This document shows positions 1 to 64,000 of a DNA stretch of 64,000 nucleotides, in pieces (the stretch's first letter is position 1; each line of letters opens with the position of its first letter). Both the position numbers and the translations under genes were made by a program. The notes under the pieces were generated by a model. That model searched no databases. It was not told where the DNA came from and saw only the letters and a list, made by a program, of their open reading frames with translations. Source of the stretch: Cephalotus follicularis (Eukaryota; Streptophyta; Magnoliopsida; Oxalidales; Cephalotaceae); assembly GCA_001972305.1 (NCBI GenBank), contig BDDD01000320.1, forward strand, positions 682,001-746,000, in the 5' to 3' direction.

Positions 1-37
1 TTCTTCCTTATAAACAACATCGGTGCATTCCACTATG

Positions 38-298
38 TCAGAAAAATCCTTTATCCAAAAGCTCTTGCACCCGATTCTTTAATCCTTTTAACTTGGTCCG
101 CGCCACACGATAGGGACCCTTTAAAATCGGAGTCGTCCTGGTTACTAAATCCATTGCAAACTTTATCTCTCGATCAAGTGGTATATCTGGTATATCTGCG
201 GGAAACATACCCGTAAAGTGAACATCTTCTATTTTCACCTTTTCTTCCTTAGTGTTCACCACATAAGTGAGGTAACCTTCGCAGTCGTTTTCCATCAA
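38..298 (-). pseudogene. Reverse transcriptase N-terminal remnant (gypsy element 1)
   Basis: The 86-residue frame carries the stretch that precedes the RT palm in gypsy polyproteins: a conserved CEGYLTYVV segment, then IPLDREIKFAMDLV, a PYRVA segment and a closing LLDKGF. In the family this region links protease to RT. Beyond residue 86 the expected continuation ([10 protein letters not shown]) is replaced by unrelated residues, so RT is broken here even before the window edge. Chromovirus-type pol is the best match. It is not a functional gene. Confidence 0.75.
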
Positions 299-862
299 TC
301 GTCTAGCTTGGATTGCTGATATGAAACTTAGGGGTTTACTGACTTTTGCACTTCGGTAACCAAATTCCGGTTGATTGGTTATCGAAACTTATCCTTCTTC
401 TTATACCAATCAACAAAAACATGATTCGCCGAACGTCAATCCATGCTTGTCATAACGTCATTAGAATCCTTTCACATCTTCAGCTTTCATGCAATATGTA
501 CTAACTGATGCTCTAGGTTGTTGAGTTCCATCCTTTCTTTCCCCATCGGTCTTTCTTTCTTGCTGCAGTAGCTAGAGGATTCACATACCTTCCTCTTTCC
601 TTGTACTCGGTCCTTTCGCTTTTGCTGGTATTTCAGACTATTGCATCCATCAACACCGCTTCATAGGTTTGCGGATCCTATGCTATAAACAACCTTTGAA
701 CATTGGGTTCCAAACCCGTGCGAAACTTATTTGTTCTTCTTTGCTTTTTTTTGACACCATGTGGGCCGCATATCGAGACAACCTCTCAACTTCGCCTTGT
801 ACAAAGCTATCGATTCGGACTTACCTTCTTCCAATCAAAGAAAGTCCTCTTCCATTTTATAT
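299..862 (-). pseudogene. Degenerate gag remnants of element 1
   Basis: Minus-strand frames here hold scattered gag-like pieces, including a WNPMFKGCL stretch and an RKPM...WMQ stretch that resemble the part of gypsy gag after the main domain. They are interrupted by many stops. The protease expected between gag and RT is not recognisable, and RT-like sequence resumes below position 298, so a deletion is likely. No open gene can be supported. Confidence 0.45.
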
Positions 863-1171
863 CTAAGGAAAATATTCGTCCATAAATATTTCCTTAAACT
901 TTTCCCACGTCATCGTTGCTATCTCCCGACGTGTCTTCGTTATTTCGATCATGTCCCACCATCGATATGCTTCTCCTTCTATTTCATCGAATGGAAACTC
1001 TTCCTTCTGACGATCGATACAATCCATCTCTTTGAAGATCTTTTCCTTCCCTTGGATCCATACTTCGGTCTTCATAGGATCTGTCACTCTGAAAATGCTT
1101 TCGGATGTTGTTTTGTAAACTGTTCTTCTTCGTTGACCAGTACGTCCCTTCTTTGACCGCGACTTCGTCAT
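863..1171 (-). pseudogene. Gypsy gag domain (element 1)
   Basis: The 102-residue frame is a recognisable retrotransposon gag core: DPMKTEVWIQGKEKIF, then a segment ending EGEAYRWWDMIE, then TWEKFKEIFMDEYFP. The tryptophan pair in YRWWDM and the W-x-x-F-x-x-x-F-x-x-x-Y-F-P block are hallmarks of plant gypsy gag. The protein would form the virus-like particle. The frame stops immediately after EYFP, and the downstream gag continuation is scrambled, so the gene is broken. Confidence 0.8.
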
Positions 1172-1314
1172 AAGTCGATCATCTCGTTACTACTTGCGAG
1201 TTAGCCCTTAACCTTAAAAAGTTATACTCAAGCCCTTACAAAAAACTAACCATTCTATTTATCTTACACTTCCTTTGCACGTCTTACACTCCTTTTACAC
1301 ACATCTTGTATTCA

Positions 1315-1542
1315 CTATACGTTTCTTACATATAGCTCCTTCATAACTATTCTAGTCTTTATCATTAGACTCGTCATCATCGGGTATCTCGCCTCATCAT
1401 CATTAGAAAGTTCCCCATAGACACACCAAAGAATATTCGTACTTAACTTAGCTTCTTTAAAGCATTCATCCATTCTTGCTAACTTACTCTTATACATTTC
1501 TTCCATTTGACATATGCGAGAATGAAATTCATCTCGGCTCAT
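1315..1542 (-). pseudogene. Small charged frame upstream of gag, unrecognised
   Basis: A 75-residue minus-strand frame sits between the primer-binding site and the gag core. It is rich in Lys, Glu, Arg and Met and contains a predicted helical stretch (QMEEMYKSKLARMDECFKEA). Its position fits the N-terminal part of gag, which is poorly conserved among gypsy elements, but I see no diagnostic motif. It may also be a chance frame. Confidence 0.3.
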
Positions 1543-1699
1543 CGCTAGGATCCTTCTTAAAATTTATTTCTCTTCTCAAAGTTCCTCATTCCTAGTGATT
1601 AAATCTTATACTAGTCTCCAAATGATCTGACTCAATCTTTAATGACATCTACAGAAATCAGATCGGAAAATATTTCCACACATCTTATATCCTAAATTA

Positions 1700-1933
1700 T
1701 AACAAAATCAACTTTCTGATATAATAATATTAAACTCTTCATATTCCATAATAATATCAAACTCTCTGATAAAATCTTTCTAATACCATTATTGTAATCA
1801 GTACTAGTCACCAAAATCTCTCTGATACCATTCTTGGTATCAATGCTAGTCACCAAAATCTTCTAATCACCAAAATCTCTCTGATATAACAATATCAAAC
1901 TCTTTAATATTCTCTAATATAACAAAATCAATT
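1700..1933 (-). repeat. Degenerate repeats resembling the primer-binding site
   Basis: Beside the primer-binding site the sequence repeats imperfectly. CTCTGATA-like cores occur near 1715, 1760, 1819, 1880 and 1935, several preceded by AGTCACCAAAATCT. The longest unit, about 43 bp, runs from AGTCACC through CTCTGATACCATT to GGTATCAATG. Some copies keep the whole TGGTATCAGAG complement. This looks like repeated local duplication of the primer-binding site region. Confidence 0.6.
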
Positions 1934-1944
1934 CTCTGATACCA
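1934..1944 (-). promoter_or_regulatory. Primer-binding site, tRNA-iMet type (element 1)
   Basis: On the minus strand this reads TGGTATCAGAG, complementary to the 3' end of initiator-Met tRNA. It lies four bases from the LTR end at 1949, the usual spacing for priming of minus-strand DNA synthesis. The next base is A instead of the usual C. Confidence 0.8.
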
Positions 1945-3093
1945 TTCCTGTAGCGCCCCCGATCCGAGTCCGCTTTAAGCTCATAGCGAGCTCCGAAGAT
2001 CGGTGCGTTACGTGGGGTGAAACCTTAATCATCAAATCGTTTAATCATTTAACGAACCATTTCATATAATTTAATCTCAACTTAGATTTAAAAATCTAAG
2101 ATCATTACTTAATAACTTCACAGGATCGCATATGCTTATATCTTTGAAACATCAAATTTCAAAATATTATATTCTCAATATCATGATTCATTTCTAATAC
2201 CTTTACAATTGTACATCACTTAACATGTAACCTTACACAACGGAAAAACATAAACTTATTACATCATAAGACAATCATATACTCGCCTTTTTCCATTAAC
2301 ATCTCATACACTCAAGTATGTTCAATAACTATTGATATCATCTTAACTATAGCATTCGATTCTACGTTCACATCTATACATCATCTATCATAAAACATTA
2401 CACAACGGAAAAAATACACATATGGCATAAAACATAACTTCATAGCATATACTTCCTTTCCTTACTCTTCTTTTGCGAACTTCCTCTAAAGCTCGCAACT
2501 TCACGTTCGACATTTCCTGGAAGATTTATTTAAAAACAAGACATTGAAAGGAGTGAACTTTTAAGAGCCCAGTAAGAATCATAGTTATAAAATGTTATCA
2601 AAATTCATTGTTTTTGATAATTTATATCAAAACGTTTCAACATCATACTTTTCAAAATATCTTTGGAAATCATTTTCTAGTTTTATAAAACAAGAACAAT
2701 TCTAAAATCATACCTTTTCTGATATATATAACCAGCATACTTGAAAACAATCAAAACGTTTTCCATTTATACATTCTTGTGGCATATATCTCAGCCAAAC
2801 TTGAAAACATACTTTCATTGAAAACCATTGTCTGGTCATAACCAGAACCTTTCATAAAACTTGTGGTTTAAAAACCCTTAATGAACCCCTTTACACCGCT
2901 TCACCGGGGCATTGTGCACTCCCCAATTACTATCCTTACATCACATGCATGTCCGTGAGCACACTCGGCTCCATTAACTTTGAGCAATCTCGCTCCATTC
3001 CCCTTGGAAGATCGCAATCCAAGGGCGGTTCATTCATTCATTTACTTTGAGTGATCTGCTCAAAGCAATCATAAAAACATTTCTTTCACATTT

Positions 3094-3275
3094 CATAAAC
3101 ATTTCTCTTCATAAAACATTTTTCTTCATTTGAGTTGTTAACTCAAATGCATTCATAAAACATTTCTCTTCATAAAACATTTCTCTTCATTTGAGTAGTT
3201 AACTCAAATGCATTCATAAAACATTTCTCTTCATAAAACATTTCTCTTCATTTGAGTAGTTAACTCAAATGCATT
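3094..3275. repeat. 61 bp tandem repeat, three copies, with internal palindrome
   Basis: Copies are at 3094-3153, 3154-3214 and 3215-3275. Each holds two CATAAAACATTTCTCTT half-units followed by an inverted repeat: CATTTGAG, a short GTAGTTAA-type centre, then CTCAAATG. Copies 2 and 3 look identical, while copy 1 differs at a few positions and is one base shorter. Isolated CATAAAACATTT pieces continue to about 3390. Confidence 0.9.
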
Positions 3276-3956
3276 CATAAAACATTTCATAAAATATTTC
3301 TCAAATCATTCATAAAACATCATCGTAAAACATTTCCAAAACTGGTTTCTTTTGTAAAAACATTCATTTCACAATCATAAAACATTTCTCATCACTTTGA
3401 GTAATTAATTTAAAAACCTTTAGAAAACAGTTTTGCACAACTTTTCTAAAATACATATTTCGTATAGAAACATTCATTTTCATAAAAAACTTAAAACATA
3501 GAAGTTAAAGTAGACATCTCAATGAATCTACAGAGATAAAAATCATAAAATTCAATTGAGAAACGAAGCTGCAATGAATTTTTAAAGTTGCAGTTTCCTT
3601 TTGAAAACGGGATCTGAGCAGTAGAATAAAACATAGCTTTTCATCAAGAATTCGATAGAATTTCGAGATGCATAAAAAATAACTGTTAAAGTAGACATCT
3701 TGAGGTTTTCAAAACATTAAACCATTCAAAATTTCATCAAGAACTCAGCAAGATATGAATTAAACTATCTGTTGCATAATTTTGAATCAAAACAGAGGAA
3801 TAACTTGATAAAATGGGTATGGAACCTCCTTACCTCACTTGATCTCCTTCTCTTCTTCTCTCCCACGAATTCTCCCTCTTCAACTCAACAGAAATACTCT
3901 CTTTATCGGCCCAAAAAAATGAATGACTTCAAGCTTCTTTGCCATTAAATGTTTCC

Positions 3957-4044
3957 ATGGCTTATGAAGTAAGTTTCCTTGGCTTATGAAATAAGTTTCC
4001 TTGGCTTATGAAGTAAGTTTCCTTGGCTTATGAAATAAGTTTCC
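3957..4044. repeat. 22 bp tandem repeat, four copies
   Basis: Four consecutive 22-base units of TTGGCTTATGAARTAAGTTT plus CC lie at 3957-3978, 3979-4000, 4001-4022 and 4023-4044. They alternate between G and A at the R position, so the array can also be read as a 44 bp dimer duplicated once. The first unit starts AT instead of TT. Confidence 0.95.
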
Positions 4045-4104
4045 AATTAAAGAATTTTACTTACAAAATATCAAAAAGTCAGATTTTACCTTTGTCTATA
4101 GCTA

Positions 4105-4250
4105 AGACGTCGACCTTTTCCTTAAAGGCGTCGACGCCTTTAAGTCTTCGTCCAGGTCAACTGACGGATATAACTTCAACGCGTCGACGTTTAAAATTAA
4201 GACGTCGACCGCTACCCAAGGCGTCGACTCCTTTAATAAAAATGTCAACT
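4105..4250. repeat. GTCGAC palindrome cluster in LTR 1
   Basis: At least five sites with a GTCGAC core or one-step variants occur in about 145 bp: AAGACGTCGACCTTT, AAAGGCGTCGACGCCTTT, ACGCGTCGACGTTTAA, AAGACGTCGACC and AAGGCGTCGACTCCTTT. The second is the centre of a perfect 24-base palindrome at 4121-4144. Similar clusters occur in eight other element families in this window. Confidence 0.9.
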
Positions 4251-4440
4251 CTCTTTAAACAGTTTTGTCAACTCTTAGCCTTTTAGATCGACATTCATCC
4301 AAAACAAATATCCAATCATAGGGTACCCCGTACTCCCCGAGCGTAGGGTCATACTACGGGTCCCTTGAAATTTTTGCCAACTACACAATAGCAATCATTT
4401 TTCATAATTAATATCTTTACTGGAAATTCGGGTCATTACA

Positions 4441-4922
4441 ATGCCGATACTGGAGTGATAGCTGTTATTGTAAGAAAATTCTATCAGAGGTATATGGTCT
4501 TCCCAGGTACCAGCAAAATCAATCACACAAGCCCGGAGCATATCCTCCAAAGTCTGGATGGTACGCTCAGACTGCCCATCGGTCTGAGGGTGGAAGGCAG
4601 TACTCAAGTTCAGCTTTGTCCTGAAGGCTGACTGAAATCTCTTCCAGAAGTTGGAAGTGAAGATAGCATCTCTATCACATACGATGCTTACTGGAACCCC
4701 GTGCAGTCTCACTATCTCCTTCACATACAGTCGAGCCAGTTTGCTCGCAGAATCAGTAACATGTGTCGGTAGAAAGTGCGCTGATTTGGTGAGTCTATCC
4801 ACGATAACCCCCACGGCGTTATGATGGTTCCGAGTCAGAGGGAAACCTGAAACAAAATCCATTGTAACATGTTCCCACTTCCACTCTGGAATGGGCAAAG
4901 GCTATAGCAAACCTGCCGGTCT
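4441..4922 (-). pseudogene. Integrase core, truncated by insertion of element 1
   Basis: The core motifs are present in order: [10 protein letters not shown] with the first Asp, a [10 protein letters not shown] block, [13 protein letters not shown] with the second Asp, and [20 protein letters not shown] with the Glu. After [12 protein letters not shown] the frame runs into the LTR of element 1 at 4440/4441, where the family normally continues MAPYEALYG. The integrase C-terminus is therefore displaced to the left of the window. Confidence 0.9.
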
Positions 4923-5330
4923 CTAGTGCTCGGCCTTAACTGTCTGGAAGGTATAACACTTTACAACATACTCAGCGATCTCTCGCTTCATGCCGGGCCA
5001 CCAGTAACACTTCTTCATGTCTTGATACATTTTCGTGCTACCAGGATGAATGCTGTACATGGATTTATGAGCACAGCGGAGTAGCTGATCCTTCACTCCA
5101 GGCTCGTTCGGAAGACATACGCGTCCCCGATATCTCATAATACCATCATCATGTATCTTAAAATCAGACTCCGAATCTAGATTCTCTCGAATCCGCTGCA
5201 ATTCAGGATCATGTGGTTGTGACTCTTTGATGCGATGCAGTAACACTGGTTTTACCTGCATGTCGGCTAGAAAGATTCCCGGTGACTGATTGAATGGAGA
5301 CCATTCTCGGAAGTCTTCCAACATCTTCCA
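4923..5330 (-). pseudogene. Integrase zinc-binding region (element 2)
   Basis: In frame with RNase H, this covers the linker (LEDFREWSP, a VKPVLLHRI segment) and the HHCC zinc domain: HKSMYSIHPGSTKM with both His, then KKCYWWPGMKREIAEYV and KCYTFQ. The last Cys of the expected C-x-x-C pair is Phe, so zinc binding is probably lost. A TAG at 4923-4925 ends the frame after VKAEH and fits a CAG to TAG change. A second TAG follows a few codons later (near 4902). Confidence 0.85.
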
Positions 5331-5849
5331 TTATGACACCATGGTACTAGCAAGCATAGCCTTGCTGCTCAAGGCGTCAGCGACTACATTCGCTTTCCCC
5401 GGGTGATATTGAACATTGCAGTCATAATCATTGAAGAATTCTACCCATCTACGCTGTCTCATGTTCAGTGTATCTTGACAAAACAGATACCTCAAGCTTT
5501 TATGATCGGTAAAGATCTCAAACTGTGCCCCATAAAGGTAGTGCCTCCACTTCTGAAGGGCGAAGATGATAGCTGCAAGCTCAAGGTCATGAGTTGGGTA
5601 ATTTTCTTCGTACGGTTTAAGCTTCCGTGAGGCATATGCAATCACTCTGCCTCGCTGCATCAATGCACAGCCCAAGCCTTTACCTGATGCGTCACTGTAG
5701 ACTGCAAAGTCTTCATTACCCTCAGGTAATGCCAAGATAGGAGCGAAAACCAACCGATCCTTCAGCTCACGAAAACTAGCCTCGCAGTCTTTGTCCCAGA
5801 TAAAAGGAGTTTTCTTCTGAGTTAGTCTAGCCAAGGGTACGGCTATCCT
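5331..5849 (-). pseudogene. RNase H domain (element 2)
   Basis: This is in frame with RT. It contains [17 protein letters not shown], the RNase H motif [16 protein letters not shown], then [46 protein letters not shown], and the terminal [18 protein letters not shown]. The catalytic D, E and D positions are present. The domain would degrade RNA in RNA/DNA hybrids during replication. It ends at a TAA at 5331-5333. Confidence 0.9.
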
Positions 5850-6863
5850 TCAAAAATTCTGGATAAACCTCCGGTAATATCCCGCCAAGCCAAGAAAACT
5901 GCGTACCTCCGTCACATTCCTCGGCTGTGGCCAGTCTCTAACCACTTTAGTCTTTGACGGATCCACCGTCAAGCCTTCTCCAGATACTATGTGACCGAGA
6001 AAAATCACATGGTCCAGCCAAAACTCACATTTGCCGAACTTGGCGTACAACCGATGTTCTCTGAGGACCTGCAACACCATCCTCAGATGTCGAGTGTGCT
6101 CCTCCTCACTCCTCGAATATACCAATATATCATCAATGAATACCACCACAAACTGGTCCAGGTACGGTCGGAACACATCATTCATTAATGACATAAAAGC
6201 TGCCGGTGCATTGGTAACACCAAACGGCATCACCAGGAACTCGTAGTGACCATACCGTGTCCGGAAGGAAGTTTTCTCAATGTCTCCTTCCTTCACACGC
6301 AACTGGTGGTATCCCGTTCTCAAATCGAGCTTAGAAAACACCCTCGATCCTTGCAACTGATCAAATATGTCATCAATGTGGGGTAAAGGATATTTATTCT
6401 TGATAGTTGCCTTGTTCAGCATTCGGTAATCGATACAGAGTCTCATCGACCCATCCTTTTTCTTGACGAACAGTACCGGTGCACCCCATGGAGAAACACT
6501 GGGTCTTACAAAACCCTTATCAATCAAGTCTTGTAACTGTAGTTTCAGCTCCCGTAGCTCAGTCGGAGCCATCCGATAGGGTGATTTAGAGATAGGAGCC
6601 GTTCCAGGAACAAGATCAATAACGAACTCCATACTCCTTTTAGGTGGTAAGGATCCCAAGTCATCAGGAAACACATCCGGAAATTCGCACACAACTGGAA
6701 TTTCCTCCAAACTCAAGCCTTTCTCCTTCCTTCGATCAATAACATAGGCCAAAAATCCCTCGCATCCCTTCTCCAGGTATCTCGATGCTCGGATAAAAGA
6801 TATGATAGGTGTCGAGAACCCCTTGTCTCCCTTGAACTGAAAGTCGTTCCGTCGGGTAGACAA
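5850..6863 (-). pseudogene. Reverse transcriptase (element 2)
   Basis: The 337-residue frame covers the connection domain and nearly all of [12 protein letters not shown], a [12 protein letters not shown] block, [16 protein letters not shown], the [11 protein letters not shown] block, [13 protein letters not shown] and the catalytic FIDDILVYS (near 6128-6140). FIDD is the normal gypsy variant of YVDD. It ends at [15 protein letters not shown] with TGA at 5850-5852, after which RNase H follows in the same frame. All catalytic Asp residues are visible, so this domain is the best preserved in the element. Confidence 0.9.
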
Positions 6864-7555
6864 AAGTCCACAGTCTTATCGTAACAGTCCATACGAGCCC
6901 GGTGTGCCGATAGCCAATCCATCCCCAATATCACATCGAAGTCACGGATAGGCAGTACAATCAGGTCTGCATATAAAGAAATGCCTGCTATAGACATATT
7001 GCAACTCCTATATACTGAGTCAGTATACATGGAAGTCCCAGTCGGTGTACACACCTCAAGTGTATAAGACAAACAGTCAGGGGTGACATCTAAAAAAGAT
7101 GAAAAACGTGCAGATATAAATGAATGTGATGCACCTGAATCCACCAGTACTCTAGCAGAATAACCATATACATACAGAGTACCTCCAACAGAAGTCGACT
7201 CTGGAACCTCAGTCTGAGCAAGTACAAAAATTCTACCTTTTGCGATGCCCTTGCCGGTATCTCTCCTCTGTGATGGTCCCGCAGCCGCACCACTACTGCT
7301 TCCCGGCCCAGTAGGCGCTGTAGCTAAACTCTTTGGACAGTCTTTCACCGAATGGCCCGGTGCTCCGCACCTCAAACACCATCCATTGTACTTCCAGCAA
7401 TCCTTCTGTTGGTGGCCAACACGACCACAGTAAAAGCATGTCACAGATCTAGCATTACTCCCCTGGGTGGGAGTACCCTGAGAAGCAGTCTGCTGAAACT
7501 TGCTCTTCGATGACTTCATCGGAGAACCACTATCTCGCCACTTCGACGATGCCAG
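6850..7555 (-). pseudogene. Zinc knuckles and aspartic protease (element 2)
   Basis: The open part starts at Met 7519. Two complete CCHC knuckles follow each other: CFYCGRVGHQQKDC and CLRCGAPGHSVKDC, which bind RNA in the particle. After a Gly/Ser-rich linker comes the protease with active-site motif VLVDSGASHSFI and a downstream VILGMDWLS block. The protease would cut the polyprotein. All key residues are present. Around 6850 the frame is lost: the protein continues in another frame (FQFKGDKGF onward), showing one small indel. Confidence 0.85.
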
Positions 7556-7846
7556 TCAGGACTGTACAGGACTCTGCTTGTTCTCCTTCACGCGAGCCCT
7601 CTCAGCCCGATCCTCACTAGATATCGTCTCTAGCTGTCTAGCCTTCTGAGCAACCTCAACATAAGTCTTCAGCTCCATGGCTCTAATCCTCGACCGAAGA
7701 TCCGGCCGCAATCCTCTCAAGAACCTTCGTATCTTCTTTGCTTCATCAGCAATGGGATTCGGTGAATGTCTGGCCAACTCCATGAACTTTGCCTGATATT
7801 CTGCAATAGTCATCTCTCCTTGCCGCAACTCCAAGAGCTCAGTCTC
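7556..7846 (-). pseudogene. Gag middle part (element 2)
   Basis: In frame with the upstream gag half, this continues ELRQGEMTIAEYQAKFMELA, then a SPNPIADEAKKIRRFLRGLR segment and LRSRIRAMELKTYVEVAQKA, the conserved second half of the gypsy gag domain. The last residues (ENKQSPVQS) are the basic linker before the zinc knuckles. A TGA at 7556-7558 stops the frame, again consistent with an Arg CGA codon changed to TGA. Confidence 0.85.
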
Positions 7847-8380
7847 TCATCGCTCATGCTCAATGTCAGGAACATATGTCTCCAGGAACTCTGTCTGGAA
7901 TCGGTCCCAAGTGTTATCCAGTCCTTGCGATTCCCACTTTGCTCTAACCATCTCCCACCAATGAGTGGCCTCACCCCATAGGCGGTACACAGCAAACCCC
8001 AACTTTTGATCATCAATACAGTTCATCACCTGAAAAATCTTCTCCAGGTCCTGCAGCCATCTCTCTGCAATCGTAGCATCCAGTTCCCCTTTGAAGCTGG
8101 GCAGACTCAGCCTCATGAATTTCTCAATATCTCCCCCAAAACCATCCCCTCCCGGGCAGTGGTCGGGAGCTCTATGCTGCGGTTGGGCCTGCGCATGGTA
8201 TTGGCGCATCTCCTCCGCATTGGCCCGGTTAAAGTCCATTTGCTGTTGGAAATAGTCCGCGATCCGAGCCATCGGATCTCTGTCATCCTGGGGAATATTC
8301 CTCCCTTGCGGAACATTAGCTTCTTCCGGGGCATTAGCTCCAGCGGCTCTAGCCCTAGCACGTGCCCTTCTTCGGTCCAT
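7847..8380 (-). pseudogene. Gag N-terminal half (element 2)
   Basis: I place the start at 8380 (MDRRRARARARAAG), just after a CTTATAGGAAA leader that element 3 also has before its gag start; an upstream Met in the same frame exists at 8410. The protein has a basic Arg/Ala N-terminus, a PMARIADYFQQQMDF segment, and the gag core with LSLPSFKGELDATIAERWLQ, KIFQVM and EATHWWEM, ending in FLETYVPDIEHER. It would form the particle shell. A TGA at 7847-7849 ends the frame, and gag continues in the same frame beyond it, so this is a nonsense mutation consistent with CGA to TGA. Confidence 0.85.
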
Positions 8381-8474
8381 TTTCCTATAAGAAGATTGAC
8401 GGTCAGTCACAACTTAAGGAAAATGATTCTATAATTGCCAAGGAAAGTATCCTAGCTAAGCATATATGGAATAT

Positions 8475-8486
8475 GCTCTGATACCA
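8475..8486 (-). promoter_or_regulatory. Primer-binding site, tRNA-iMet type (element 2)
   Basis: The minus strand reads TGGTATCAGAGC, a full 12-base complement to initiator-Met tRNA, four bases from the LTR edge at 8491. Confidence 0.9.
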
Positions 8487-9797
8487 CTCTTGTCACACCC
8501 CGTTTACAATAGACGCAGCATTAAAGCGGTAAAGGCAATTAACATAAGATACAGCTAATGTAAAAAAAAAAACTGTAAAACTTAAAACTTTTCTGAGAAC
8601 AACAGTTGCGGAAGCATAAAAGAATATAAGCTGTCAACACGTAACGTGCGTCCCATACCGCACGCTACCCGAATACAGGTCAAGAGTTAATCGCCCATAA
8701 AACGGAGCGTGAGATAACAGTACAATATAAAATTCCTCCAAGTACAAAACCATAAAGATGGCACACCCGGATCAATAATCCATATGGGTTTATTACAAAC
8801 GAGATAATAAACAAAACAGGAATAATAATAGCATTGTCTTCATCCATGCTGATCCAACAGTCCACTGCATCAATCTGTAAAGTAGGGGTTAGCCTTTGTC
8901 CTCACTCGGCTAAGTCATAACAGTAAATCGGGATTAACATAATGCATGTCATGATATGAATGCATAAATGATGCAGTGCAGTGGAGACCCAATTTATACA
9001 TATATGAAAATACGTATATCAGTACAGTAAAATATCGTTGTTACATATATAAAAATATATGTGTACAGTAACAGTGCAGTAGTAACCCGGCCAGGGCTAC
9101 GTCAACAATCACAGTAATGTCCGTAAAGGACCAGTAAACAGTACAGTAAAGTATGTCCGAATAGGACCACAAAAGTCAGGATGTCCACATAGGACCACAA
9201 CAACAGTTATAGCGCCGCCAACTCCTGGCCCCATGCTACACTCCCACCACGATCCCCACATCGGGCAACCAGGTGAGGCAACAGTACAGTGGGTCACCTA
9301 GCCATGCTCCAGGCCCCTAGGCCCGCCCTGCCACTAGTCATCATTGGCAACCTCCGCCACGCAACTAGCAGCTCAAACACAATCACAATCAATTCACAGA
9401 GCAAACAGTGCATTTAAACAGTAACAGTACAGTAAACAGTAATGATCGATTTGATCAATAACAGGCAGTTATTTTTCAAAATGTTTCCCAAAATTGACAA
9501 CATTTGAAGATAAGTATTTTCAGTAGGAAATATCAGTAACAGTTTCAGTAGTGTAAATCGTTTATCCGTTCGGTTGAAAGTATGTTTATTTGATCAATAC
9601 ATATTTTCATACTCAAATATCTCATTCTGAGCTCATTCGTGCATTTCTAAAGCATCAACACTTTTGAAATCATAAACAATACTCAAACGGTACACAATCA
9701 GGCAGTAAACAGTACATATGTAATGCATACATATGCTCAAATGCATCCAAATAGAAATTGGGATCGTTCCGTGTCATCCGATGAAGAAATCTTCAAA

Positions 9798-10085
9798 CAG
9801 TAACAAAGACGTCGACGTCTTTCCCAAAGACGTTGATGTCTTTGAGTCATGCATCGAAATCCAAGCCTCAGTGTCAGCTTGTTCTTCTACAGAAGGAACC
9901 TTAAACGACAGCGTATCATGAAATGGCATCGATGTCTAACTAAAAGGCTTCGATGCCTTTTTCAACAGAAACCAGGTAAGCAGCCTGGGTGTCGATGTCT
10001 TCTCAAAGACGTCGATCCCTCTCAGTCAGTAACGAGGTAAAACATAAAAGACGTCGATGTCATTATAAAGAAGTCGATGTCTTTT
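9798..10085. repeat. GTCGAC palindrome cluster 1 in LTR B
   Basis: The cluster begins with a perfect 18-base palindrome AAAGACGTCGACGTCTTT at 9805-9822 and continues with AAAGACGTTGATGTCTTT, GGCATCGATGTC, AAAGGCTTCGATGCCTTT, GGTGTCGATGTC, AAAGACGTCGATCC, AAAGACGTCGATGTC and AAGAAGTCGATGTCTTT. Most differences from symmetry are TG or CA in place of CG, as expected from deamination of methylated CpG. Confidence 0.9.
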
Positions 10086-10828
10086 CAGCAGGGGTCGTCT
10101 TCAACCTCACGATTCATCGAACAGTGGTCATAACAATCCGCAATCATGCATAACATCGGGTTTTCATAGCAACAAACCAACACACAGATACTCCAAACAT
10201 ATCTATTATGTCATGGCATCAATCCAGTAGAAAAACCAGTACAAGAAACATGCATTTTTATACACTCCAAAACCATAAATCATGCATGAATATTAAACTC
10301 AATTTACAGTATGGCTTTCCCCTACCTCTGGCTTCAAGTTAGAAACCGAAAGTCCACCTCTTTTAGTATTCCACAAAGTCACAGCAGCCCCTCTAGGTCC
10401 GTCCCGTAGCTGCACCAGTAGCTTCAAGGTCCAAGCTCCAAGCTTCAACAATGGTGGAATACACACAGTCACTGTTTCACTCTCTCTCTCTCTCTCTTCT
10501 GGTGTTTGTAAAACGAGAGAGACAAGTAGGGAGGGTGTCCTTTATGCAGAAGGCTCTCCCCCGACATTTCCTCTTGGAATTTAACAGCCCTACACATGCT
10601 CTCTCCCACCTACTCTCTTTTCTGCATTTCTTTTACATTCTTTAACCATTCTTTACATTGCAGGTAGCAGGTGAGGATTCCCCTTGCATGAATCATGTGA
10701 GGGCATGTTCTGGAAACACACCCACATGCACAACACGCCACAAAGCACTCAAAAAGGCGTTAGGTAAGTCCCTAAACAATTCCCCCTAGCATGTTGTTCT
10801 GCCGACGAAGAACGTGCTGGCCATTCAT

Positions 10829-10991
10829 ACAAAGGCGTCGACGTCTTTCCTTGGACGTCTATGTCTTTGTCCAATCGTAAGAAGGTGTTGATGCCTCCTT
10901 CCTGAGTCGACGTGCATGCCCATGCATTCACGTGTGCCCTAGCTCACAAAGGAGTCGACGTCTTTCCAAAAGACGTCGATGTCTTTTGGCC
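10829..10991. repeat. GTCGAC palindrome cluster 2 in LTR B
   Basis: A second cluster in the same LTR contains AAAGGCGTCGACGTCTTT, GGACGTCTATGTCTTTG, GAAGGTGTTGATGCC, GAGTCGACGTGC, AAAGGAGTCGACGTCTTT and AAAAGACGTCGATGTCTTTT. It lies close to the LTR upstream end. Confidence 0.9.
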
Positions 10992-11023
10992 AAAACAGCG
11001 CCGTTTCATGCTTTAACATACAC

Positions 11024-11359
11024 NNNNNNNNNNNNNNNNNNNNNNNNNNNNNNNNNNNNNNNNNNNNNNNNNNNNNNNNNNNNNNNNNNNNNNNNNNNNN
11101 NNNNNNNNNNNNNNNNNNNNNNNNNNNNNNNNNNNNNNNNNNNNNNNNNNNNNNNNNNNNNNNNNNNNNNNNNNNNNNNNNNNNNNNNNNNNNNNNNNNN
11201 NNNNNNNNNNNNNNNNNNNNNNNNNNNNNNNNNNNNNNNNNNNNNNNNNNNNNNNNNNNNNNNNNNNNNNNNNNNNNNNNNNNNNNNNNNNNNNNNNNNN
11301 NNNNNNNNNNNNNNNNNNNNNNNNNNNNNNNNNNNNNNNNNNNNNNNNNNNNNNNNNNN
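11024..11359. other. Assembly gap (336 N)
   Basis: These bases are all N. The left flank is LTR B and the right flank is LTR D, so the junction between two different elements is hidden and the adjacency of B and D is not established by sequence. The gap size may be nominal. Confidence 1.
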
Positions 11360-12175
11360 GCTAAAATATCTAATCATTACTAGGACCTTTGGTAAACTAT
11401 CTGGAAATCTAATTTCCAGTCTACCTCAACCTTGGCCAAGGATTTCATAAGTCCAAAGTATAATCAGATCATAATAGAGCTGATCACCTTCGCTCAGGTG
11501 TGACAATTCCATATTGTGCACTAACTTATATTCGTATAGATTCGATCATACCCAAAGACCACCCGATTGCCAGCCCTGCGTAACGACTGGGTAAGGTGGA
11601 GATCAAAGCATAACCGTCTCCATACAATATAGAGCAGTCGCTCAGGTCTAAGGATCATAAGAGTTTAAGAACTCGCTAAGTGATCAACACTTATACACAA
11701 CCGCAACAAGTAGGAGCCACTACTGACACGCGAATAGAGACTATCCAAACAGTGTCTCCTACGCAGGTCCTGTTCAATGTGCACGCTCCCAGCGCGCATC
11801 CCGTATTTGCCCTAGTGTCCAACACAAATGGTAGTGAGAGAACCCATCCTCCAATTCCATGAGCAGGCAACATATGCACAAGTCTATCCGGTTCACTAAT
11901 GCCCACAAAGTGAACCTATGACTTGGAACTAATTCGACATAAGGAATGAGGTAACCAATCTCATAGCCTCCATGCTAGGCATTCAACCTTATGTCAGGGC
12001 ATCACAAGTGTAAGCAGGTAAATAATAAACTACTTCAATTAAGTGATAAAACACAAGTGATATAGCCATAACAAATTAGCACATATCATATATACAAGGA
12101 ATAAGATTGTTTCATACAAGATAAGATATAATATGACAACCCATCTAATGGCTTGTCGGGTCACTATATCTAACA
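11360..12175 (-). repeat. Partial LTR, copia family D
   Basis: It matches 61979-62801, the upstream part of the 5' LTR of copia element E, over its whole length with few differences. Shared landmarks are GGACCTTTGGTAAACT, CCAAAGACCACCCGATTG, GTTCACTAATGCCCACAAAG and the end TATATCTAACA. The right edge (TAACA at 12171-12175) is the LTR start on the minus strand, TGTTAGATATAGTGACCCG. It directly abuts gypsy RT, so a copia copy probably inserted into gypsy C. The remaining LTR (about 1.35 kb) is in or beyond the gap. Confidence 0.85.
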
Positions 12176-12592
12176 GCTCGGTAGTTTTCGAAATTCGATT
12201 TGAGATCGGGATATCATCAGCTTCGGATAAAGGATGAAGATGTGCCAAAAACTACTTTCTGTACTCGGTATGGGCATTATGAGTTTCTAGTGATGCCGTT
12301 CGGACTTACTAATGCACTGAAAGTTTTCATGGATCTGATGAATCGGCTGTTTCATGAGTACTTGGATCAGTTTGTAATTGTGTTCATAGATGATATTCTT
12401 ATGTATTCAAAGTCGAAGGAAGAATATGAAGAACAACATCGTATAGTTCTAGGTATTCTGAGGAAGAATCAGCTATACGAGAAGTTTTCAAAGTGTGAGT
12501 TCTGGTTGGAACAGGTGGCGTTTTTGGGTCATGTGGTTACAGCTGAAGGTATCTGTGTGGATCCTGCTAAAGTTGAGGCTATTACAAAATGA
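12176..12592 (+). pseudogene. Reverse transcriptase, C-terminal two thirds (element C)
   Basis: The sequence opens inside the [13 protein letters not shown] block and continues [20 protein letters not shown], the catalytic [10 protein letters not shown] (near 12384-12410) and [11 protein letters not shown]. The fingers and N-terminal palm are missing because of the truncation at 12176. The frame ends with TGA at 12590-12592 where the family has Trp (TGG to TGA), and continues in the same frame. Confidence 0.9.
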
Positions 12593-13369
12593 CCGAGACC
12601 TACCACAGTGACGGAGGTTAGGAGATTTTTGGCTTTGGCTGGATACTATAGGCAGTTTGTGGAAGGTTTTTCCTCTATAGCCTTACCACTGACACAGCTT
12701 ATGAGAAAGGGAGCTAAGTTTGAACTGAATGAAGAACGAGAAGCAAGCTTCGAGAAACTGAAGAATGGACTTGTGTCAGCACCGATTCTTCGTTTACCAT
12801 CTGGGTCGGGTGGATACCAGATATACAATGATGCTTCTAAGCAGGGTTTGGGGTGTGTTTTAATACAGCATGGTCATGTGATAGCTTCTGCTTTGAGACA
12901 GTTGAAGCCTTATGAAGTAAACTATCCTACGCTTGATCTCAAGTTAGCAGCAGTGGTGTTTGCTTTGAATATCTGGAGACACTATCTGTACGGAGAAACT
13001 TGTGACGTCTTTACCAATCATAAGAGTCTCAAGTACATCTTTACACAGAAAGAGTTGAGCATACGTCAGAGAAGGTGGTTAGAGCTTCTGAAGGACTACG
13101 ATCTGAATATTCAGTACCAACCTGGTAAAGCAAACGTGGTAGTTGATGCTCTTAGTCGGAAGAGTTCTGGGAGTATAGCGGCTTTGCTTACTCAGCTGCA
13201 GTTGATAGCCGATATGGAGCGGTTGGATTTGAATTTGTATGTTTGGGGTTATGAAGGTTATGTTACTGCAATGAATGTAGAGCCTTCTCTTATATCTCGA
13301 ATTAAGACAGCTCAGAGTGATGATGGTGAGCTTTGGGCCTTAGTCCAGAATGTTGAAAAGGGTAAGTAG
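12593..13369 (+). pseudogene. RT end and RNase H (element C)
   Basis: It starts with the end of RT ([21 protein letters not shown]) and contains RNase H motifs [60 protein letters not shown] and [16 protein letters not shown]. Two catalytic positions are changed: Glu of LELAA is Lys (LKLAA) and Asp of FTDHKSL is Asn (FTNHKSL), both G to A changes, so RNase H is probably dead as well as interrupted. It ends with TAG at 13367-13369. Confidence 0.9.
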
Positions 13370-14215
13370 TCAGAGTTTCATATGGATGAGCATGGTGTGA
13401 TATGGTTAGGTAATCGGTTGTGTGTTCCGACAGATACTTCTATCAGAGATGTTGTTTTGTCAGCGGCACACAGTTCTCCATTTTCTATACATTCGGGTTC
13501 TACGTAAATGTATAGAGACTTGAAGAAGAATTTCTGGTTGAATGGAATGAAAATGGATGTAGCAGAATATGCTGGGAGGTGTTTGATCTGTCAGCAAGTA
13601 AAGATTGAGCACCAGCGTGCTAGTGGTTTGTTACAACCCTTGGAAGTTCCAGTATGGAAATGGGAAAGTATTTCTATGGACTTTGTCACGGGTTTGCCGA
13701 GAATTTTTAGAAGACACGATGCTATCTAGGTAGTAGTGGACCGATTGACTAAATCGACTCACTTTTTGGCTATCCGAGGGGACCTTTCTGCGGATCGTTT
13801 GGCTAAGGTGTTTTAGCAGGAGATAGTGAGACTCCATGGGACTCCGGTATCCATTGTTTCGGATAGGGATCCTTGTTTCACTTCGCGGTTTTGGAAAGGG
13901 TTCCAGAAAGCTTGGGGTACTAGGCTCAGTTACAGTACAGCTTTCCATCCACAGACAGATGGGCAGACTGAGAGGACCATCCAGACCTTAGAGGATATGT
14001 TGAGGTCTTGTGCTTTGGAGTGGACTAGGAACTGGGATGAGTATTTGAGCTTGGTGGAGTTTGCATACAATAACAGTTGGCACGCTAGCATCCGTATGGC
14101 TCCATTTGAAGCTACTTATGGAAGGAAGTGTCGAGCTCTGACATGTTGGGATGAGGTTGGAGAGCGAGTTATAGAGGGACCCGATCTAGTGCAGATCACT
14201 ACAGAAAAAAGTTAA
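13370..14215 (+). pseudogene. Integrase zinc domain and core (element C)
   Basis: The HHCC zinc domain is complete (HSSPFSIHPGS and CLICQQ). The core shows MDFVTGLP, a VDRLTKSTHFLA block, [13 protein letters not shown] and [20 protein letters not shown], so the D, D and E residues are present. In-frame stops lie at 13505-13507 (TAA), 13727-13729 (TAG where the family has Trp) and 13814-13816 (TAG). Near 14205 a six-A run appears to hold one extra A; after it the protein continues in another frame. Confidence 0.9.
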
Positions 14216-14717
14216 AATAGCAAAGGAGAGATTGAAGGCAGCTCAATCTCGACAGAAGAGTTATGCGGACAGACATCGGAGGGATTTGGAGTTCAAAGTA
14301 TGTGAACATGTGTTCTTGAAAGTTTCACCTTGGAAAGGAGTCAGACATTTTGGGCTGAAAGGGAAGTTGAGTCCATGGTATATTGGACCTTTCGAAGTTC
14401 TGGAAAAGGTAGGCGCGGTTGCTTATTGGTTAGCTTTGCCTCCACAGTTAGCACATGTCCATTACGTATTCCACGTGTCTCTCTTGAGGGGTTATCAGTA
14501 TCACCCCCTGCATGTGGTTCACTATCCTTTGGACAATATTTGGGAGGACCTATCTTGTAACAATGAGGCAGAGGCTATTGTTGATCGACAAGAATGGGTG
14601 ACACGTAGCAAGACCGTTCCTTTTGTGAAAGTTCTATGGAGGAACCATCCTGAGCGCGAAGCTACCTGGGAGTTAGAGGAACACATTCGGGAGCAATATC
14701 CGCGTTTGTTCGTTTAA
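14216..14717 (+). pseudogene. Integrase C-terminal region with chromodomain-like tail (element C)
   Basis: After the frameshift the frame reads KAAQSRQKSYADRHRRDLEF, VFLKVSPWKGVRHFGLKGKL, the PWYIGPFEVLEKVGAVAYWL segment, VHYVFHVSLLRGY and a tail FVKVLWRNHPEREATWELEE ending QYPRLFV. This is the standard end of plant Tekay/Del-like chromovirus pol, where the last segment is chromodomain-related and thought to guide insertion. The stop is immediately followed by the LTR; no polypurine tract or untranslated spacer is visible. Confidence 0.85.
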
Positions 14718-15646
14718 GGTAATACCCTGCTCGTTCGTATATGTGTTTTACGAACTTTTAATATGTTTGTTTTCGGGCTTTTAAAATTTTGTTGTTATAT
14801 GTAGTCCGTTTGCCTGGTATTGGGCCTATGTGTTTTGGGTTGACTGATACCAGCCTAAACCTTGGATATGTTGGTATGTGAATGCTTGGGTTTATGTTAT
14901 GTCAATTCTTAATAAAAATAACTATTTGAAAACAATTTTATCTCTTTTATAATTCAATTCTCTTTTCTTCTATTTTAAAATTCCTTATTTTCTATTTTTT
15001 ATGTTATTTCCTTTTCTTCCTTCCCTTTCCTTCTCTCACCCGAATCCTTCTCTTCCTCAAACTCTATCTCTCCGAAATCTCTCCCTCTCTTAACTCCTCA
15101 AGCGTTTTCTTCCTCTCCTTCCTTATCTAGCAAAAATTCTCTCCCTTTTCCCGTTTAAGAGTGGTTTTTGGTTCATTGTGATATGCCGTTCTCTTTTCTC
15201 TTGTCTGCTCACTGCCGAATTCTGCAAAGATAGAATTGTTTTGGTTCCTGTGAAGTTGCTCCATTAAAAAGTCAGGTTTGTGCTAGTATTTCAATCCTTA
15301 ATTGTCCTATTTTAGTTATTATATCCTTTGACAGGCTTTGAGGTTATACGTTCTTTTTCTTTCCTATTATTTTCTGTTGATCAGTTAATTGAGTTTGGAA
15401 ATCGTTGTGTTAATACAACAGTCTTGTATTGCCATTACAAGTTAGTTAATTCTTTTGCTGTGGTGGTTCATGCTACATTGTTATGAATCCGATTTTATGT
15501 TCATTTTGGCTATGAGAGGTTGGTTTTGTCTTCTGTCAATTCATACTATGTTGTTGTTCTGAGTCAGATGATCAGCCTTTAGGCGTCTGTACTTGTTGTA
15601 ATCTGGTCTTAGAAATTGAAACTGACTGTTGACAGTAATATTGGTT

Positions 15647-15655
15647 TATAAATAG
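15647..15655 (+). promoter_or_regulatory. Candidate TATA box in LTR C
   Basis: TATAAATAG in the first third of the LTR is a good match to a plant TATA box and would place the transcription start near 15680. The homologous position in the solo LTR (near 39175) is no longer a TATA box. This is inferred from sequence only. Confidence 0.4.
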
Positions 15656-15857
15656 GAATGCATGTGATTAGAGTTCACTTTGTTCTTCTTTGAATATAAC
15701 CACTGGTCATAGAATCGTGTCAATTCTGTGTTTTCCTGCTGACTAAATGCCGTATAATGTCTTGTGTATATGTTCATATGTCTCTGGTATAGAGTTAGAC
15801 ATGTTTGGATAGTTTCTGGATTGAATAATGTGGAGTTCTGCTATTCTAACATCTAGA

Positions 15858-16071
15858 ACAGTCGGTTGTTCTTATGGACAGTCGGCTGGTTTGGTTGTGT
15901 AGTCAGTTGCCTTATGAAAACAGTCGACTGCCTTGCTTTGTACAGTCGGCTAGACTTCTATAATAGTCAACTGCCTGCAGTATGGTTTGTGTAGTAGTTT
16001 GGCCCTGTTGGATAGTCGGCTGCCAAGCTTCCTCAGTCGACTGGTTCTCTGTAACAGTCGGCTGTTTTGCC
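15858..16071. repeat. CAGTCGACTG cluster in LTR C
   Basis: About ten sites of the form CAGTCGRCTG or one-step variants lie in roughly 215 bp, for example CAGTCGGCTGG, CAGTCGACTGCC, CAGTCGGCTAG and CAGTCGGCTGTTTTGCCCAG. The solo LTR has the matching cluster at 39394-39606 with corresponding spacing but different substitutions. Confidence 0.9.
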
Positions 16072-17563
16072 CAGAAAATGCTTGTTTTCATTTTTTTTTA
16101 ATCTATTTGTTCTTCGAATCGATCTGGGTGTGTTCTAAACACTGTAATGAATCTGTTTTATGTCTCTAATGATTCTCAGACCCTTATATGAATGCTTTGT
16201 ATCTTTTAGATTGTTGTGCTTCAAAAAGAAGTTTGACCTAACAATCTTTTCATAAGTACTTTTGTGAACGCATAAGGTACTGATATTCTGCTCTTTGATA
16301 CTCTCTTCGACTTTATCGAGACAAAATTCAGTTTTGATTTGTGAATGGATATTCGTTTCCTTAATATGTTTCTTCGGTTTTGGAACTTTGCTACGTTTCG
16401 AATTTGATATTTCTGAAAATAAAGTCAGTTTTGACATTTTGCGAAATTGAATGTTCTCGACTTTATTCTTATGTTATGATAGATTATGATATGTTATATG
16501 ATATGGTCATCTCGTTTATAGTGAGAAATAAATGAGTTGATACTCCAAATATGAAATGTATCATTTGATAACGATTTTCAAAAATTTTTGGAAAAGCATA
16601 TTATATGTATTTCTAAATTGATTTTGATAAATCAATGTTTTGGAAATGATTGAATACTGAGTAATTGTACCCACCTATGGGGCGTACCATAGGCATGTCA
16701 TAGGCCTGGCACGGGGGCATGACACTTCCATAGCGGTGTGATTACTCTATGACGTCTTTGTATGTTATGAATAAATCCCATGAGGTGGATTTATGGATCC
16801 ACTATGTATGATAGAGGCGTATGAATCGATTCTAGTTTATGACATATGTGATAAGATATGCAATATGTGATATGATATGATATGATATGAGAATTGACTT
16901 GTATAGTGTCGTACACCTCAATTCTAATGGGCATGTGGAATTAGCGGCTCCCTTTCCATATATGTTTCTGATATGTGATATGTTATATGACTCAGTATGA
17001 ATTATGAAATCGTGATTTTGAAATGTTTCGTATGTATATATTTCAAAGTTATGAATTGGGTTTCATGATGTTCGGAAATGAACATTTAAATGATTTACTG
17101 CTTAAGATTTCTGTTACGAGTTTTATTGAAATCTTACTACTTTTAAATTATCGTTTACCATTTTATATTCTTTATCTGTACTAAGGTTTGCTCAGCCATG
17201 TTTTTGTTTTCAATGCGGCAAGTTATCAATAGCAGCGCGGGAAATTGTGAATGAGAGATGACCACATTTATGTCATGGATCCCTAGGAGTGTGATCCCTA
17301 TGTGTTTTTAGTTAGAGTTGGTCATGAACAATAAGATACTTTTGGTTTATATTTTTAATAATTGACCCTTGGAACATATGTTTTAAGTTTTCTGAATATG
17401 TTAAGTTTTTTAGTTTATGATCAATTTTCAGTATGTTATGTTTTGACCGCCACGTTTTTGGCTAATAAAGTTATGCCTATGTTATGTTTAGTTAAGTTAT
17501 GTTTTGTTAAGTTATGGTCTGTGTTATGACCTGTGACAACTCCCGCCGTTCAGGGGTGTTACA

Positions 17564-17912
17564 TCGCCACTTTGAGTCCATCGAATGATCTTGAAAGCTT
17601 CTGTTTTTAACCGCTGATGCATTTCTCTTAAGCATTGACACCTTGGTCCAAACCGCTGCCGCTTTTCATGAGACCGTTGATGCTTTAAGCAGTTTTGTTT
17701 TATCTTTGCAAAACTTCAACTATTAACGCTTTGACTAAGACCTTCTTCGGTTTTCCCTTAAGCGCTACCGCTTCCATACAAACCGTCAACGCTTTGTCAT
17801 GTTTCTGCACTTTCTTGTTTTGTTTTGATTAAACATTTCTTCACATCAACAAACACGTTAGGTGCTTTGTTATCATCAAAACCAGGATTGTTAGACAAAA
17901 CCCCAACAAATT
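17564..17912 (-). repeat. Copia-type LTR fragment with palindrome cluster
   Basis: On the minus strand this begins TGTTGGGGTTTTGTCTAACA near 17912, a common start of plant copia LTRs, and is cut at 17563 by LTR C. It contains a loose cluster of GTTGACGC-type sites (AACCGCTGATGC, AAGCATTGACACC, AACCGTCAACGCTTT, AAGCGCTACCGCTT). No coding sequence is seen. Confidence 0.5.
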
Positions 17913-18059
17913 CATTGTTTCTAGTTTACATGCCTCCATACATAAGCGTACCATGTCCAACTAACTCCTGTATACACTTCATAGAATATGTATTAAAGCA
18001 TCATCAAAACACCGCACCTTATGCACAAGACATCCAGTGACGGCTCATGTCCAAGGACC
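17913..18059 (-). repeat. Copia-related spacer, repeated in inverse at 30886-31010
   Basis: Read on the minus strand (ATGAGCC...CTTGTGCATAAG...TGTTTTGATGATGC...GTGTATACA...), this is similar to 30886-31010 on the plus strand. It lies just outside the LTR start, so it is probably an internal piece of a copia element. No frame can be supported. Confidence 0.45.
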
Positions 18060-18523
18060 ACATGCACTGTTGTAAAACCAGAATTATGTTTGACATGTAA
18101 GTAAAACTCTATACATATATTCTATCAACAGTCACCTTCAGTGAACTCGGGAAGCGAGCACCCACGTAGTTGTCATAGCATCACCCACGCGAGTGAGTGT
18201 GAGATCAGTCACCCTCTGCTTACCGATCTGACAGTACGTGCTGGTCTATCCGGATTGATCATGCCCTGAGTGTCAATCCTTTGATCAGGAAGATTCGAAA
18301 TAAAGTATACCGAGATTCCAACTCTCACATCAGGATCTCATCATGAACTTGGTTCTCTAACTTTATTCCAGGACATTCATTTACAATTAATTAAGCATGT
18401 ATTAATGAAACGAACTCATAGCCATTGATAAAACATAAACATCTTTATTGAATTTATAAATCGTTTATACAAGATATAGTAAATACAAGCTCAACACTGG
18501 CTCGCATCACTTTATCTCTAACA
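18060..18523 (-). repeat. Diverged D-like copia LTR fragment
   Basis: It shares the layout of family D: GTCTATCCGG followed by a TCACTAATGCCC-like block, and a right end CACTTTATCTCTAACA that parallels CACTATATCTAACA. The minus-strand LTR start is therefore at 18523. Similarity is loose, so this is a related family and not a copy of D. 18524-18579 is a short spacer with nothing recognisable. Confidence 0.45.
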
Positions 18524-18579
18524 AATCTAACCCCTTTTTAATGAAACCAACAATTTGTTCTGCAACGCTATCCATGATG

Positions 18580-21321
18580 TGTAATGACCTGAACTATTGT
18601 ACTACATATTATCCTATGTATGCATCATTATTGTACTGTATTGACCAATCTGTGTATTTTTATATACCCGATATATGATTATTGTGGGATTATAGCACTC
18701 TATATTCTCATCCTTATTTTAATGATTGAGTATATGTTCTCCTATTACTGTTCGGATACATTTAAGTTAAGTTTCGGAAGGTGGAATCGCTAATAACCGT
18801 GACCATATGTTTTGGAGCATTTGTGGCCACTTGTTTCTTTCTAAAAGCTTCCCCTCCCTACTCTCATTTGAGATAATTCTTCCCCCCTCTCTCTCTCTCA
18901 ATATCTCTATGCTGACCAGCTCCCCCCTCTCATCTCCCTCTTCGTTTTCGTCCCCTCACTTGGCAACAAAACATCTCCCTCTCATCTCCCCTTAAAACCC
19001 AATCCCTTCCCGCTCTCTACCTCTCTTTTTCTTCACTTCTTAACACACACACTTCTTCTCCTCTAGTTTCTGTCATTCCAAGTCAGTGTATCTAATGGGA
19101 AGATCGAGCTCTAATCTTACATCTACAACACCATAGAAGCTTGGATGCATTAGGAAGCTTTAGACTTTAGTCTAACCTCCGATTTTTGTAGATAATTAAC
19201 CACTACAAGCTTATAATAATTGTCAGGTAGGAAATCTCAACCTAAAATTCTTAAGATTATGCACATATAAATTGTATTTGAGTAATTAGATTGATTGAAA
19301 TTGACTGAATTGTATTGAATGTGAAGATCGACGAAAATGGATTTTTAGATCCATTTTAGCCCATTTTTTATCTGAGGACCTTCAGGTGTTCCAAATAACT
19401 TAATATCTTGATATGTCATCATTACACATGTCTAGATTATCTCCCAAAAGTTTCATTTCAAATGGATCAGAAATCAGACTTGAATCACATTTTTCAAAAA
19501 GTTGAGTTTTGAATGGAAATCTCGTTTTCTGCTACTGTCAAGATAAGCGTCACCGCTTAGCATCGACCGGTAGTTCCTATTTTCATAAATTTCAGCTCGA
19601 TCAATCCCATTTTCATATATTATTACGTTCAAAACGTTTTACCAATCAAAAGATATGGCTTCTCAAAGTTAAGTGGGTCTTATTAATCCTCAAACATTGT
19701 TTTAACAACTGTACTACATGATTTGATCTCAGATCAATCCTTTTATATGTTTGTCAACTTTTGACTATCGAAATGTGTTGTTTTCACAACTAAATGGTTT
19801 TAACCCATTGATTCTTCTTCGATAGCCTTTCTAGGCCCGGTGACTAGCTTTATAAACTTGTTTATAAACCTTTTGATTTAAAGGAAACTAATTTACCAAA
19901 AGATTATATTGAAATGGACTTTGAACTTAAACAAGAAAACCTTTGTTCTGCCTAAGCGTTGGAGCTTTACCCATAGCGTCACCACTTACTGCAGTTTTAC
20001 CTTTGGAACTTATTGATGTCCATCTAAAGCGTTGCCGCTTAAGTTGTGAGTATTGTTGCTTAACCTGGGTTCATCCCAGTGTATAAGCGTTGATGCCAGG
20101 CCAAATAGGCTAATCATCGTTGCTTAAGCCTGGGTGTCGTTGCTTAGCTCTACTATCATAGAATTGAACTAAGGCATTTAAGCGTCGGCGGTTGGCTTGA
20201 AGGTATCGCCGCTTAGGCCTTGGTTCCCACTTTTAAAATATTTTCAATCTTTTTCAAAAATGACGGCTTGATCAGATCATCACTTGAGATCACTCAAGCT
20301 CTTTTCGACTATTTTCTACCTGGTTAGGCAGGTCATGATCTTTTTGTAGATCAATTGATTGTACAACACTTTCAATTGACATGATTGACCGACTTATTCA
20401 TTGATCGATAGATTGCTTGACTAACTAATTGAACTACAGTCTTATCATTGATTGACTCGTCATATGGTTAACCCCATCTGTTCCCTCTGACTGGATCATC
20501 ACTGCCTTCGAGTATATTGATTGAGCCGCCTATGGGCTGAGCTATGGATTGAGCCACTAATGGGTAGAGCTATTAGGTCGCCAACTGGCAGAGCCATAGC
20601 CGCTTTTGAGCAGAAATCTATTGAGCCGCTTTTAGGTAGAGTTATTGTGTACTTAGATGGTACCCACCACTAAGTGGGTTTAGATAATCAAGTCTGGCCA
20701 ACTGGAGACAACTAGACATATCTAACCACCTTTTTCAAAGGATTACCTTCTGTGGCTAGGTTGTTGATATTGATATTGATGCTGACATTGTACCATTTAT
20801 TGGAGGTCACATGCTCTATAGGATTCATTGGGTGTATTTATACACCACCTTTGATTGTCTGACTTATAATTGATAGGAGTGACTGATTAGATCTCATTCA
20901 TTTACACCGGTATGGGACAGTTGTATACGAATGGTAGATCACAACTGGCATTCATGCATTCACACACTACTCACTGATATTGTACACATTGATATTGTAT
21001 ACGTTGATATTGTACACCAATATTGCATATTGTTTACATAGCATAATCCACACATGAGGATATACCTACTTGGCCCTATGGCTAACTCCTCCTTTGGGAT
21101 GGGGCAACTATTTTGCTACAGGTACCACAACGAGGACCAGAGATCGTCAAGATTTTTAGCTGTAGCCGCTTGCTTGAAGATCGAAGATTGTAATGTTTAA
21201 GCTTTATTGATTTTCTTTCTAGCATGTATTGAGTAATGTATTGACTTGGACCAAGATTGTATTGTATTGTACTAAAAGTAACGGCTAGGGTTTGTCACCC
21301 GGACGCACGTTAAATGATGAC
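18580..21321 (+). repeat. LTR family H, 3' end cut by element 3
   Basis: It starts TGTAATGACCTG, as gypsy LTRs in this window do, has a CT-rich stretch (18840-19070), palindrome-like sites, and a GGCTAACTCCTCC block near 21080 that parallels the conserved block of families A and B. No GTGACA- or TTACA-type end is found before element 3 starts at 21322, so the LTR is probably interrupted there. No second copy is in the window. No gene is seen. Confidence 0.5.
19531..20220. repeat. GCGTYRCCGCTT-type cluster in LTR H
   Basis: Loose symmetric sites recur, for example ATAAGCGTCACCGCTTAG, TAAGCGTTGGAGCTT, ATAGCGTCACCACTTA, AAAGCGTTGCCGCTTAAG and TATCGCCGCTTAGG. The arm is AAGCG/CGCTT and the centre varies. 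This is the family H counterpart of the TCGA-centred clusters elsewhere. Confidence 0.65.
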
Positions 21322-21491
21322 TGTAATGACTGCAAATTCAATTAATGTATATTTATTTCCAATGTTATAATAAATATACATTTTAATTGAATTAATTGTC
21401 CAATTATTATATTCTTCTGTGTTTGATTTTGTTTGGAATGAATAGAGGTTCGTTTGGTGAAAATCGAACTTAAGAAACCCTAATTGACCCT

Positions 21492-21580
21492 TGACAGCCG
21501 ACTGACACAGGGGATCAGTCGACTGCCTAATGAGTATGGTGAACAGTCGACTGGCCCATGCATCCAATCGACTGGAAATT
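21492..21580. repeat. CAGTCGACTG cluster 1 in LTR A
   Basis: Four sites in 90 bp: CAGCCGACTGA, CAGTCGACTGCC, CAGTCGACTGGCC and CAATCGACTGG. The 3' LTR copy (27533-27620) has the same four, with the last restored to CAGTCGACTGG. Confidence 0.9.
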
Positions 21581-22597
21581 TGACAGAACATGTGTCTGTG
21601 CAGGTGTAAGACTGGGCTTGAGCGTGGCATGCTTAAGGACAGGTGTCGGGGGCATGTACAAACATCCATAACATGCAGAGATAACCCTTGCATGTGCTCT
21701 GCGATGACAGACCTGCACCCGCAACATTGAGAAGAGAAAAAGAGTAAGAAACATGTGCATGTGAGAGAGAAGGAAATGTGGGAAATGTTAGATCAAATGA
21801 TCTCTGACGAATTCATGGCTTATATCAACTGTTGAGTGGTGTGAAGGAGTGTTAGAAACACTGAACATTAAAGAGAATTGCTGGGAGTTTTGTTGGAGCT
21901 TGCATTCGAATGCATGTTGATGGTTTAAAGCTCAAAGAGGGAAAAGGAAGCTTTGAACATCTCCTGGTAAGTTCAATTCGAATTCTCTTTGTTGTTGTAA
22001 TCTGACAGTAAGGTTAGGAGAATGTGTAATCTTTTGTTAACATGATTGATTAACATTTCCAAGGAATTAAAGGAATGATATGGAATGTAACTTTCGGTTC
22101 AAGTAGATGGATATCAATCTCTAATTGGATAGTAAGTTGTTGATTGCTATAAGCTACTGATTTCCTTATGAATATACCTACACTTCTACTGTTCACTAAG
22201 AGAATATGAATTGAGATAGTTGGACATGCATAAGAAGTGGTAAATTGGGGAGTTGATATAAAGCTTAATGTACTAATAACTTAAGCTACTGATTGGAATG
22301 GCTATAAGTGTTACTGAATTAACTGAAAATGATGCATGTGTCTATAAACATGCATAGATTGAACTGCTGTGATTGAAAGAATTATTGGTGGAAAGCTTGG
22401 AAAAAAAAAAGGCTTTGGAACATTAAAGAGAAAGATCACTCAATTGATCTTGGGATAGCAAATTGATGTAGGGGTAGTGTTATGATTTGGAAGATATGTT
22501 CATGCATTTCATGTATGTTATTTTCTACTTGCATTGAATTGATTTGGCACTGAATTGCACTACATATACACTGTTCTGCATGCATTTATGGGCAAAA

Positions 22598-22730
22598 ACA
22601 GTCGACTGCCATTGAAAGCAGTCGACTACACAACGGATCCAGTCGACTGTCAAGACCCAACAGTCGACTACTCAACCCAACAGTCGACTGGTTCTTGAGG
22701 GAAGTAAACTGGTCTGGGCAGAAATTGCAT
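22598..22730. repeat. CAGTCGACTG cluster 2 in LTR A
   Basis: Five CAGTCGACTR sites are separated by short spacers and preceded by GCATTTATGGGCAAAAACAG. The equivalent region of the 3' LTR (28632-28775) lacks one spacer plus site and has gained a duplicated site with its CTGGGCAGAAATTG flank, so copy number changed after insertion. Confidence 0.9.
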
Positions 22731-24066
22731 ATCATCAATTGAATTGTTACTGTTTTGCATTGCTATTGAATTGTATATGATACCATCATTAAATAGATAC
22801 TGGATGATGTTATTTTAAAATCATTATTGCTGATATTTCAATGATCGAATGAGCTATGTACTTTATGCACCAATCATGGTTTTAAACCTTGCTTCTAAAT
22901 GAAAATTATGATTTACAAGAATTACTGTCACTGATTAATGTTACTGCATATATTACTATGTTAGTATATACTGTTTGGTGCTACTAACACCACTACTGAT
23001 AGTTTAAAGATTGAAAACCATTTATGGGCCTTGTACCCAAAATTATGATATTTATTATCATTTTCAAAAGAACATGTATTGTCAAAGGTAACTACTGATT
23101 TTTCTCCTACATGAGAGGCTACTGTTTTTTTTCCTCACTTGGAAACCACTACTGTACTGATATCGTTTCCCTCACAGAGATGTACGATTACTGAAATGTT
23201 TTATGTTTCTAAGGAAAACATTTTGATATTGCATATTATTTATATATGTAGTATTATTACTGAATTGCACTGATTGAATTGATTGTCTATGCTTACTGTC
23301 GTAGTCGAGTGATGGCAGAAGTCACTGACTACGGAGGTGATCTTGTGTGCCAGGAGTTGGCCAGGGCACCCACCTTACTGATCTGCATTGCAGACCATGT
23401 ACTGTTATCTGCCCGCTAAATGCCGGCAGCACTGTTGCCTTCTATCATCAGCGGAGTTGGGGTGATAGCTAGGTGGTTCGACGTAGGCTAGGGGTTAGCG
23501 ACGTCTTGAGCCCACTACTGGTCTTCGGACAAACCACTGAACTGAATTGATTGTACCCTTGTGCGGTATCTTTGCATATGTACTGTTTATGGCCACTTGG
23601 CATGATTGCTTATATATTGGCTCATTGAAATGATATTTTATATAAACTGTCATACATGCTGCATTCATATATTCCTTAGCATACATTATCTTCCTACTTA
23701 GCCAAGTGAGGACAACGGCTAACCCCCCATACAGTTTCAGATTAAGTGAAGACTTGGAGTTGCGGCTGAAGCTTGGAGAGCTTCTACTTTTGTCGCTTTA
23801 AGGTTGTTATTTTCTTTTGATGTAATGTAATGAACGAATCATACCTCGTTATGTTGTTTTCCTTATGTTAAGGATAATGTTGAATTATACCCGCACGTAG
23901 TATGGGATGCGTGCGGATGGCTTGAAATTTTTATATTCCGGCTTATTGACTGATTCCGCATATTGTTATATTCTTTTAAATGAAATGCTGGAATGTATGT
24001 TTAATACTGATATCACCATATATGTTGTCCTATGGTATGTGACCAAAAAAACGAGGTGTGACAACA

Positions 24067-24078
24067 TGGTATCAGAGC
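24067..24078 (+). promoter_or_regulatory. Primer-binding site, tRNA-iMet type (element 3)
   Basis: TGGTATCAGAGC is a full complement to the 3' end of initiator-Met tRNA, three bases after the LTR end at 24063. Confidence 0.95.
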
Positions 24079-24167
24079 ATATTCCATATATGCTAGCTTG
24101 GATAAGTTTCTCGAAAATTAAGTGACTTGTTTCCTGATGATCTTATCATCTCCTTATAGGAAACAGA

Positions 24168-24539
24168 ATGGAAAGGAGAGAAGGACGTACAAGGTCTCGA
24201 GCCATGGATGGAAATGATCCTAAGGAAGCTAATGCTGAGGATAACTCGATGGATCGTATAGCCGATTTTATCCAACAGCAGATGGCTACCAGTGCAGCTC
24301 AGATGGAGGAGATGCAACGATTGTACGCTCAAGTACAGCAGGCTAGACGACCTTCAAGACAGTCTCGACAGACTACTATTCAGGAGAATGATGCTCAACC
24401 AGAAGCTTGTTCACACCGTGGCCGTAAAAGTCATCGGCTGGAAGATTGTTGGTTGAAAACGGGGATGTGTATGAAGTGCGGAGCATCTGACCATCTCTTA
24501 ATGGCTAGTCCGAATAGGCGAAACCTTTCTCGTTCCTGA
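24168..24539 (+). pseudogene. Shortened gag with degenerate zinc knuckles (element 3)
   Basis: The start Met follows CTTATAGGAAACAGA, the same leader as element 2. The frame has the basic N-terminus MERREGRTRSRAMDG and the MDRIADFIQQQM segment, but then jumps at about residue 70 to zinc-knuckle sequence, so the whole gag core is deleted. Two knuckles are damaged: CSHRGRKSHRLEDC has Arg for the second Cys, and CMKCGASDHLLMAS lacks the final Cys. TGA at 24537-24539 ends it. A working gag is not possible. Confidence 0.85.
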
Positions 24540-24540
24540 A

Positions 24541-24780
24541 TTCCCAATCGAAGCAGCCAACAGAGTTCTGGGAAGTGTGGTTTCTGTGGACGTGCGAACC
24601 ATGACGAAAGTAAGTGTTGGAGGAAAACTGGGAAGCGCCTAAAGTGTGGGCCATCAGACCATAAACTGAGTGGCTGTCAGAAAGGTTGGAAGATCGTGGT
24701 TACTGGACCTACTGGTAGTAGCGGTACTACAACTGGATCTTCATGGCAGAAGGATACCGGAAAAAGAATCATGCAAGGTC
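24541..24780 (+). pseudogene. Second zinc-knuckle pair (element 3)
   Basis: In a different frame from the preceding gag, a second pair follows: CGFCGRANHDESKC (complete CCHC) and then LKCGPSDHKLSGC, whose first Cys position reads as Arg. A Gly/Thr/Ser-rich linker follows (VTGPTGSSGTTTGSS) and TGKRIMQGQV, as in other gypsy elements before the protease. Together with the upstream pair there are four knuckle units where related elements here have two, suggesting a local duplication. Confidence 0.75.
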
Positions 24781-25040
24781 AGGTTATACTTATCTATAAC
24801 TGATATTTAGCATATAATTGATCATGCATTGATTGACTCCATAACCACATACTCATTCATTGCATCATGATCTGTACAACTTGCATTACATCACTATGTG
24901 TGTACACATGTTTGGAGGCAAGTGATCCAACTAGTAATTGCTTGCTGACTGATGCGAGAATAGATGATAGTGCGATTCCCGTAGTGAGAGTTCCTTATCA
25001 AAATATGATCTGGGACTGCTCCTAGATGCAGAACACTGTA
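24781..25040 (+). other. Region where the protease should be; no protease found
   Basis: Between the zinc knuckles and RT there is only about 260 bp, AT-rich, with no D-S/T-G motif in any plus frame. Related element 2 uses roughly 800 bp for this. The protease and pre-RT connection have been lost or replaced. Confidence 0.6.
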
Positions 25041-25750
25041 CCGAATGGCTTCTGCTGAACAGGAAGAGTTGAAGGTGCAATTTCAAGACTTCCTTGATAA
25101 GGCTTTATCAGACCGAGTGTATCACTGTGGGGAGCACCGGTTCTGTTCGTGAAAAGGAATGATGGATCGATGCGGCTATGCGTTGATTACAGGCTGCTAA
25201 ACCAAGTGACTGGGAAGAACAAGTATCCTCTGCCACATATTGAGGAGTTGTTCGACCAATTGCAAGGCTCAACTGTATTCTCCAAACTTGACCCGAGGAC
25301 AGGTTACCATCAGTTGAGAATCCGAGAAGATGATGTGGAGAAAACCACATTCGAACCAGATATGGGCACTACGAGCTGATACTGTTATTGGTTGACTAAT
25401 GCACCTGCAGCCTATATGTCTGATGAGCAGAGTGTTCCAACGTTATCTTGATCAGTTCGTCGTGATATTTGAGATGACATTCTGGTCTACTTAGAGAGCG
25501 TTAAGGAACACATGCAGCACTTGCAGATTGTATTGCAGATACTACGGAAGGAACGACTGTACGCCAAATTCAGCAAGTACGAATTCTGGCTGGATCATAT
25601 GACTTTCTTAGGTCACATAGTGTCGTGTGAAGGATCGTCAGTGGATTCCTCGAGGATTGAAAGCATTGTTAATTGGCCCCAACCGAGAAACGTTACGGAG
25701 GTTCGTAGTTTCTTGGGATTGGCTGGCTATTATCGGAGATTCGTCTAGGA
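25041..25750 (+). pseudogene. Reverse transcriptase (element 3)
   Basis: RT starts in [19 protein letters not shown], changes frame to [18 protein letters not shown], then reads [35 protein letters not shown] and [12 protein letters not shown]. Near 25370 the frame is lost at YGHYE. The catalytic region around 25455-25490 is damaged ([11 protein letters not shown] in one frame), so a clean FIDD motif is not present. It resumes with [19 protein letters not shown] and ends in [15 protein letters not shown] with TAG at 25746-25748. Confidence 0.85.
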
Positions 25751-26244
25751 GTTTCGAAACTTGCTACACCACTGACACAGTTGACTCAGAAGAAGTCCAG
25801 CTTGTGTGGAAGGACTCTTGTGAGGCAAGTTTCCAGGAATTGAAGAGTCAGTTGATTTCGGCTTCAGTGACGATGTTACCTGAGGGTAATAAAGGATTTA
25901 CTGTCTATTCTGATGCTTCTGGGAAAGGATTGGAATGCGTTCTTATGCAACATGGTAGGGCGATTGGATACGCATCGAAGAAGTTAAGCCGTACGAGGAA
26001 AATTATTTCGTACATAATCTTGAATTGGCAGCCATAGCGTTTGCCTTCCAGAAATGGAGGCACTACACCTATGGGGCTCAGTTTGAGATCTTTGCTGACT
26101 AAGAGTTTAAGATATTTGTTTTTCCAGAAGAAGCTCAACAGGAGACATAGGCGATGGGTGTAGTTCTTCAATGACTACAACTGCCACATTCAATACCACC
26201 CGGAAAAGGCGGATGTAGTAACCGTTGCGTTATGTCACAAGGCA
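25751..26244 (+). pseudogene. RNase H remnant (element 3)
   Basis: Motifs visible across two frames are [35 protein letters not shown], then after a frameshift near 25985 [20 protein letters not shown] and [18 protein letters not shown]. The last block ends in a stop, where the family has H-K-S-L, and the domain end is scrambled by further shifts. Confidence 0.8.
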
Positions 26245-27015
26245 GTGACTGCTGAAGCAATGGTTTCACATTGGGAACTATTGAAGGAGTTTCAGAGATG
26301 GAATTCGTGCATGGTTTCCCGAGGAGTGATTGTGGCAAGTATGAGAGCACAACCGGAACTTCTCGAGCGTATTTTGATGACTCAGTATAGTGATACTGAT
26401 TTGTGTAGTATTTGTGAGAACCTTGACGATGATTCTGAGTTCTCCATACATACTGATGGTATACTGAGGTTCCGAGGGAGGATTTGTGTTCCGTGTGAGG
26501 AGAGCCTCAAGAGTGAGCTACTGCAACAAGCTCACAAATCGAGGTATAGTGTTCACCCAGGAAGTTCCAAGATGTGGCACGACCTGAAGAAGAATTACTG
26601 GTGGAGCGGCATGAAGAGGGAAATTGCCGAATATGTAGCCAGATGTTTGACCTGTCAGAGAGTGAAGGCTGAACATCAGAAACCTGCGGGACTGCTACAA
26701 TCTCTACCAGTGGTGGAATGGAAATGGGAACACGTGACCATGGACTTTGTGTCAGGATTGCCGAGGTCATGAAACCAGCATGAGGCAGTGTGGTTTGTTG
26801 TGGACAGACTTACTAAGTCCGCACACTTTCTTTCGATGAACATGACATATTCTATCGGGAAGCTTGGTCGATTGTATATTCGGGAGATAGTGAGATTGCA
26901 TGGGGTGCCGGTCAGTATTGTCTGCGACCGAGATGCTAGATTTACTTCAAGGTTCTGGAAGAAGTTCCAAGCAGCTATGGGAACAAACTTGAACTTCAGC
27001 ACTGCATTGAGGTAG
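26245..27015 (+). pseudogene. Integrase, zinc domain and part of core (element 3)
   Basis: The linker ends in RFRGRICVPCEESLKSELL, and the HHCC domain is complete (HKSRYSVHPGSSKM, CLTCQRVKAEH). The core has MDFVSGLP, a [11 protein letters not shown] block and VCDRDARFTSRFW. A TGA at 26770-26772 interrupts it. After LNFSTA the sequence jumps to the C-terminal region, deleting the block that holds the catalytic Glu ([10 protein letters not shown]), so the integrase is not functional. Confidence 0.85.
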
Positions 27016-27314
27016 CATACCAGATTGCACTACCTCCTAGCTTGTCGGATGTGCATAACGTATTTCATGTTTCCATGTTACGGGAATACGTACCCGACCC
27101 ATCTCACATTTTGAGCTACGACCCTGGATTCATCAGTCCGAGATTAACTTATGAAGAAAGGCCAATGAGGATTATGGATCGCACAAAAAAGGTTCTAAGG
27201 AACAAGACCATTCCTATGGTCAAGGTGCTGTGGCGTTTTCACGGTGCGGAGGAGGCTGCGTGGGAACGTGAGGAAGTGATGAGGGAGACATTTCCCCACA
27301 TTTTTGAAATGTAA
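27016..27314 (+). pseudogene. Integrase C-terminal tail (element 3)
   Basis: The frame reads LSDVHNVFHVSMLREYVPDP, ISPRLTYEERPMRIMD, KTIPMVKVLWRFHGAEEAAW and the end RETFPHIFEM. This is the same chromodomain-like tail as in gypsy C, intact from Met 27042 to the stop. Its beginning is joined directly to the truncated core by a deletion. Confidence 0.85.
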
Positions 27315-27347
27315 TGTAAGGGCTAAATTCGAGGATGAATTTTATTT

Positions 27348-27360
27348 AAGGAGGGAGGAA
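27348..27360 (+). promoter_or_regulatory. Polypurine tract (element 3)
   Basis: AAGGAGGGAGGAA ends at the base before TGTAATGAC of the 3' LTR. It is the primer site for plus-strand DNA synthesis. Confidence 0.9.
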
Positions 27361-28881
27361 TGTAATGACTGCAAATTCAATTAATGTATATTGATTTCCA
27401 ATGTTATAATAAATATACACTTTAATTGAATTAATTGTCCAATTATTATATTCTTCTGTGTTTGATTTTGTTTGGAATGAATAGAGGTTCGTTTGGTGAA
27501 AATCAAACTTAAGAAACCCTAATTGACCCTTGACAGCCGACTGACACAGGGGATCAGTCGACTGCCTAATGCGTGTGGTGGACAGTCGACTGGCCCATGC
27601 ATCCAGTCGACTGGAAATTCGACAGAACATGTGTCTGTGCAGGTGTAAGACTAGGCTTGAGCGTGGCATGCTTAAGGACAGGTGTCGGGGGCATGCACAA
27701 ACGTCCATAACATGCAGAGATAACCCTTGCATGTGCTCTGCCATGACAGACCTGCACCTGCAACATTGAGAAGAGAAAAAGAGTAAGAAACATGTGCATG
27801 TGAGAGAGAAGGAAATGTGGGAAATGTTAGATCAAATGATCTCTGACGAATTCATGGCTTATATCAACTGTTGAGTGGTGTGAAGGAGTGTTAGAAACAC
27901 TGAACATTAAAGAGAATTGCTGGGAGTTTTGTTGGAGCTTGCATTCGAATGCATGTTGATGGTTTAAAGCTCAAAGAGGGAAAAGGAAGCTTTGAACATC
28001 TCCTGGTAAGTTCAATCCGAATTCTCTTTGTTGTTGTAATCTGACAGTAAGGTTAGGAGAATGTGTAATATTTTGTTAACATGATTGATTAACATTTCCT
28101 AGGAATTAAAGGAATGATATGGAATGTAACTTTCGGTTCAAGTAGATGGATATCAATCTCTAATTGCATAGTAAGTTGTTGATTGCCATAAGCTACTGAT
28201 TTCCTTATGAATATACCTACACTTCTACTGTTCACTAAGAGAATATGAATTGAGATAGTTGGACATGCATAAGAAGTGGTAAAAAGGGGAGTTGATATAA
28301 AGCTTAATGTACTAATAACTTAAGCTACTGATTGGAATGGCTATAAGTGTTACTGAATTAACTGAAAATGATGCATGTGTCTATAAACATGCATAGATTG
28401 AACTGCTGTGATTGAAAGAATTATTGGTGGAAAGCTTGGAAAAAAAAGGCTTTGGAACGTTAAAGAGAAGGATCACTCAATTGATCTTGGGATAGCAAAT
28501 TGAGGTAGGGGTAGTGTTATGATTTGGAAGATATGTTCATGCATTTCATGTATGTTATTTTCTACTTGCATTGAATTGATTTGGCACTGAATTGCACTAC
28601 ATATACACTGTTCTGCCTGCATTTCTGGGCAAAAACAGTCAACTGCCATTGAAAGCAGTCGACTACACAATGGATCCAGTCGACTGTCAAGACCCAACAG
28701 TCGACTGGTTCTTGAGGGAAGTCGACTGGTCTGGGCAGAAATTGAGGGAAGTCGACTGGTCTGGGCAGAAATTGCATATCATCAATTGAATTGTTACTGT
28801 TTTGCATTGCTATTGAATTGTATATGATACCATCATATAATAGATACTGGATGATGTTATTTTAACATCATTATTACTGAT
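27361..28881 (+). repeat. 3' LTR A, first 1.5 kb only
   Basis: It matches 21322-22850 closely and then stops matching after GATGTTATTTTAACATCATT. The remaining 1.2 kb of LTR A is missing. Clusters of CAGTCGACTG lie at 27533-27620 and 28632-28775. Confidence 0.9.
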
Positions 28882-28931
28882 AGGGGAATAATATGATACC
28901 ATCAATTGAATTGCATATCATATAATGGATA
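28882..28931. other. Scrambled filler at the A/B LTR junction
   Basis: About 50 bp holds ATATGATACCATCAATTGAA, TTGCATATCAT and ATAATGGATAC. All of these are near-copies of words found 50-130 bp upstream in LTR A (ATTGCATATCATCAATTGAA, TATGATACCATCATATAATA, GATACTGG). After GATAC, family B begins. It looks like templated filler made during end joining. Confidence 0.7.
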
Positions 28932-30885
28932 CTAAAAGAGGTGGACTTTATGGTTCCTAACTTGGAACAACAAGGTAGGGGAAAGTGATGAATTTATATG
29001 TGCACTTTGAGTTTTAAGTTAATGTATAGCATGGTGAATTGCATGTTGATGATTGGATTGAGATTCTGGACTTGTTGAAGTGTTACTGTGATGCACTGAG
29101 ATTGTTATGCATGTATAGTTACATGAACACTAGTGTTGTTGGTGTTATGGAATGATTCAGGAATGGCTTGGTGTGTTGAAATTGTGTAAAACACGTTCTG
29201 GGTTGAAAAGGCATCGACGTCTTTCGTAAAGACATCGACTCCTTTTCTGGGAAATTGTATGAACTGTGATGTTCATTCAGATGGCCATTGTAGCCACCTG
29301 GGATCGCCTGTTTAGTTTAAATTTGATGTTCTGATTGTGTTCTTATTAACCAGTAGCATTCCTTACATGTTTACGGAGTGATATTCGTTTATATGAGAGA
29401 TTAAAGGTTGAGTTTTAACCCCTTGAATCAAGGCTGCGAACTGATGTTCTCTGGTATGAAAAAGACATCGACGTCTTTGTAAAAGACATCGACGTCTTTG
29501 GTTCGAATACGCCTGGGAACGTTTGTATATAGGTTTGGCGCTTTGGGCTAAAAGACATCGACGCCTTAAGGAATGACATCGACATCTTTCCTCCTGGACA
29601 GTAGTATTTCGCACGAATGAAAACCGTTAGACCCGAAACGACTCTAGAAATGAACCTACATGCATTCTGAGCATATGTATGCATTCTTACTGTGATTACA
29701 TTATGGTTGCATTCCTGAAAGTATTAAACCATTTTGAAAAGCTTGCATGATTATTATGATCATTTGGGTACGAAAATGTATAATTGTCAACATGTGAACT
29801 TATATATATTTTCAAAATGTTTGGGGAAGTATTTCCAACGACAGAGAACTGTTTTAAAGGTTTGATTATGAAACCAAATGAAATTTACGAAAATGTATAT
29901 TTGTCAAATTATGAATTTATATATTTTCGAAATGAATGGGGAAGTATTTCCAAAGATAGAGATATGTATTGTTTTAAGCTTATGACTTATTACAACTTGT
30001 AAACTGAAAAGTATATTTTGAACAAATATATTTGATCAAGTAATTATATGTAATTGCTTGACTTGTGAAATGCTTGTGCCTGTTGATTATTAGCCGCCGT
30101 GCTGATAACTTGTTGATTACTTAGCCGCTGCGCTAGTAACCTGTTGTTGGTTTAGTCGTCATGCTAAACAACTTACGGAGGACTTGCCCCAAAACCGTTC
30201 GCAAACGGGGATGGAGTAAGAGTGCATGACGTTGGGGCCAGGAGGTGGCGACGGTCATGATGACTGGACTATCTGGTTCCTTTTGGGAACATATTTACTG
30301 CTTGTGTTGATATAACTTATGAGTTATACCTATACTGTGAGCATGCATATATTTTCATATGTACATACTGGGATATTTTACTGAAAAAAATCACATGTCA
30401 TGACCCATCATTATGCATTCATTCATGATACTGCTTATCTTATGACTCGAACTGTATTTTATGGATTTATTCACTTAGCCGAGTGAGGACAAAGGCTAAC
30501 CCCTACTGTAACAGATTGATGGAGTGGTCTTGACATGGAGCATGCACGGAGATTTAAAGAGAAGACTTGTTATTTTCTCTTAATTTGGGTCGTTGAACAT
30601 TTATCATGTTATTTGGTTTTTGTAACATTGGATATTGTTATCTTGTATTGTATCTTTATCTCCCGCTCCGTTTTGGGCGATCAACAGTTATGCTGGGGAT
30701 ATTTATATTTGTGGTCATCACGGAGTATGGGATGCGTGATGTGTTTTAATTCGGCTTATATTCGTATGCTTCCGCAAGTGATTATTGGATACAGAAAGTT
30801 TTAAATTTATGGTAAAATTGCATAAGCCAGATTTATTTGTTGATTGCTTTACCACTTTTATGTTGTGGAAAGACGGGGTGTGACA
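28932..30885 (+). repeat. LTR B fragment (3' 1.95 kb), plus strand
   Basis: From TAAAAGAGGTGGACTTT to GGGGTGTGACA it matches the reverse complement of 8491-10375 in the LTR of element 2. It contains AAAGACATCGACGTCTTT-type sites at 29208-29245 and 29460-29590 and the conserved 30-base block at 30474-30503. The upstream part of LTR B is absent. Confidence 0.85.
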
Positions 30886-31142
30886 ATGAGCCACCACTAT
30901 GTATCTTGTGCATAAGATGTTATGTTTTGATAATGCTTAAATACATTTTCTAACCACGGGGGTGTATACAAGCATTGATTGGGTATGGTAGTCATATGCA
31001 TGAAGACAGGTGAGTGAGCAAGAAAGGATCCACTGCTCCCAGTAAAGGGATATTATGCTCAGAATGATTGTTGTTATTGGCAAAATTAGTCCTTGGCCAA
31101 GGCAGTAATGATATCGCTAAGAGTATCAGATATCACTGATAC
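30886..31142 (+). repeat. Copia-related spacer
   Basis: The first 125 bp resemble the reverse complement of 17913-18059. The rest (to GAGTATCAGATATCACTGAT) shows no frame or known motif. Confidence 0.4.
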
Positions 31143-32050
31143 ATATTAGAGGGGCACCTCTAATATGGTTTTAGCTAACAACAAAAAATCAAGTATTCTG
31201 AAAATTAAATTGTTGTGGTTTGACACTTTCCGTACCCTAGATTTAATTAGAGCATTGACGATGGAAGGATTGAACATACACGTGAATGCATTTCAAGGTT
31301 CGAGGCAAATTCATATTACCTGGGGTCAGTATGCATTGCTAGATGTTGATACTGATCAGTACAATGCCTGAGACAGTTTGATAACCGGTGTTTGAGGAAA
31401 AAGAATTAAAAGAGTTATTTAATTCAAAATTCCAATTAGAATAATTTTCATATGATGTAAAATACTTAATTAGATAATCGTAAGATTCGCGATTTAATTC
31501 TACAGTCAGCGTAATAGTGAACCGATAGGGTCACACACAATACAAGTGTCGATCTCCAATACTGCGTGTAAAAGAATAAATTAGTGTAATACATTAATTA
31601 ATTAAATCATAAGATGATTTAATTATTACTAGCTTTTATCAAATAATTGACTAAGTCAAAGAAAAATGCTAGATATTTTTTCAAGCTTATTTTTCCCATC
31701 ATTCCTTACTAGCATAATAGAGAGAAAGAAAACACATATCTACTCCTAGCTTTTGCCATATATACAAGGACAGAGAGAGAGAGTTTTTCTTGATCTTTTG
31801 GCTTGGATTTCTTAAGAAGAAAGGTGGAGAAAATCTTGGAGATCACTTGGTGTGGACATCCTTAGAGGCTTTTCTATTCTTGAAGGCTATCTTGAATCTT
31901 GTTATCAAGTGAAGGAGAGACTACCTTGAGTATGTTTCTTCAGATTTTCTTTAAGCTATTATGTTGATATAGTTTGCAAACAACTTAGAATGCACTAATA
32001 GATCCTTAGGAATGGAAATAATTTAAGATTGGTTGTTCTTCTTCAAAACC
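31143..32050. repeat. Probable copia LTR remnant
   Basis: The stretch begins with a near-palindrome ATATTAGAGG/CCTCTAATAT (31144-31167). It contains blocks typical of copia LTRs in plants: GATTCGCGATTTAATTCTAC, GAACCGATAGGGTCACACAC, TTAATTAATTAAATCATAAG, and a GAGAGAGAG leader-like region followed by CTTGGATTTCTTAAGAAGAA. The frame at 31165-31371 encodes nothing I recognise. Assignment is by general resemblance only. Confidence 0.35.
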
Positions 32051-32054
32051 GAAT

Positions 32055-33475
32055 CTAAAAGAGGAGAAATTGGGAATTTTTCTTGTTATATAACCTAGCT
32101 AATTCATTTCCAATAATAACCTCATTGGTCATTCGTCTCAGCGGTTGTTTATACGACTGAAAAACTTCTTTAATGGATAACTTGTGTTCAATTAAATGTG
32201 TGTTCAGACCAGGCATCTCATCATAGTTCCAAGTAAAACAATCTTTAAACTCCTTCAAAAGTTCAACAATGGCTTGCCTTACTTCAGACTAAAGTACTTC
32301 ACTTATAAAAGTTGGCCGAAGAACATCTTTAGATCGCAGATTCACCTCGCACAAAGGGTCATGAACATCGATTGTAGAGTCTTCCATCTTTTCCGATGCT
32401 GGCCCTAAATCTTTTATTGTTATCCGGATGCCAACATCTTCTTCATTTCCATAAGTCAACTCGGCCAAATCGGTCGAATCCTCTTTCAAACCTTTCTTTT
32501 CCAAGACATATGTCCGTAAATTTTCCATCATTTTAGCTATAACCAATGCCTTCACTTTCTAAATTTGCATCTCAATCATGGATTTCTTTAATGATAAGAC
32601 CAGTCTCGTTCGGCTGATAGGGAATGATCATATTCGGTCGAAGAACTTCTTCACATGCTTGATGAATCATCTCCCTCTAGGGGAAAATTTCTGGATCTAT
32701 CGACACACCTCCGTAGCGATCGTTCCTATCTCTACCAATAAACTTAATTGGACTTATGTCATCCACCATAATACCTCGCCTTTACTGCATTAGAACTTGC
32801 TACAAACGATCCTCCATCAACTTGAACCACTTCAACATTGCCACCATTCCACAAAATCAAACACTGATGAAGGGATGCACTAGTTGGCATGGATCCAATC
32901 TCTCCCTAGCAAGGCATTGTACTTTGAAGATGAATCTGCAATGAAGAAATGTGCCCTTGATGTTTTCTTTTCAACCATTAATTCCACAGGGAGAACTCCC
33001 TGGCTTGTGTGACTCCCCCAACAAAATTACTAATTTTACTTCTGTCAGGATAAGATTGTTGGCTGATTTCCGCAACGCCGCATCATCGAGTAAGGAAGGA
33101 TATTAACAGCTACACCATTATCGACCAACACTCTAATAATCAGCCTACCATCTAAGCATGAATATATAATGGTCATATATGCTTGGTCATGACTTCTTCT
33201 AGTTTGCTGAGAAGTACTTTATCAGCCTTCATCTCTCTCTTGCTAATTTCAATTGAATTGGTTCTTTTCTTTGGTTTAGCCTGGTCATCATTCACCAAGA
33301 TCGGCGTTGGTTCACAAGATTCAAACACATCTCCCTCCATAACTTCTGGCTTATCCAATTTAACCTAAAACACTAATGGCAAGGTTAATGTATAACAATC
33401 AACATTAATTGGAATCATGCCAATCCATGTGAGGTTATCGTTGAGACTATCGTTATCAAAAACATAGAAGTTGTC
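32055..33475 (-). pseudogene. Tat-like gypsy protease to RT fragment
   Basis: Minus-strand pieces in order: LDKPEVMEGDVFESCEPTP; IEISKREMKADKVLLSKLEE; protease GRLIIRVLVDNGVAVNILPY with D-N-G in place of D-S/T-G; ARELPVELMVEKK; YNALLGRDWIHAN; and the start of RT, KDCFTWNYDEMPGL followed by a KLSIK...QPLRRM block. GRDWIHAN and the EMPGL motif are characteristic of the Tat/Athila-type non-chromovirus branch. Several stops and frameshifts separate the pieces, and RT ends at 32055. It follows a chromovirus-like gag without a visible element boundary. Confidence 0.7.
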
Positions 33476-34041
33476 AGAAAATATTTCTCATTAAACTCCA
33501 TGACAAACAAATCCCAACAACACACTATCCCGGATTCCTCCCAAAACAAATCAACTATCCTCTACCAATGCTCTATCTCACCCTGTAGCATATAAGTGGC
33601 AAAAACAACGTTCTGTAAGTCAGAACACTCCAAGAATCCAAAGATCTTATCCATTTGCATCAACCATCTCTTAGAGGTAACAACATCATATTCTCCTGTA
33701 AAAGCTGGAGGACTTGGTTTCAAGAACCTAATTAAATGATCCTCCCTACGTGCAATACAATCAACAGGTCTTTTTGGTGCTACTTCATGATCAGCTGTTC
33801 TAGCAGTTGTGGCTTGACCTGATGTAGCCACTTGGCATTATAAGATCTCATTCATTGAGACCATAGTAGCATACATCTCCCTTAGGAAATCCCTTGGCTC
33901 TTCTCGAGCGGGTGCAACAAATTCCACATTTGGTGTCACATTACTTTCTTCTGGTTCATTAACACCCCTACTAGCTCTGGTACGCCTGGTCGACGGCCCA
34001 CCTTTGGCTCTTCTAGCAGTTCCTCCACATCGACCTTCCAT
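33476..34041 (-). pseudogene. Chromovirus-like gag (element G2)
   Basis: The start Met at 34041 opens MEGRCGGTARRAKGGPSTRR, then EPRDFLREMYATMVSMNEIL, an in-frame TAA at 33838-33840, and the gag core: FLKPSPPAFTGEYDVV, KRWLMQMDKIFGFLECSD, VVFATYMLQGEIEHWW. It continues past the next stop as FVMEFNEKYFS and then turns into Tat-like sequence. The core is the Tekay/Del-type gag. The position 150 bp after the primer-binding site supports the start. Confidence 0.75.
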
Positions 34042-34186
34042 ATATACCTTATATAAGAGAAAATGTTAGATGCCCACTTATCTCGACCACAATTCCAAAA
34101 TAAACTGAAACAATCAACAATCTTATCAATAACTCTTAATTCCAATATCCAAGGATCCTATCCTGGCATAGCCAACTTAAAGTAGT

Positions 34187-34197
34187 CTCTGATACCA
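34187..34197 (-). promoter_or_regulatory. Primer-binding site, tRNA-iMet type (element G2)
   Basis: The minus strand reads TGGTATCAGAG, six bases from the LTR edge at 34204. Confidence 0.85.
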
Positions 34198-34203
34198 CTC
34201 AAC

Positions 34204-36431
34204 TGTCACACCTCGAATCATGGGCGAACCCCACAACCCGACGTGTGGTCAACTGTCCATACAATCCATCCTTTATACATAGCATAATACCCAAAATTAA
34301 GTTATAAATTAAAACTTTAATAACCGTCAACCATACTGTAGAAATAACCCATTCAGATACTTGCATAAATAATCCAAAGATTATACAGCTCATAACATAT
34401 GTCTGTAGTATTGCCACAAGTCGGCCGGTCAATACAACAAAACTTATACAACAAGGCGTCTTATATAAGGTAGAAAAAAGAAACTGAACTGCAACTGAAA
34501 TTTCTTCCTGGAGGTCCAATCCGACTCACTTCGAGGTAACCTCAGCACTCCTCCCTAGAGGTATGCCTATTTTGAGAATGGGACAGCCAAACACGGCTAT
34601 GTAGGCAAAACTATATGCAATAAAGTGAACAGATATATACAGATATATGCATGGCATGTGAAATTCATGAATGCCAATTGTGGACAATGTTAGTATATCA
34701 ATCGTCCCAACCCGGTGGTATACTTAACGAGTCTTAGCAATAGAAATTACCATCCATACATCCTAGGTCTATAGACACTCCACAAAATCATCCATAACCA
34801 TAACCGTACCATTCCATAACCATAACTGCACAATTCTATAACCATAAGCGTACAATAATACTAGTCCCCAAATGTTCTAACCCATAATGGTGTTCCCTTG
34901 GGTCCAACCATACAATACCATAATACCAGTCCTTATAAGTTCTAGCCCATAACCATTTTTTCATAGGTCCATTTAATATTGTGTTCCCTTAGATCCGTCC
35001 ACAATGCAGTGTCTCCTATAGGTTCCCCTAAAGTGGGTTCCTAGAGGTCTATTTAATACTCTGTTCTTATATGTCCATCCATAATGCGGTGTCTCCCCGT
35101 AGGTTCACACCTAAAGTGGGTTCCTATAGATCCATACAACTTTCATACTATGTGGTCAATCAATATCATCTATAAATCCATAATCATAAACCCTTTAAAC
35201 CATAACCATAAGACTCTTTAAACCGTAAAACCATTTAAACCATAAAACCAATTAAAGGATAGGGACCTAACCATAAAGGATCACGTGGGATCCATCAGTC
35301 AAAACCATTTCCATAACCATCCATACCATTTTTTCATAACCATTTTCGGTCCCTATCGGAGTTAATAAATCCATTTATTGGAACTTCATTGAAATTCATT
35401 TTGAGAATTGATTTGAAGGTCAATTGTGTTAAAAGGGGGTTCATATAGATTACAAGGCCTTAGGAAGGCTTCCTAAAGAACCTATTTGAAGATAAAGAGT
35501 TTGGGGTTGAAACAAGGTTGAAAACAATTCATTTTGTCTAAAAACAGGGCACAGAGCGCCGACCCTTGAAGCAAAGTGTCGACTATTAAGGCTACAAAGC
35601 GTTGACGGTTTGGCATAAAGCGTCGACGGTTTGGGGTAAAGCGTCGATGGTTTGGGGTAAAGCGTCGACGGTTGCACAACGCGTCGATAGTTTATCATTT
35701 GGTGAAAGCTTTGACTCTTTAACAAAAGCGCTGACAGTTTACGGGTTTCCAGTATAGCGCCATATGGCAGTTTAACAGTCCAAAAATCCATTTAAATTTG
35801 TTTAAACCATTTAAAACTCGATCCAAAGGAAGCTACAAGATCCAATGATCGATTACAATTTGAAAATAACTTTAAACCCTAAGATCCATACTCATAAACT
35901 CATAATCATGAGAGAGAAAGGAGATTGGGGCAAAATGTCACAAAAACTCTCTAGTCTTTCCTTGATTTCCATTCTAATCCGTTATTAACCGTATCAATTA
36001 CCCTAACTCATCCATCTAACACATAGAACCTACCTGCAAACTATTGAGAATGAAGAATGACTGGATTCGTTGCTTGAATCCTTGTTCTGGTCCTTCCTTC
36101 ATGTTCCAAACTCTGCCACGAATCCAACGGATCCTTCCTTGCTCAATTCTGGCCTCTCTCTCTCAAACTCACTCTCTTACTCTCTCTCTATAAATGGAAA
36201 GGAGAATGAAAAATGAGAAAGAAAGAGAGTTACTTGTCAATATATATACTCCTTTAGGGAAAAAAACCCAAAACCTCCCCTTAGGTTCGATTTAACGCAC
36301 ATTACCCATAAACAACCATAAAAATGAAAATATCATATTACCATATACATTCTATGCCATCCATCAATACAGTACCGTACAATAATATATTAATACAAAC
36401 AAATACATACATCTATAACTCGGGACTTACA
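34204..36431 (-). repeat. LTR G, shared between two gypsy interiors (2228 bp)
   Basis: The left edge TGTCACACCTCG is followed leftward by a primer-binding site and gag. The right edge CGGGACTTACA is preceded, on the minus strand, by a purine tract (TAAGAAGGAGAGGA) and a pol end. The same LTR is thus 3' LTR for one interior and 5' LTR for another. It contains an 80 bp duplication (34971-35050, 35051-35130), CCATAACCATA minisatellite-like sequence near 34790-34850, and a palindrome array at 35556-35740. Confidence 0.85.
35596..35679. repeat. 21 bp tandem array with GCGTCGACGG core (LTR G)
   Basis: Units AAAGCGTCGACGGTTTGG plus a variable three-base end lie at 35596-35616, 35617-35637 and 35638-35658, with a partial fourth from 35659. 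The core varies as GCGTTGACGG, GCGTCGACGG and GCGTCGATGG. Looser copies (CAAAGTGTCGACTATT, ACGCGTCGATAG, AAGCGCTGACAG) flank the array. Confidence 0.9.
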
Positions 36432-36885
36432 TCCTCTCCTTCTTAGAGAAATCTCATCCCGAGATTCCCTAATGTCAAAACAAGTAAGGATATAACGCTC
36501 TCACACCTTCCATAAGTTCCCATGTCACTTCCTCAAGCCCATGATACTGCCATAACACTTTAACCAAAATGATGCTCATGCTCCTTAACTGCTTGACTCG
36601 GCGATCTAAGATTTGCAAAGGTGTCTCCTCAAAACTCATATATGCCCTCAACTCCAACGAATCAAAGTACAATACGTGGCAAGGATCTAGATGATACTTC
36701 CTCAATATAGCAACGTGGAATACTTTGGGCACTTCTGACAAGTCTGGCGGTAAGGCAAGTCTGTCAACAACTGCACCTACTCTCTCAAGGCTCTCAAAAG
36801 GTACTATATACCGTGGGGCTAACTTTCATTTCTTGCCAAACCTCATAATTCCTTTTGTTGGTGAAACTTTGAGGAACACATGATC
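36432..36885 (-). pseudogene. Pol C-terminus and polypurine tract of gypsy element G1
   Basis: From the right, the minus strand reads HVFLKVSPTKGIMRFGKK, a stop where the family has a sense codon, then VPFESLERVGAVVDRLALPP, then the open frame from 36741: MSEVPKVFHVAILRKYHLDP, MSFEETPLQILDRRVKQL and VKVLWQYHGLEEVTW, ending ALYPYLF. This is the chromodomain-like end of pol. The tract TAAGAAGGAGAGGA (36432-36445) abuts the LTR. The upstream part is cut by copia F at 36885/36886. Confidence 0.85.
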
Positions 36886-38271
36886 TGTTACATTAGGGGT
36901 GTCCTTGTATGCCACGTTATGGCTCGTTTGTATATAAACACTCTTGATTAATACAATTCTGAATTCCTTTTACATTCTATGTGCTTCTTTATATATTGGC
37001 AAGGCTATATGGCTCATCCCAACCAACTAAAATTAATAGAATAATTATATGTAATTAACTGTATGTCATATAGTGCCCTGTCACACCAAAGGGTTGGATC
37101 TCGTGCCAATAGGGCTATGAGAATGAGATCTTTATTCCATGTGACAAATTTTCCAAGCCATAGGTTCACTTTCTTTGGGCCATTGACGAACTGTGAAGAC
37201 TTGTCATGTTGAGCTTGCTCTCGGGTTAGCAGTAGAGGTTGGTTCTCTCGTAGCTAATTGGGTTTACCCCTAAAGCTAAATGTGAGGTGTATGCTAGAGT
37301 GCGTGACACTGAATAGACCCACTAATAGGAAACCTATTTGGATAGTGAATACCTAATGTCAATAGGATTCCTATGGTCTCGATAGTGTATAGTCTATGGT
37401 GACTAGTAGGTCTATAGCCTGTGTTGTCTCCTTTGACCTGAGCGGCTGGCATGCATTGCATGGTGACTGCTTGACTTTGATTTCTGCCTTCCCCAACACT
37501 AGCCAGGTGCTGGCAAAAGGGTTGTCTTTGGGTCTTGTGGGAGATACATTTATATGTATGGGCGAGTGTGCAATAAGGTATCGTCACACCCGGGCTGAGG
37601 GTGACCGACTCTATTTATCTATGTACGTTGCAAAATTAAAAGTCCTGATCAGGCATAGGTGGACTGGGAACGAGAGGTTCCCGTGGGAGGTCTACCGATA
37701 ATCTCAGTGCGATCATAGATTCATAGTTGTCACGGCAATACTAGGGGTGACATTCATCCAAACCCTAGGTTATGATCGGAGCCAAGTATGACGAGTGAAA
37801 CATGACACATATGCCGATGACTGGATAGAGAAATTGGCTATTAGGACCATGATTGATAGACGTGGTAATACACGGATCTGGGGGGTGACTGGCGCTCACA
37901 CCAGGGCTGCTCTGATGGTCAGTGTACTGTTAGAGTGGCCGTACCAGAAGTAGGGATGTTCTGGGAATTTATCATCATACCAGAGATCGACAGGGTTTCA
38001 GGTCTTGCCTGACTTTGAACAGGTTGATATGTGGTGGTACACATATCATTTAGTGAGAGGACAACATCAGGGAAGATGATGCTTGGATAGTGAGTATTTC
38101 ATTTGATGGATTGAGGTCGATGCAATGCCACAATGAAATATTCCATGCGAAGGCTTTTGGAAATGAAAGAGATTGTCTTTTTGTCTTTGGGCGTAGACGC
38201 CATGGAGAGCATGCGTCGTCGCCATCTCTAGTTGAAGTTACTGGCCGTTGACGCAAAGGGATTGCGTTAAC
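36886..38271 (+). repeat. 5' LTR of copia F, first part
   Basis: It starts TGTTACATTAGGGGTGTCC and matches the 3' LTR (63056-64000) throughout the visible 945 bp, including TATATAAACACTC (36931; 63101). It is inserted in gypsy G1 pol; the left flank TGATC (36881-36885) should recur after the 3' LTR outside the window. Its end carries sites like GGGCGTAGACGCC and GCCGTTGACGC and is split at 38271 by a solo LTR. Confidence 0.85.
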
Positions 38272-40990
38272 TGTAATACCCTGCTTGTTCGTATATGTGT
38301 TTTACGGACTTTTTATATGTTAGTTTTTGAGCTTTTAATTTGTTTTGTTAAAAGTCCGGTTGCCCTATGTTTTGGGCTGACTGATACCTGCCCGAACCTT
38401 TGGGTATGTTTGTATATGGGTATGCATAAGTATGGATTATGTCTTTATCTTACTTTTATTTTATTTTTGTTTATTTTAAAAAATAAGCTTTATAACTCCT
38501 TTTATTATTTTGAAAGTTATTAATACAAATTTTAATTAAAAACAAAATCCTTTATTCTGTTTTATTTTTTTTTAATTTCTTTCTTTTCCTTCCCTCCCGT
38601 GCATCTCTCTCCCCCATCAATCCTACACGTTTTCAATCTCTTCTTTCCTTATCAACTTCCTGAAAATCCTCCCTCATTCCTTACCAATTTGATTTTGTCC
38701 CCTTTATTCCTTATCTATCCCTCAATTCTCTCTTTTCTTTCCTATTTTAAGAATGTCACTGCCTTGTGTTATGCCATTCATTCTTTGTAAGCCATTGCTG
38801 AATTCTACAATATAGATTCTTGTTTTGTGTTCTTCGATCAGTTTTTCATCAATATAAGGTTTGTTCTTCTTATTTCGGATTTAACAATTGTGTTTTTGGT
38901 TATGCATAACAAGGATAATTTTTGAATCTGTACGTTTTTTCCTCTTGTTTTTCTTTTGGAACAGCCTCTGTTTACCTCTAATTCTTGGTGTCTCTACAAC
39001 TATTTTGGCATCCATCAGGTTGGTTTTCTTTGTGTTTATGTCATCCGATTTTATTCCATATAGGTTAATAGAGGTTGTTTTGGTCCCTGTCAATTCATAC
39101 CATGTTGTCATTACTGTTTTGTGTCAGTTGATCAACCTTAGACGTCTCACATAAATTGTAATAGAGTAATGGACAGAAAATTGGACTTATATGTATGCAT
39201 ATGATTAGAGGTTCTTTCTTTCTTTTGAAGTTAAGTCACTGTTTATGTACTCTATGTCAATTCTGTGTTTTTGTGTCATCTAAACATCACACAATGTCAT
39301 ATGTATATGTGTACAAGCCTCTGGTATAGAGTTATACATGTTTGGACAGTTTATGCATTGAAAAATGTCAAATTCTGTTGTTCTGTCGTCTAGAACAGTT
39401 GGCTGTTCTTATAGACAGTCGACTGGTTTGGTTGAGCAGTCGGCTGTTTTATGAATACAGTCGACTGGTTTGTGTTGAGTAGTCAATTGGACCCCGTCAC
39501 AATCGACTGCTTGCAGTCCAGATTGTGTAGTCGAATGGCCCTGTTGCATAGTCGGCTGCCAAGCTTCCAACAGTCGACTGGAGCTCTGTAACAGTCAGCT
39601 GTTTTGTCCAGAAAATGCCTGTTTTCAATTGTTTTGATCCGTTTGTTCGTCGAATCGATCTAGGTCTGTTCTAAACACTATAATGAATCTGTTTTATGTT
39701 TCTAATAATTCTCAGACCCTTATATGCATAATTTTCTGTCTTTTATATTGTTGTGCTTCAAGGAGAGTTTGATTTAACAATCTTTTTGTAAGTCTTATCT
39801 GTAAGCGCATAAGGTACGGATACTCTGCCCTTTGATACTCCTTTCGATTTTATCGAATGAAAAACAGTTTTGTTTTATGCTATTCCTTCGTTTTAAGAAC
39901 TTGGTTATGAAATTGATATGTTCTAAAAATAAAGTCGGTTTGACAATTTATGAATTTAATATTCCTGACTTTATACGTATGTTATGATATGTTATGAAAT
40001 GTATGTTATGAAAATGATATCGTTGATAACGATTCTCGAATATGTTTTGAAAAGCATATTTTATGTGTTTCTAAATTGATTTTGATAAATCAATGTTTGA
40101 GAATGTTTAAATACTGAGTATTTGTACCCACCTATGGGGCGTACCATAGCCATGTGTAGGCCTGGCACGGGGAAATGACACTTCCGTAGCGGTGTGATTA
40201 GTCTACGGCATCTCTGTATGTTATGAATAAATCCCATGAGGTGGATTTATGGATCCGCTATGTATGCTAGAGGTTTATGAATCGATTCTAGTTTATGGCA
40301 TATGCGATAAGATATCCAATGTGTGATATGATATGATATGAGAATCGACTTGTGTAGTGTCGTACACTTCAATTCTAATGGGCATGTGGAATTAGCTCCT
40401 CCCTTTCCATATATATTTCTGATATGTGATATGTTATGTGGCTCAGTATGAATTTTGAAATTATGATTTTGAAATGTTTCGTATATATATTTCAAGGTTA
40501 TGAAATGGGTTTTATGAAGTTCGGAAATGAATGTTTAAATGATTTACTGCTTAAGATTTTTGTTATGAGTATTGTTGAAATCTTATTGCTTTTAAATTAC
40601 CGTTTACTATTTTATATTGTCTATCTGTACTGAGGTTTGCTCAGCCGCATTTTTGTTTCCATGCGGCAGGCTATCAGGAGCAGCGGGGGAATGTGTGAAT
40701 GAGAGTTGGCCACCTTTATGTCATGGATCCCTAGCAGTGTGATCCCTATGTGTTTTCAGTTAGAGTTGGTCATGAACAATAAGATACTTTTGGTTTATGT
40801 TTTTAATAATTGACCCTTAGAACATATGTTTTAAGTTTCTGAATATGATAAGTTTTCAGTATGTTATATTTTGACCGCCGCGTTTTGGCTAATAAAGTTA
40901 TGCCTATGTTATGTTCATTTAAGTTATGTTTTGTTAATTTATGGTCTGTATTATGACCTATGACTACTTCCGTCATCCGGGGGTGTTACA
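38272..40990 (+). mobile_element. Solo LTR, family C (2719 bp), target duplication TTAAC
   Basis: It runs from TGTAATACCCTGC to GGGGTGTTACA and matches the 3' LTR of gypsy C. Perfect 5 bp duplications TTAAC flank it at 38267-38271 and 40991-40995. No gag, pol or second LTR is present, so it is a solo LTR formed by recombination between the two LTRs of a full element. It sits inside the 5' LTR of copia F. A CAGTCGACTG cluster lies at 39394-39606. Confidence 0.95.
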
Positions 40991-40995
40991 TTAAC

Positions 40996-42070
40996 ACTGA
41001 AAAAACCAGTAGCTTTGCGCATCGACGCCATGAGGTCTACACATCGACGCCATAACTAGAGAAAGCCGCTGGGCATTAACGCTATGGAGGGCATGGCTTT
41101 GACGATTGCAAAACCAGTAGGTATGCACGTTGACGCTATGGGTGTTACGCATCGACGCGAAGACAAATGGACTCGGTGCCTGTTTCATCTTATCCATGGC
41201 ATTAACGCCTAGATAATATGAGATGCATGGCGTTGACGCCTAAACTCCCTGACGCGCGCTGCAGTAGGAGAGAGAAAGTCAACACTATAAAAGGCTTGAG
41301 AGAAGCTTGTTGAACACACTTGAGACTTCCTCTTTCTCTCACTTCCCTGCCGTGCTGTCTCTTGTTCCTGCTGGCATACGCATCAATGCCTAATCCAACA
41401 CTTTGACGCCTACATCGCCTAGTGCCAATTACAGCCATTTTCAAGCTTCCTTTCACCACTCAAAGTTCATAATAGGTGAAGATAACTTGCACACTGCTCT
41501 TTATCTTTACCTAGAGTGATTTAGACTAGGTTAAACACTTGGCCTTCTTCTTCCTCATTCGTGGTTTGAGGATTTGCTTGGAGGAGCTTGAAGCACTTGG
41601 ATTCAAGTGGAGAGGGAGCTTATCTTGAAGGAAGAAGTCTTTACCTTTGGTAAGAACCTCTTCTTCTTCTTCCTCTGTTGCACCATGGCAGTGGGTGTTG
41701 GTTAGGGTTTTTGTAAAACTAAACCTCCATGGGTTTTGTTGGTGCTTTCTTTCCATCCCTTAGGGTTAGGGATGTGTGGAATTGGGTTTCTTGGGCATTA
41801 GGCTAGGGTATTGTGTGTTTGCCTTGCGCGTCTGTGTGTGTGCCCATTTGTTAGGGTTTACGGCAACCCTATTCGAATCCCGAATTCCTTGTGCTTGGTT
41901 TTGGTTTGTTTGAATGTTTATTAGAGTTCCTTGGCATTTATTGGGACAATTCAAACATAGATTAGGGCACCTCATTGCTTGGGGATTAATCTATTTGTGG
42001 AAAATTAAAGTTAATCGGCCCTAATCTCTAATGTCTGGATTGATAAATCTTCCGCTGCGCATGGGCCACA
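40996..42070 (+). repeat. 5' LTR of copia F, second part
   Basis: It continues the LTR after the solo LTR C. It contains palindrome-like sites (GCGCATCGACGCCATG, ACATCGACGCC, GGCATTAACGCC, GGCGTTGACGCC) at 41017-41235 and again at 41380-41420, then a CT-rich and TTCTTCTTCTTCC leader-like region. The exact end is uncertain; I place it at CCACA near 42070, 13 bases before the primer-binding site. Confidence 0.7.
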
Positions 42071-42083
42071 CGTTCCCGAAAAG

Positions 42084-42095
42084 TGGTATCAGAGC
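42084..42095 (+). promoter_or_regulatory. Primer-binding site, tRNA-iMet type (copia F)
   Basis: TGGTATCAGAGC, a full complement to initiator-Met tRNA 3' end. Confidence 0.9.
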
Positions 42096-43429
42096 GTGCT
42101 AATCAACTACAATCAGACCTCAATTTGATGTTTTGTGGATTGTTGTTTGCATATGTTTTTTGGCCGATTCTGTGTAGTCCTATGTTTAGTGGGAGTTACT
42201 TGTTGGTCACACTAATAAAATCGATGAACCATGGAATGCCAGATTGTTACATGTTTATTCAATTATATATCGGTTATATTTTTGAATTTCTTATGCATGC
42301 TGGTAGGCTTTGGGACTGCACCTAGCTTTGTGTTTTCTCTGTGTGTTTGATTTAGTTTCTTTGTTACGATAATGGAATTCAATCGGTCTGTAATAAGGCT
42401 GCCTGCGTCCGCCATATTTATTTTCTTGTTCTTTTTCTTAGAGTAGAATTCTCTTCTCCCTCAATTGTATTTCTTTTCATTTAATTGTACATATGGCTGT
42501 AAATTAAAGAAAGGAGATCAATGAAGTTTGAAGAAAATTTCAAGACCAGTTGAAGGCCATGTATGCGTGGTAGCAATTGTAATAGAGTTAATTAAATTAG
42601 TTCACCTAGGAAGACCTAGTGGTCACGTTGGCTCGCATGATCATTAATAGCTTATGTCCAAAGTCAGACCACTTTTAGGGTGCATGAGATGGATGTTTTT
42701 CTTTAACAATCCAAATACGTTCAAGCATGTTACGCCGTCCAAATGGATTGGAAGATTAAAATTAATCTAAAATGGCTTTTGGTAATTTTTAAAATTGATG
42801 AGACCAAATCCCTCCAACTTGCAAATAATAAGTCCATAAGCGGTGGGGCATATGGCTGCCCTGTTGTTGGCCTTCCATAATCATCATTGAATGGTGTGGA
42901 TATACTGGGGATGGCACCAGCGAAAGCTAAGGTCCCTCATATAACCATTTCTATTCAATTTCAGTGTGAGGTACACTGAAAGGAAATGATCATGTTTTGA
43001 TACTCTGACAGACCAAAGTCTGTGGGTGTCAAAACGGATATATATCTTTAAGGGTTGCGGGTTTGACTTATATCGGGATCATATGGTTTGCACAACCAAA
43101 GTTGGGACCATATGGGCCGAGAGGCCAAATCTTGTATCGGATCTTACATATGGGTGAGAGGTCCTAAGGTAAATTGGTATACATACCTACCTATTCAGGT
43201 ATTATGGTTTGCACAACCAAAGTCGGAGCCTGGGTATTGTGGATAGATTTATATCCCCACTAGGAAGCGAGAGGCTTCTCGAATTCCACATGGGATGATT
43301 AGAATAGTGGGAGTAACCATAATTACAAAAGACCAAGTGTTATGGTAATAATATAATTGGAATAATTTGCTAATTATCTCTCTCTTCTTTCCTCTTCTAT
43401 TGGTTGCTAGTTCACCATATTCTGCGAAA
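42096..43429 (+). other. Long leader of copia F, no gene found
   Basis: About 1.3 kb separates the primer-binding site from the gag start. Plus-strand frames are short and unrecognisable. Blocks such as CACCTAGGAAGACCTAGTGG are shared with the leader of copia E (reverse, near 59575-59600), so the leader is an ancestral part of both families. Confidence 0.7.
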
Positions 43430-44113
43430 ATGTCAATTGGCACAGCACTATCTCGTGTTCTTGAAACAATCAAGCTCACGGGTCCAAATTTCTTGGATTG
43501 GCAGCGCAAGTTTCCCTTGACACTCACGAGCATGAAGCTTGCTCATGTCATGACTGAGAGCCCCCCCAAACTGGGAGCCAACCCGTCGGAAGAGCAAAAG
43601 GCGAAGAGGGCCAAATGGTTAGACGAGGACAAGCAAGCTCGTTGCTTAGCGATTTAGGGTATGGTCCCAGAATTGTAAAGACAGCACGAGAAGCTTGATA
43701 CGCTAGGAGCTATACTTCTCTGTCTTCAGCAGTTTTATGGATCCCGGTCGAGGATCAAGACGTTTAACTTGTCCCGTCAGCTCTTCTGCACGAAGATGGC
43801 CGAGGGATCTTCAGTTCACGCACATGGATTGAAGATGATTGATATTGTTGAGCAGCTGGCTCAGTTAGATCTTACCATGGACAATGATTTCTACATTGAC
43901 CTGGTTCTTTCATCCCTCCCTAGGTCATACTCTCAGTTCATTACAAATTTCCACATTAACAAGGTGGATACTAATCTGCCTGAACTTGTGGAAATGCTTC
44001 GTATGGCCGAAGTAGACATGGGCCACGGGAGGTCCACATCTGATGTGATGTATCTTCCATCTACTTCTTCCCAGAAAGCTCCAAGAGGGAGCGGATCAAG
44101 AGGATCCACATGA
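43430..44113 (+). pseudogene. Copia gag (element F)
   Basis: The start follows TTCTGCGAAA. The frame reads MSIGTALSRVLETIKLTGPN, FLDWQRKFPLTLTSMKLAHV and AKWLDEDKQARCLAI, then TAG at 43655-43657 and TAA soon after, then TLGAILLCLQQFYG, IKTFNLSRQLFCTKMAEGSS, the HAHGLKMIDIVEQLAQLDL block and DFYIDLVLSSLPRSYSQF. This is the plant copia gag (UBN2-like). It ends in a frameshift near 44105, before the zinc knuckle. Confidence 0.85.
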
Positions 44114-44722
44114 AACCTAAAGGGAAGAAGAAGAAAGGGAAGAGACCAGCTATGCCGACGGGGCCAGTGGTTGGGGGATCAGTCTTAGATACGATCCAGC
44201 AGCTACAGGATGATGACTGTTGCTTCTATTGTGGGAAGCACGGACATTGGAGAATACAATGCAGTGAGTTCCAAAAATCCAAGTCAGGAGGTGCCTCAGG
44301 GTCAGGTACTTTCATCATTGAGCTTTTTCTAGCTACTAATGTTAGTTCAACTTGGGTTTGGATTCAGGTTGTGGAACTAATATTTGTAACTCTTTGCAGG
44401 AGCTAAGAGGTGCTAGACAGCTGAGAGAGGCTGAAGCTTTGGACTTGCGTATAGGTGATGGATCGGGGATTCACACCACGGCAATAGGCGTTTTTAAATT
44501 GTCTTTTTGTAATAGCCATGTAATTAAACTTGATCCTTGCTATTTTGTTAAGAACCTTGTTAGAAGCGCTGTATCTATTTCTTATTTGTATAATATGGGC
44601 ATGGAGCTCACTTTTTCTACATACGGCTGTAGACTTGTGCAAAACAATGTTCTTTTATGTGATCGACACATTGACAATGGGATCTATGTTTTAAATACAA
44701 ATGCACAAATGGCTTTAACAAT
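44114..44722 (+). pseudogene. Zinc knuckle and protease (copia F)
   Basis: A Lys-rich stretch (KPKGKKKKGKRP) precedes one CCHC knuckle, CFYCGKHGHWRIQC. About 80 residues later, after another frameshift near 44350, the protease active site LDSGCGTNICNSL appears, followed by ALDLRIGDGSGIHTTAIGVF and HIDNGIYVLNTNAQMALTI. The Asp of DSG is intact. The gene is cut by the LINE at 44730/44731; GAG-pre-integrase resumes at 50602. Confidence 0.85.
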
Positions 44723-44907
44723 TCAAACTGGAATGGGTTACAATGGGTTAGAGAGAGAGGCTCCCCCTTCTCTCTAGCCTTTTTCACCCTTTCTTTTTTC
44801 TTCTCCCGTTACCTTTGAAATCTTATCTGTTTCCCTCCCTTCCCGTTTTTTTCCCCTCTCGGGTGTTGCCCGTCTTTTTGACCAGCCTTCTTACCCCCTA
44901 CCTTCTC

Positions 44908-46509
44908 ATGCGTCCTCTTCCGCTTCGGCCGGCTGGACCATCCACGCCTCTCGCAAGCGTTCCCCCTGGCGAGTTGTTCTCGCTCGACTGTATTAGTCAT
45001 GTCAGCGAAACAGCTGCTAAATCTATTCCCTCCACCTTGGACTCGTCTTCCATGGGACCTAGGTTTTCTACCCCATCTCGCCCAGCTGTGGGTGCTAGGA
45101 GTTCCTCCTTGTTACTTAGTGGATGCGCTGTTCCTATTAAGGCAGCTATTGGCAACGCGGTTTCCACCATTTTGGTGACAGACATGTTGAGCGCGGTTCC
45201 GTCTTCGCCAATGGAATCGGCACCCCAGGTTCACGAGGTAATGCCGGAGTCAAACGTGCCCTCCCATTCCTGGAGCAGCACCTTCAGAAATGAAGTATGT
45301 GAGTTGGCAGAGAAGGTTGAGACAGGGGGTCCTACAGAGATGACAAGGCAGGACAAGGGAAAGGAGTTATTGGTGGAGGACTCCTTGTCTGAGACCAACT
45401 TCCCAGCCCTACAACCGGCATCTGGTAAAGCCTTCCCTGTAGGTCAACATCAGTATGTCTCTTCCCCTCCTCAGTGGAGGCAGTTGTTTTCCCAGTTGCA
45501 TAGGGATGATGAAAGGCTCTCTTTCCATGAACCCAAGGAATAGGATGGTGTCTGCATTGTTGAGCCCCCAGCTGAGGTCTTTGAGATTGGGGTCAAGAGG
45601 TGGTCAAACACGTTGGTCGGTTACTTTGTGGGTAAACGTATTCCGTTTAAAGTGGTAAAAGAGCAGCTGGAGAAGAAGTGGAGAAAGTGGGGAGCCATCC
45701 AGGTGGTTACTGCAGATAACGGAAATTTCCTTTTTAAGTTCGACAACAACACTTCCTGTGACCAAGTTCTGAGTAATGGACCTTGGGAGGTGTGGGGAGC
45801 ATACCTTGCATTAAAACGTTGGGAGGAAGGAATGTTTCTGTGTAAAGATTCTTTTACCAGCATACCGGTGTGGGTTAAACTTGCAAACGTTCCCTCGGAA
45901 CTGTGGACTAGACCTGGCCTCAGTTATATAGCCAGTGCTTTGGGTGTTCCATTCTGTATGGATGCTGTTACTTCAGCGGGCAACAGACTAAGTTTTGCCA
46001 GAGTATGTGTGGAGATGAAAGCCTCAAGCAGCTTTCCGAACTCGTTCAAAGTTAGACGTAGAAATGGCACTCTTTTGGAGGTTATGGTACAATATGTCTG
46101 GAAACCATCTGTGTGCTCAGTGTGCAGAGTATTTGATCATTCCTCAAAGCAGTGTCATCTAGTGGAGAGGAAGGAGGTAACAGAACAGGTTGATAACGGT
46201 CCTGGAGGGAGCTGTGAAGTGGTCCCAAGAGAGATCAGTACACACATCCCTGGGGATGGTCAAGCATTAAAGGCAGATAAGGAGAATCATGAGATAGAGC
46301 AGTCTGAGGGTTACCCTTTAAGAGTCGAAGAACCGGCTGTAGCTCCTCAGGGCTTTCCGAACCCTATTGTTGGTAAGGTAAACCCAACCACTCCCCTCAA
46401 GAATTTATCAGAGGCAGTCCTTTCTCCTAGGTCAGCCTCCCCGGATCCTGACTCACACAGCTTTAGTCCTATAGTGGGATCAGGCAAGAGGAGAAAGAAG
46501 AAAAAATGA
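44908..46509 (+). pseudogene. LINE ORF1, DUF4283 domain and zinc knuckle
   Basis: One frame from about 44908 (MRPLPLRPAGPST; an in-frame Met also exists at 44815) to 46509, with one TAG at 45541-45543. The first half is low-complexity, Ser/Pro-rich. The DUF4283-type domain reads WSNTLVGYFVGKRIPF, KWRKWGAIQVV, FLFKFDNNTSCDQVLSNGPW, then SIPVWVKLANVPSELW. A CCHC knuckle CSVCRVFDHSSKQC follows. The end is basic (GSGKRRKKKK). In plant L1 elements this protein binds the RNA. Its stop TGA overlaps the first ATG of ORF2 (ATGA at 46506-46509). Confidence 0.85.
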
Positions 46510-49500
46510 GGCCCCTTGCGAAGGGGTCCCATCCCCTCTCGATGATTAGTTGTGCTTCATGGAACATTAGAGGGCTCAACAACCCTCTAAAGCAGGAGGA
46601 GGTGGGCAGATTTATTTTGACAAATAAAGTTGCCATTTGTGGTTTGTTTGAAACTAAAACACGTGTAGATAGAGTTCAGCAGATTGTAAATAGAATGTGC
46701 AAATTTTGGGAATACACAACCAATCATGCGGTATCAGAACAGGGTAGGATTTGGGTAGTGTGGGACCCCAGTATCCTTAAATTTGAGGTAGCGCACATGA
46801 CTGAACAGGATGTTCATGGCAAGGCTGTACTAGCCAATGGCTCATTTGTTCATCTTTCTTTTATCTATGGTTTGTGTGATTACAGAAGTAGAAGGGATTT
46901 ATGGAAAGACCTCATTTTCATATCCCAAAGTATTGCTCATGCCCCTTGGCTCATTTTGGGAGACTTTAATGTGTCCCGTTACCCTCAGGATCAGCTACAT
47001 GGCCTCCCTAGGTTTTCTAAGGCTATGTCTGAGTCTAATGAGTGTCTTAATGCTATAGAGGTGGACGACATCGGGAGGGTTGGTAGGCATTTCACCTGGT
47101 CTAATAAAACAGTAGGAAATGTCGTTGTTAACAAAAAGTTGGATCGTGTCCTTGGGAATTGGGGATGGCACAAGGTCTTTAATCACAGTTGTGCCCTCTT
47201 TCACAATCCAGGGGTTTCGGATCACACACCAGTTTCTGTTACTCTTTCGGACCCCTGGCGCTGTGGCAACAAACCGTTCAAGTTTCTCAACTTTTGGGCT
47301 GGCGATGGTAGGTTTCCTGGTCTGGTGAAGAGTGTATGGGATAAGAGGATAGTTGGCAACCCGCTGGAAGTGGTCATCATCAAGCTTAGGATGCTTAAAA
47401 GAGAGCTCAAATTTACCTTCAGTAAACCTGATCCGAACCCTAAGAAGGAGGCCATCAGGGCTGAGATTGAGGTCATACAGTCCAAGCTCCTATCTAATCC
47501 ATCTCATATGGGTCTTCTGCGACAAGAAAAGCTTCTTATTTCCACCTTGGGATAGGTCAAAGATGAGGAAGAATCCTTCCTAAAACAGAAGTCCCGCATC
47601 ACCTGGCTCAAGCTTGGAGATTCCAACACAAAATTCTTTCATCGATCTGTTACCTCCCTACACCACAGAAATCACATTGACAGATTACAAAAACCAGATG
47701 GCAGTTGGACTTGCTCATAGTCAGAGGTTGAGAATTTGGCTGTGGATCACTTTAGAGGTTTCTTGGGTGCGCAGGCTCCTCACACCGTCTCTAACCTCGG
47801 CCATTCTAAGAAGCTTTCGGAGGCACAAAAAGTTCTGTTGGGCAGGAGAGTAACGGATGAAGAGATCAGGGATGCTTTCTGGGCGTTACACCCTGAAAAA
47901 GCGCCGGGACCGGATGGATTCAACGGTTTCTTCTTCAGATCAGTCTGGGGGATTGTTGGAAAGGAGTTGATTGCAACTTGCAGATTCTTCTTCGACCATC
48001 CATATATGCCAACGGGTCTTAACGCTACTATCATTTCCCTTGTCCCAAAACTGAAGAACACAAACTGCATCAACGATTATAGACCTATTGCCTGCTGCAA
48101 TTTCCTCTACAAAGTGTTGTCCAAGATCATTGCGGGAAGACTCAAACTCATTCTTGCTGACTTTGTTGATGTCGCACAAGCGGGCTTTGTACCAGGGAGA
48201 GCCATTAGGGATAATACCCTTATTGCTCAGGAGCTCCTAAGGGGATATGAACAGAAAGGGGGTATTCCAAGATGCACGATCAAAGCAGATATACACAAAG
48301 CATACGACTCCATTAGTTAGGACTTCATTCTCCTCATGTTGAATTCTATCGAGTGCCCCGATAATATTGAGATGTGGATCAAAACATGTATTACCTCTCC
48401 CTCTTTCTCAATGGCAGTGAATGGTGGCATATGTGGCTTCTTTGAAGGCAAAAGAGGTCTTAGACAGGGTGAACCATTATCACCATTTCTCTTTGTACTT
48501 GCCATGGATGCCCTATCTAGTACAATAAAAAAAATAACAAAAAAAAAAGATTTAAAATTAAACCAAAAAAAAAAAAGGATGGTATAACTCATCTAATGTT
48601 TGCTGATGATATTCTGCTTTTCTCTCAGTCAAATGTACAATCTGTAAAGCTTCTTCTAGAAGGCCTGAATAGCTTTTTGGAAGCAGCTGGCATGTGCTTA
48701 AACGTCAACAAATACTCTGTTGTTTTTGGCAACACCGCAGGCAGTACCAGGGATCAGATTTCTAGAGTCTTAAATATGCAGGTTGGCACTTTGCCGCTCA
48801 GATATCTTGGCCTCCCACTCATCTCTAGGAGACTATCAGCCATGGATTGTAAATGCCTCACGTTGAAGTTGGTCGACAAGATCAATACATGGACAAGCAA
48901 ATGCCTATCCTTTGCAGGCCGGTTGCAGCTTATCCAAGCCACCCTTTCCGGCATGCAAAATTACTGGATTCACAATGCTATACTTCCAAAAGAGACTATG
49001 CAGGAATGTGAAAGAATCATGAGAGGCTTTCTCTGGGCAGGCGCTAGGGGCAGAAACCTTCAAAAGTCTCTTGGGATCAGGTGTGTAAACCTAAGGTTGA
49101 AGGGGGACTTGGGCTGAGGAGGATTACGGATTGAAACAAAGCAGCAGTGATGAGATTAATATAGGATATTTTGACGGACAGGCTATCTTTGTGGGTAAGA
49201 TGGTGCAAAGAGGAAATACTCAAGGGGCACTCCTTCTGGCAGCTTCAATGGAAGCAGTCTTTATCCGTCACGTGGAAACATATCCTGAAGCGTCGTACCT
49301 CTGTCGCAGCTAACCTGGTATATTCCATTGGATGCAACTCTACCTGGTCCCTTTGGCATGACCCCTGGTTCCAAAACTGCCCTTTGTTTGAGCGGATTGG
49401 GAATAGGGCCATCTATAACTCGGGGCTTCCACGCGATACCACTTTATCGGAGGTTATACAGGATTCTAGATGGGATTGGCCTGCTCATGTATGGCTGCTG

Positions 49501-50154
49501 AGGGATATAGCTGCTGCGTGCTCTGACAGTCAAATTGGGCCGAGGGATGCGATTGGATGGCGTAGGGTGGGAGGGGCGTTCTCTTTCAAGTTGGCATGGG
49601 AGTCCACTAGAGTGGCTGTCCCTATGGTTCCTTGGGGAAAGATTGTTTGGTTCAGTGGCGCCATTCCAAGGCACGCCTTTTGTTTATGGCTCACCTTCCA
49701 CAAGGCTCACTTCACTCGGGACAAACTCCACAGACTCGGCATAGTCCAGAGCAATCTATGTCCTTTTGGGTGCGGGCAGCAAGAATCTGTAGATCATCTA
49801 TTCTTCCAGTGCCCATTCACCAAAAGTATTTGGAGCAAAGTGTTACATCTCAATAATTGCCCTTCCTCTGCTGCCTGGAACTGGGAAAACACTGCTGCAT
49901 GGGCCTTGGATCACTCTATTGGAAACCTCTTCCACTTGTGGATGAGAAGATCAGGGCTGGCAGCGTCTGTCTACCACTGTTGGAGGGAGAGGAACAATAT
50001 TATTTTCAGGCAATCGGTGGCCTCTCCTAGTGTGGTGCTAGCTCGCATCACAGCAGATGTTGCTAGGAAGGCTGCCATGTGCATGAGCATTACAGACACT
50101 CCCAACAACAGGTCCATCGTGGACAATTGGGAGATTGAGGAGAGTATTTTTTGA
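46506..50154 (+). pseudogene. LINE ORF2, endonuclease, reverse transcriptase and zf-RVT
   Basis: Endonuclease motifs are SWNIRGLNN, FETKT, LILGDFN and VSDHTPV. RT motifs are PEKAPGPDGFNG, YRPIACCNFLYKVLSK, QAGFVPGRAIRDN, GLRQGEPLSPFLF and the catalytic FADDILLF (48599 on). The C-terminus has a zf-RVT module (IPRHAFCLWL, LCPFGCGQQESVDHLFFQC). Lesions are TAG at 47553, 47718 and 48318, a frameshift in an A-rich run near 48580, another near 49060, and two stops near 49131 and 49160 where Trp codons are expected. EN and RT catalytic residues remain visible. Confidence 0.9.
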
Positions 50155-50601
50155 CCTTGCTCGGGGTTTGGCTCGGGGCTAGGTGGGGCTCTGATTGGCA
50201 ATGGAAGGCGGTAGTCATGGCTATGGATTGGGGGGTTTGTTTTTGTTGATGGCGTGCTTGGGTGCTTCTTGATCAGTTAATGTCAAGTGGTTGCTAGTGC
50301 CCACTTAGGTGTTGGGTTTGATGTGTCCCCCTTGGGCTGCACTGGTTTTAGTTCAGTTATAGGTCCCCTGTTTCTTTTTGTAGGATGAGAAGGTTTAGTG
50401 TTTGGGTTCTAATTCTTATGTAATTAGATAGAGTTAAGAAATGTGTAAGAGATAGTCACGTTTTGTCTCGGTTTTTGGTTGGGATTGTAAGCGTTGGCTT
50501 TTGTGGCATCTTGCCTTTCTACAAGGGAAGGCATATAGACCCCCTTTTTTTTCTCTATTTACATTAATATATACTTAACTTTCAAAAAAAAAATCAAACT
50601 G

Positions 50602-51383
50602 AAACAAGCACTAAAAGACAACGAGAGATAAACCATGTAAACCCTTCATACATATGTTATTGTAGATTAGGTCATCCTAGTATGGGTAGACTAACACATT
50701 TGGTTAAGGATGGTCTTTTAGACATCCAGGATATGGAGTCCTTTCCAGAGTGTGAGCCATGTCTTATTGGCAAGATGACCAAATCTCCCTTCTCCGGGGT
50801 AGGAGAAAGGGCTATGGACATACTGGCTCTTGTCCACACCGACGTCTGCGGACCTATGTCGGTCAATGCTATTGGAGGTTTTCCCTACTTCATCACCTTG
50901 ACCGATGACTTGTCATGGTATGGTTATGTGTTTCTTATGAAACACAAGTCCGAGGCCTTTGAGAGGTTCAAAGAATTCAGACTAGAAGTAGAAAAGCAAA
51001 CGGGTAAACAAATTAAGATCCTCTGGTTGAATCGAGGTAGAGAATACCTATATGTTGAATTCCTGGGTTATCTGAAGGATAACGGAATTCTCTCTCAATG
51101 GATACCTCCAGTAACACCACATTATAATGGTGTGTCCGAGCGAAGGAATCCGACTTTGATGAACATGATCTGGTCCATGATGTCTTTCGTAGATCTTCCT
51201 ATATTATTTTGGAGTTATACACTGCATGCGGTGGTGTACATCCTAAACCGGAGTCCTTCAAAATCCGTCCCCTCTACTCCGTACGAGGTGTACATCAGGA
51301 GGAAACCCAGCCTAAACCATTTAAGGGTTTGGGGCTGTCCAGCTTATGTTAGAAGGGCGGATCCTTCTAAGGTGGAGGCATGA
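50602..51383 (+). pseudogene. GAG-pre-integrase and integrase (copia F)
   Basis: After the LINE the frame resumes with RLGHPSMGRLTHLVKDGLLD and CEPCLIGKM (HHCC zinc region), then the core: VHTDVCGPMSV with the first Asp, FITLTDDLSWYGYVFLMKHK, LWLNRGREY, and NGVSERRNPTLMNM with the Glu. The second catalytic Asp (normally in a RSDRGGEY block) reads Asn, a G to A change. The rest ends ILNRSPSKSVPSTPYEVY and HLRVWGCPAYVRR with TGA at 51381-51383. Confidence 0.85.
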
Positions 51384-52172
51384 GCGGATCATTGCCATTT
51401 TGTGGGGTATCCTAAGGAGAGCAAATGGTACTTCTTTTACCCTCCTAGCGATCAAAAGGTTTTTGTATCGCTTACTGCCAAATTCCTAGATAAGGAATAC
51501 CTGCTTGCAAGGAGTAGTGGGAGCAAGGTGGAACTGAGAGAGTTATCACCTGGTCAAAACCCATAGGATAAGGAGGAATTAGAGGTTCAACCCTCTACAG
51601 ATATAGTTGGGGAAGGTTCCCAACCTGAGAGTGGATCTCAGTTAGGTGCTCCTCTTGCGAGGAGATCAGGCAGAGTTGCAGTACCTCCTGAGAGATATGG
51701 ATTTATCATTGAGGACACTGAGGAACTCAACGACATTGATGATGATGAGCCTGTCAGCTACGAGGAGGCAGTGAAGAGCACTGAATTCGGTCATGGATAG
51801 AGGCCATGAAATCCAAGATGGACTCCATGGACGCCAACCAAGTATGGAACTTGGTCGATGCACTAGAGGGTATTAACCATATTGGTTGCAAATAGATCTT
51901 TAAGAGGAAGATTGGCGCTAATGGTAAGATAGAGACTTATAAAGCCCGATTGGTCGCGAAAGGGTATAGGCAAAGACACGGAGTCGACTATACCGAAACT
52001 TTCTCACCAGTCGCTATGCTTAAGTCCATCCGGATATTTCTTGCTATTGTCACTCATTACGATTATGAGATGTGGCAAATGGATGTCAAGACCTCCTTGA
52101 ACGACTTTCTTGAAGAGGACATTTACATGTCCCAACCCAAGGGGTTTGCATCCATGGAGCATCCACAGAGAG
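51384..52172 (+). pseudogene. Integrase tail and RT N-terminal half (copia F)
   Basis: In frame with the core it continues CHFVGYPKESKWYFFYPPSD, then an acidic linker (EDTEELNDIDDDEPVSYEEA), and after a frameshift near 51790 the start of RT: WIEAMKSKMDSMDANQVWNL, a KARLVAKGYRQRHGVDY block, ETFSPVAMLKSIRIFLAI and WQMDVKTSLNDFLEEDIYMS. The RT is cut at PQR by solo LTR A. Confidence 0.85.
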
Positions 52173-54900
52173 TGTCACACCCCGCCTTTCGATTACATTA
52201 AGAGACAAGCATATATGGTGATATCAGGAATAAGTATAATTATTCAGCATTCCAATAATAGTTCAAAACATAAGCGGAAGCATTCATCTTTGAATTATTT
52301 AAACGTAATTCATCCGCACGCAGCCCATACTACGTGCAGGTACAATCCAACAAGATCCTTAAACAAAAGGAAAATACAACAACAACAGGGTGTGAATCGT
52401 TCATTACAACACAGTACATCGACAAAATAACAACATTAAGTTGAAAATAGAAGCTCTCCAAGCTTCAGCAGCAATCTTCAAACGTCCTTGCTTAATCTGA
52501 AATTATAGGGGTTAGCCGTTGTCCTCACTTGGCTAAGTAGGAAGATAATGCATGCTAAGGAATATATGAATGCAACATGTATGACAGTTTATATTTAAAA
52601 TAACATTTAGGTGTGCCAATATATAAGCAATCATGCCAAGTGGCCATAGACAATACATATGCAAGAATACCGCACAAGGGTACAATCAATTCATACAGTG
52701 GTTTGGGTGTCACATGTCGCTAACTCCTAGCACCAACTGTGCACCACCTAACTATCACCCTGCAGTCCGAGGATGATAGAAAAGGTAACATTTACTACCG
52801 GTGTTTGGCGGGAAGTTTAACAATAAGATCTGCAATGCAGATAAGTTTGGGTGATACTCTAGCCAACTCCTGGCACCTAGGATCCCCACCGTAGCCAGTG
52901 ACCTCTGCCATCACTCGACTAACGGCAATACACATAGACAATCAATTCAATCAATACAATTCAATAATAATATTACATATATAAATAATATGCAACATCA
53001 AAGTGTCTTCTTTAGAAACATATAACAATTCAGTGATCGTACATCTCATAAGAGGAAAACGATATCAATACAGTAATGGTTCTCGATTTGGAGAACAAAA
53101 CAGGTGGTACCTCTCATAGGAGGAAAAATCAATAATTTCTTTAAACAATAGAATTGCATTTGAAAATGATAGTTGATATCATAATTTATGCACATGGCAC
53201 TTAGTTGGTTCAATCATTGTAATATAAGTGATAGTGGTGTTCAATAGCACCAAAATAGTATATACTAATATAAGGTAGCATATACAGTAACAACATTACA
53301 AGACAGTAGCAATTCAAGGATTCACTTGGAATAGCATTTCATAGTCATTCATATGCAACTCTCACAAGGAGTGCGTACATTGTTTAATTTAGTGATGTAA
53401 TTGTATATAAGGCCAGGATTGATTGTTCTAATCATCCATATGGAGGCTAAGTTAATTACATTCAAAATTGAGGCCCAAACAGAACCTATATCAGCATTTT
53501 TACCCAGGATAGTCGGCTGTTCTCAAGAACAGACGGCTGTTTTGGTTGAGCAGTCGACTGTTTTGTCTTAACAGTCGACTGGATGCATTAAGTAGTCGAC
53601 TGTCATGAAGAACAGTCGACTGCTTCTGCCCAGAAATGCAGGCAGTAGCAGTTTGTATACATTTTAATATCTATTGCAATCCAATCAATGCATGCAATCA
53701 AGCAGAAAATAAACATACATGATATGCATAATATATCTTCCATAAACATGTCATTACCCCTACCTCAATTGGTTATCCCAAGATCAATTGGAATTGATCT
53801 TCTCTTTGAGTTTCCAAGCTTTTCACCAACAATCCTTTAATTCCAGTAGGATCAATCTATGCAGTGCATGCATGAAGGTTTAGTCATTACCCAGGCTAAC
53901 TAATTATCCATCCACAATCACTACTTCAACAGTAGTTTATGAAGAGTTCATTAAGTCCCTTTTTCAATAACTTTTCTCCATTATTCACTTCTACTTCTAG
54001 TAACTATCATGCTTGCATTTTACAGAAGGTGTATATATATGTTTAGACAGTATACACGTACTTAGGGACAACTATAACAACAACCCTAATCAGATCATAG
54101 GTTTATCAACAATTCTCTAAGATTCATGTCCATGTTCTTACTCCCTTACATTACCATTTCAATTTCAATTCTAGAATTGCTAATCTTAACCATGTTAACA
54201 GAAGACATCTTACCATCCTCCTAGTTACATTATCATCACATGGCAGTGAGTTTGAATTGAGGACTTACCAAGAAAACCAAAGCGTCAATTCCCTCTTTGA
54301 GCTCTAATCCATCAACATGCAAGCTCCAATAATCCTCCAGCAATTTCCTCTTCTCTCAGTGTTTTCTAACTCACATTCAGCTCCTGGACAGCTGATATAA
54401 AGGTTTGATTTCGCCAGACTCCTTACTCAGCTTCTCTCATTTCCTTCTCTCTCTCACATGCATTTTGCTTGCATTTACTTTCTCTCTTTCCCATCTTCTG
54501 TCTGCAGGTTGTAGGAGGGATAGAAGACATGCAAGCATGCCTTTTTGCATGCTCTGGCAGCTACTGTCACGCATGACACCTGCCCCTCATGCAATGCCCT
54601 TGGATTTCGTCTCACAGGCATGCACAGACACATGTTCTGTACCGATCCAGTCGACTGTCCTCAAAAGGCAATCGACTGTCCATTCTCGCCTCAGACAGTT
54701 GACTGTTCCCCTATGACAGTCGGCTGTCGATGGCTGTTTTAGGGTTTCTTAAGTTTGATACTTCACCAATGGTACATCCATTCATCCTAAGCAAATACAA
54801 ATCACAGAAATTATAATAATTGGAAAAATAACTCAATTAAAATGTATATTTTATTTTAAAATTGGATCAATATACACTAATCGAATTTGCGGTTATTACA
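52173..54900 (-). mobile_element. Solo LTR, family A (2728 bp), target duplication GAGAG
   Basis: The plus-strand ends are TGTCACACCCCGCC and GCGGTTATTACA; on the minus strand it starts TGTAATAACCGCAAATTCG, like LTR A of element 3. GAGAG lies on both sides (52168-52172, 54901-54905). No interior is present. It interrupts RT of copia F between Arg and Val of the QRV/CKLQ region. It holds clusters of CAGTCGACTG at 53507-53628 and 54646-54736 and the conserved block at 52510-52537. Confidence 0.95.
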
Positions 54901-54905
54901 GAGAG

Positions 54906-55563
54906 TGTGTAAGCTTCAAAGGTCAGTCTACGACATTAAGCAAGCATCCCATAGTTGCAACATCCGTTTTGACAAGACCGTTAAGACTTTCAGTTTTATA
55001 AAAAACGTGGATGAGCCTTGTGTCTACTGAAAACAGGATGGCACAAATATCACGTTCTTGGTACTATACGTGGATGACATACTAATCATAGGGAATGATG
55101 TGGGTATGTTGTAGTCCATTAAAGTATGGTTGTCCAAGAACTTCTCCATGAAGGATTTGGGAGAGGCATCATATATATTACCTATAGATATAGATCTAAT
55201 AGGTTGTTGGGACTCTCCCAAAGCCAGTACATTAGCAAGGTGCTGAAACGGTATGGTCTTGAGAATTCCAAGCGGGGCCTTCTTCTGATTGGCCAGGGAA
55301 TTCACCTCTCCAAGAGGATGTCTCCAAAGACAATTGGGAAGAGGATTCGCATGAGTAGGCAGCCATATGCATCGGTTGTTGGTTCCATCATGTATGTCAT
55401 GCTGTGTACTAGACCTGATGTCGCATATGCCTTGGGTATGGCTAGTCGATTTCAGTCTGATCCCGGTGAGAAACATTGGGAAGCAGTCAAGAGGGTTCTC
55501 AAATACCTGAGAATGGCTCAGGAAACCTTCTTGGTCTATGGACGAGATAGTGAATTGAAATAA
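54906..55563 (+). pseudogene. RT C-terminal half (copia F)
   Basis: It resumes with VCKLQRSVYDIKQAS, FDKTVKTFSFIKNVDEPCVY, a stop, KQDGTNITFLVLYVDDILII with the catalytic YVDD (55067-55078), and SIKVWLSKNFSMKDLGEASY. After a frameshift it continues LLGLSQSQYISKVLKRYGLE and then YASVVGSIMYVMLCTRPDVA and HWEAVKRVLKYLRMAQETFL. The frame stops at 55561-55563 before RNase H. Confidence 0.85.
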
Positions 55564-55805
55564 TAGGGCTTGACAGACTCTAGCTTCAATAGTCAACCGA
55601 ATGATCACAAATCTGTTTCAGGATATGTCTTTGTCCTGAACGGAGGTGCTGTGAGCTGGAGGAGTTCTATGCAGGAGACTACTGCTGACTCCACCACAGA
55701 AGTGGAATATGTTGCAGCCTCAGATGTTGCTAAGGAAGCTGTTTGGATGCAAAAGTTCATTGTTGAACTTCATGTGGTTCTAACCATTGCACGTCCAGTT
55801 GTGGT
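55564..55805 (+). pseudogene. RNase H N-terminal part (copia F)
   Basis: Motifs GLTDSSFNSQPNDHKSVSGY, VFVLNGGAVSWRSSMQETTA and DSTTEVEYVAASDVAKEAVW give the catalytic Asp and Glu. It ends at IARPVVV where copia E inserted; the continuation starts at 62807. The domain would degrade the RNA strand during replication. Confidence 0.85.
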
Positions 55806-56292
55806 TGATGGAAACGGATAAACCGAATCCGGAGCCAAAATGGAATTAGGCATATAGGACGTAGAACAAAACAAAACATACAAACATGGCAGTGAAAGAA
55901 CACCCAATAAAACAAAAAACCAGTCCATTATGGCATATCCACAGACCACATGGATCACCACATCATCAACAGAATTGAATTGGTGTCACCATAGCAAACA
56001 ATGGTGACACACAAGCATGGCAAGAAGAGAAGGACAAAGAGATATACTAGTGGGTGAAGGCTCCTTCTTTCTTTGCCGCTACACGTTTGAGTAGATTCCC
56101 TCTTTAATCTTCTCCAAGTCTCTGGAACAACAAGCAATCCAACCAGCAATAACCAAGAATAAAGTGTATGAACTCTCTCTCTCTCACTAAGCTTAGAAAA
56201 GGTAAATTGACATTGACCAATGAAGTCAATAATCAATCCACCCTAGATAAGCCCTTGCTTGGTGTATCACAGATGAAGGGAACACACACTAT
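55806..56292 (-). repeat. 3' LTR remnant of copia E
   Basis: It matches 60629-61116 with a few percent difference (TGATGGAAACGGATAAACCG to GGGAACACACACT). The upstream 1.7 kb of the LTR is absent. Confidence 0.9.
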
Positions 56293-56510
56293 AAAAATTC
56301 GAAAGCCGAAATCAAAGGTTGCTACTGGTCTCTAGTGGAATCTCAAGGTGTTCTTGAGAAAGTGGACGTAGGCACGGATTTTCCGAACCGCTATAAAAAT
56401 TCGTTTGCACACTCTCTATCCCTTCTCTCTTTAATTATACTTGTTTTATTTGTTGTTGTATGTTTGTTTGGCTTCATAGTTATTAATTTGTTAATTCCGC
56501 AAGCAAAAAT
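56293..56510 (+). repeat. Foreign copia LTR scrap at the deletion junction of E
   Basis: The stretch contains CAAGGTGTTCTTGAGAAAGT, GGACGTAGGCACGGATTTTC, CGAACCGCTATAAAAATTCG and ends TTGTTAATTCCGCAAGC, a layout typical of the downstream end of a plant copia LTR on the plus strand, opposite to E. TATAAAAATTCG occurs twice, at 56292 and 56393. It is not part of LTR E. Confidence 0.5.
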
Positions 56511-57041
56511 ATCTCTTAAGCTTAAAGTTGCCTTTAGGACCTTTTCAAGCCATATCTTTGCAGACTGCAACATCCCCACATCATTCCAAATGAGTAGAAT
56601 GTCATCTACATATAGCACTAAGAAAGTGATACTAGGTCCCTCTTGCTTTCGATAAACACGGGGCTCATCTACATTTTTAACGAAGTCAAAAGCTTTGACT
56701 GCTTCATCAAAACGGTCAAGCCTCTTGACATAAGCAGGACAGCCCCAAACCTTCAAATGGTTCATGCTGGGTTTCCTCCTTGACCATACCTGGTATGGAG
56801 TAGAAGGCACAGATTTTGAAGGAAACTGATTCAAGATATAAGCAGCTATATCCATGGCATAACCCCAGAGATAGGTAGGAAGGTCAGTAAAAGACATCAT
56901 CGATCGAAACATGTCTAACAAAGTTCGATTCCTCCTTTCGGACACACCATTATGCTGTGGTGTTCCAGGAGGAGTCCACTGAGATAGAATTTCGTTATCT
57001 CTAAGATAACCTAGGAATTCAGCTGACAGGTATTCTCCACC
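56511..57041 (-). pseudogene. Integrase end fused in frame to RT scrap (copia E)
   Basis: It continues the upstream frame after a TGA at 57042-57044. It reads YLWGYAMDIAAYILNQFPSK, WSRRKPSMNHLKVWGCPAYV, KRLDRFDEAV, and then directly FDFVKNVDEPRVY and ITFLVLYVDDILLIWNDVGM. In an intact copia element several hundred residues (integrase tail, linker, most RT) separate these blocks. The deletion kept the frame. The catalytic YVDD is retained, but the rest of RT is missing. Confidence 0.85.
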
Positions 57042-58802
57042 TCAGTCTGATCGAAGTACTTTAATCGATTTACCTGTCTGTTTTTCTACTTCAAGTCTGA
57101 ACTCCTTAAATTTCTCAAAGGATTCTGACTTGTGTTTCATCAGATACACATAACCATACCTAGATAAATCATCGGTAAACGTTATGAAGTAGATATAACC
57201 ACCTCGCGCACTGACTAACATAGGACCACATACGTCAGTATGGACTAAGCCCAGTAAGTCCATAGCCCTTTCTCCTTGACCAGAGAAGGATGATTTGGTC
57301 ATCTTTTCTAATAAACAGGATTCACAAGTTGGATAAGACTCTAAGTCCTGGATATCAAGGAGATCATCCTTAACCAACTGTGATAGTCTAGCATCACTAA
57401 GATGACCAAGTCTACAATGCCAGGTATAGGTTTTATTTAACTCAGATTCTCTTTGTCTTTTCTTATTATTACCTTGCTCAATGGACAAGATATTTGATTG
57501 TGAAGTATTTAAGACATATAATCCATTGTCGATAACACCATTACCAACATAAACATTGTTTGAATATATAAGACATCCAATGTCTTGGAACCTAAGCTCC
57601 AACCCCAAACTACATAAATGAGAAACACTCATGATGTTCCGAACAATATTCATAACATAATAACAAGGATCCAATGTCAAAATAAAATTATTACACAAAC
57701 AGATATCATAAACACCAACAACTTGAGCAATGATCCTAGATCCATCGCCAAGCCTCAAGTCCAAGTCTCCAGCTCCAAGCTTTCTAACTTTTCTTAGTCC
57801 CTGCAATGAATTGCAAAAGTTAGTTCCACATCCAGTATCTAATACCCATGAACAACTACTATTCAAAGCTAGATTAAGTTCAATCATGAACATACCTAAT
57901 GTACTCGCACCATGCGGGTTATCATCAGAGACAGTCGCAACAGCAACATGACAATCCTTTTTCCAGTGCCTGGTCTTACCGCACTGGAAACAAGCACCTT
58001 CAGCAGCTAACTTCTTCATCCGATCTTTGGCAACATTCCCACTGGCTCCAAGCTTCCCCTTCTTCTTCTTTTTCTTCTTCTTACCGTTGCCTTTTGTATT
58101 GACAGGCATGAGCACCCCATTCCCTTTACAGGAAGATGAGGCACTGCCCTTTCCTTGGGCAGGCCTAGAAGAAGGAAGAAGTAGGGAGTGGGTCTTTGAA
58201 TTCCCAGAGTCAAAATCAGCCTCAGCCTTCCTCAACATAGCAACCAGCTCAGATAGAGTTACCTCTATCTTGTTCATGTGAAAGTTCACCAAAAATTGTG
58301 AGAATGACTTAGGAAGGGACGTCAGAATAAGATCTACATATAGATCATGGTCCATGACAAACCCTAATTGAGCCAGCTGCTCAATCATGTCTATCATCTT
58401 CAATCCATGCTCATGGACTGAATCTCCCTCTTGCATCTGAGCCTTAAAGAGTTTGCGAGATAGATTAAACCTTTGAGTCCTAGACTCAGCTCCATACATC
58501 TCCTGAAGATGGAGTAGTATAGCAGATAAGGTCTCAATCTTCTCATTCTGACGCTGAAGCTCATGTGTCATCCCAAGAAGGGCAAGACATCTAGCCTACT
58601 CATCATCTTCTAGCCACTTGGCTAGTCGCTCACTCTATTCGGGCATCGGATCTTCACCTAGTGAAGGAGGCCACCCAGTCAGCACATAGGCCATTTTATT
58701 GGCCGTAAGGATGATCTTGAGGTTACGGTGTCAATCGTTGAAGTTGGGCCCCTCAAGTTTGTTTGTCTCAAGTATATGGGACATTGCATTTGATAAAGCC
58801 AT
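57042..58802 (-). pseudogene. Gag, protease and integrase core (copia E)
   Basis: The start Met at 58802 (MALSNAMSHILETNKLEGPN) is followed by three in-frame stops before 58571, where TGG reads TGA and two CAG read TAG. From 58571 the frame is open: UBN2-like gag (HEHGLKMIDMIEQLAQLGFV), knuckle CFQCGKTRHWKKDC, protease WVLDTGCGTNFCNSL, GAG-pre-integrase WHCRLGHLSDARL, and integrase VHTDVCGPM and FITFTDDLSRYGYVYLMKHK. It ends at the second catalytic Asp (VLRSD) followed by TGA, consistent with CGA to TGA. Confidence 0.9.
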
Positions 58803-60615
58803 TTTAGCAACCTAGATAAGGAAATATAAGCATGAGTTAGCATATATTCCAATTTTAATATATGATAACCATAACACTTGGTCTTTAGTGCTTATGGTTC
58901 CTACCACTATTCTAATCGTATCCCATACCCCCAGATGGAAATCGAGAAGTCTAACTTCCTAGTGGGGATTGGAATCCATCGCAATCATATTATAGCCTCA
59001 GTTAGGGCATGACAAACTATAATATATCCTATGGGTAGGTTATCTTGCCAATTTGTATCCAATACAAGATCCAATCATAGTATTCGGCCTTAGATTCAAT
59101 ATGGCCTCAGCTAGGGCATGACAAACCATAAGAATCTTGATAAGTCAAGTAGCCACAATTTTCATTGGAATGCACTAGTTTTAACACCCACACGTAGGCG
59201 TGTCCAAGTGCTAAAACATAGCCACCCTTTGCGGTGCCCAACACTGACGTTGACATAATATCCCCAAGTTATCAGCCTTAGTTAGGGCATGACAAACCAA
59301 CAAGCTAGGAACACTACTCAACGAAAATCGTGGAAGGCCACGGGGAACCACTCCATGGGTTCCTACGTTAAGACTTATTATTCAAGCGAGGGAATTTGCG
59401 GTCTCAAATTTTAATTACTGAGCCATTAATTAATTCATTGGTTGTATTAGCCGATTCCAATTAATTACGGCTTAGCATGCAAGACGTGTATCTTATGCAC
59501 CTTGGACATATTTCTAAAATATGTCAATGGATTGGCTAGGACATTATTAGTAGTGACTTGAGCCCAAAATCACTACTAGGTCTTCCTAGGTGTAAATATT
59601 TAAATCTATTTATTACAACAATAACCATGCATACATGGCCTTCAAAAGTCTTGTACTCCATTTCTCCTTTCCTCCATCTCTCCTTGCAAAGTCTTCTTTT
59701 ACATAAAGAACTTTACATTTTGAAAGGAAAATTACATTTAAAAATTACAAGGAGAAATTACAAAAGTAAGGAAAAGTAAATGGTGCACGCAGGCACCTTA
59801 TTATAGACCTTTAAAAATAATAAATAAATAAATCCATCCACACAAAGAAAACCATAAACTAGGTCTATGTCCTTCTTGGGCCATCCATTGTGCATAAGAC
59901 TTATATAATATCCAATATTATAAAACACAAATAAAACAAATGCCATAAATAATAACCGATTATTCAATTTAATTCAGGGATTGTTAACTGATCAAACTCC
60001 CACTAAATCAAGCAATCATTTTTGATTTTCTAAGTGTCAATTTGTATAAAATCCAATTTTATTGAAAAAATAGTTTTTTTTTTTATAAAGACGTCGACGC
60101 TTCCCAGAAGGCGTCGACCCATTTTATGAAAACTACTGAAAAAGGCGTCGATGCATAACACGAGCATCTATGCGTTTCTCAAGAACTAATGAAAAAGGGC
60201 GTCGACATTTGTCAACAACATGGACGCGTGTCCTGGAAATGATGAACAAGGCATCAACGTCTATCAAAAACATCGATGCGTTTCTTGGAAAGATGAACAA
60301 GACATCGACGTCTATCAAGAACGTCGACGTCTATAGCCCCCTGGGCAGTTTCTGCATTTTGAAAAAAGCAGAAAAATAATGATTTAAACTTTGGCATTCC
60401 ATTATGGCAATCCAAACTGCACTATGCATGTTCTAAACATAATCTAAACACATTATTTCATAATCAACAAGTCATAAACACAATGAAATCCAATTTCATG
60501 CAATTTTCATTAAGGCACTTTGAAATTTTAGTTTGATCATAAAACACATCCATTAATTAAACCATTAATCAGTACATCATCTAAAGCAAAAATTCAATCA
60601 AGGATGATGAGGGAC
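58803..60615 (-). other. Long leader of copia E with a palindrome cluster
   Basis: 1.8 kb lies between primer-binding site and gag start. No convincing frame is present. AGGTCTTCCTAGGTG near 59578 matches the F leader. Several GCCTCAGYTAGGGCATGACA repeats occur near 58996, 59104 and 59276. A cluster of TCGA-centred palindromes lies at 60089-60335 (AAAGACGTCGACGC, AAGGCGTCGACCC, AAGACATCGACGTCTA). Confidence 0.7.
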
Positions 60616-60627
60616 GCTCTGATACCA
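60616..60627 (-). promoter_or_regulatory. Primer-binding site, tRNA-iMet type (copia E)
   Basis: The minus strand reads TGGTATCAGAGC, one base from the LTR edge at 60629. Confidence 0.95.
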
Positions 60628-60628
60628 C

Positions 60629-62801
60629 TGATGGAAACGGATAAACCGAATCCGGAGCCAAAAATGGAATTAGGCATATAGGGTGTAGAACAAAACAAAA
60701 CATACAAACATGGCAGCGAAAGAACACCCAATAAAACAAAAAACCAGTCAATTATGGCACGTCCATAGACCACATGGATCACCACATCATCAACAGAATT
60801 GAATTGGTGTCACCATAGCAAACAATGGTGACACACAAGCATGGCAAGAAGAGAAGGACCAAAAGATATACCAGCGGGTGAAGGCTCCTTCTTTCTTTGC
60901 CGCTACACGCTTGAGTAGATTCCCTTTTTAATCTTCTCCAAGTCTCTGGAACAACAAGCAATCCAACCAGCAATAACAAAGAACAAAGTGTATGAACTCT
61001 CTCTCTCTCACTAAGCTTAGAAAAGGTAAATTGACATTGACCAATGAAGTCAATAATCAATCCACCCTAGATAAGCCCTTGCTTGGTGTATCACAGATGA
61101 AGGGAACACACACTACAGAGAAGAATCCGAAGTCACATTGCCCAGCAAAAACTCTACTCCTCTCTAAAAAACATTTTCTGCAGAAAATGTTTTTAACTAG
61201 CCTCCTCCTTCTCTCTCCCACTCTCCCATTCACTTAAGATCATGGTCCCTACTCCTCGGGAGTCTGTAGCCATTATCCCCATGTTTCCATAACATGCAAG
61301 AATGGGAGATGGCTGCTAGAGATGAGAGAGAGAACGTGCCCACGAAGTGAGCTCGTGCACAGGTTGCACGTTCTGATCAAAGACATTGACACCTTCCAAA
61401 GGACATAGACGCTTATGCAATGTGGTTCCAAGAACATAGACTCTTTCTAAAAGACATCGACGCCTATAAAAAACGTTAAGCATCGACGTCTTTCTAAAAG
61501 ATGCCGACACTTTGTCTGGCCAGTGAAGTAATAAGAGTCTAACTCCTTTAGTGATCTCCTGTACCCTTCGAATTTAGTTAAGTAAGATGGCGCATATGTG
61601 TTTCAACAAAATGCAAAATCCACATAACCGATATTTGACACCAAGACTTAATATGTCCAACATATTAAAAAACTATTCATTATAAGGTAGGGACCCTTTA
61701 AAATCTTGGTTAAAACAAGAGGTGTACATAAATTACCGAAATACCCCTAGGCTCTGGTTTAACCATTCTAAATGGTCATTGACCAATTTGAATGCTATTG
61801 GAATAATATCCAAATATTATCCAGATGGAAAAATTAATCTAATTAATTTTCTCATACACCTCATAAACCCTAGATTTTCTAAGTCGTCGGTTCACGTGTA
61901 CTATAATCCCTTGTCATACTTGGCCCCGATTGAGGTCTAGGGTAAGGATATGTGTCAACCCTAGATAATACCTCAATGGCTAAAATATCTTATCATTACT
62001 AGGACCTTTGGTAAACTCTCCAGAAATCTAATTTCCAGTCTACCTTAACCCTGACCAAGGATTTCATAAGTCCAAAGTATAATCTGATCATAATAGAGCC
62101 GATCACCTTCGCTCAGGTGTGACAATCTCATATTGCACACTAACTTATATTCGTATAGATTTGATCATACCCAAAGACCACCCGATTGGCAGCCCTGCGC
62201 AATGACTGGGTAAGGTGGAGATCAAAGCATAATCGTCTCCATACAATATAGAGCAGTCGCTTAGGTCTAAGAATCAGACGAGTTTTAGAACTCGCTAAGT
62301 GATGATCACTTATACATAACTGCAACAAGTAGGAATCACTACTGACACGAGAATAGCGACTATCCAAATAGTATCTCCTACGCGGGTCCTGTTCAGTGTA
62401 CACGCTCTCAGCGCGCACCCCGTATTTGCCCTAGTGTCCAACACAGATGGTAGTGAGAGAATCCATCCTCCAAATCCATGAGCAGGCAACATACGCGCAA
62501 GTCTATCTGGTTCACTAATGCCCACAAAGTGAACCTATGACTTGGAACTAATTCGACATAAGGAATAAGGTAACCAATCTCACAGCCTCTATGCTAGGCA
62601 TCCAACCTTATGTCAGAGCATCACAAGTGTAAGCAGGTAAATAATAAACTACTTTAATTAAGTGGTATAACACAAGTGATATAGCCATAACAAAATTAGC
62701 ACGCATCATATATATATATATAAAAAATAAGATTGTTTCATACAAGATATGATATAATGTGACAACCCATCTAATGGTTTGCCGGGTCACTATATCTAAC
62801 A
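60629..62801 (-). repeat. 5' LTR of copia E (family D, 2173 bp)
   Basis: It has complete ends (TGATGGAAACGG, TATATCTAACA) and its upstream 0.8 kb recurs at 11360-12175. A second palindrome cluster lies at 61378-61510 (AAAGACATTGACACC, AAAGACATCGACGCC, AGCATCGACGTCTTT, AAAGATGCCGACAC). A CTCCTTCTCTCTCCC stretch lies near 61205. No gene. Confidence 0.95.
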
Positions 62802-62806
62802 GTGGT

Positions 62807-63037
62807 ATACTTTGACAACAATGGGGACAAGCCAAAGAACCCCAGTCTCATCATCGCTCCAAGCATATACACCGACGGTATCACCTGATTAGAGAGATCA
62901 TCGACAGAGGAGACATTACCCTTGAGAGAGTTGCCACGGAGGCAAATTTAGCAGACCCACTGACCAAGGCCTTGAGCAGCACTATTCCAGAGAGACATCG
63001 GAGTGTTATGGGCTTAGGCTATCGGTCATCGTGTCTA
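62807..63037 (+). pseudogene. RNase H C-terminal end (copia F)
   Basis: After copia E, the pol end reads FDNNG, then in another frame GQAKEPQSHHRSKHIHRRYH, LIREIIDRGDITLERVATEA and NLADPLTKALSSTIPERHRS, and ends MGLGYRSSCL with TAG. The HHRSKHI and ADPLTK motifs identify the end of copia RNase H. Confidence 0.9.
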
Positions 63038-63040
63038 TAG

Positions 63041-63055
63041 GGCCAAGTGGGAGAT
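63041..63055 (+). promoter_or_regulatory. Polypurine tract (copia F)
   Basis: GGCCAAGTGGGAGAT precedes the LTR start; AAGTGGGAGAT is the usual copia tract just after the RNase H stop. Confidence 0.8.
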
Positions 63056-64000
63056 TATTAGCTTATGGGTGTCCCTCTATGCCACGATATGGCTCATTTG
63101 TATATAAACACTCTTGATTAATGCAATTCTGAATTCCTTTTATATTCTATGTGCATCTTTATATATTGGAAAGCCTATATCGCTCATCTCAACCAACCAA
63201 AAGGAATAGAATAATTATACGTAATTAACTGTATGTCATATAGTGCCCTGTCACACCAAAGGGTTGGCTCTTGTGCCAAGAGGGCTATGAGAATGAGATC
63301 CGTATTCCCTGTGACAAATGCTCCAAGTCATAGGTTCACTTTCTTTGGGCCATTGATGAACCGTGAAGACTTGTCATATTGAGCTTGCTCCCGAGTTAGC
63401 AGTGGAGGTTGGTTCTCTCGTAGCCAATTGGGTTTACCTCTAAAGCTAAATGTGAGGTGTATGCTAGAGTGCGTGACACTGAACAGACCCACCAGTAGGA
63501 AACCTATTTGGATATTCAATACCCAATGTCAATAGGATTCCTATGGTCTCGGTAGTGTATAGTCTATGGTGACTAGTAGGTCTATAGCCTGCATTGTCTC
63601 CTTCGACCTGAGCGGCTGGCATGCATTGTATGATGACTGCTTGACTTTGATTTCTACCTTCCCCAGTACTAGCCAGATGCTGGCAAAAGGGTTGTCTTCG
63701 GGTCTTGTGAGAGCTATATTGAGATATATGGGCGAGTGCGCATTAAGGGATCGTCACACCCGGGGTTAGGGTGACCGGTTATATTTATCTATGTACGTTG
63801 CAGACTTAAAAGTCCTGATCAGGAATAGGTGGACTGGGAAGGAGAGGTTCCCATGGGAGGTCTACCGATAGTCTCAGTGCGATCATAGATTCATAGTTAT
63901 CACATCAATACTAGGGGTGACATTCATCCAAACCCTAGGCTATGATCGGAGCCAATTATGACGAGGTAAACATGACACACATGCTGATGACTGGATAGAG
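63056..64000 (+). repeat. 3' LTR of copia F, start only
   Basis: It matches 36886-37830 over its whole visible length (GTATATAAACACTCTTGATT; GCCCTGTCACACCAAAGGGT; CCAAACCCTAGG). The first bases read TATTAGC where the 5' LTR reads TGTTACA, so the terminal G has changed. The window ends inside it. Confidence 0.85.

Follow-up and report, generated by a model that had tools for sequence, protein, structure and literature searches.

Clusters of short palindromes two helical turns apart in plant gypsy LTRs and a copia leader: possible operator-like arrays for a dimeric host factor

Repeated binding sites for host factors are known in plant LTRs from the stress-factor boxes of Tnt1, Tto1 and ONSEN, which differ from the arrays described here in their motifs, and whose factors and inducers are known. 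A closer layout is that of the Sireviruses of the Ty1/copia group, whose LTRs carry clustered short palindromes called repeated motifs (RMs), at least eight per element, with element-specific arms; the RMs are CpG-rich, form a CpG island, sit upstream of the TATA box within the upper LTR half, and are termed Sirevirus-specific (PMC2829016). Two of the 13 RMs listed in that source are TCGA-centred, CGGTCGACCG of Vitis and ACAATCGATTGT of Tnd-1, an element described there as being without the CGG-CCG core among Sireviruses. The statement of the sequence-only reading of this DNA that no such arrangement had been described in LTR elements is contradicted by these clusters, and the array layout reported below is already known from Sirevirus copia LTRs. 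No palindrome arrays in plant gypsy LTRs were found in the titles and abstract openings of the chromovirus, U3 and gypsy palindrome literature, and for CAGTCGACTG, the dyad type of LTR A1, none of the matches listed was by its title a paper on retrotransposons. Scans of viral contigs gave no usable locus; a scan of genome contigs gave one bacterial locus, which was judged to be a chance tandem repeat.

Palindrome clusters do exist in the window (the whole stretch of 64,000 bp analysed, probably from the Australian pitcher plant Cephalotus follicularis), as the sequence-only reading had claimed. GTCGAC occurs 45 times against 5.3 expected from a first-order Markov model and ranks first in over-representation among the 64 palindromic hexamers and also in the general hexamer ranking, which took in only hexamers with at least 10 occurrences. 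Eighteen claimed intervals, comprising 3443 of 64000 bases, contain 41 of the 45 GTCGAC copies and 69 of the 223 TCGA, the density of the latter being 20.0 per kb versus 2.6 outside. In comparison with 200 dinucleotide shuffles, there are 29 TCGA-centred palindromes of at least 10 bp (shuffle mean 2.6, maximum 9) and four groups of at least three such palindromes within 300 bp (mean 0.01, maximum 1). With the 15 other palindromic tetramers as the centre (50 shuffles), one group each was found for ATAT and TATA and none for the rest, and ATAT-centred palindromes were likewise enriched (20 vs 7.3). TCGA is not universal in the clusters, being present in 16 of the 18 intervals, and GTCGAC in 13: there is none in 17605-17800 or 38190-38271, and 19531-20220 contains four TCGA only, mostly outside good dyads. 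The first and the last of these three have AAGCG-N4-CGCTT dyads instead. A cluster at 29205-29590 had been overlooked by that reading. LTRs A, B, C and G with their arrays, and array L1, are as follows:

4105..4250, minus strand: array L1, AAAGGCGTCGACGCCTTT type, 5 dyads, spacings 21, 53, 21 and 19
8491..11023, minus strand: LTR B, 5' LTR of the minus-strand gypsy element at 4398-8413, PBS at 8475
9798..10085, minus strand: main array of LTR B, AAAGACGTCGACGTCTTT type, 7 dyads
10829..10991, minus strand: second array of LTR B, 4 dyads as two doublets
14718..17563, plus strand: LTR C1, directly following chromovirus domains 12185-14714
15858..16071, plus strand: array of LTR C1, CAGTCGRCTG type, 8 dyads
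21322..24063, plus strand: LTR A1, 5' LTR of gypsy element A, PBS at 24067
21492..21580, plus strand: second array of LTR A1, CAGTCGACTG type, 4 dyads
22598..22730, plus strand: main array of LTR A1, CAGTCGACTG type, 5 dyads at 20-21 bp
27361..30885, plus strand: LTR A2, 3' LTR of element A
27533..27620, plus strand: array in the A-like part of LTR A2, CAGTCGACTG, 4 dyads
28632..28775, plus strand: array in the A-like part of LTR A2, CAGTCGACTG, 6 dyads
29205..29590, plus strand: array of three AAAGACATCGACGTCTTT doublets, 21 bp each, within the segment of LTR A2 that resembles LTR B
34204..36478, minus strand: LTR G, PBS at 34186, upper end placed at the start of the adjoining SH3 frame
35556..35740, minus strand: array of LTR G, AAAGCGTCGACGGTTT type, 9 dyads
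38272..40990, plus strand: solo LTR C2, TSD TTAAC, inserted in array F
39394..39606, plus strand: array of LTR C2, CAGTCGRCTG type, 9 dyads
52173..54900, minus strand: solo LTR A3, TSD GAGAG
53507..53628, minus strand: main array of LTR A3, 6 dyads at 20-21 bp
54646..54736, minus strand: second array of LTR A3, 4 dyads

The arms of the dyads are family-specific. What the sequence-only reading called LTR B belongs to the element at 4398-8413; the 5' end of this LTR lies within or past an N gap (11024-11359). Array L1 adjoins the integrase end of the same element and shows no match to its 5' LTR. Assignment of LTR C1 to the chromovirus domains preceding it was dropped, no PPT or TSD having been found. 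LTR A2 is chimeric, its first 1.5 kb resembling A1 and the remainder LTR B.

In A1, A3, B, C1, C2 and G, and likewise where A2 is B-like, a distance of 1.3-1.7 kb separates the main array from the LTR 3' end, a regularity that the sequence-only reading had not noted. In the LTRs of 2.7-2.8 kb (A1, A3, C1 and C2) the array lies 1.13-1.39 kb from the 5' end, near the middle. TATA-like words are present 3' of the array in all seven LTRs scanned, and some upstream as well. The protein pieces of the gypsy elements match one another, and because of this match and the equal distance of the arrays from the LTR 3' end, shared descent is a viable explanation for the gypsy cases. The contrary view, that the clusters recur in nine unrelated families and that shared descent explains them poorly, therefore fails on the first count, the gypsy pieces being related and one 3' LTR (A2) an A/B chimera, and is unsupported for the gypsy cases on the second.

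The arrays resemble Sirevirus RMs in being CpG-rich clusters of palindromes with element-dependent arms, placed in LTRs, and at least eight clustered copies are found in A1, A3, B, C1, C2 and G (9, 10, 11, 8, 9 and 9 dyads in total, respectively). They differ in their carriers, which are mostly gypsy rather than Ty1/copia Sireviruses, with gypsy domains in both A and B, and the CGG-CCG core, sought as CGG-N0-4-CCG, is absent from 19 array intervals. The Sirevirus PPT AGGGGGAG has a single occurrence in the window, at 44761 on the minus strand, and does not adjoin any of the LTRs described. A further difference is the distance between dyads of about 21 bp; the portion of PMC2829016 available to us gives no spacing for RMs.

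This distance, on which the sequence-only reading was silent, corresponds to two helical turns, and adjacent dyads frequently form doublets. Twenty-six of 114 TCGA pairs within 64 bp are spaced 20 or 21 bp, with 3.8 expected if the distribution were flat, and, of the 78 distances between neighbours that do not exceed 80 bp, 53 fall at 19-22 bp (a set of 106 sites with hand-drawn cluster borders and mismatch limits per motif, which includes A2, a near-copy of A1). When all pairs were scanned for periods from 8 to 14, the maximum was at 10.4 bp (R 0.31, from 193 pairs that are not independent). Helical phasing beyond immediate neighbours is not borne out by the distances other than ca. 21 bp (29 of 30 up to 109 bp), which are unphased at 10.4-10.5 bp (p 0.43 and 0.29), with a nominal p of 0.034 at 11 bp.

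It is chiefly because the spacing is the same for 10-bp and 18-bp dyads that, of the explanations put forward by the sequence-only reading, predicted binding sites for a dimeric factor are the best inference. That the clusters are operator-like arrays bound by a dimeric host factor and acting as LTR enhancers seems to us, from the sequence pattern, to have about an even chance of being right. A sequence-specific protein would sit on each dyad as a dimer; a host transcription factor is the likeliest kind, and DREB/CBF-like or bZIP proteins may be considered. Neighbouring dimers two turns apart would occupy the same face of the helix and could cooperate, and the array as a whole may enhance transcription of the LTR, for which the RMs of Sirevirus LTRs offer a comparison. 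In the gypsy LTRs the array position would fit inheritance, the arms of one array having been replaced together over time, while an array found in a copia leader (see below) may have been captured or have a separate origin. There are counterpoints to the operator reading: the arrays lie far from the presumed promoters, the differing arms require several factors or one tolerant factor, and the CpGs of the arrays decay as elsewhere.

In ten hand-listed arrays, identity amounts to 86% for dyads (47 pairs), 41% for linkers (24 pairs) and 30% for random LTR pieces. Since the linkers are somewhat alike, part of the spacing was made by tandem duplication, and array G and the segment 28712-28774 are plain tandem repeats. 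The arrays might thus be a functionless by-product, in which ca. 21-bp units with a chance palindrome were duplicated and then spread by LTR copying and recombination, the latter evident in LTR A2. We find this account rather unlikely, as the dyads are kept far better than the linkers, arrays with other arms and that of the copia leader show the same spacing, and the position in the LTR is retained.

Symmetry of the dyads could also serve RNA, the palindromes folding into hairpins in the element transcript and acting in packaging, translation or small-RNA production, as proposed for maize Sireviruses, whose palindrome clusters are described as carrying an excess of small RNAs (Bousios 2016, as cited in PMC10760457). 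Five of nine stretches fold much better than shuffled sequences (z -4.0 to -6.9) and the copia E array lies within a transcribed leader, but the other four stretches are weak (z -0.9 to -2.6) and a folding tendency is general to any palindrome array. Covariation of the arms, which the sequence-only reading had put forward as a check, is absent within families, and between families it reaches significance at no pairs other than ±2 and ±3; among broken pairs G.U is not in excess of A.C (49 vs 62, p 0.25; 95 of 106 sites, the A-like part of A2 left out). Nor is there an obvious RNA reason for a constant 21-bp spacing despite differing dyad length. Hairpins fit less well than a dimeric factor, and we hold them to be rather improbable.

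The arrays differ from the rest of the window in CpG observed/expected ratio (1.10 vs 0.56) and GC content (0.47 vs 0.40; pooled values for 17 intervals). Such CG-rich dyads could be targets of a silencing or anti-silencing protein, as is the case of VANC acting on motif arrays of VANDAL elements, where the targets are tandem repeats differing between related transposable elements (PMC5735166, PMC10398659). The comparison with VANC, drawn by the sequence-only reading, is a fair analogy of layout (PMC5735166), but Pfam scans of 30 pieces gave retroelement domains only and no VANC-like protein. VANDALs, unlike the carriers here, are DNA transposons encoding their own VANC, and motifs such as YAGTATTAY are not described as palindromic in the portion of PMC5735166 available to us, unlike the present dyads. 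Short repeated motifs read by plant transcription factors at silenced loci are also known from Pol IV recruitment by REM/GDE1-CLSY3; these motifs, as given in PMC12270911, are direct repeats of TTTTGCTTAT with a one-base spacer, and by-eye comparison showed both their sequence and their symmetry to differ from those of the dyads, so that identity of the two was rejected. Old copies have lost CpGs inside the arrays no less often than outside them (hand sums of those kept in both C1 and C2, 4 of 14 inside arrays and 24 of 64 outside; A1 versus A3, 7 of 18 inside and 18 of 44 outside), and therefore no constraint after insertion is visible. An epigenetic target is accordingly improbable in our estimate.

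The remaining arrays, including that of the copia E region, are:

17605..17800, plus strand: array copX, AAGCG/AACCG-N4-CGCTT type, without TCGA
19531..20220, plus strand: array H, AAGCG-N4-CGCTT dyads and, 20-21 bp from them, weaker partner sites
38190..38271, minus strand: one portion of array F, which solo LTR C2 interrupts; GGCGTNGACGCC type
41017..41235, minus strand: remainder of array F, on the other side of solo LTR C2
60089..60335, minus strand: copia E leader array, 8 dyads, AAAGACGTCGACGTCTTT type, several doublets of 19-20 bp
61378..61510, no strand given: array E2, decayed AAAGACATCGACGTCTTT type, outside the stretch common to both copia E LTRs

In copX, eight of the 12 permissive matches form two runs of four at 21-bp steps (4 of 10 mismatches allowed, as in array H). 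The array at 60089-60335 sits between the PBS at 60616 and gag, and was correctly placed in the copia E leader; the sole clear copia case is thus in a leader and not in an LTR. Array E2, ascribed to the LTR of the same element, lies 243 bp past the stretch common to the two E LTRs, and its assignment to copia E by TSD was rejected (no usable TSD). Homology of arrays F and E2 was considered as well; their flanks align at 62% over 1068 columns, the array itself not convincingly.

The two parts of array F, listed by the sequence-only reading as two intervals, are one cluster interrupted by solo LTR C2. This insertion, together with a weak preference of plant LTR elements for palindromes (PMC6911290), might suggest that the palindromes are integration hot spots. 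That is very unlikely indeed: it is one event, the TSD of solo LTR A3 is not a dyad, LTRs are reported in the same source not to be commonly targeted, and neither the arrays nor their spacing would be explained.

If the clusters are operator arrays, palindromic LTR arrays would not be a Sirevirus speciality, and the 21-bp doublet would predict two cooperating dimers, which would make the factor easy to look for. More speculatively, and with a small chance of being right, the gypsy elements of one plant, together with one or more of its copia elements, may carry two-turn CG-dyad arrays because they all exploit, or evade, a single family of host DNA-binding factors, replacement of the arms of a whole array at an inherited place in the LTR being the retrotransposon counterpart, outside Sireviruses, of VANC/VANDAL target turnover. 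LTR families with different arms, and the natural chimera A2 with both kinds, would offer a test of whether a host factor is re-targeted when the arms change.

The window is plant DNA densely filled with nested retroelements. The copia gag frame at 57045-58595 (-) has its best match, among 120 listed, in Cephalotus follicularis, at 86% across 56% of its length, followed by matches from other plants or ones unnamed or labelled otherwise, and the first 64 of 120 listed matches to the protease piece at 6716-7555 (-) all carry the same species label. Palindrome arrays, i.e. clusters of short palindromes (dyads), and the LTRs carrying them are:

4105-4250: array L1
8491-11023 (-): LTR B, the 5' LTR of a gypsy element on the minus strand (4398-8413), with its own 5' end in or beyond the N gap 11024-11359
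14718-17563 (+): LTR C1
17605-17800: array copX
19531-20220: array H
21322-24063 (+): LTR A1 of element A, PBS at 24067
27361-30885 (+): LTR A2 of element A
34204-36478 (-): LTR G, upper border set at the start of the adjacent SH3 frame
38190-38271 and 41017-41235: array F
38272-40990 (+): solo LTR C2, TSD TTAAC
52173-54900 (-): solo LTR A3, TSD GAGAG
60089-60335 (-): copia E array
61378-61510: array E2

C2 sits within array F (38190-41235), its target being a dyad-like word, GCGTTAAC. L1 is adjoined by tandem repeats at 3092-3342 (61-bp unit) and 3951-4044 (22-bp unit). A LINE with DUF4283, endonuclease and zf-RVT frames (45613-50154) apparently splits a further copia element (43679-52198; gag at 43679, integrase at 50568, RT at 51896). 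Other features are a 197-aa frame with no Pfam match (55027-55617, -), a segment (54964-55129) 72% similar to copia DNA at 56715-56550, and a perfect 28-bp palindrome, found as an opposite-strand self-match (61167-61194).

The clustering of TCGA-centred palindromes proposed in the sequence-only reading is real, but the centre is not universal. GTCGAC occurs 45 times in the window where 5.3 copies would be expected; no other palindromic hexamer of the 64, and no other hexamer with at least 10 occurrences, has so high a ratio. Of the 45 copies, 41 lie in the 18 intervals originally claimed, which occupy 5.4% of the window. Perfect TCGA-centred palindromes of at least 10 bp number 29 (200 shuffles: mean 2.6, maximum 9) and form four groups with at least three members inside 300 bp, compared with at most one in shuffles, so that cluster density exceeds that of shuffled sequence; among the 15 other palindromic tetramers, only ATAT and TATA produce a group at all, one apiece. 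CpG is frequent in the arrays (o/e 1.10, against 0.56 elsewhere). Two claimed intervals, however, lack TCGA entirely. In LTR C many dyads are CAGTCGGCTG, while copX and H have conserved AAGCG and CGCTT arms on either side of varying cores; all ten matches to AAGCG-N4-CGCTT with at most one mismatch fall in copX, H or G.

The sequence-only reading overlooked the spacing of the dyads. Among 114 TCGA pairs up to 64 bp apart, 20 are separated by exactly 21 bp and 26 by 20 or 21 bp (3.8 expected under a flat distribution), 42 and 62 bp being the next most frequent distances; the same test on 15 other tetramers gave a slight excess for AGCT (6 vs 2.3) and ACGT (4 vs 1.4). When sites were located by family consensus, 78 neighbour distances of up to 80 bp were obtained, 53 of them 19-22 bp and 33 exactly 21 bp, a count including the near-copies A1 and A2 and thus partly non-independent. 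Spacing is similar for 10-bp dyads (20, 21 and 22 bp found 7, 21 and 2 times) and 18-bp dyads (19, 20 and 21 bp found 3, 3 and 6 times), and copX, which lacks TCGA, has 12 permissive matches, of which eight make up two four-dyad runs with 21-bp steps. Doublets with irregular gaps between them are frequent in L1, B, E and the B-like tail of A2, where three doublets at 29205-29590 had been overlooked. Within ten hand-listed arrays identity is 86% for dyads (47 pairs) and 41% for linkers (24 pairs), against 30% for random LTR pieces, which suggests that dyads and linker length were retained while linker sequence was mostly replaced, with some residue of tandem duplication. A three-dyad pattern scan of genome_contigs matched solely a Myxococcales MAG contig (L001 4532-4607), in which a 21-bp unit containing CAGTCGACTG is perfectly repeated in tandem 3.6 times, probably a coincidence.

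Shared descent had been considered a poor explanation, a view that finds no support for A, B, C and G. These appear to form one chromovirus lineage, since their protein pieces, including the domains before C1, match one another (30-85% over 20-163 residues) and the piece preceding C1 has a chromodomain; no such placement was obtained for L1, H, copX, F and E2. LTR C is placed here by adjacency and similar LTR ends only, and no PPT or TSD joining C1 to the preceding chromovirus domains was found. In A1, A3, B, C1, C2, G and the B-like part of A2, a distance of 1.3-1.7 kb separates the main array from the 3' end of the LTR; A1, A3 and B carry a second array, 2.35-2.56 kb from that end. With a probable common lineage and the same distance to the LTR end, an inherited position with changing arms would account for the gypsy LTR arrays better than independent origin. 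Element A is flanked by ATGAC and ATGAG, and its 3' LTR is a chimera: the initial 1.5 kb matches A1 and the remainder matches LTR B at 62-65%, so both palindrome kinds occur in a single LTR. In copia E it is the leader that carries the array. A related copia has a leader (42244-43629) that can be aligned to this one no further than 59939, which places the array within sequence missing from the relative; the first doublet of the array is 82% similar to L1 across 49 columns, making capture possible.

The arms were said to change together, which holds between families and not within them. For 70 cluster sites selected solely by GTCGA or TCGAC, matching at pairs +-2 and +-3 exceeds across-family shuffles of right arms (observed value reached in 0 and 1 of 2000), the excess at pairs +-4 and +-6 is borderline (122 and 100 of 2000), and pairs +-5, +-7, +-8 and +-9 show no significant excess. 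Within-family shuffling abolishes the excess, and 51 sites outside clusters have none except at one pair position (7 of 500 shuffles). Symmetry is thus a property of each family consensus, and single changes are uncompensated.

Between binding of a dimeric factor and RNA hairpins, both among the roles suggested earlier, a protein on DNA seems favoured. RNA pairing is expected to favour G.U among broken pairs, and no such excess was seen (G.U 49, A.C 62; p 0.25); together with spacing constant across dyad lengths, this argues for DNA binding. Folding was far more stable than in shuffles for five of nine stretches (z -4.0 to -6.9) and weak for the other four (z -0.9 to -2.6). Against a strong claim for protein on DNA count the lack of 10.4-10.5 bp phasing among neighbour distances other than about 21 bp and the loss of CpGs between old copies, which is as frequent in arrays as elsewhere (kept: 4/14 vs 24/64 and 7/18 vs 18/44; hand sums).

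The likeness to VANC targets extends to layout and turnover, but Pfam scans of 30 pieces of the window gave no evidence of a VANC-type protein. The supposed absence of any description in LTR elements is contradicted by PMC2829016, in which Sirevirus LTRs carry palindromic repeated motifs, termed Sirevirus-specific. These stand upstream of the TATA box in at least eight copies, with arms that vary from element to element, and often mark CpG islands; some are centred on TCGA (Vitis CGGTCGACCG, Tnd-1 ACAATCGATTGT). A maize paper states that TE cis-regions are frequently repeat arrays, sometimes palindromic (PMC10760457). The window arrays are outside the Sirevirus motif family because every carrier with clear domains is a gypsy element and a search of the arrays found no CGG-CCG core. 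A limited literature search tentatively suggests that such arrays in gypsy LTRs lack an earlier description. In appearance the window arrays resemble the Sirevirus motifs, and they probably work like them.
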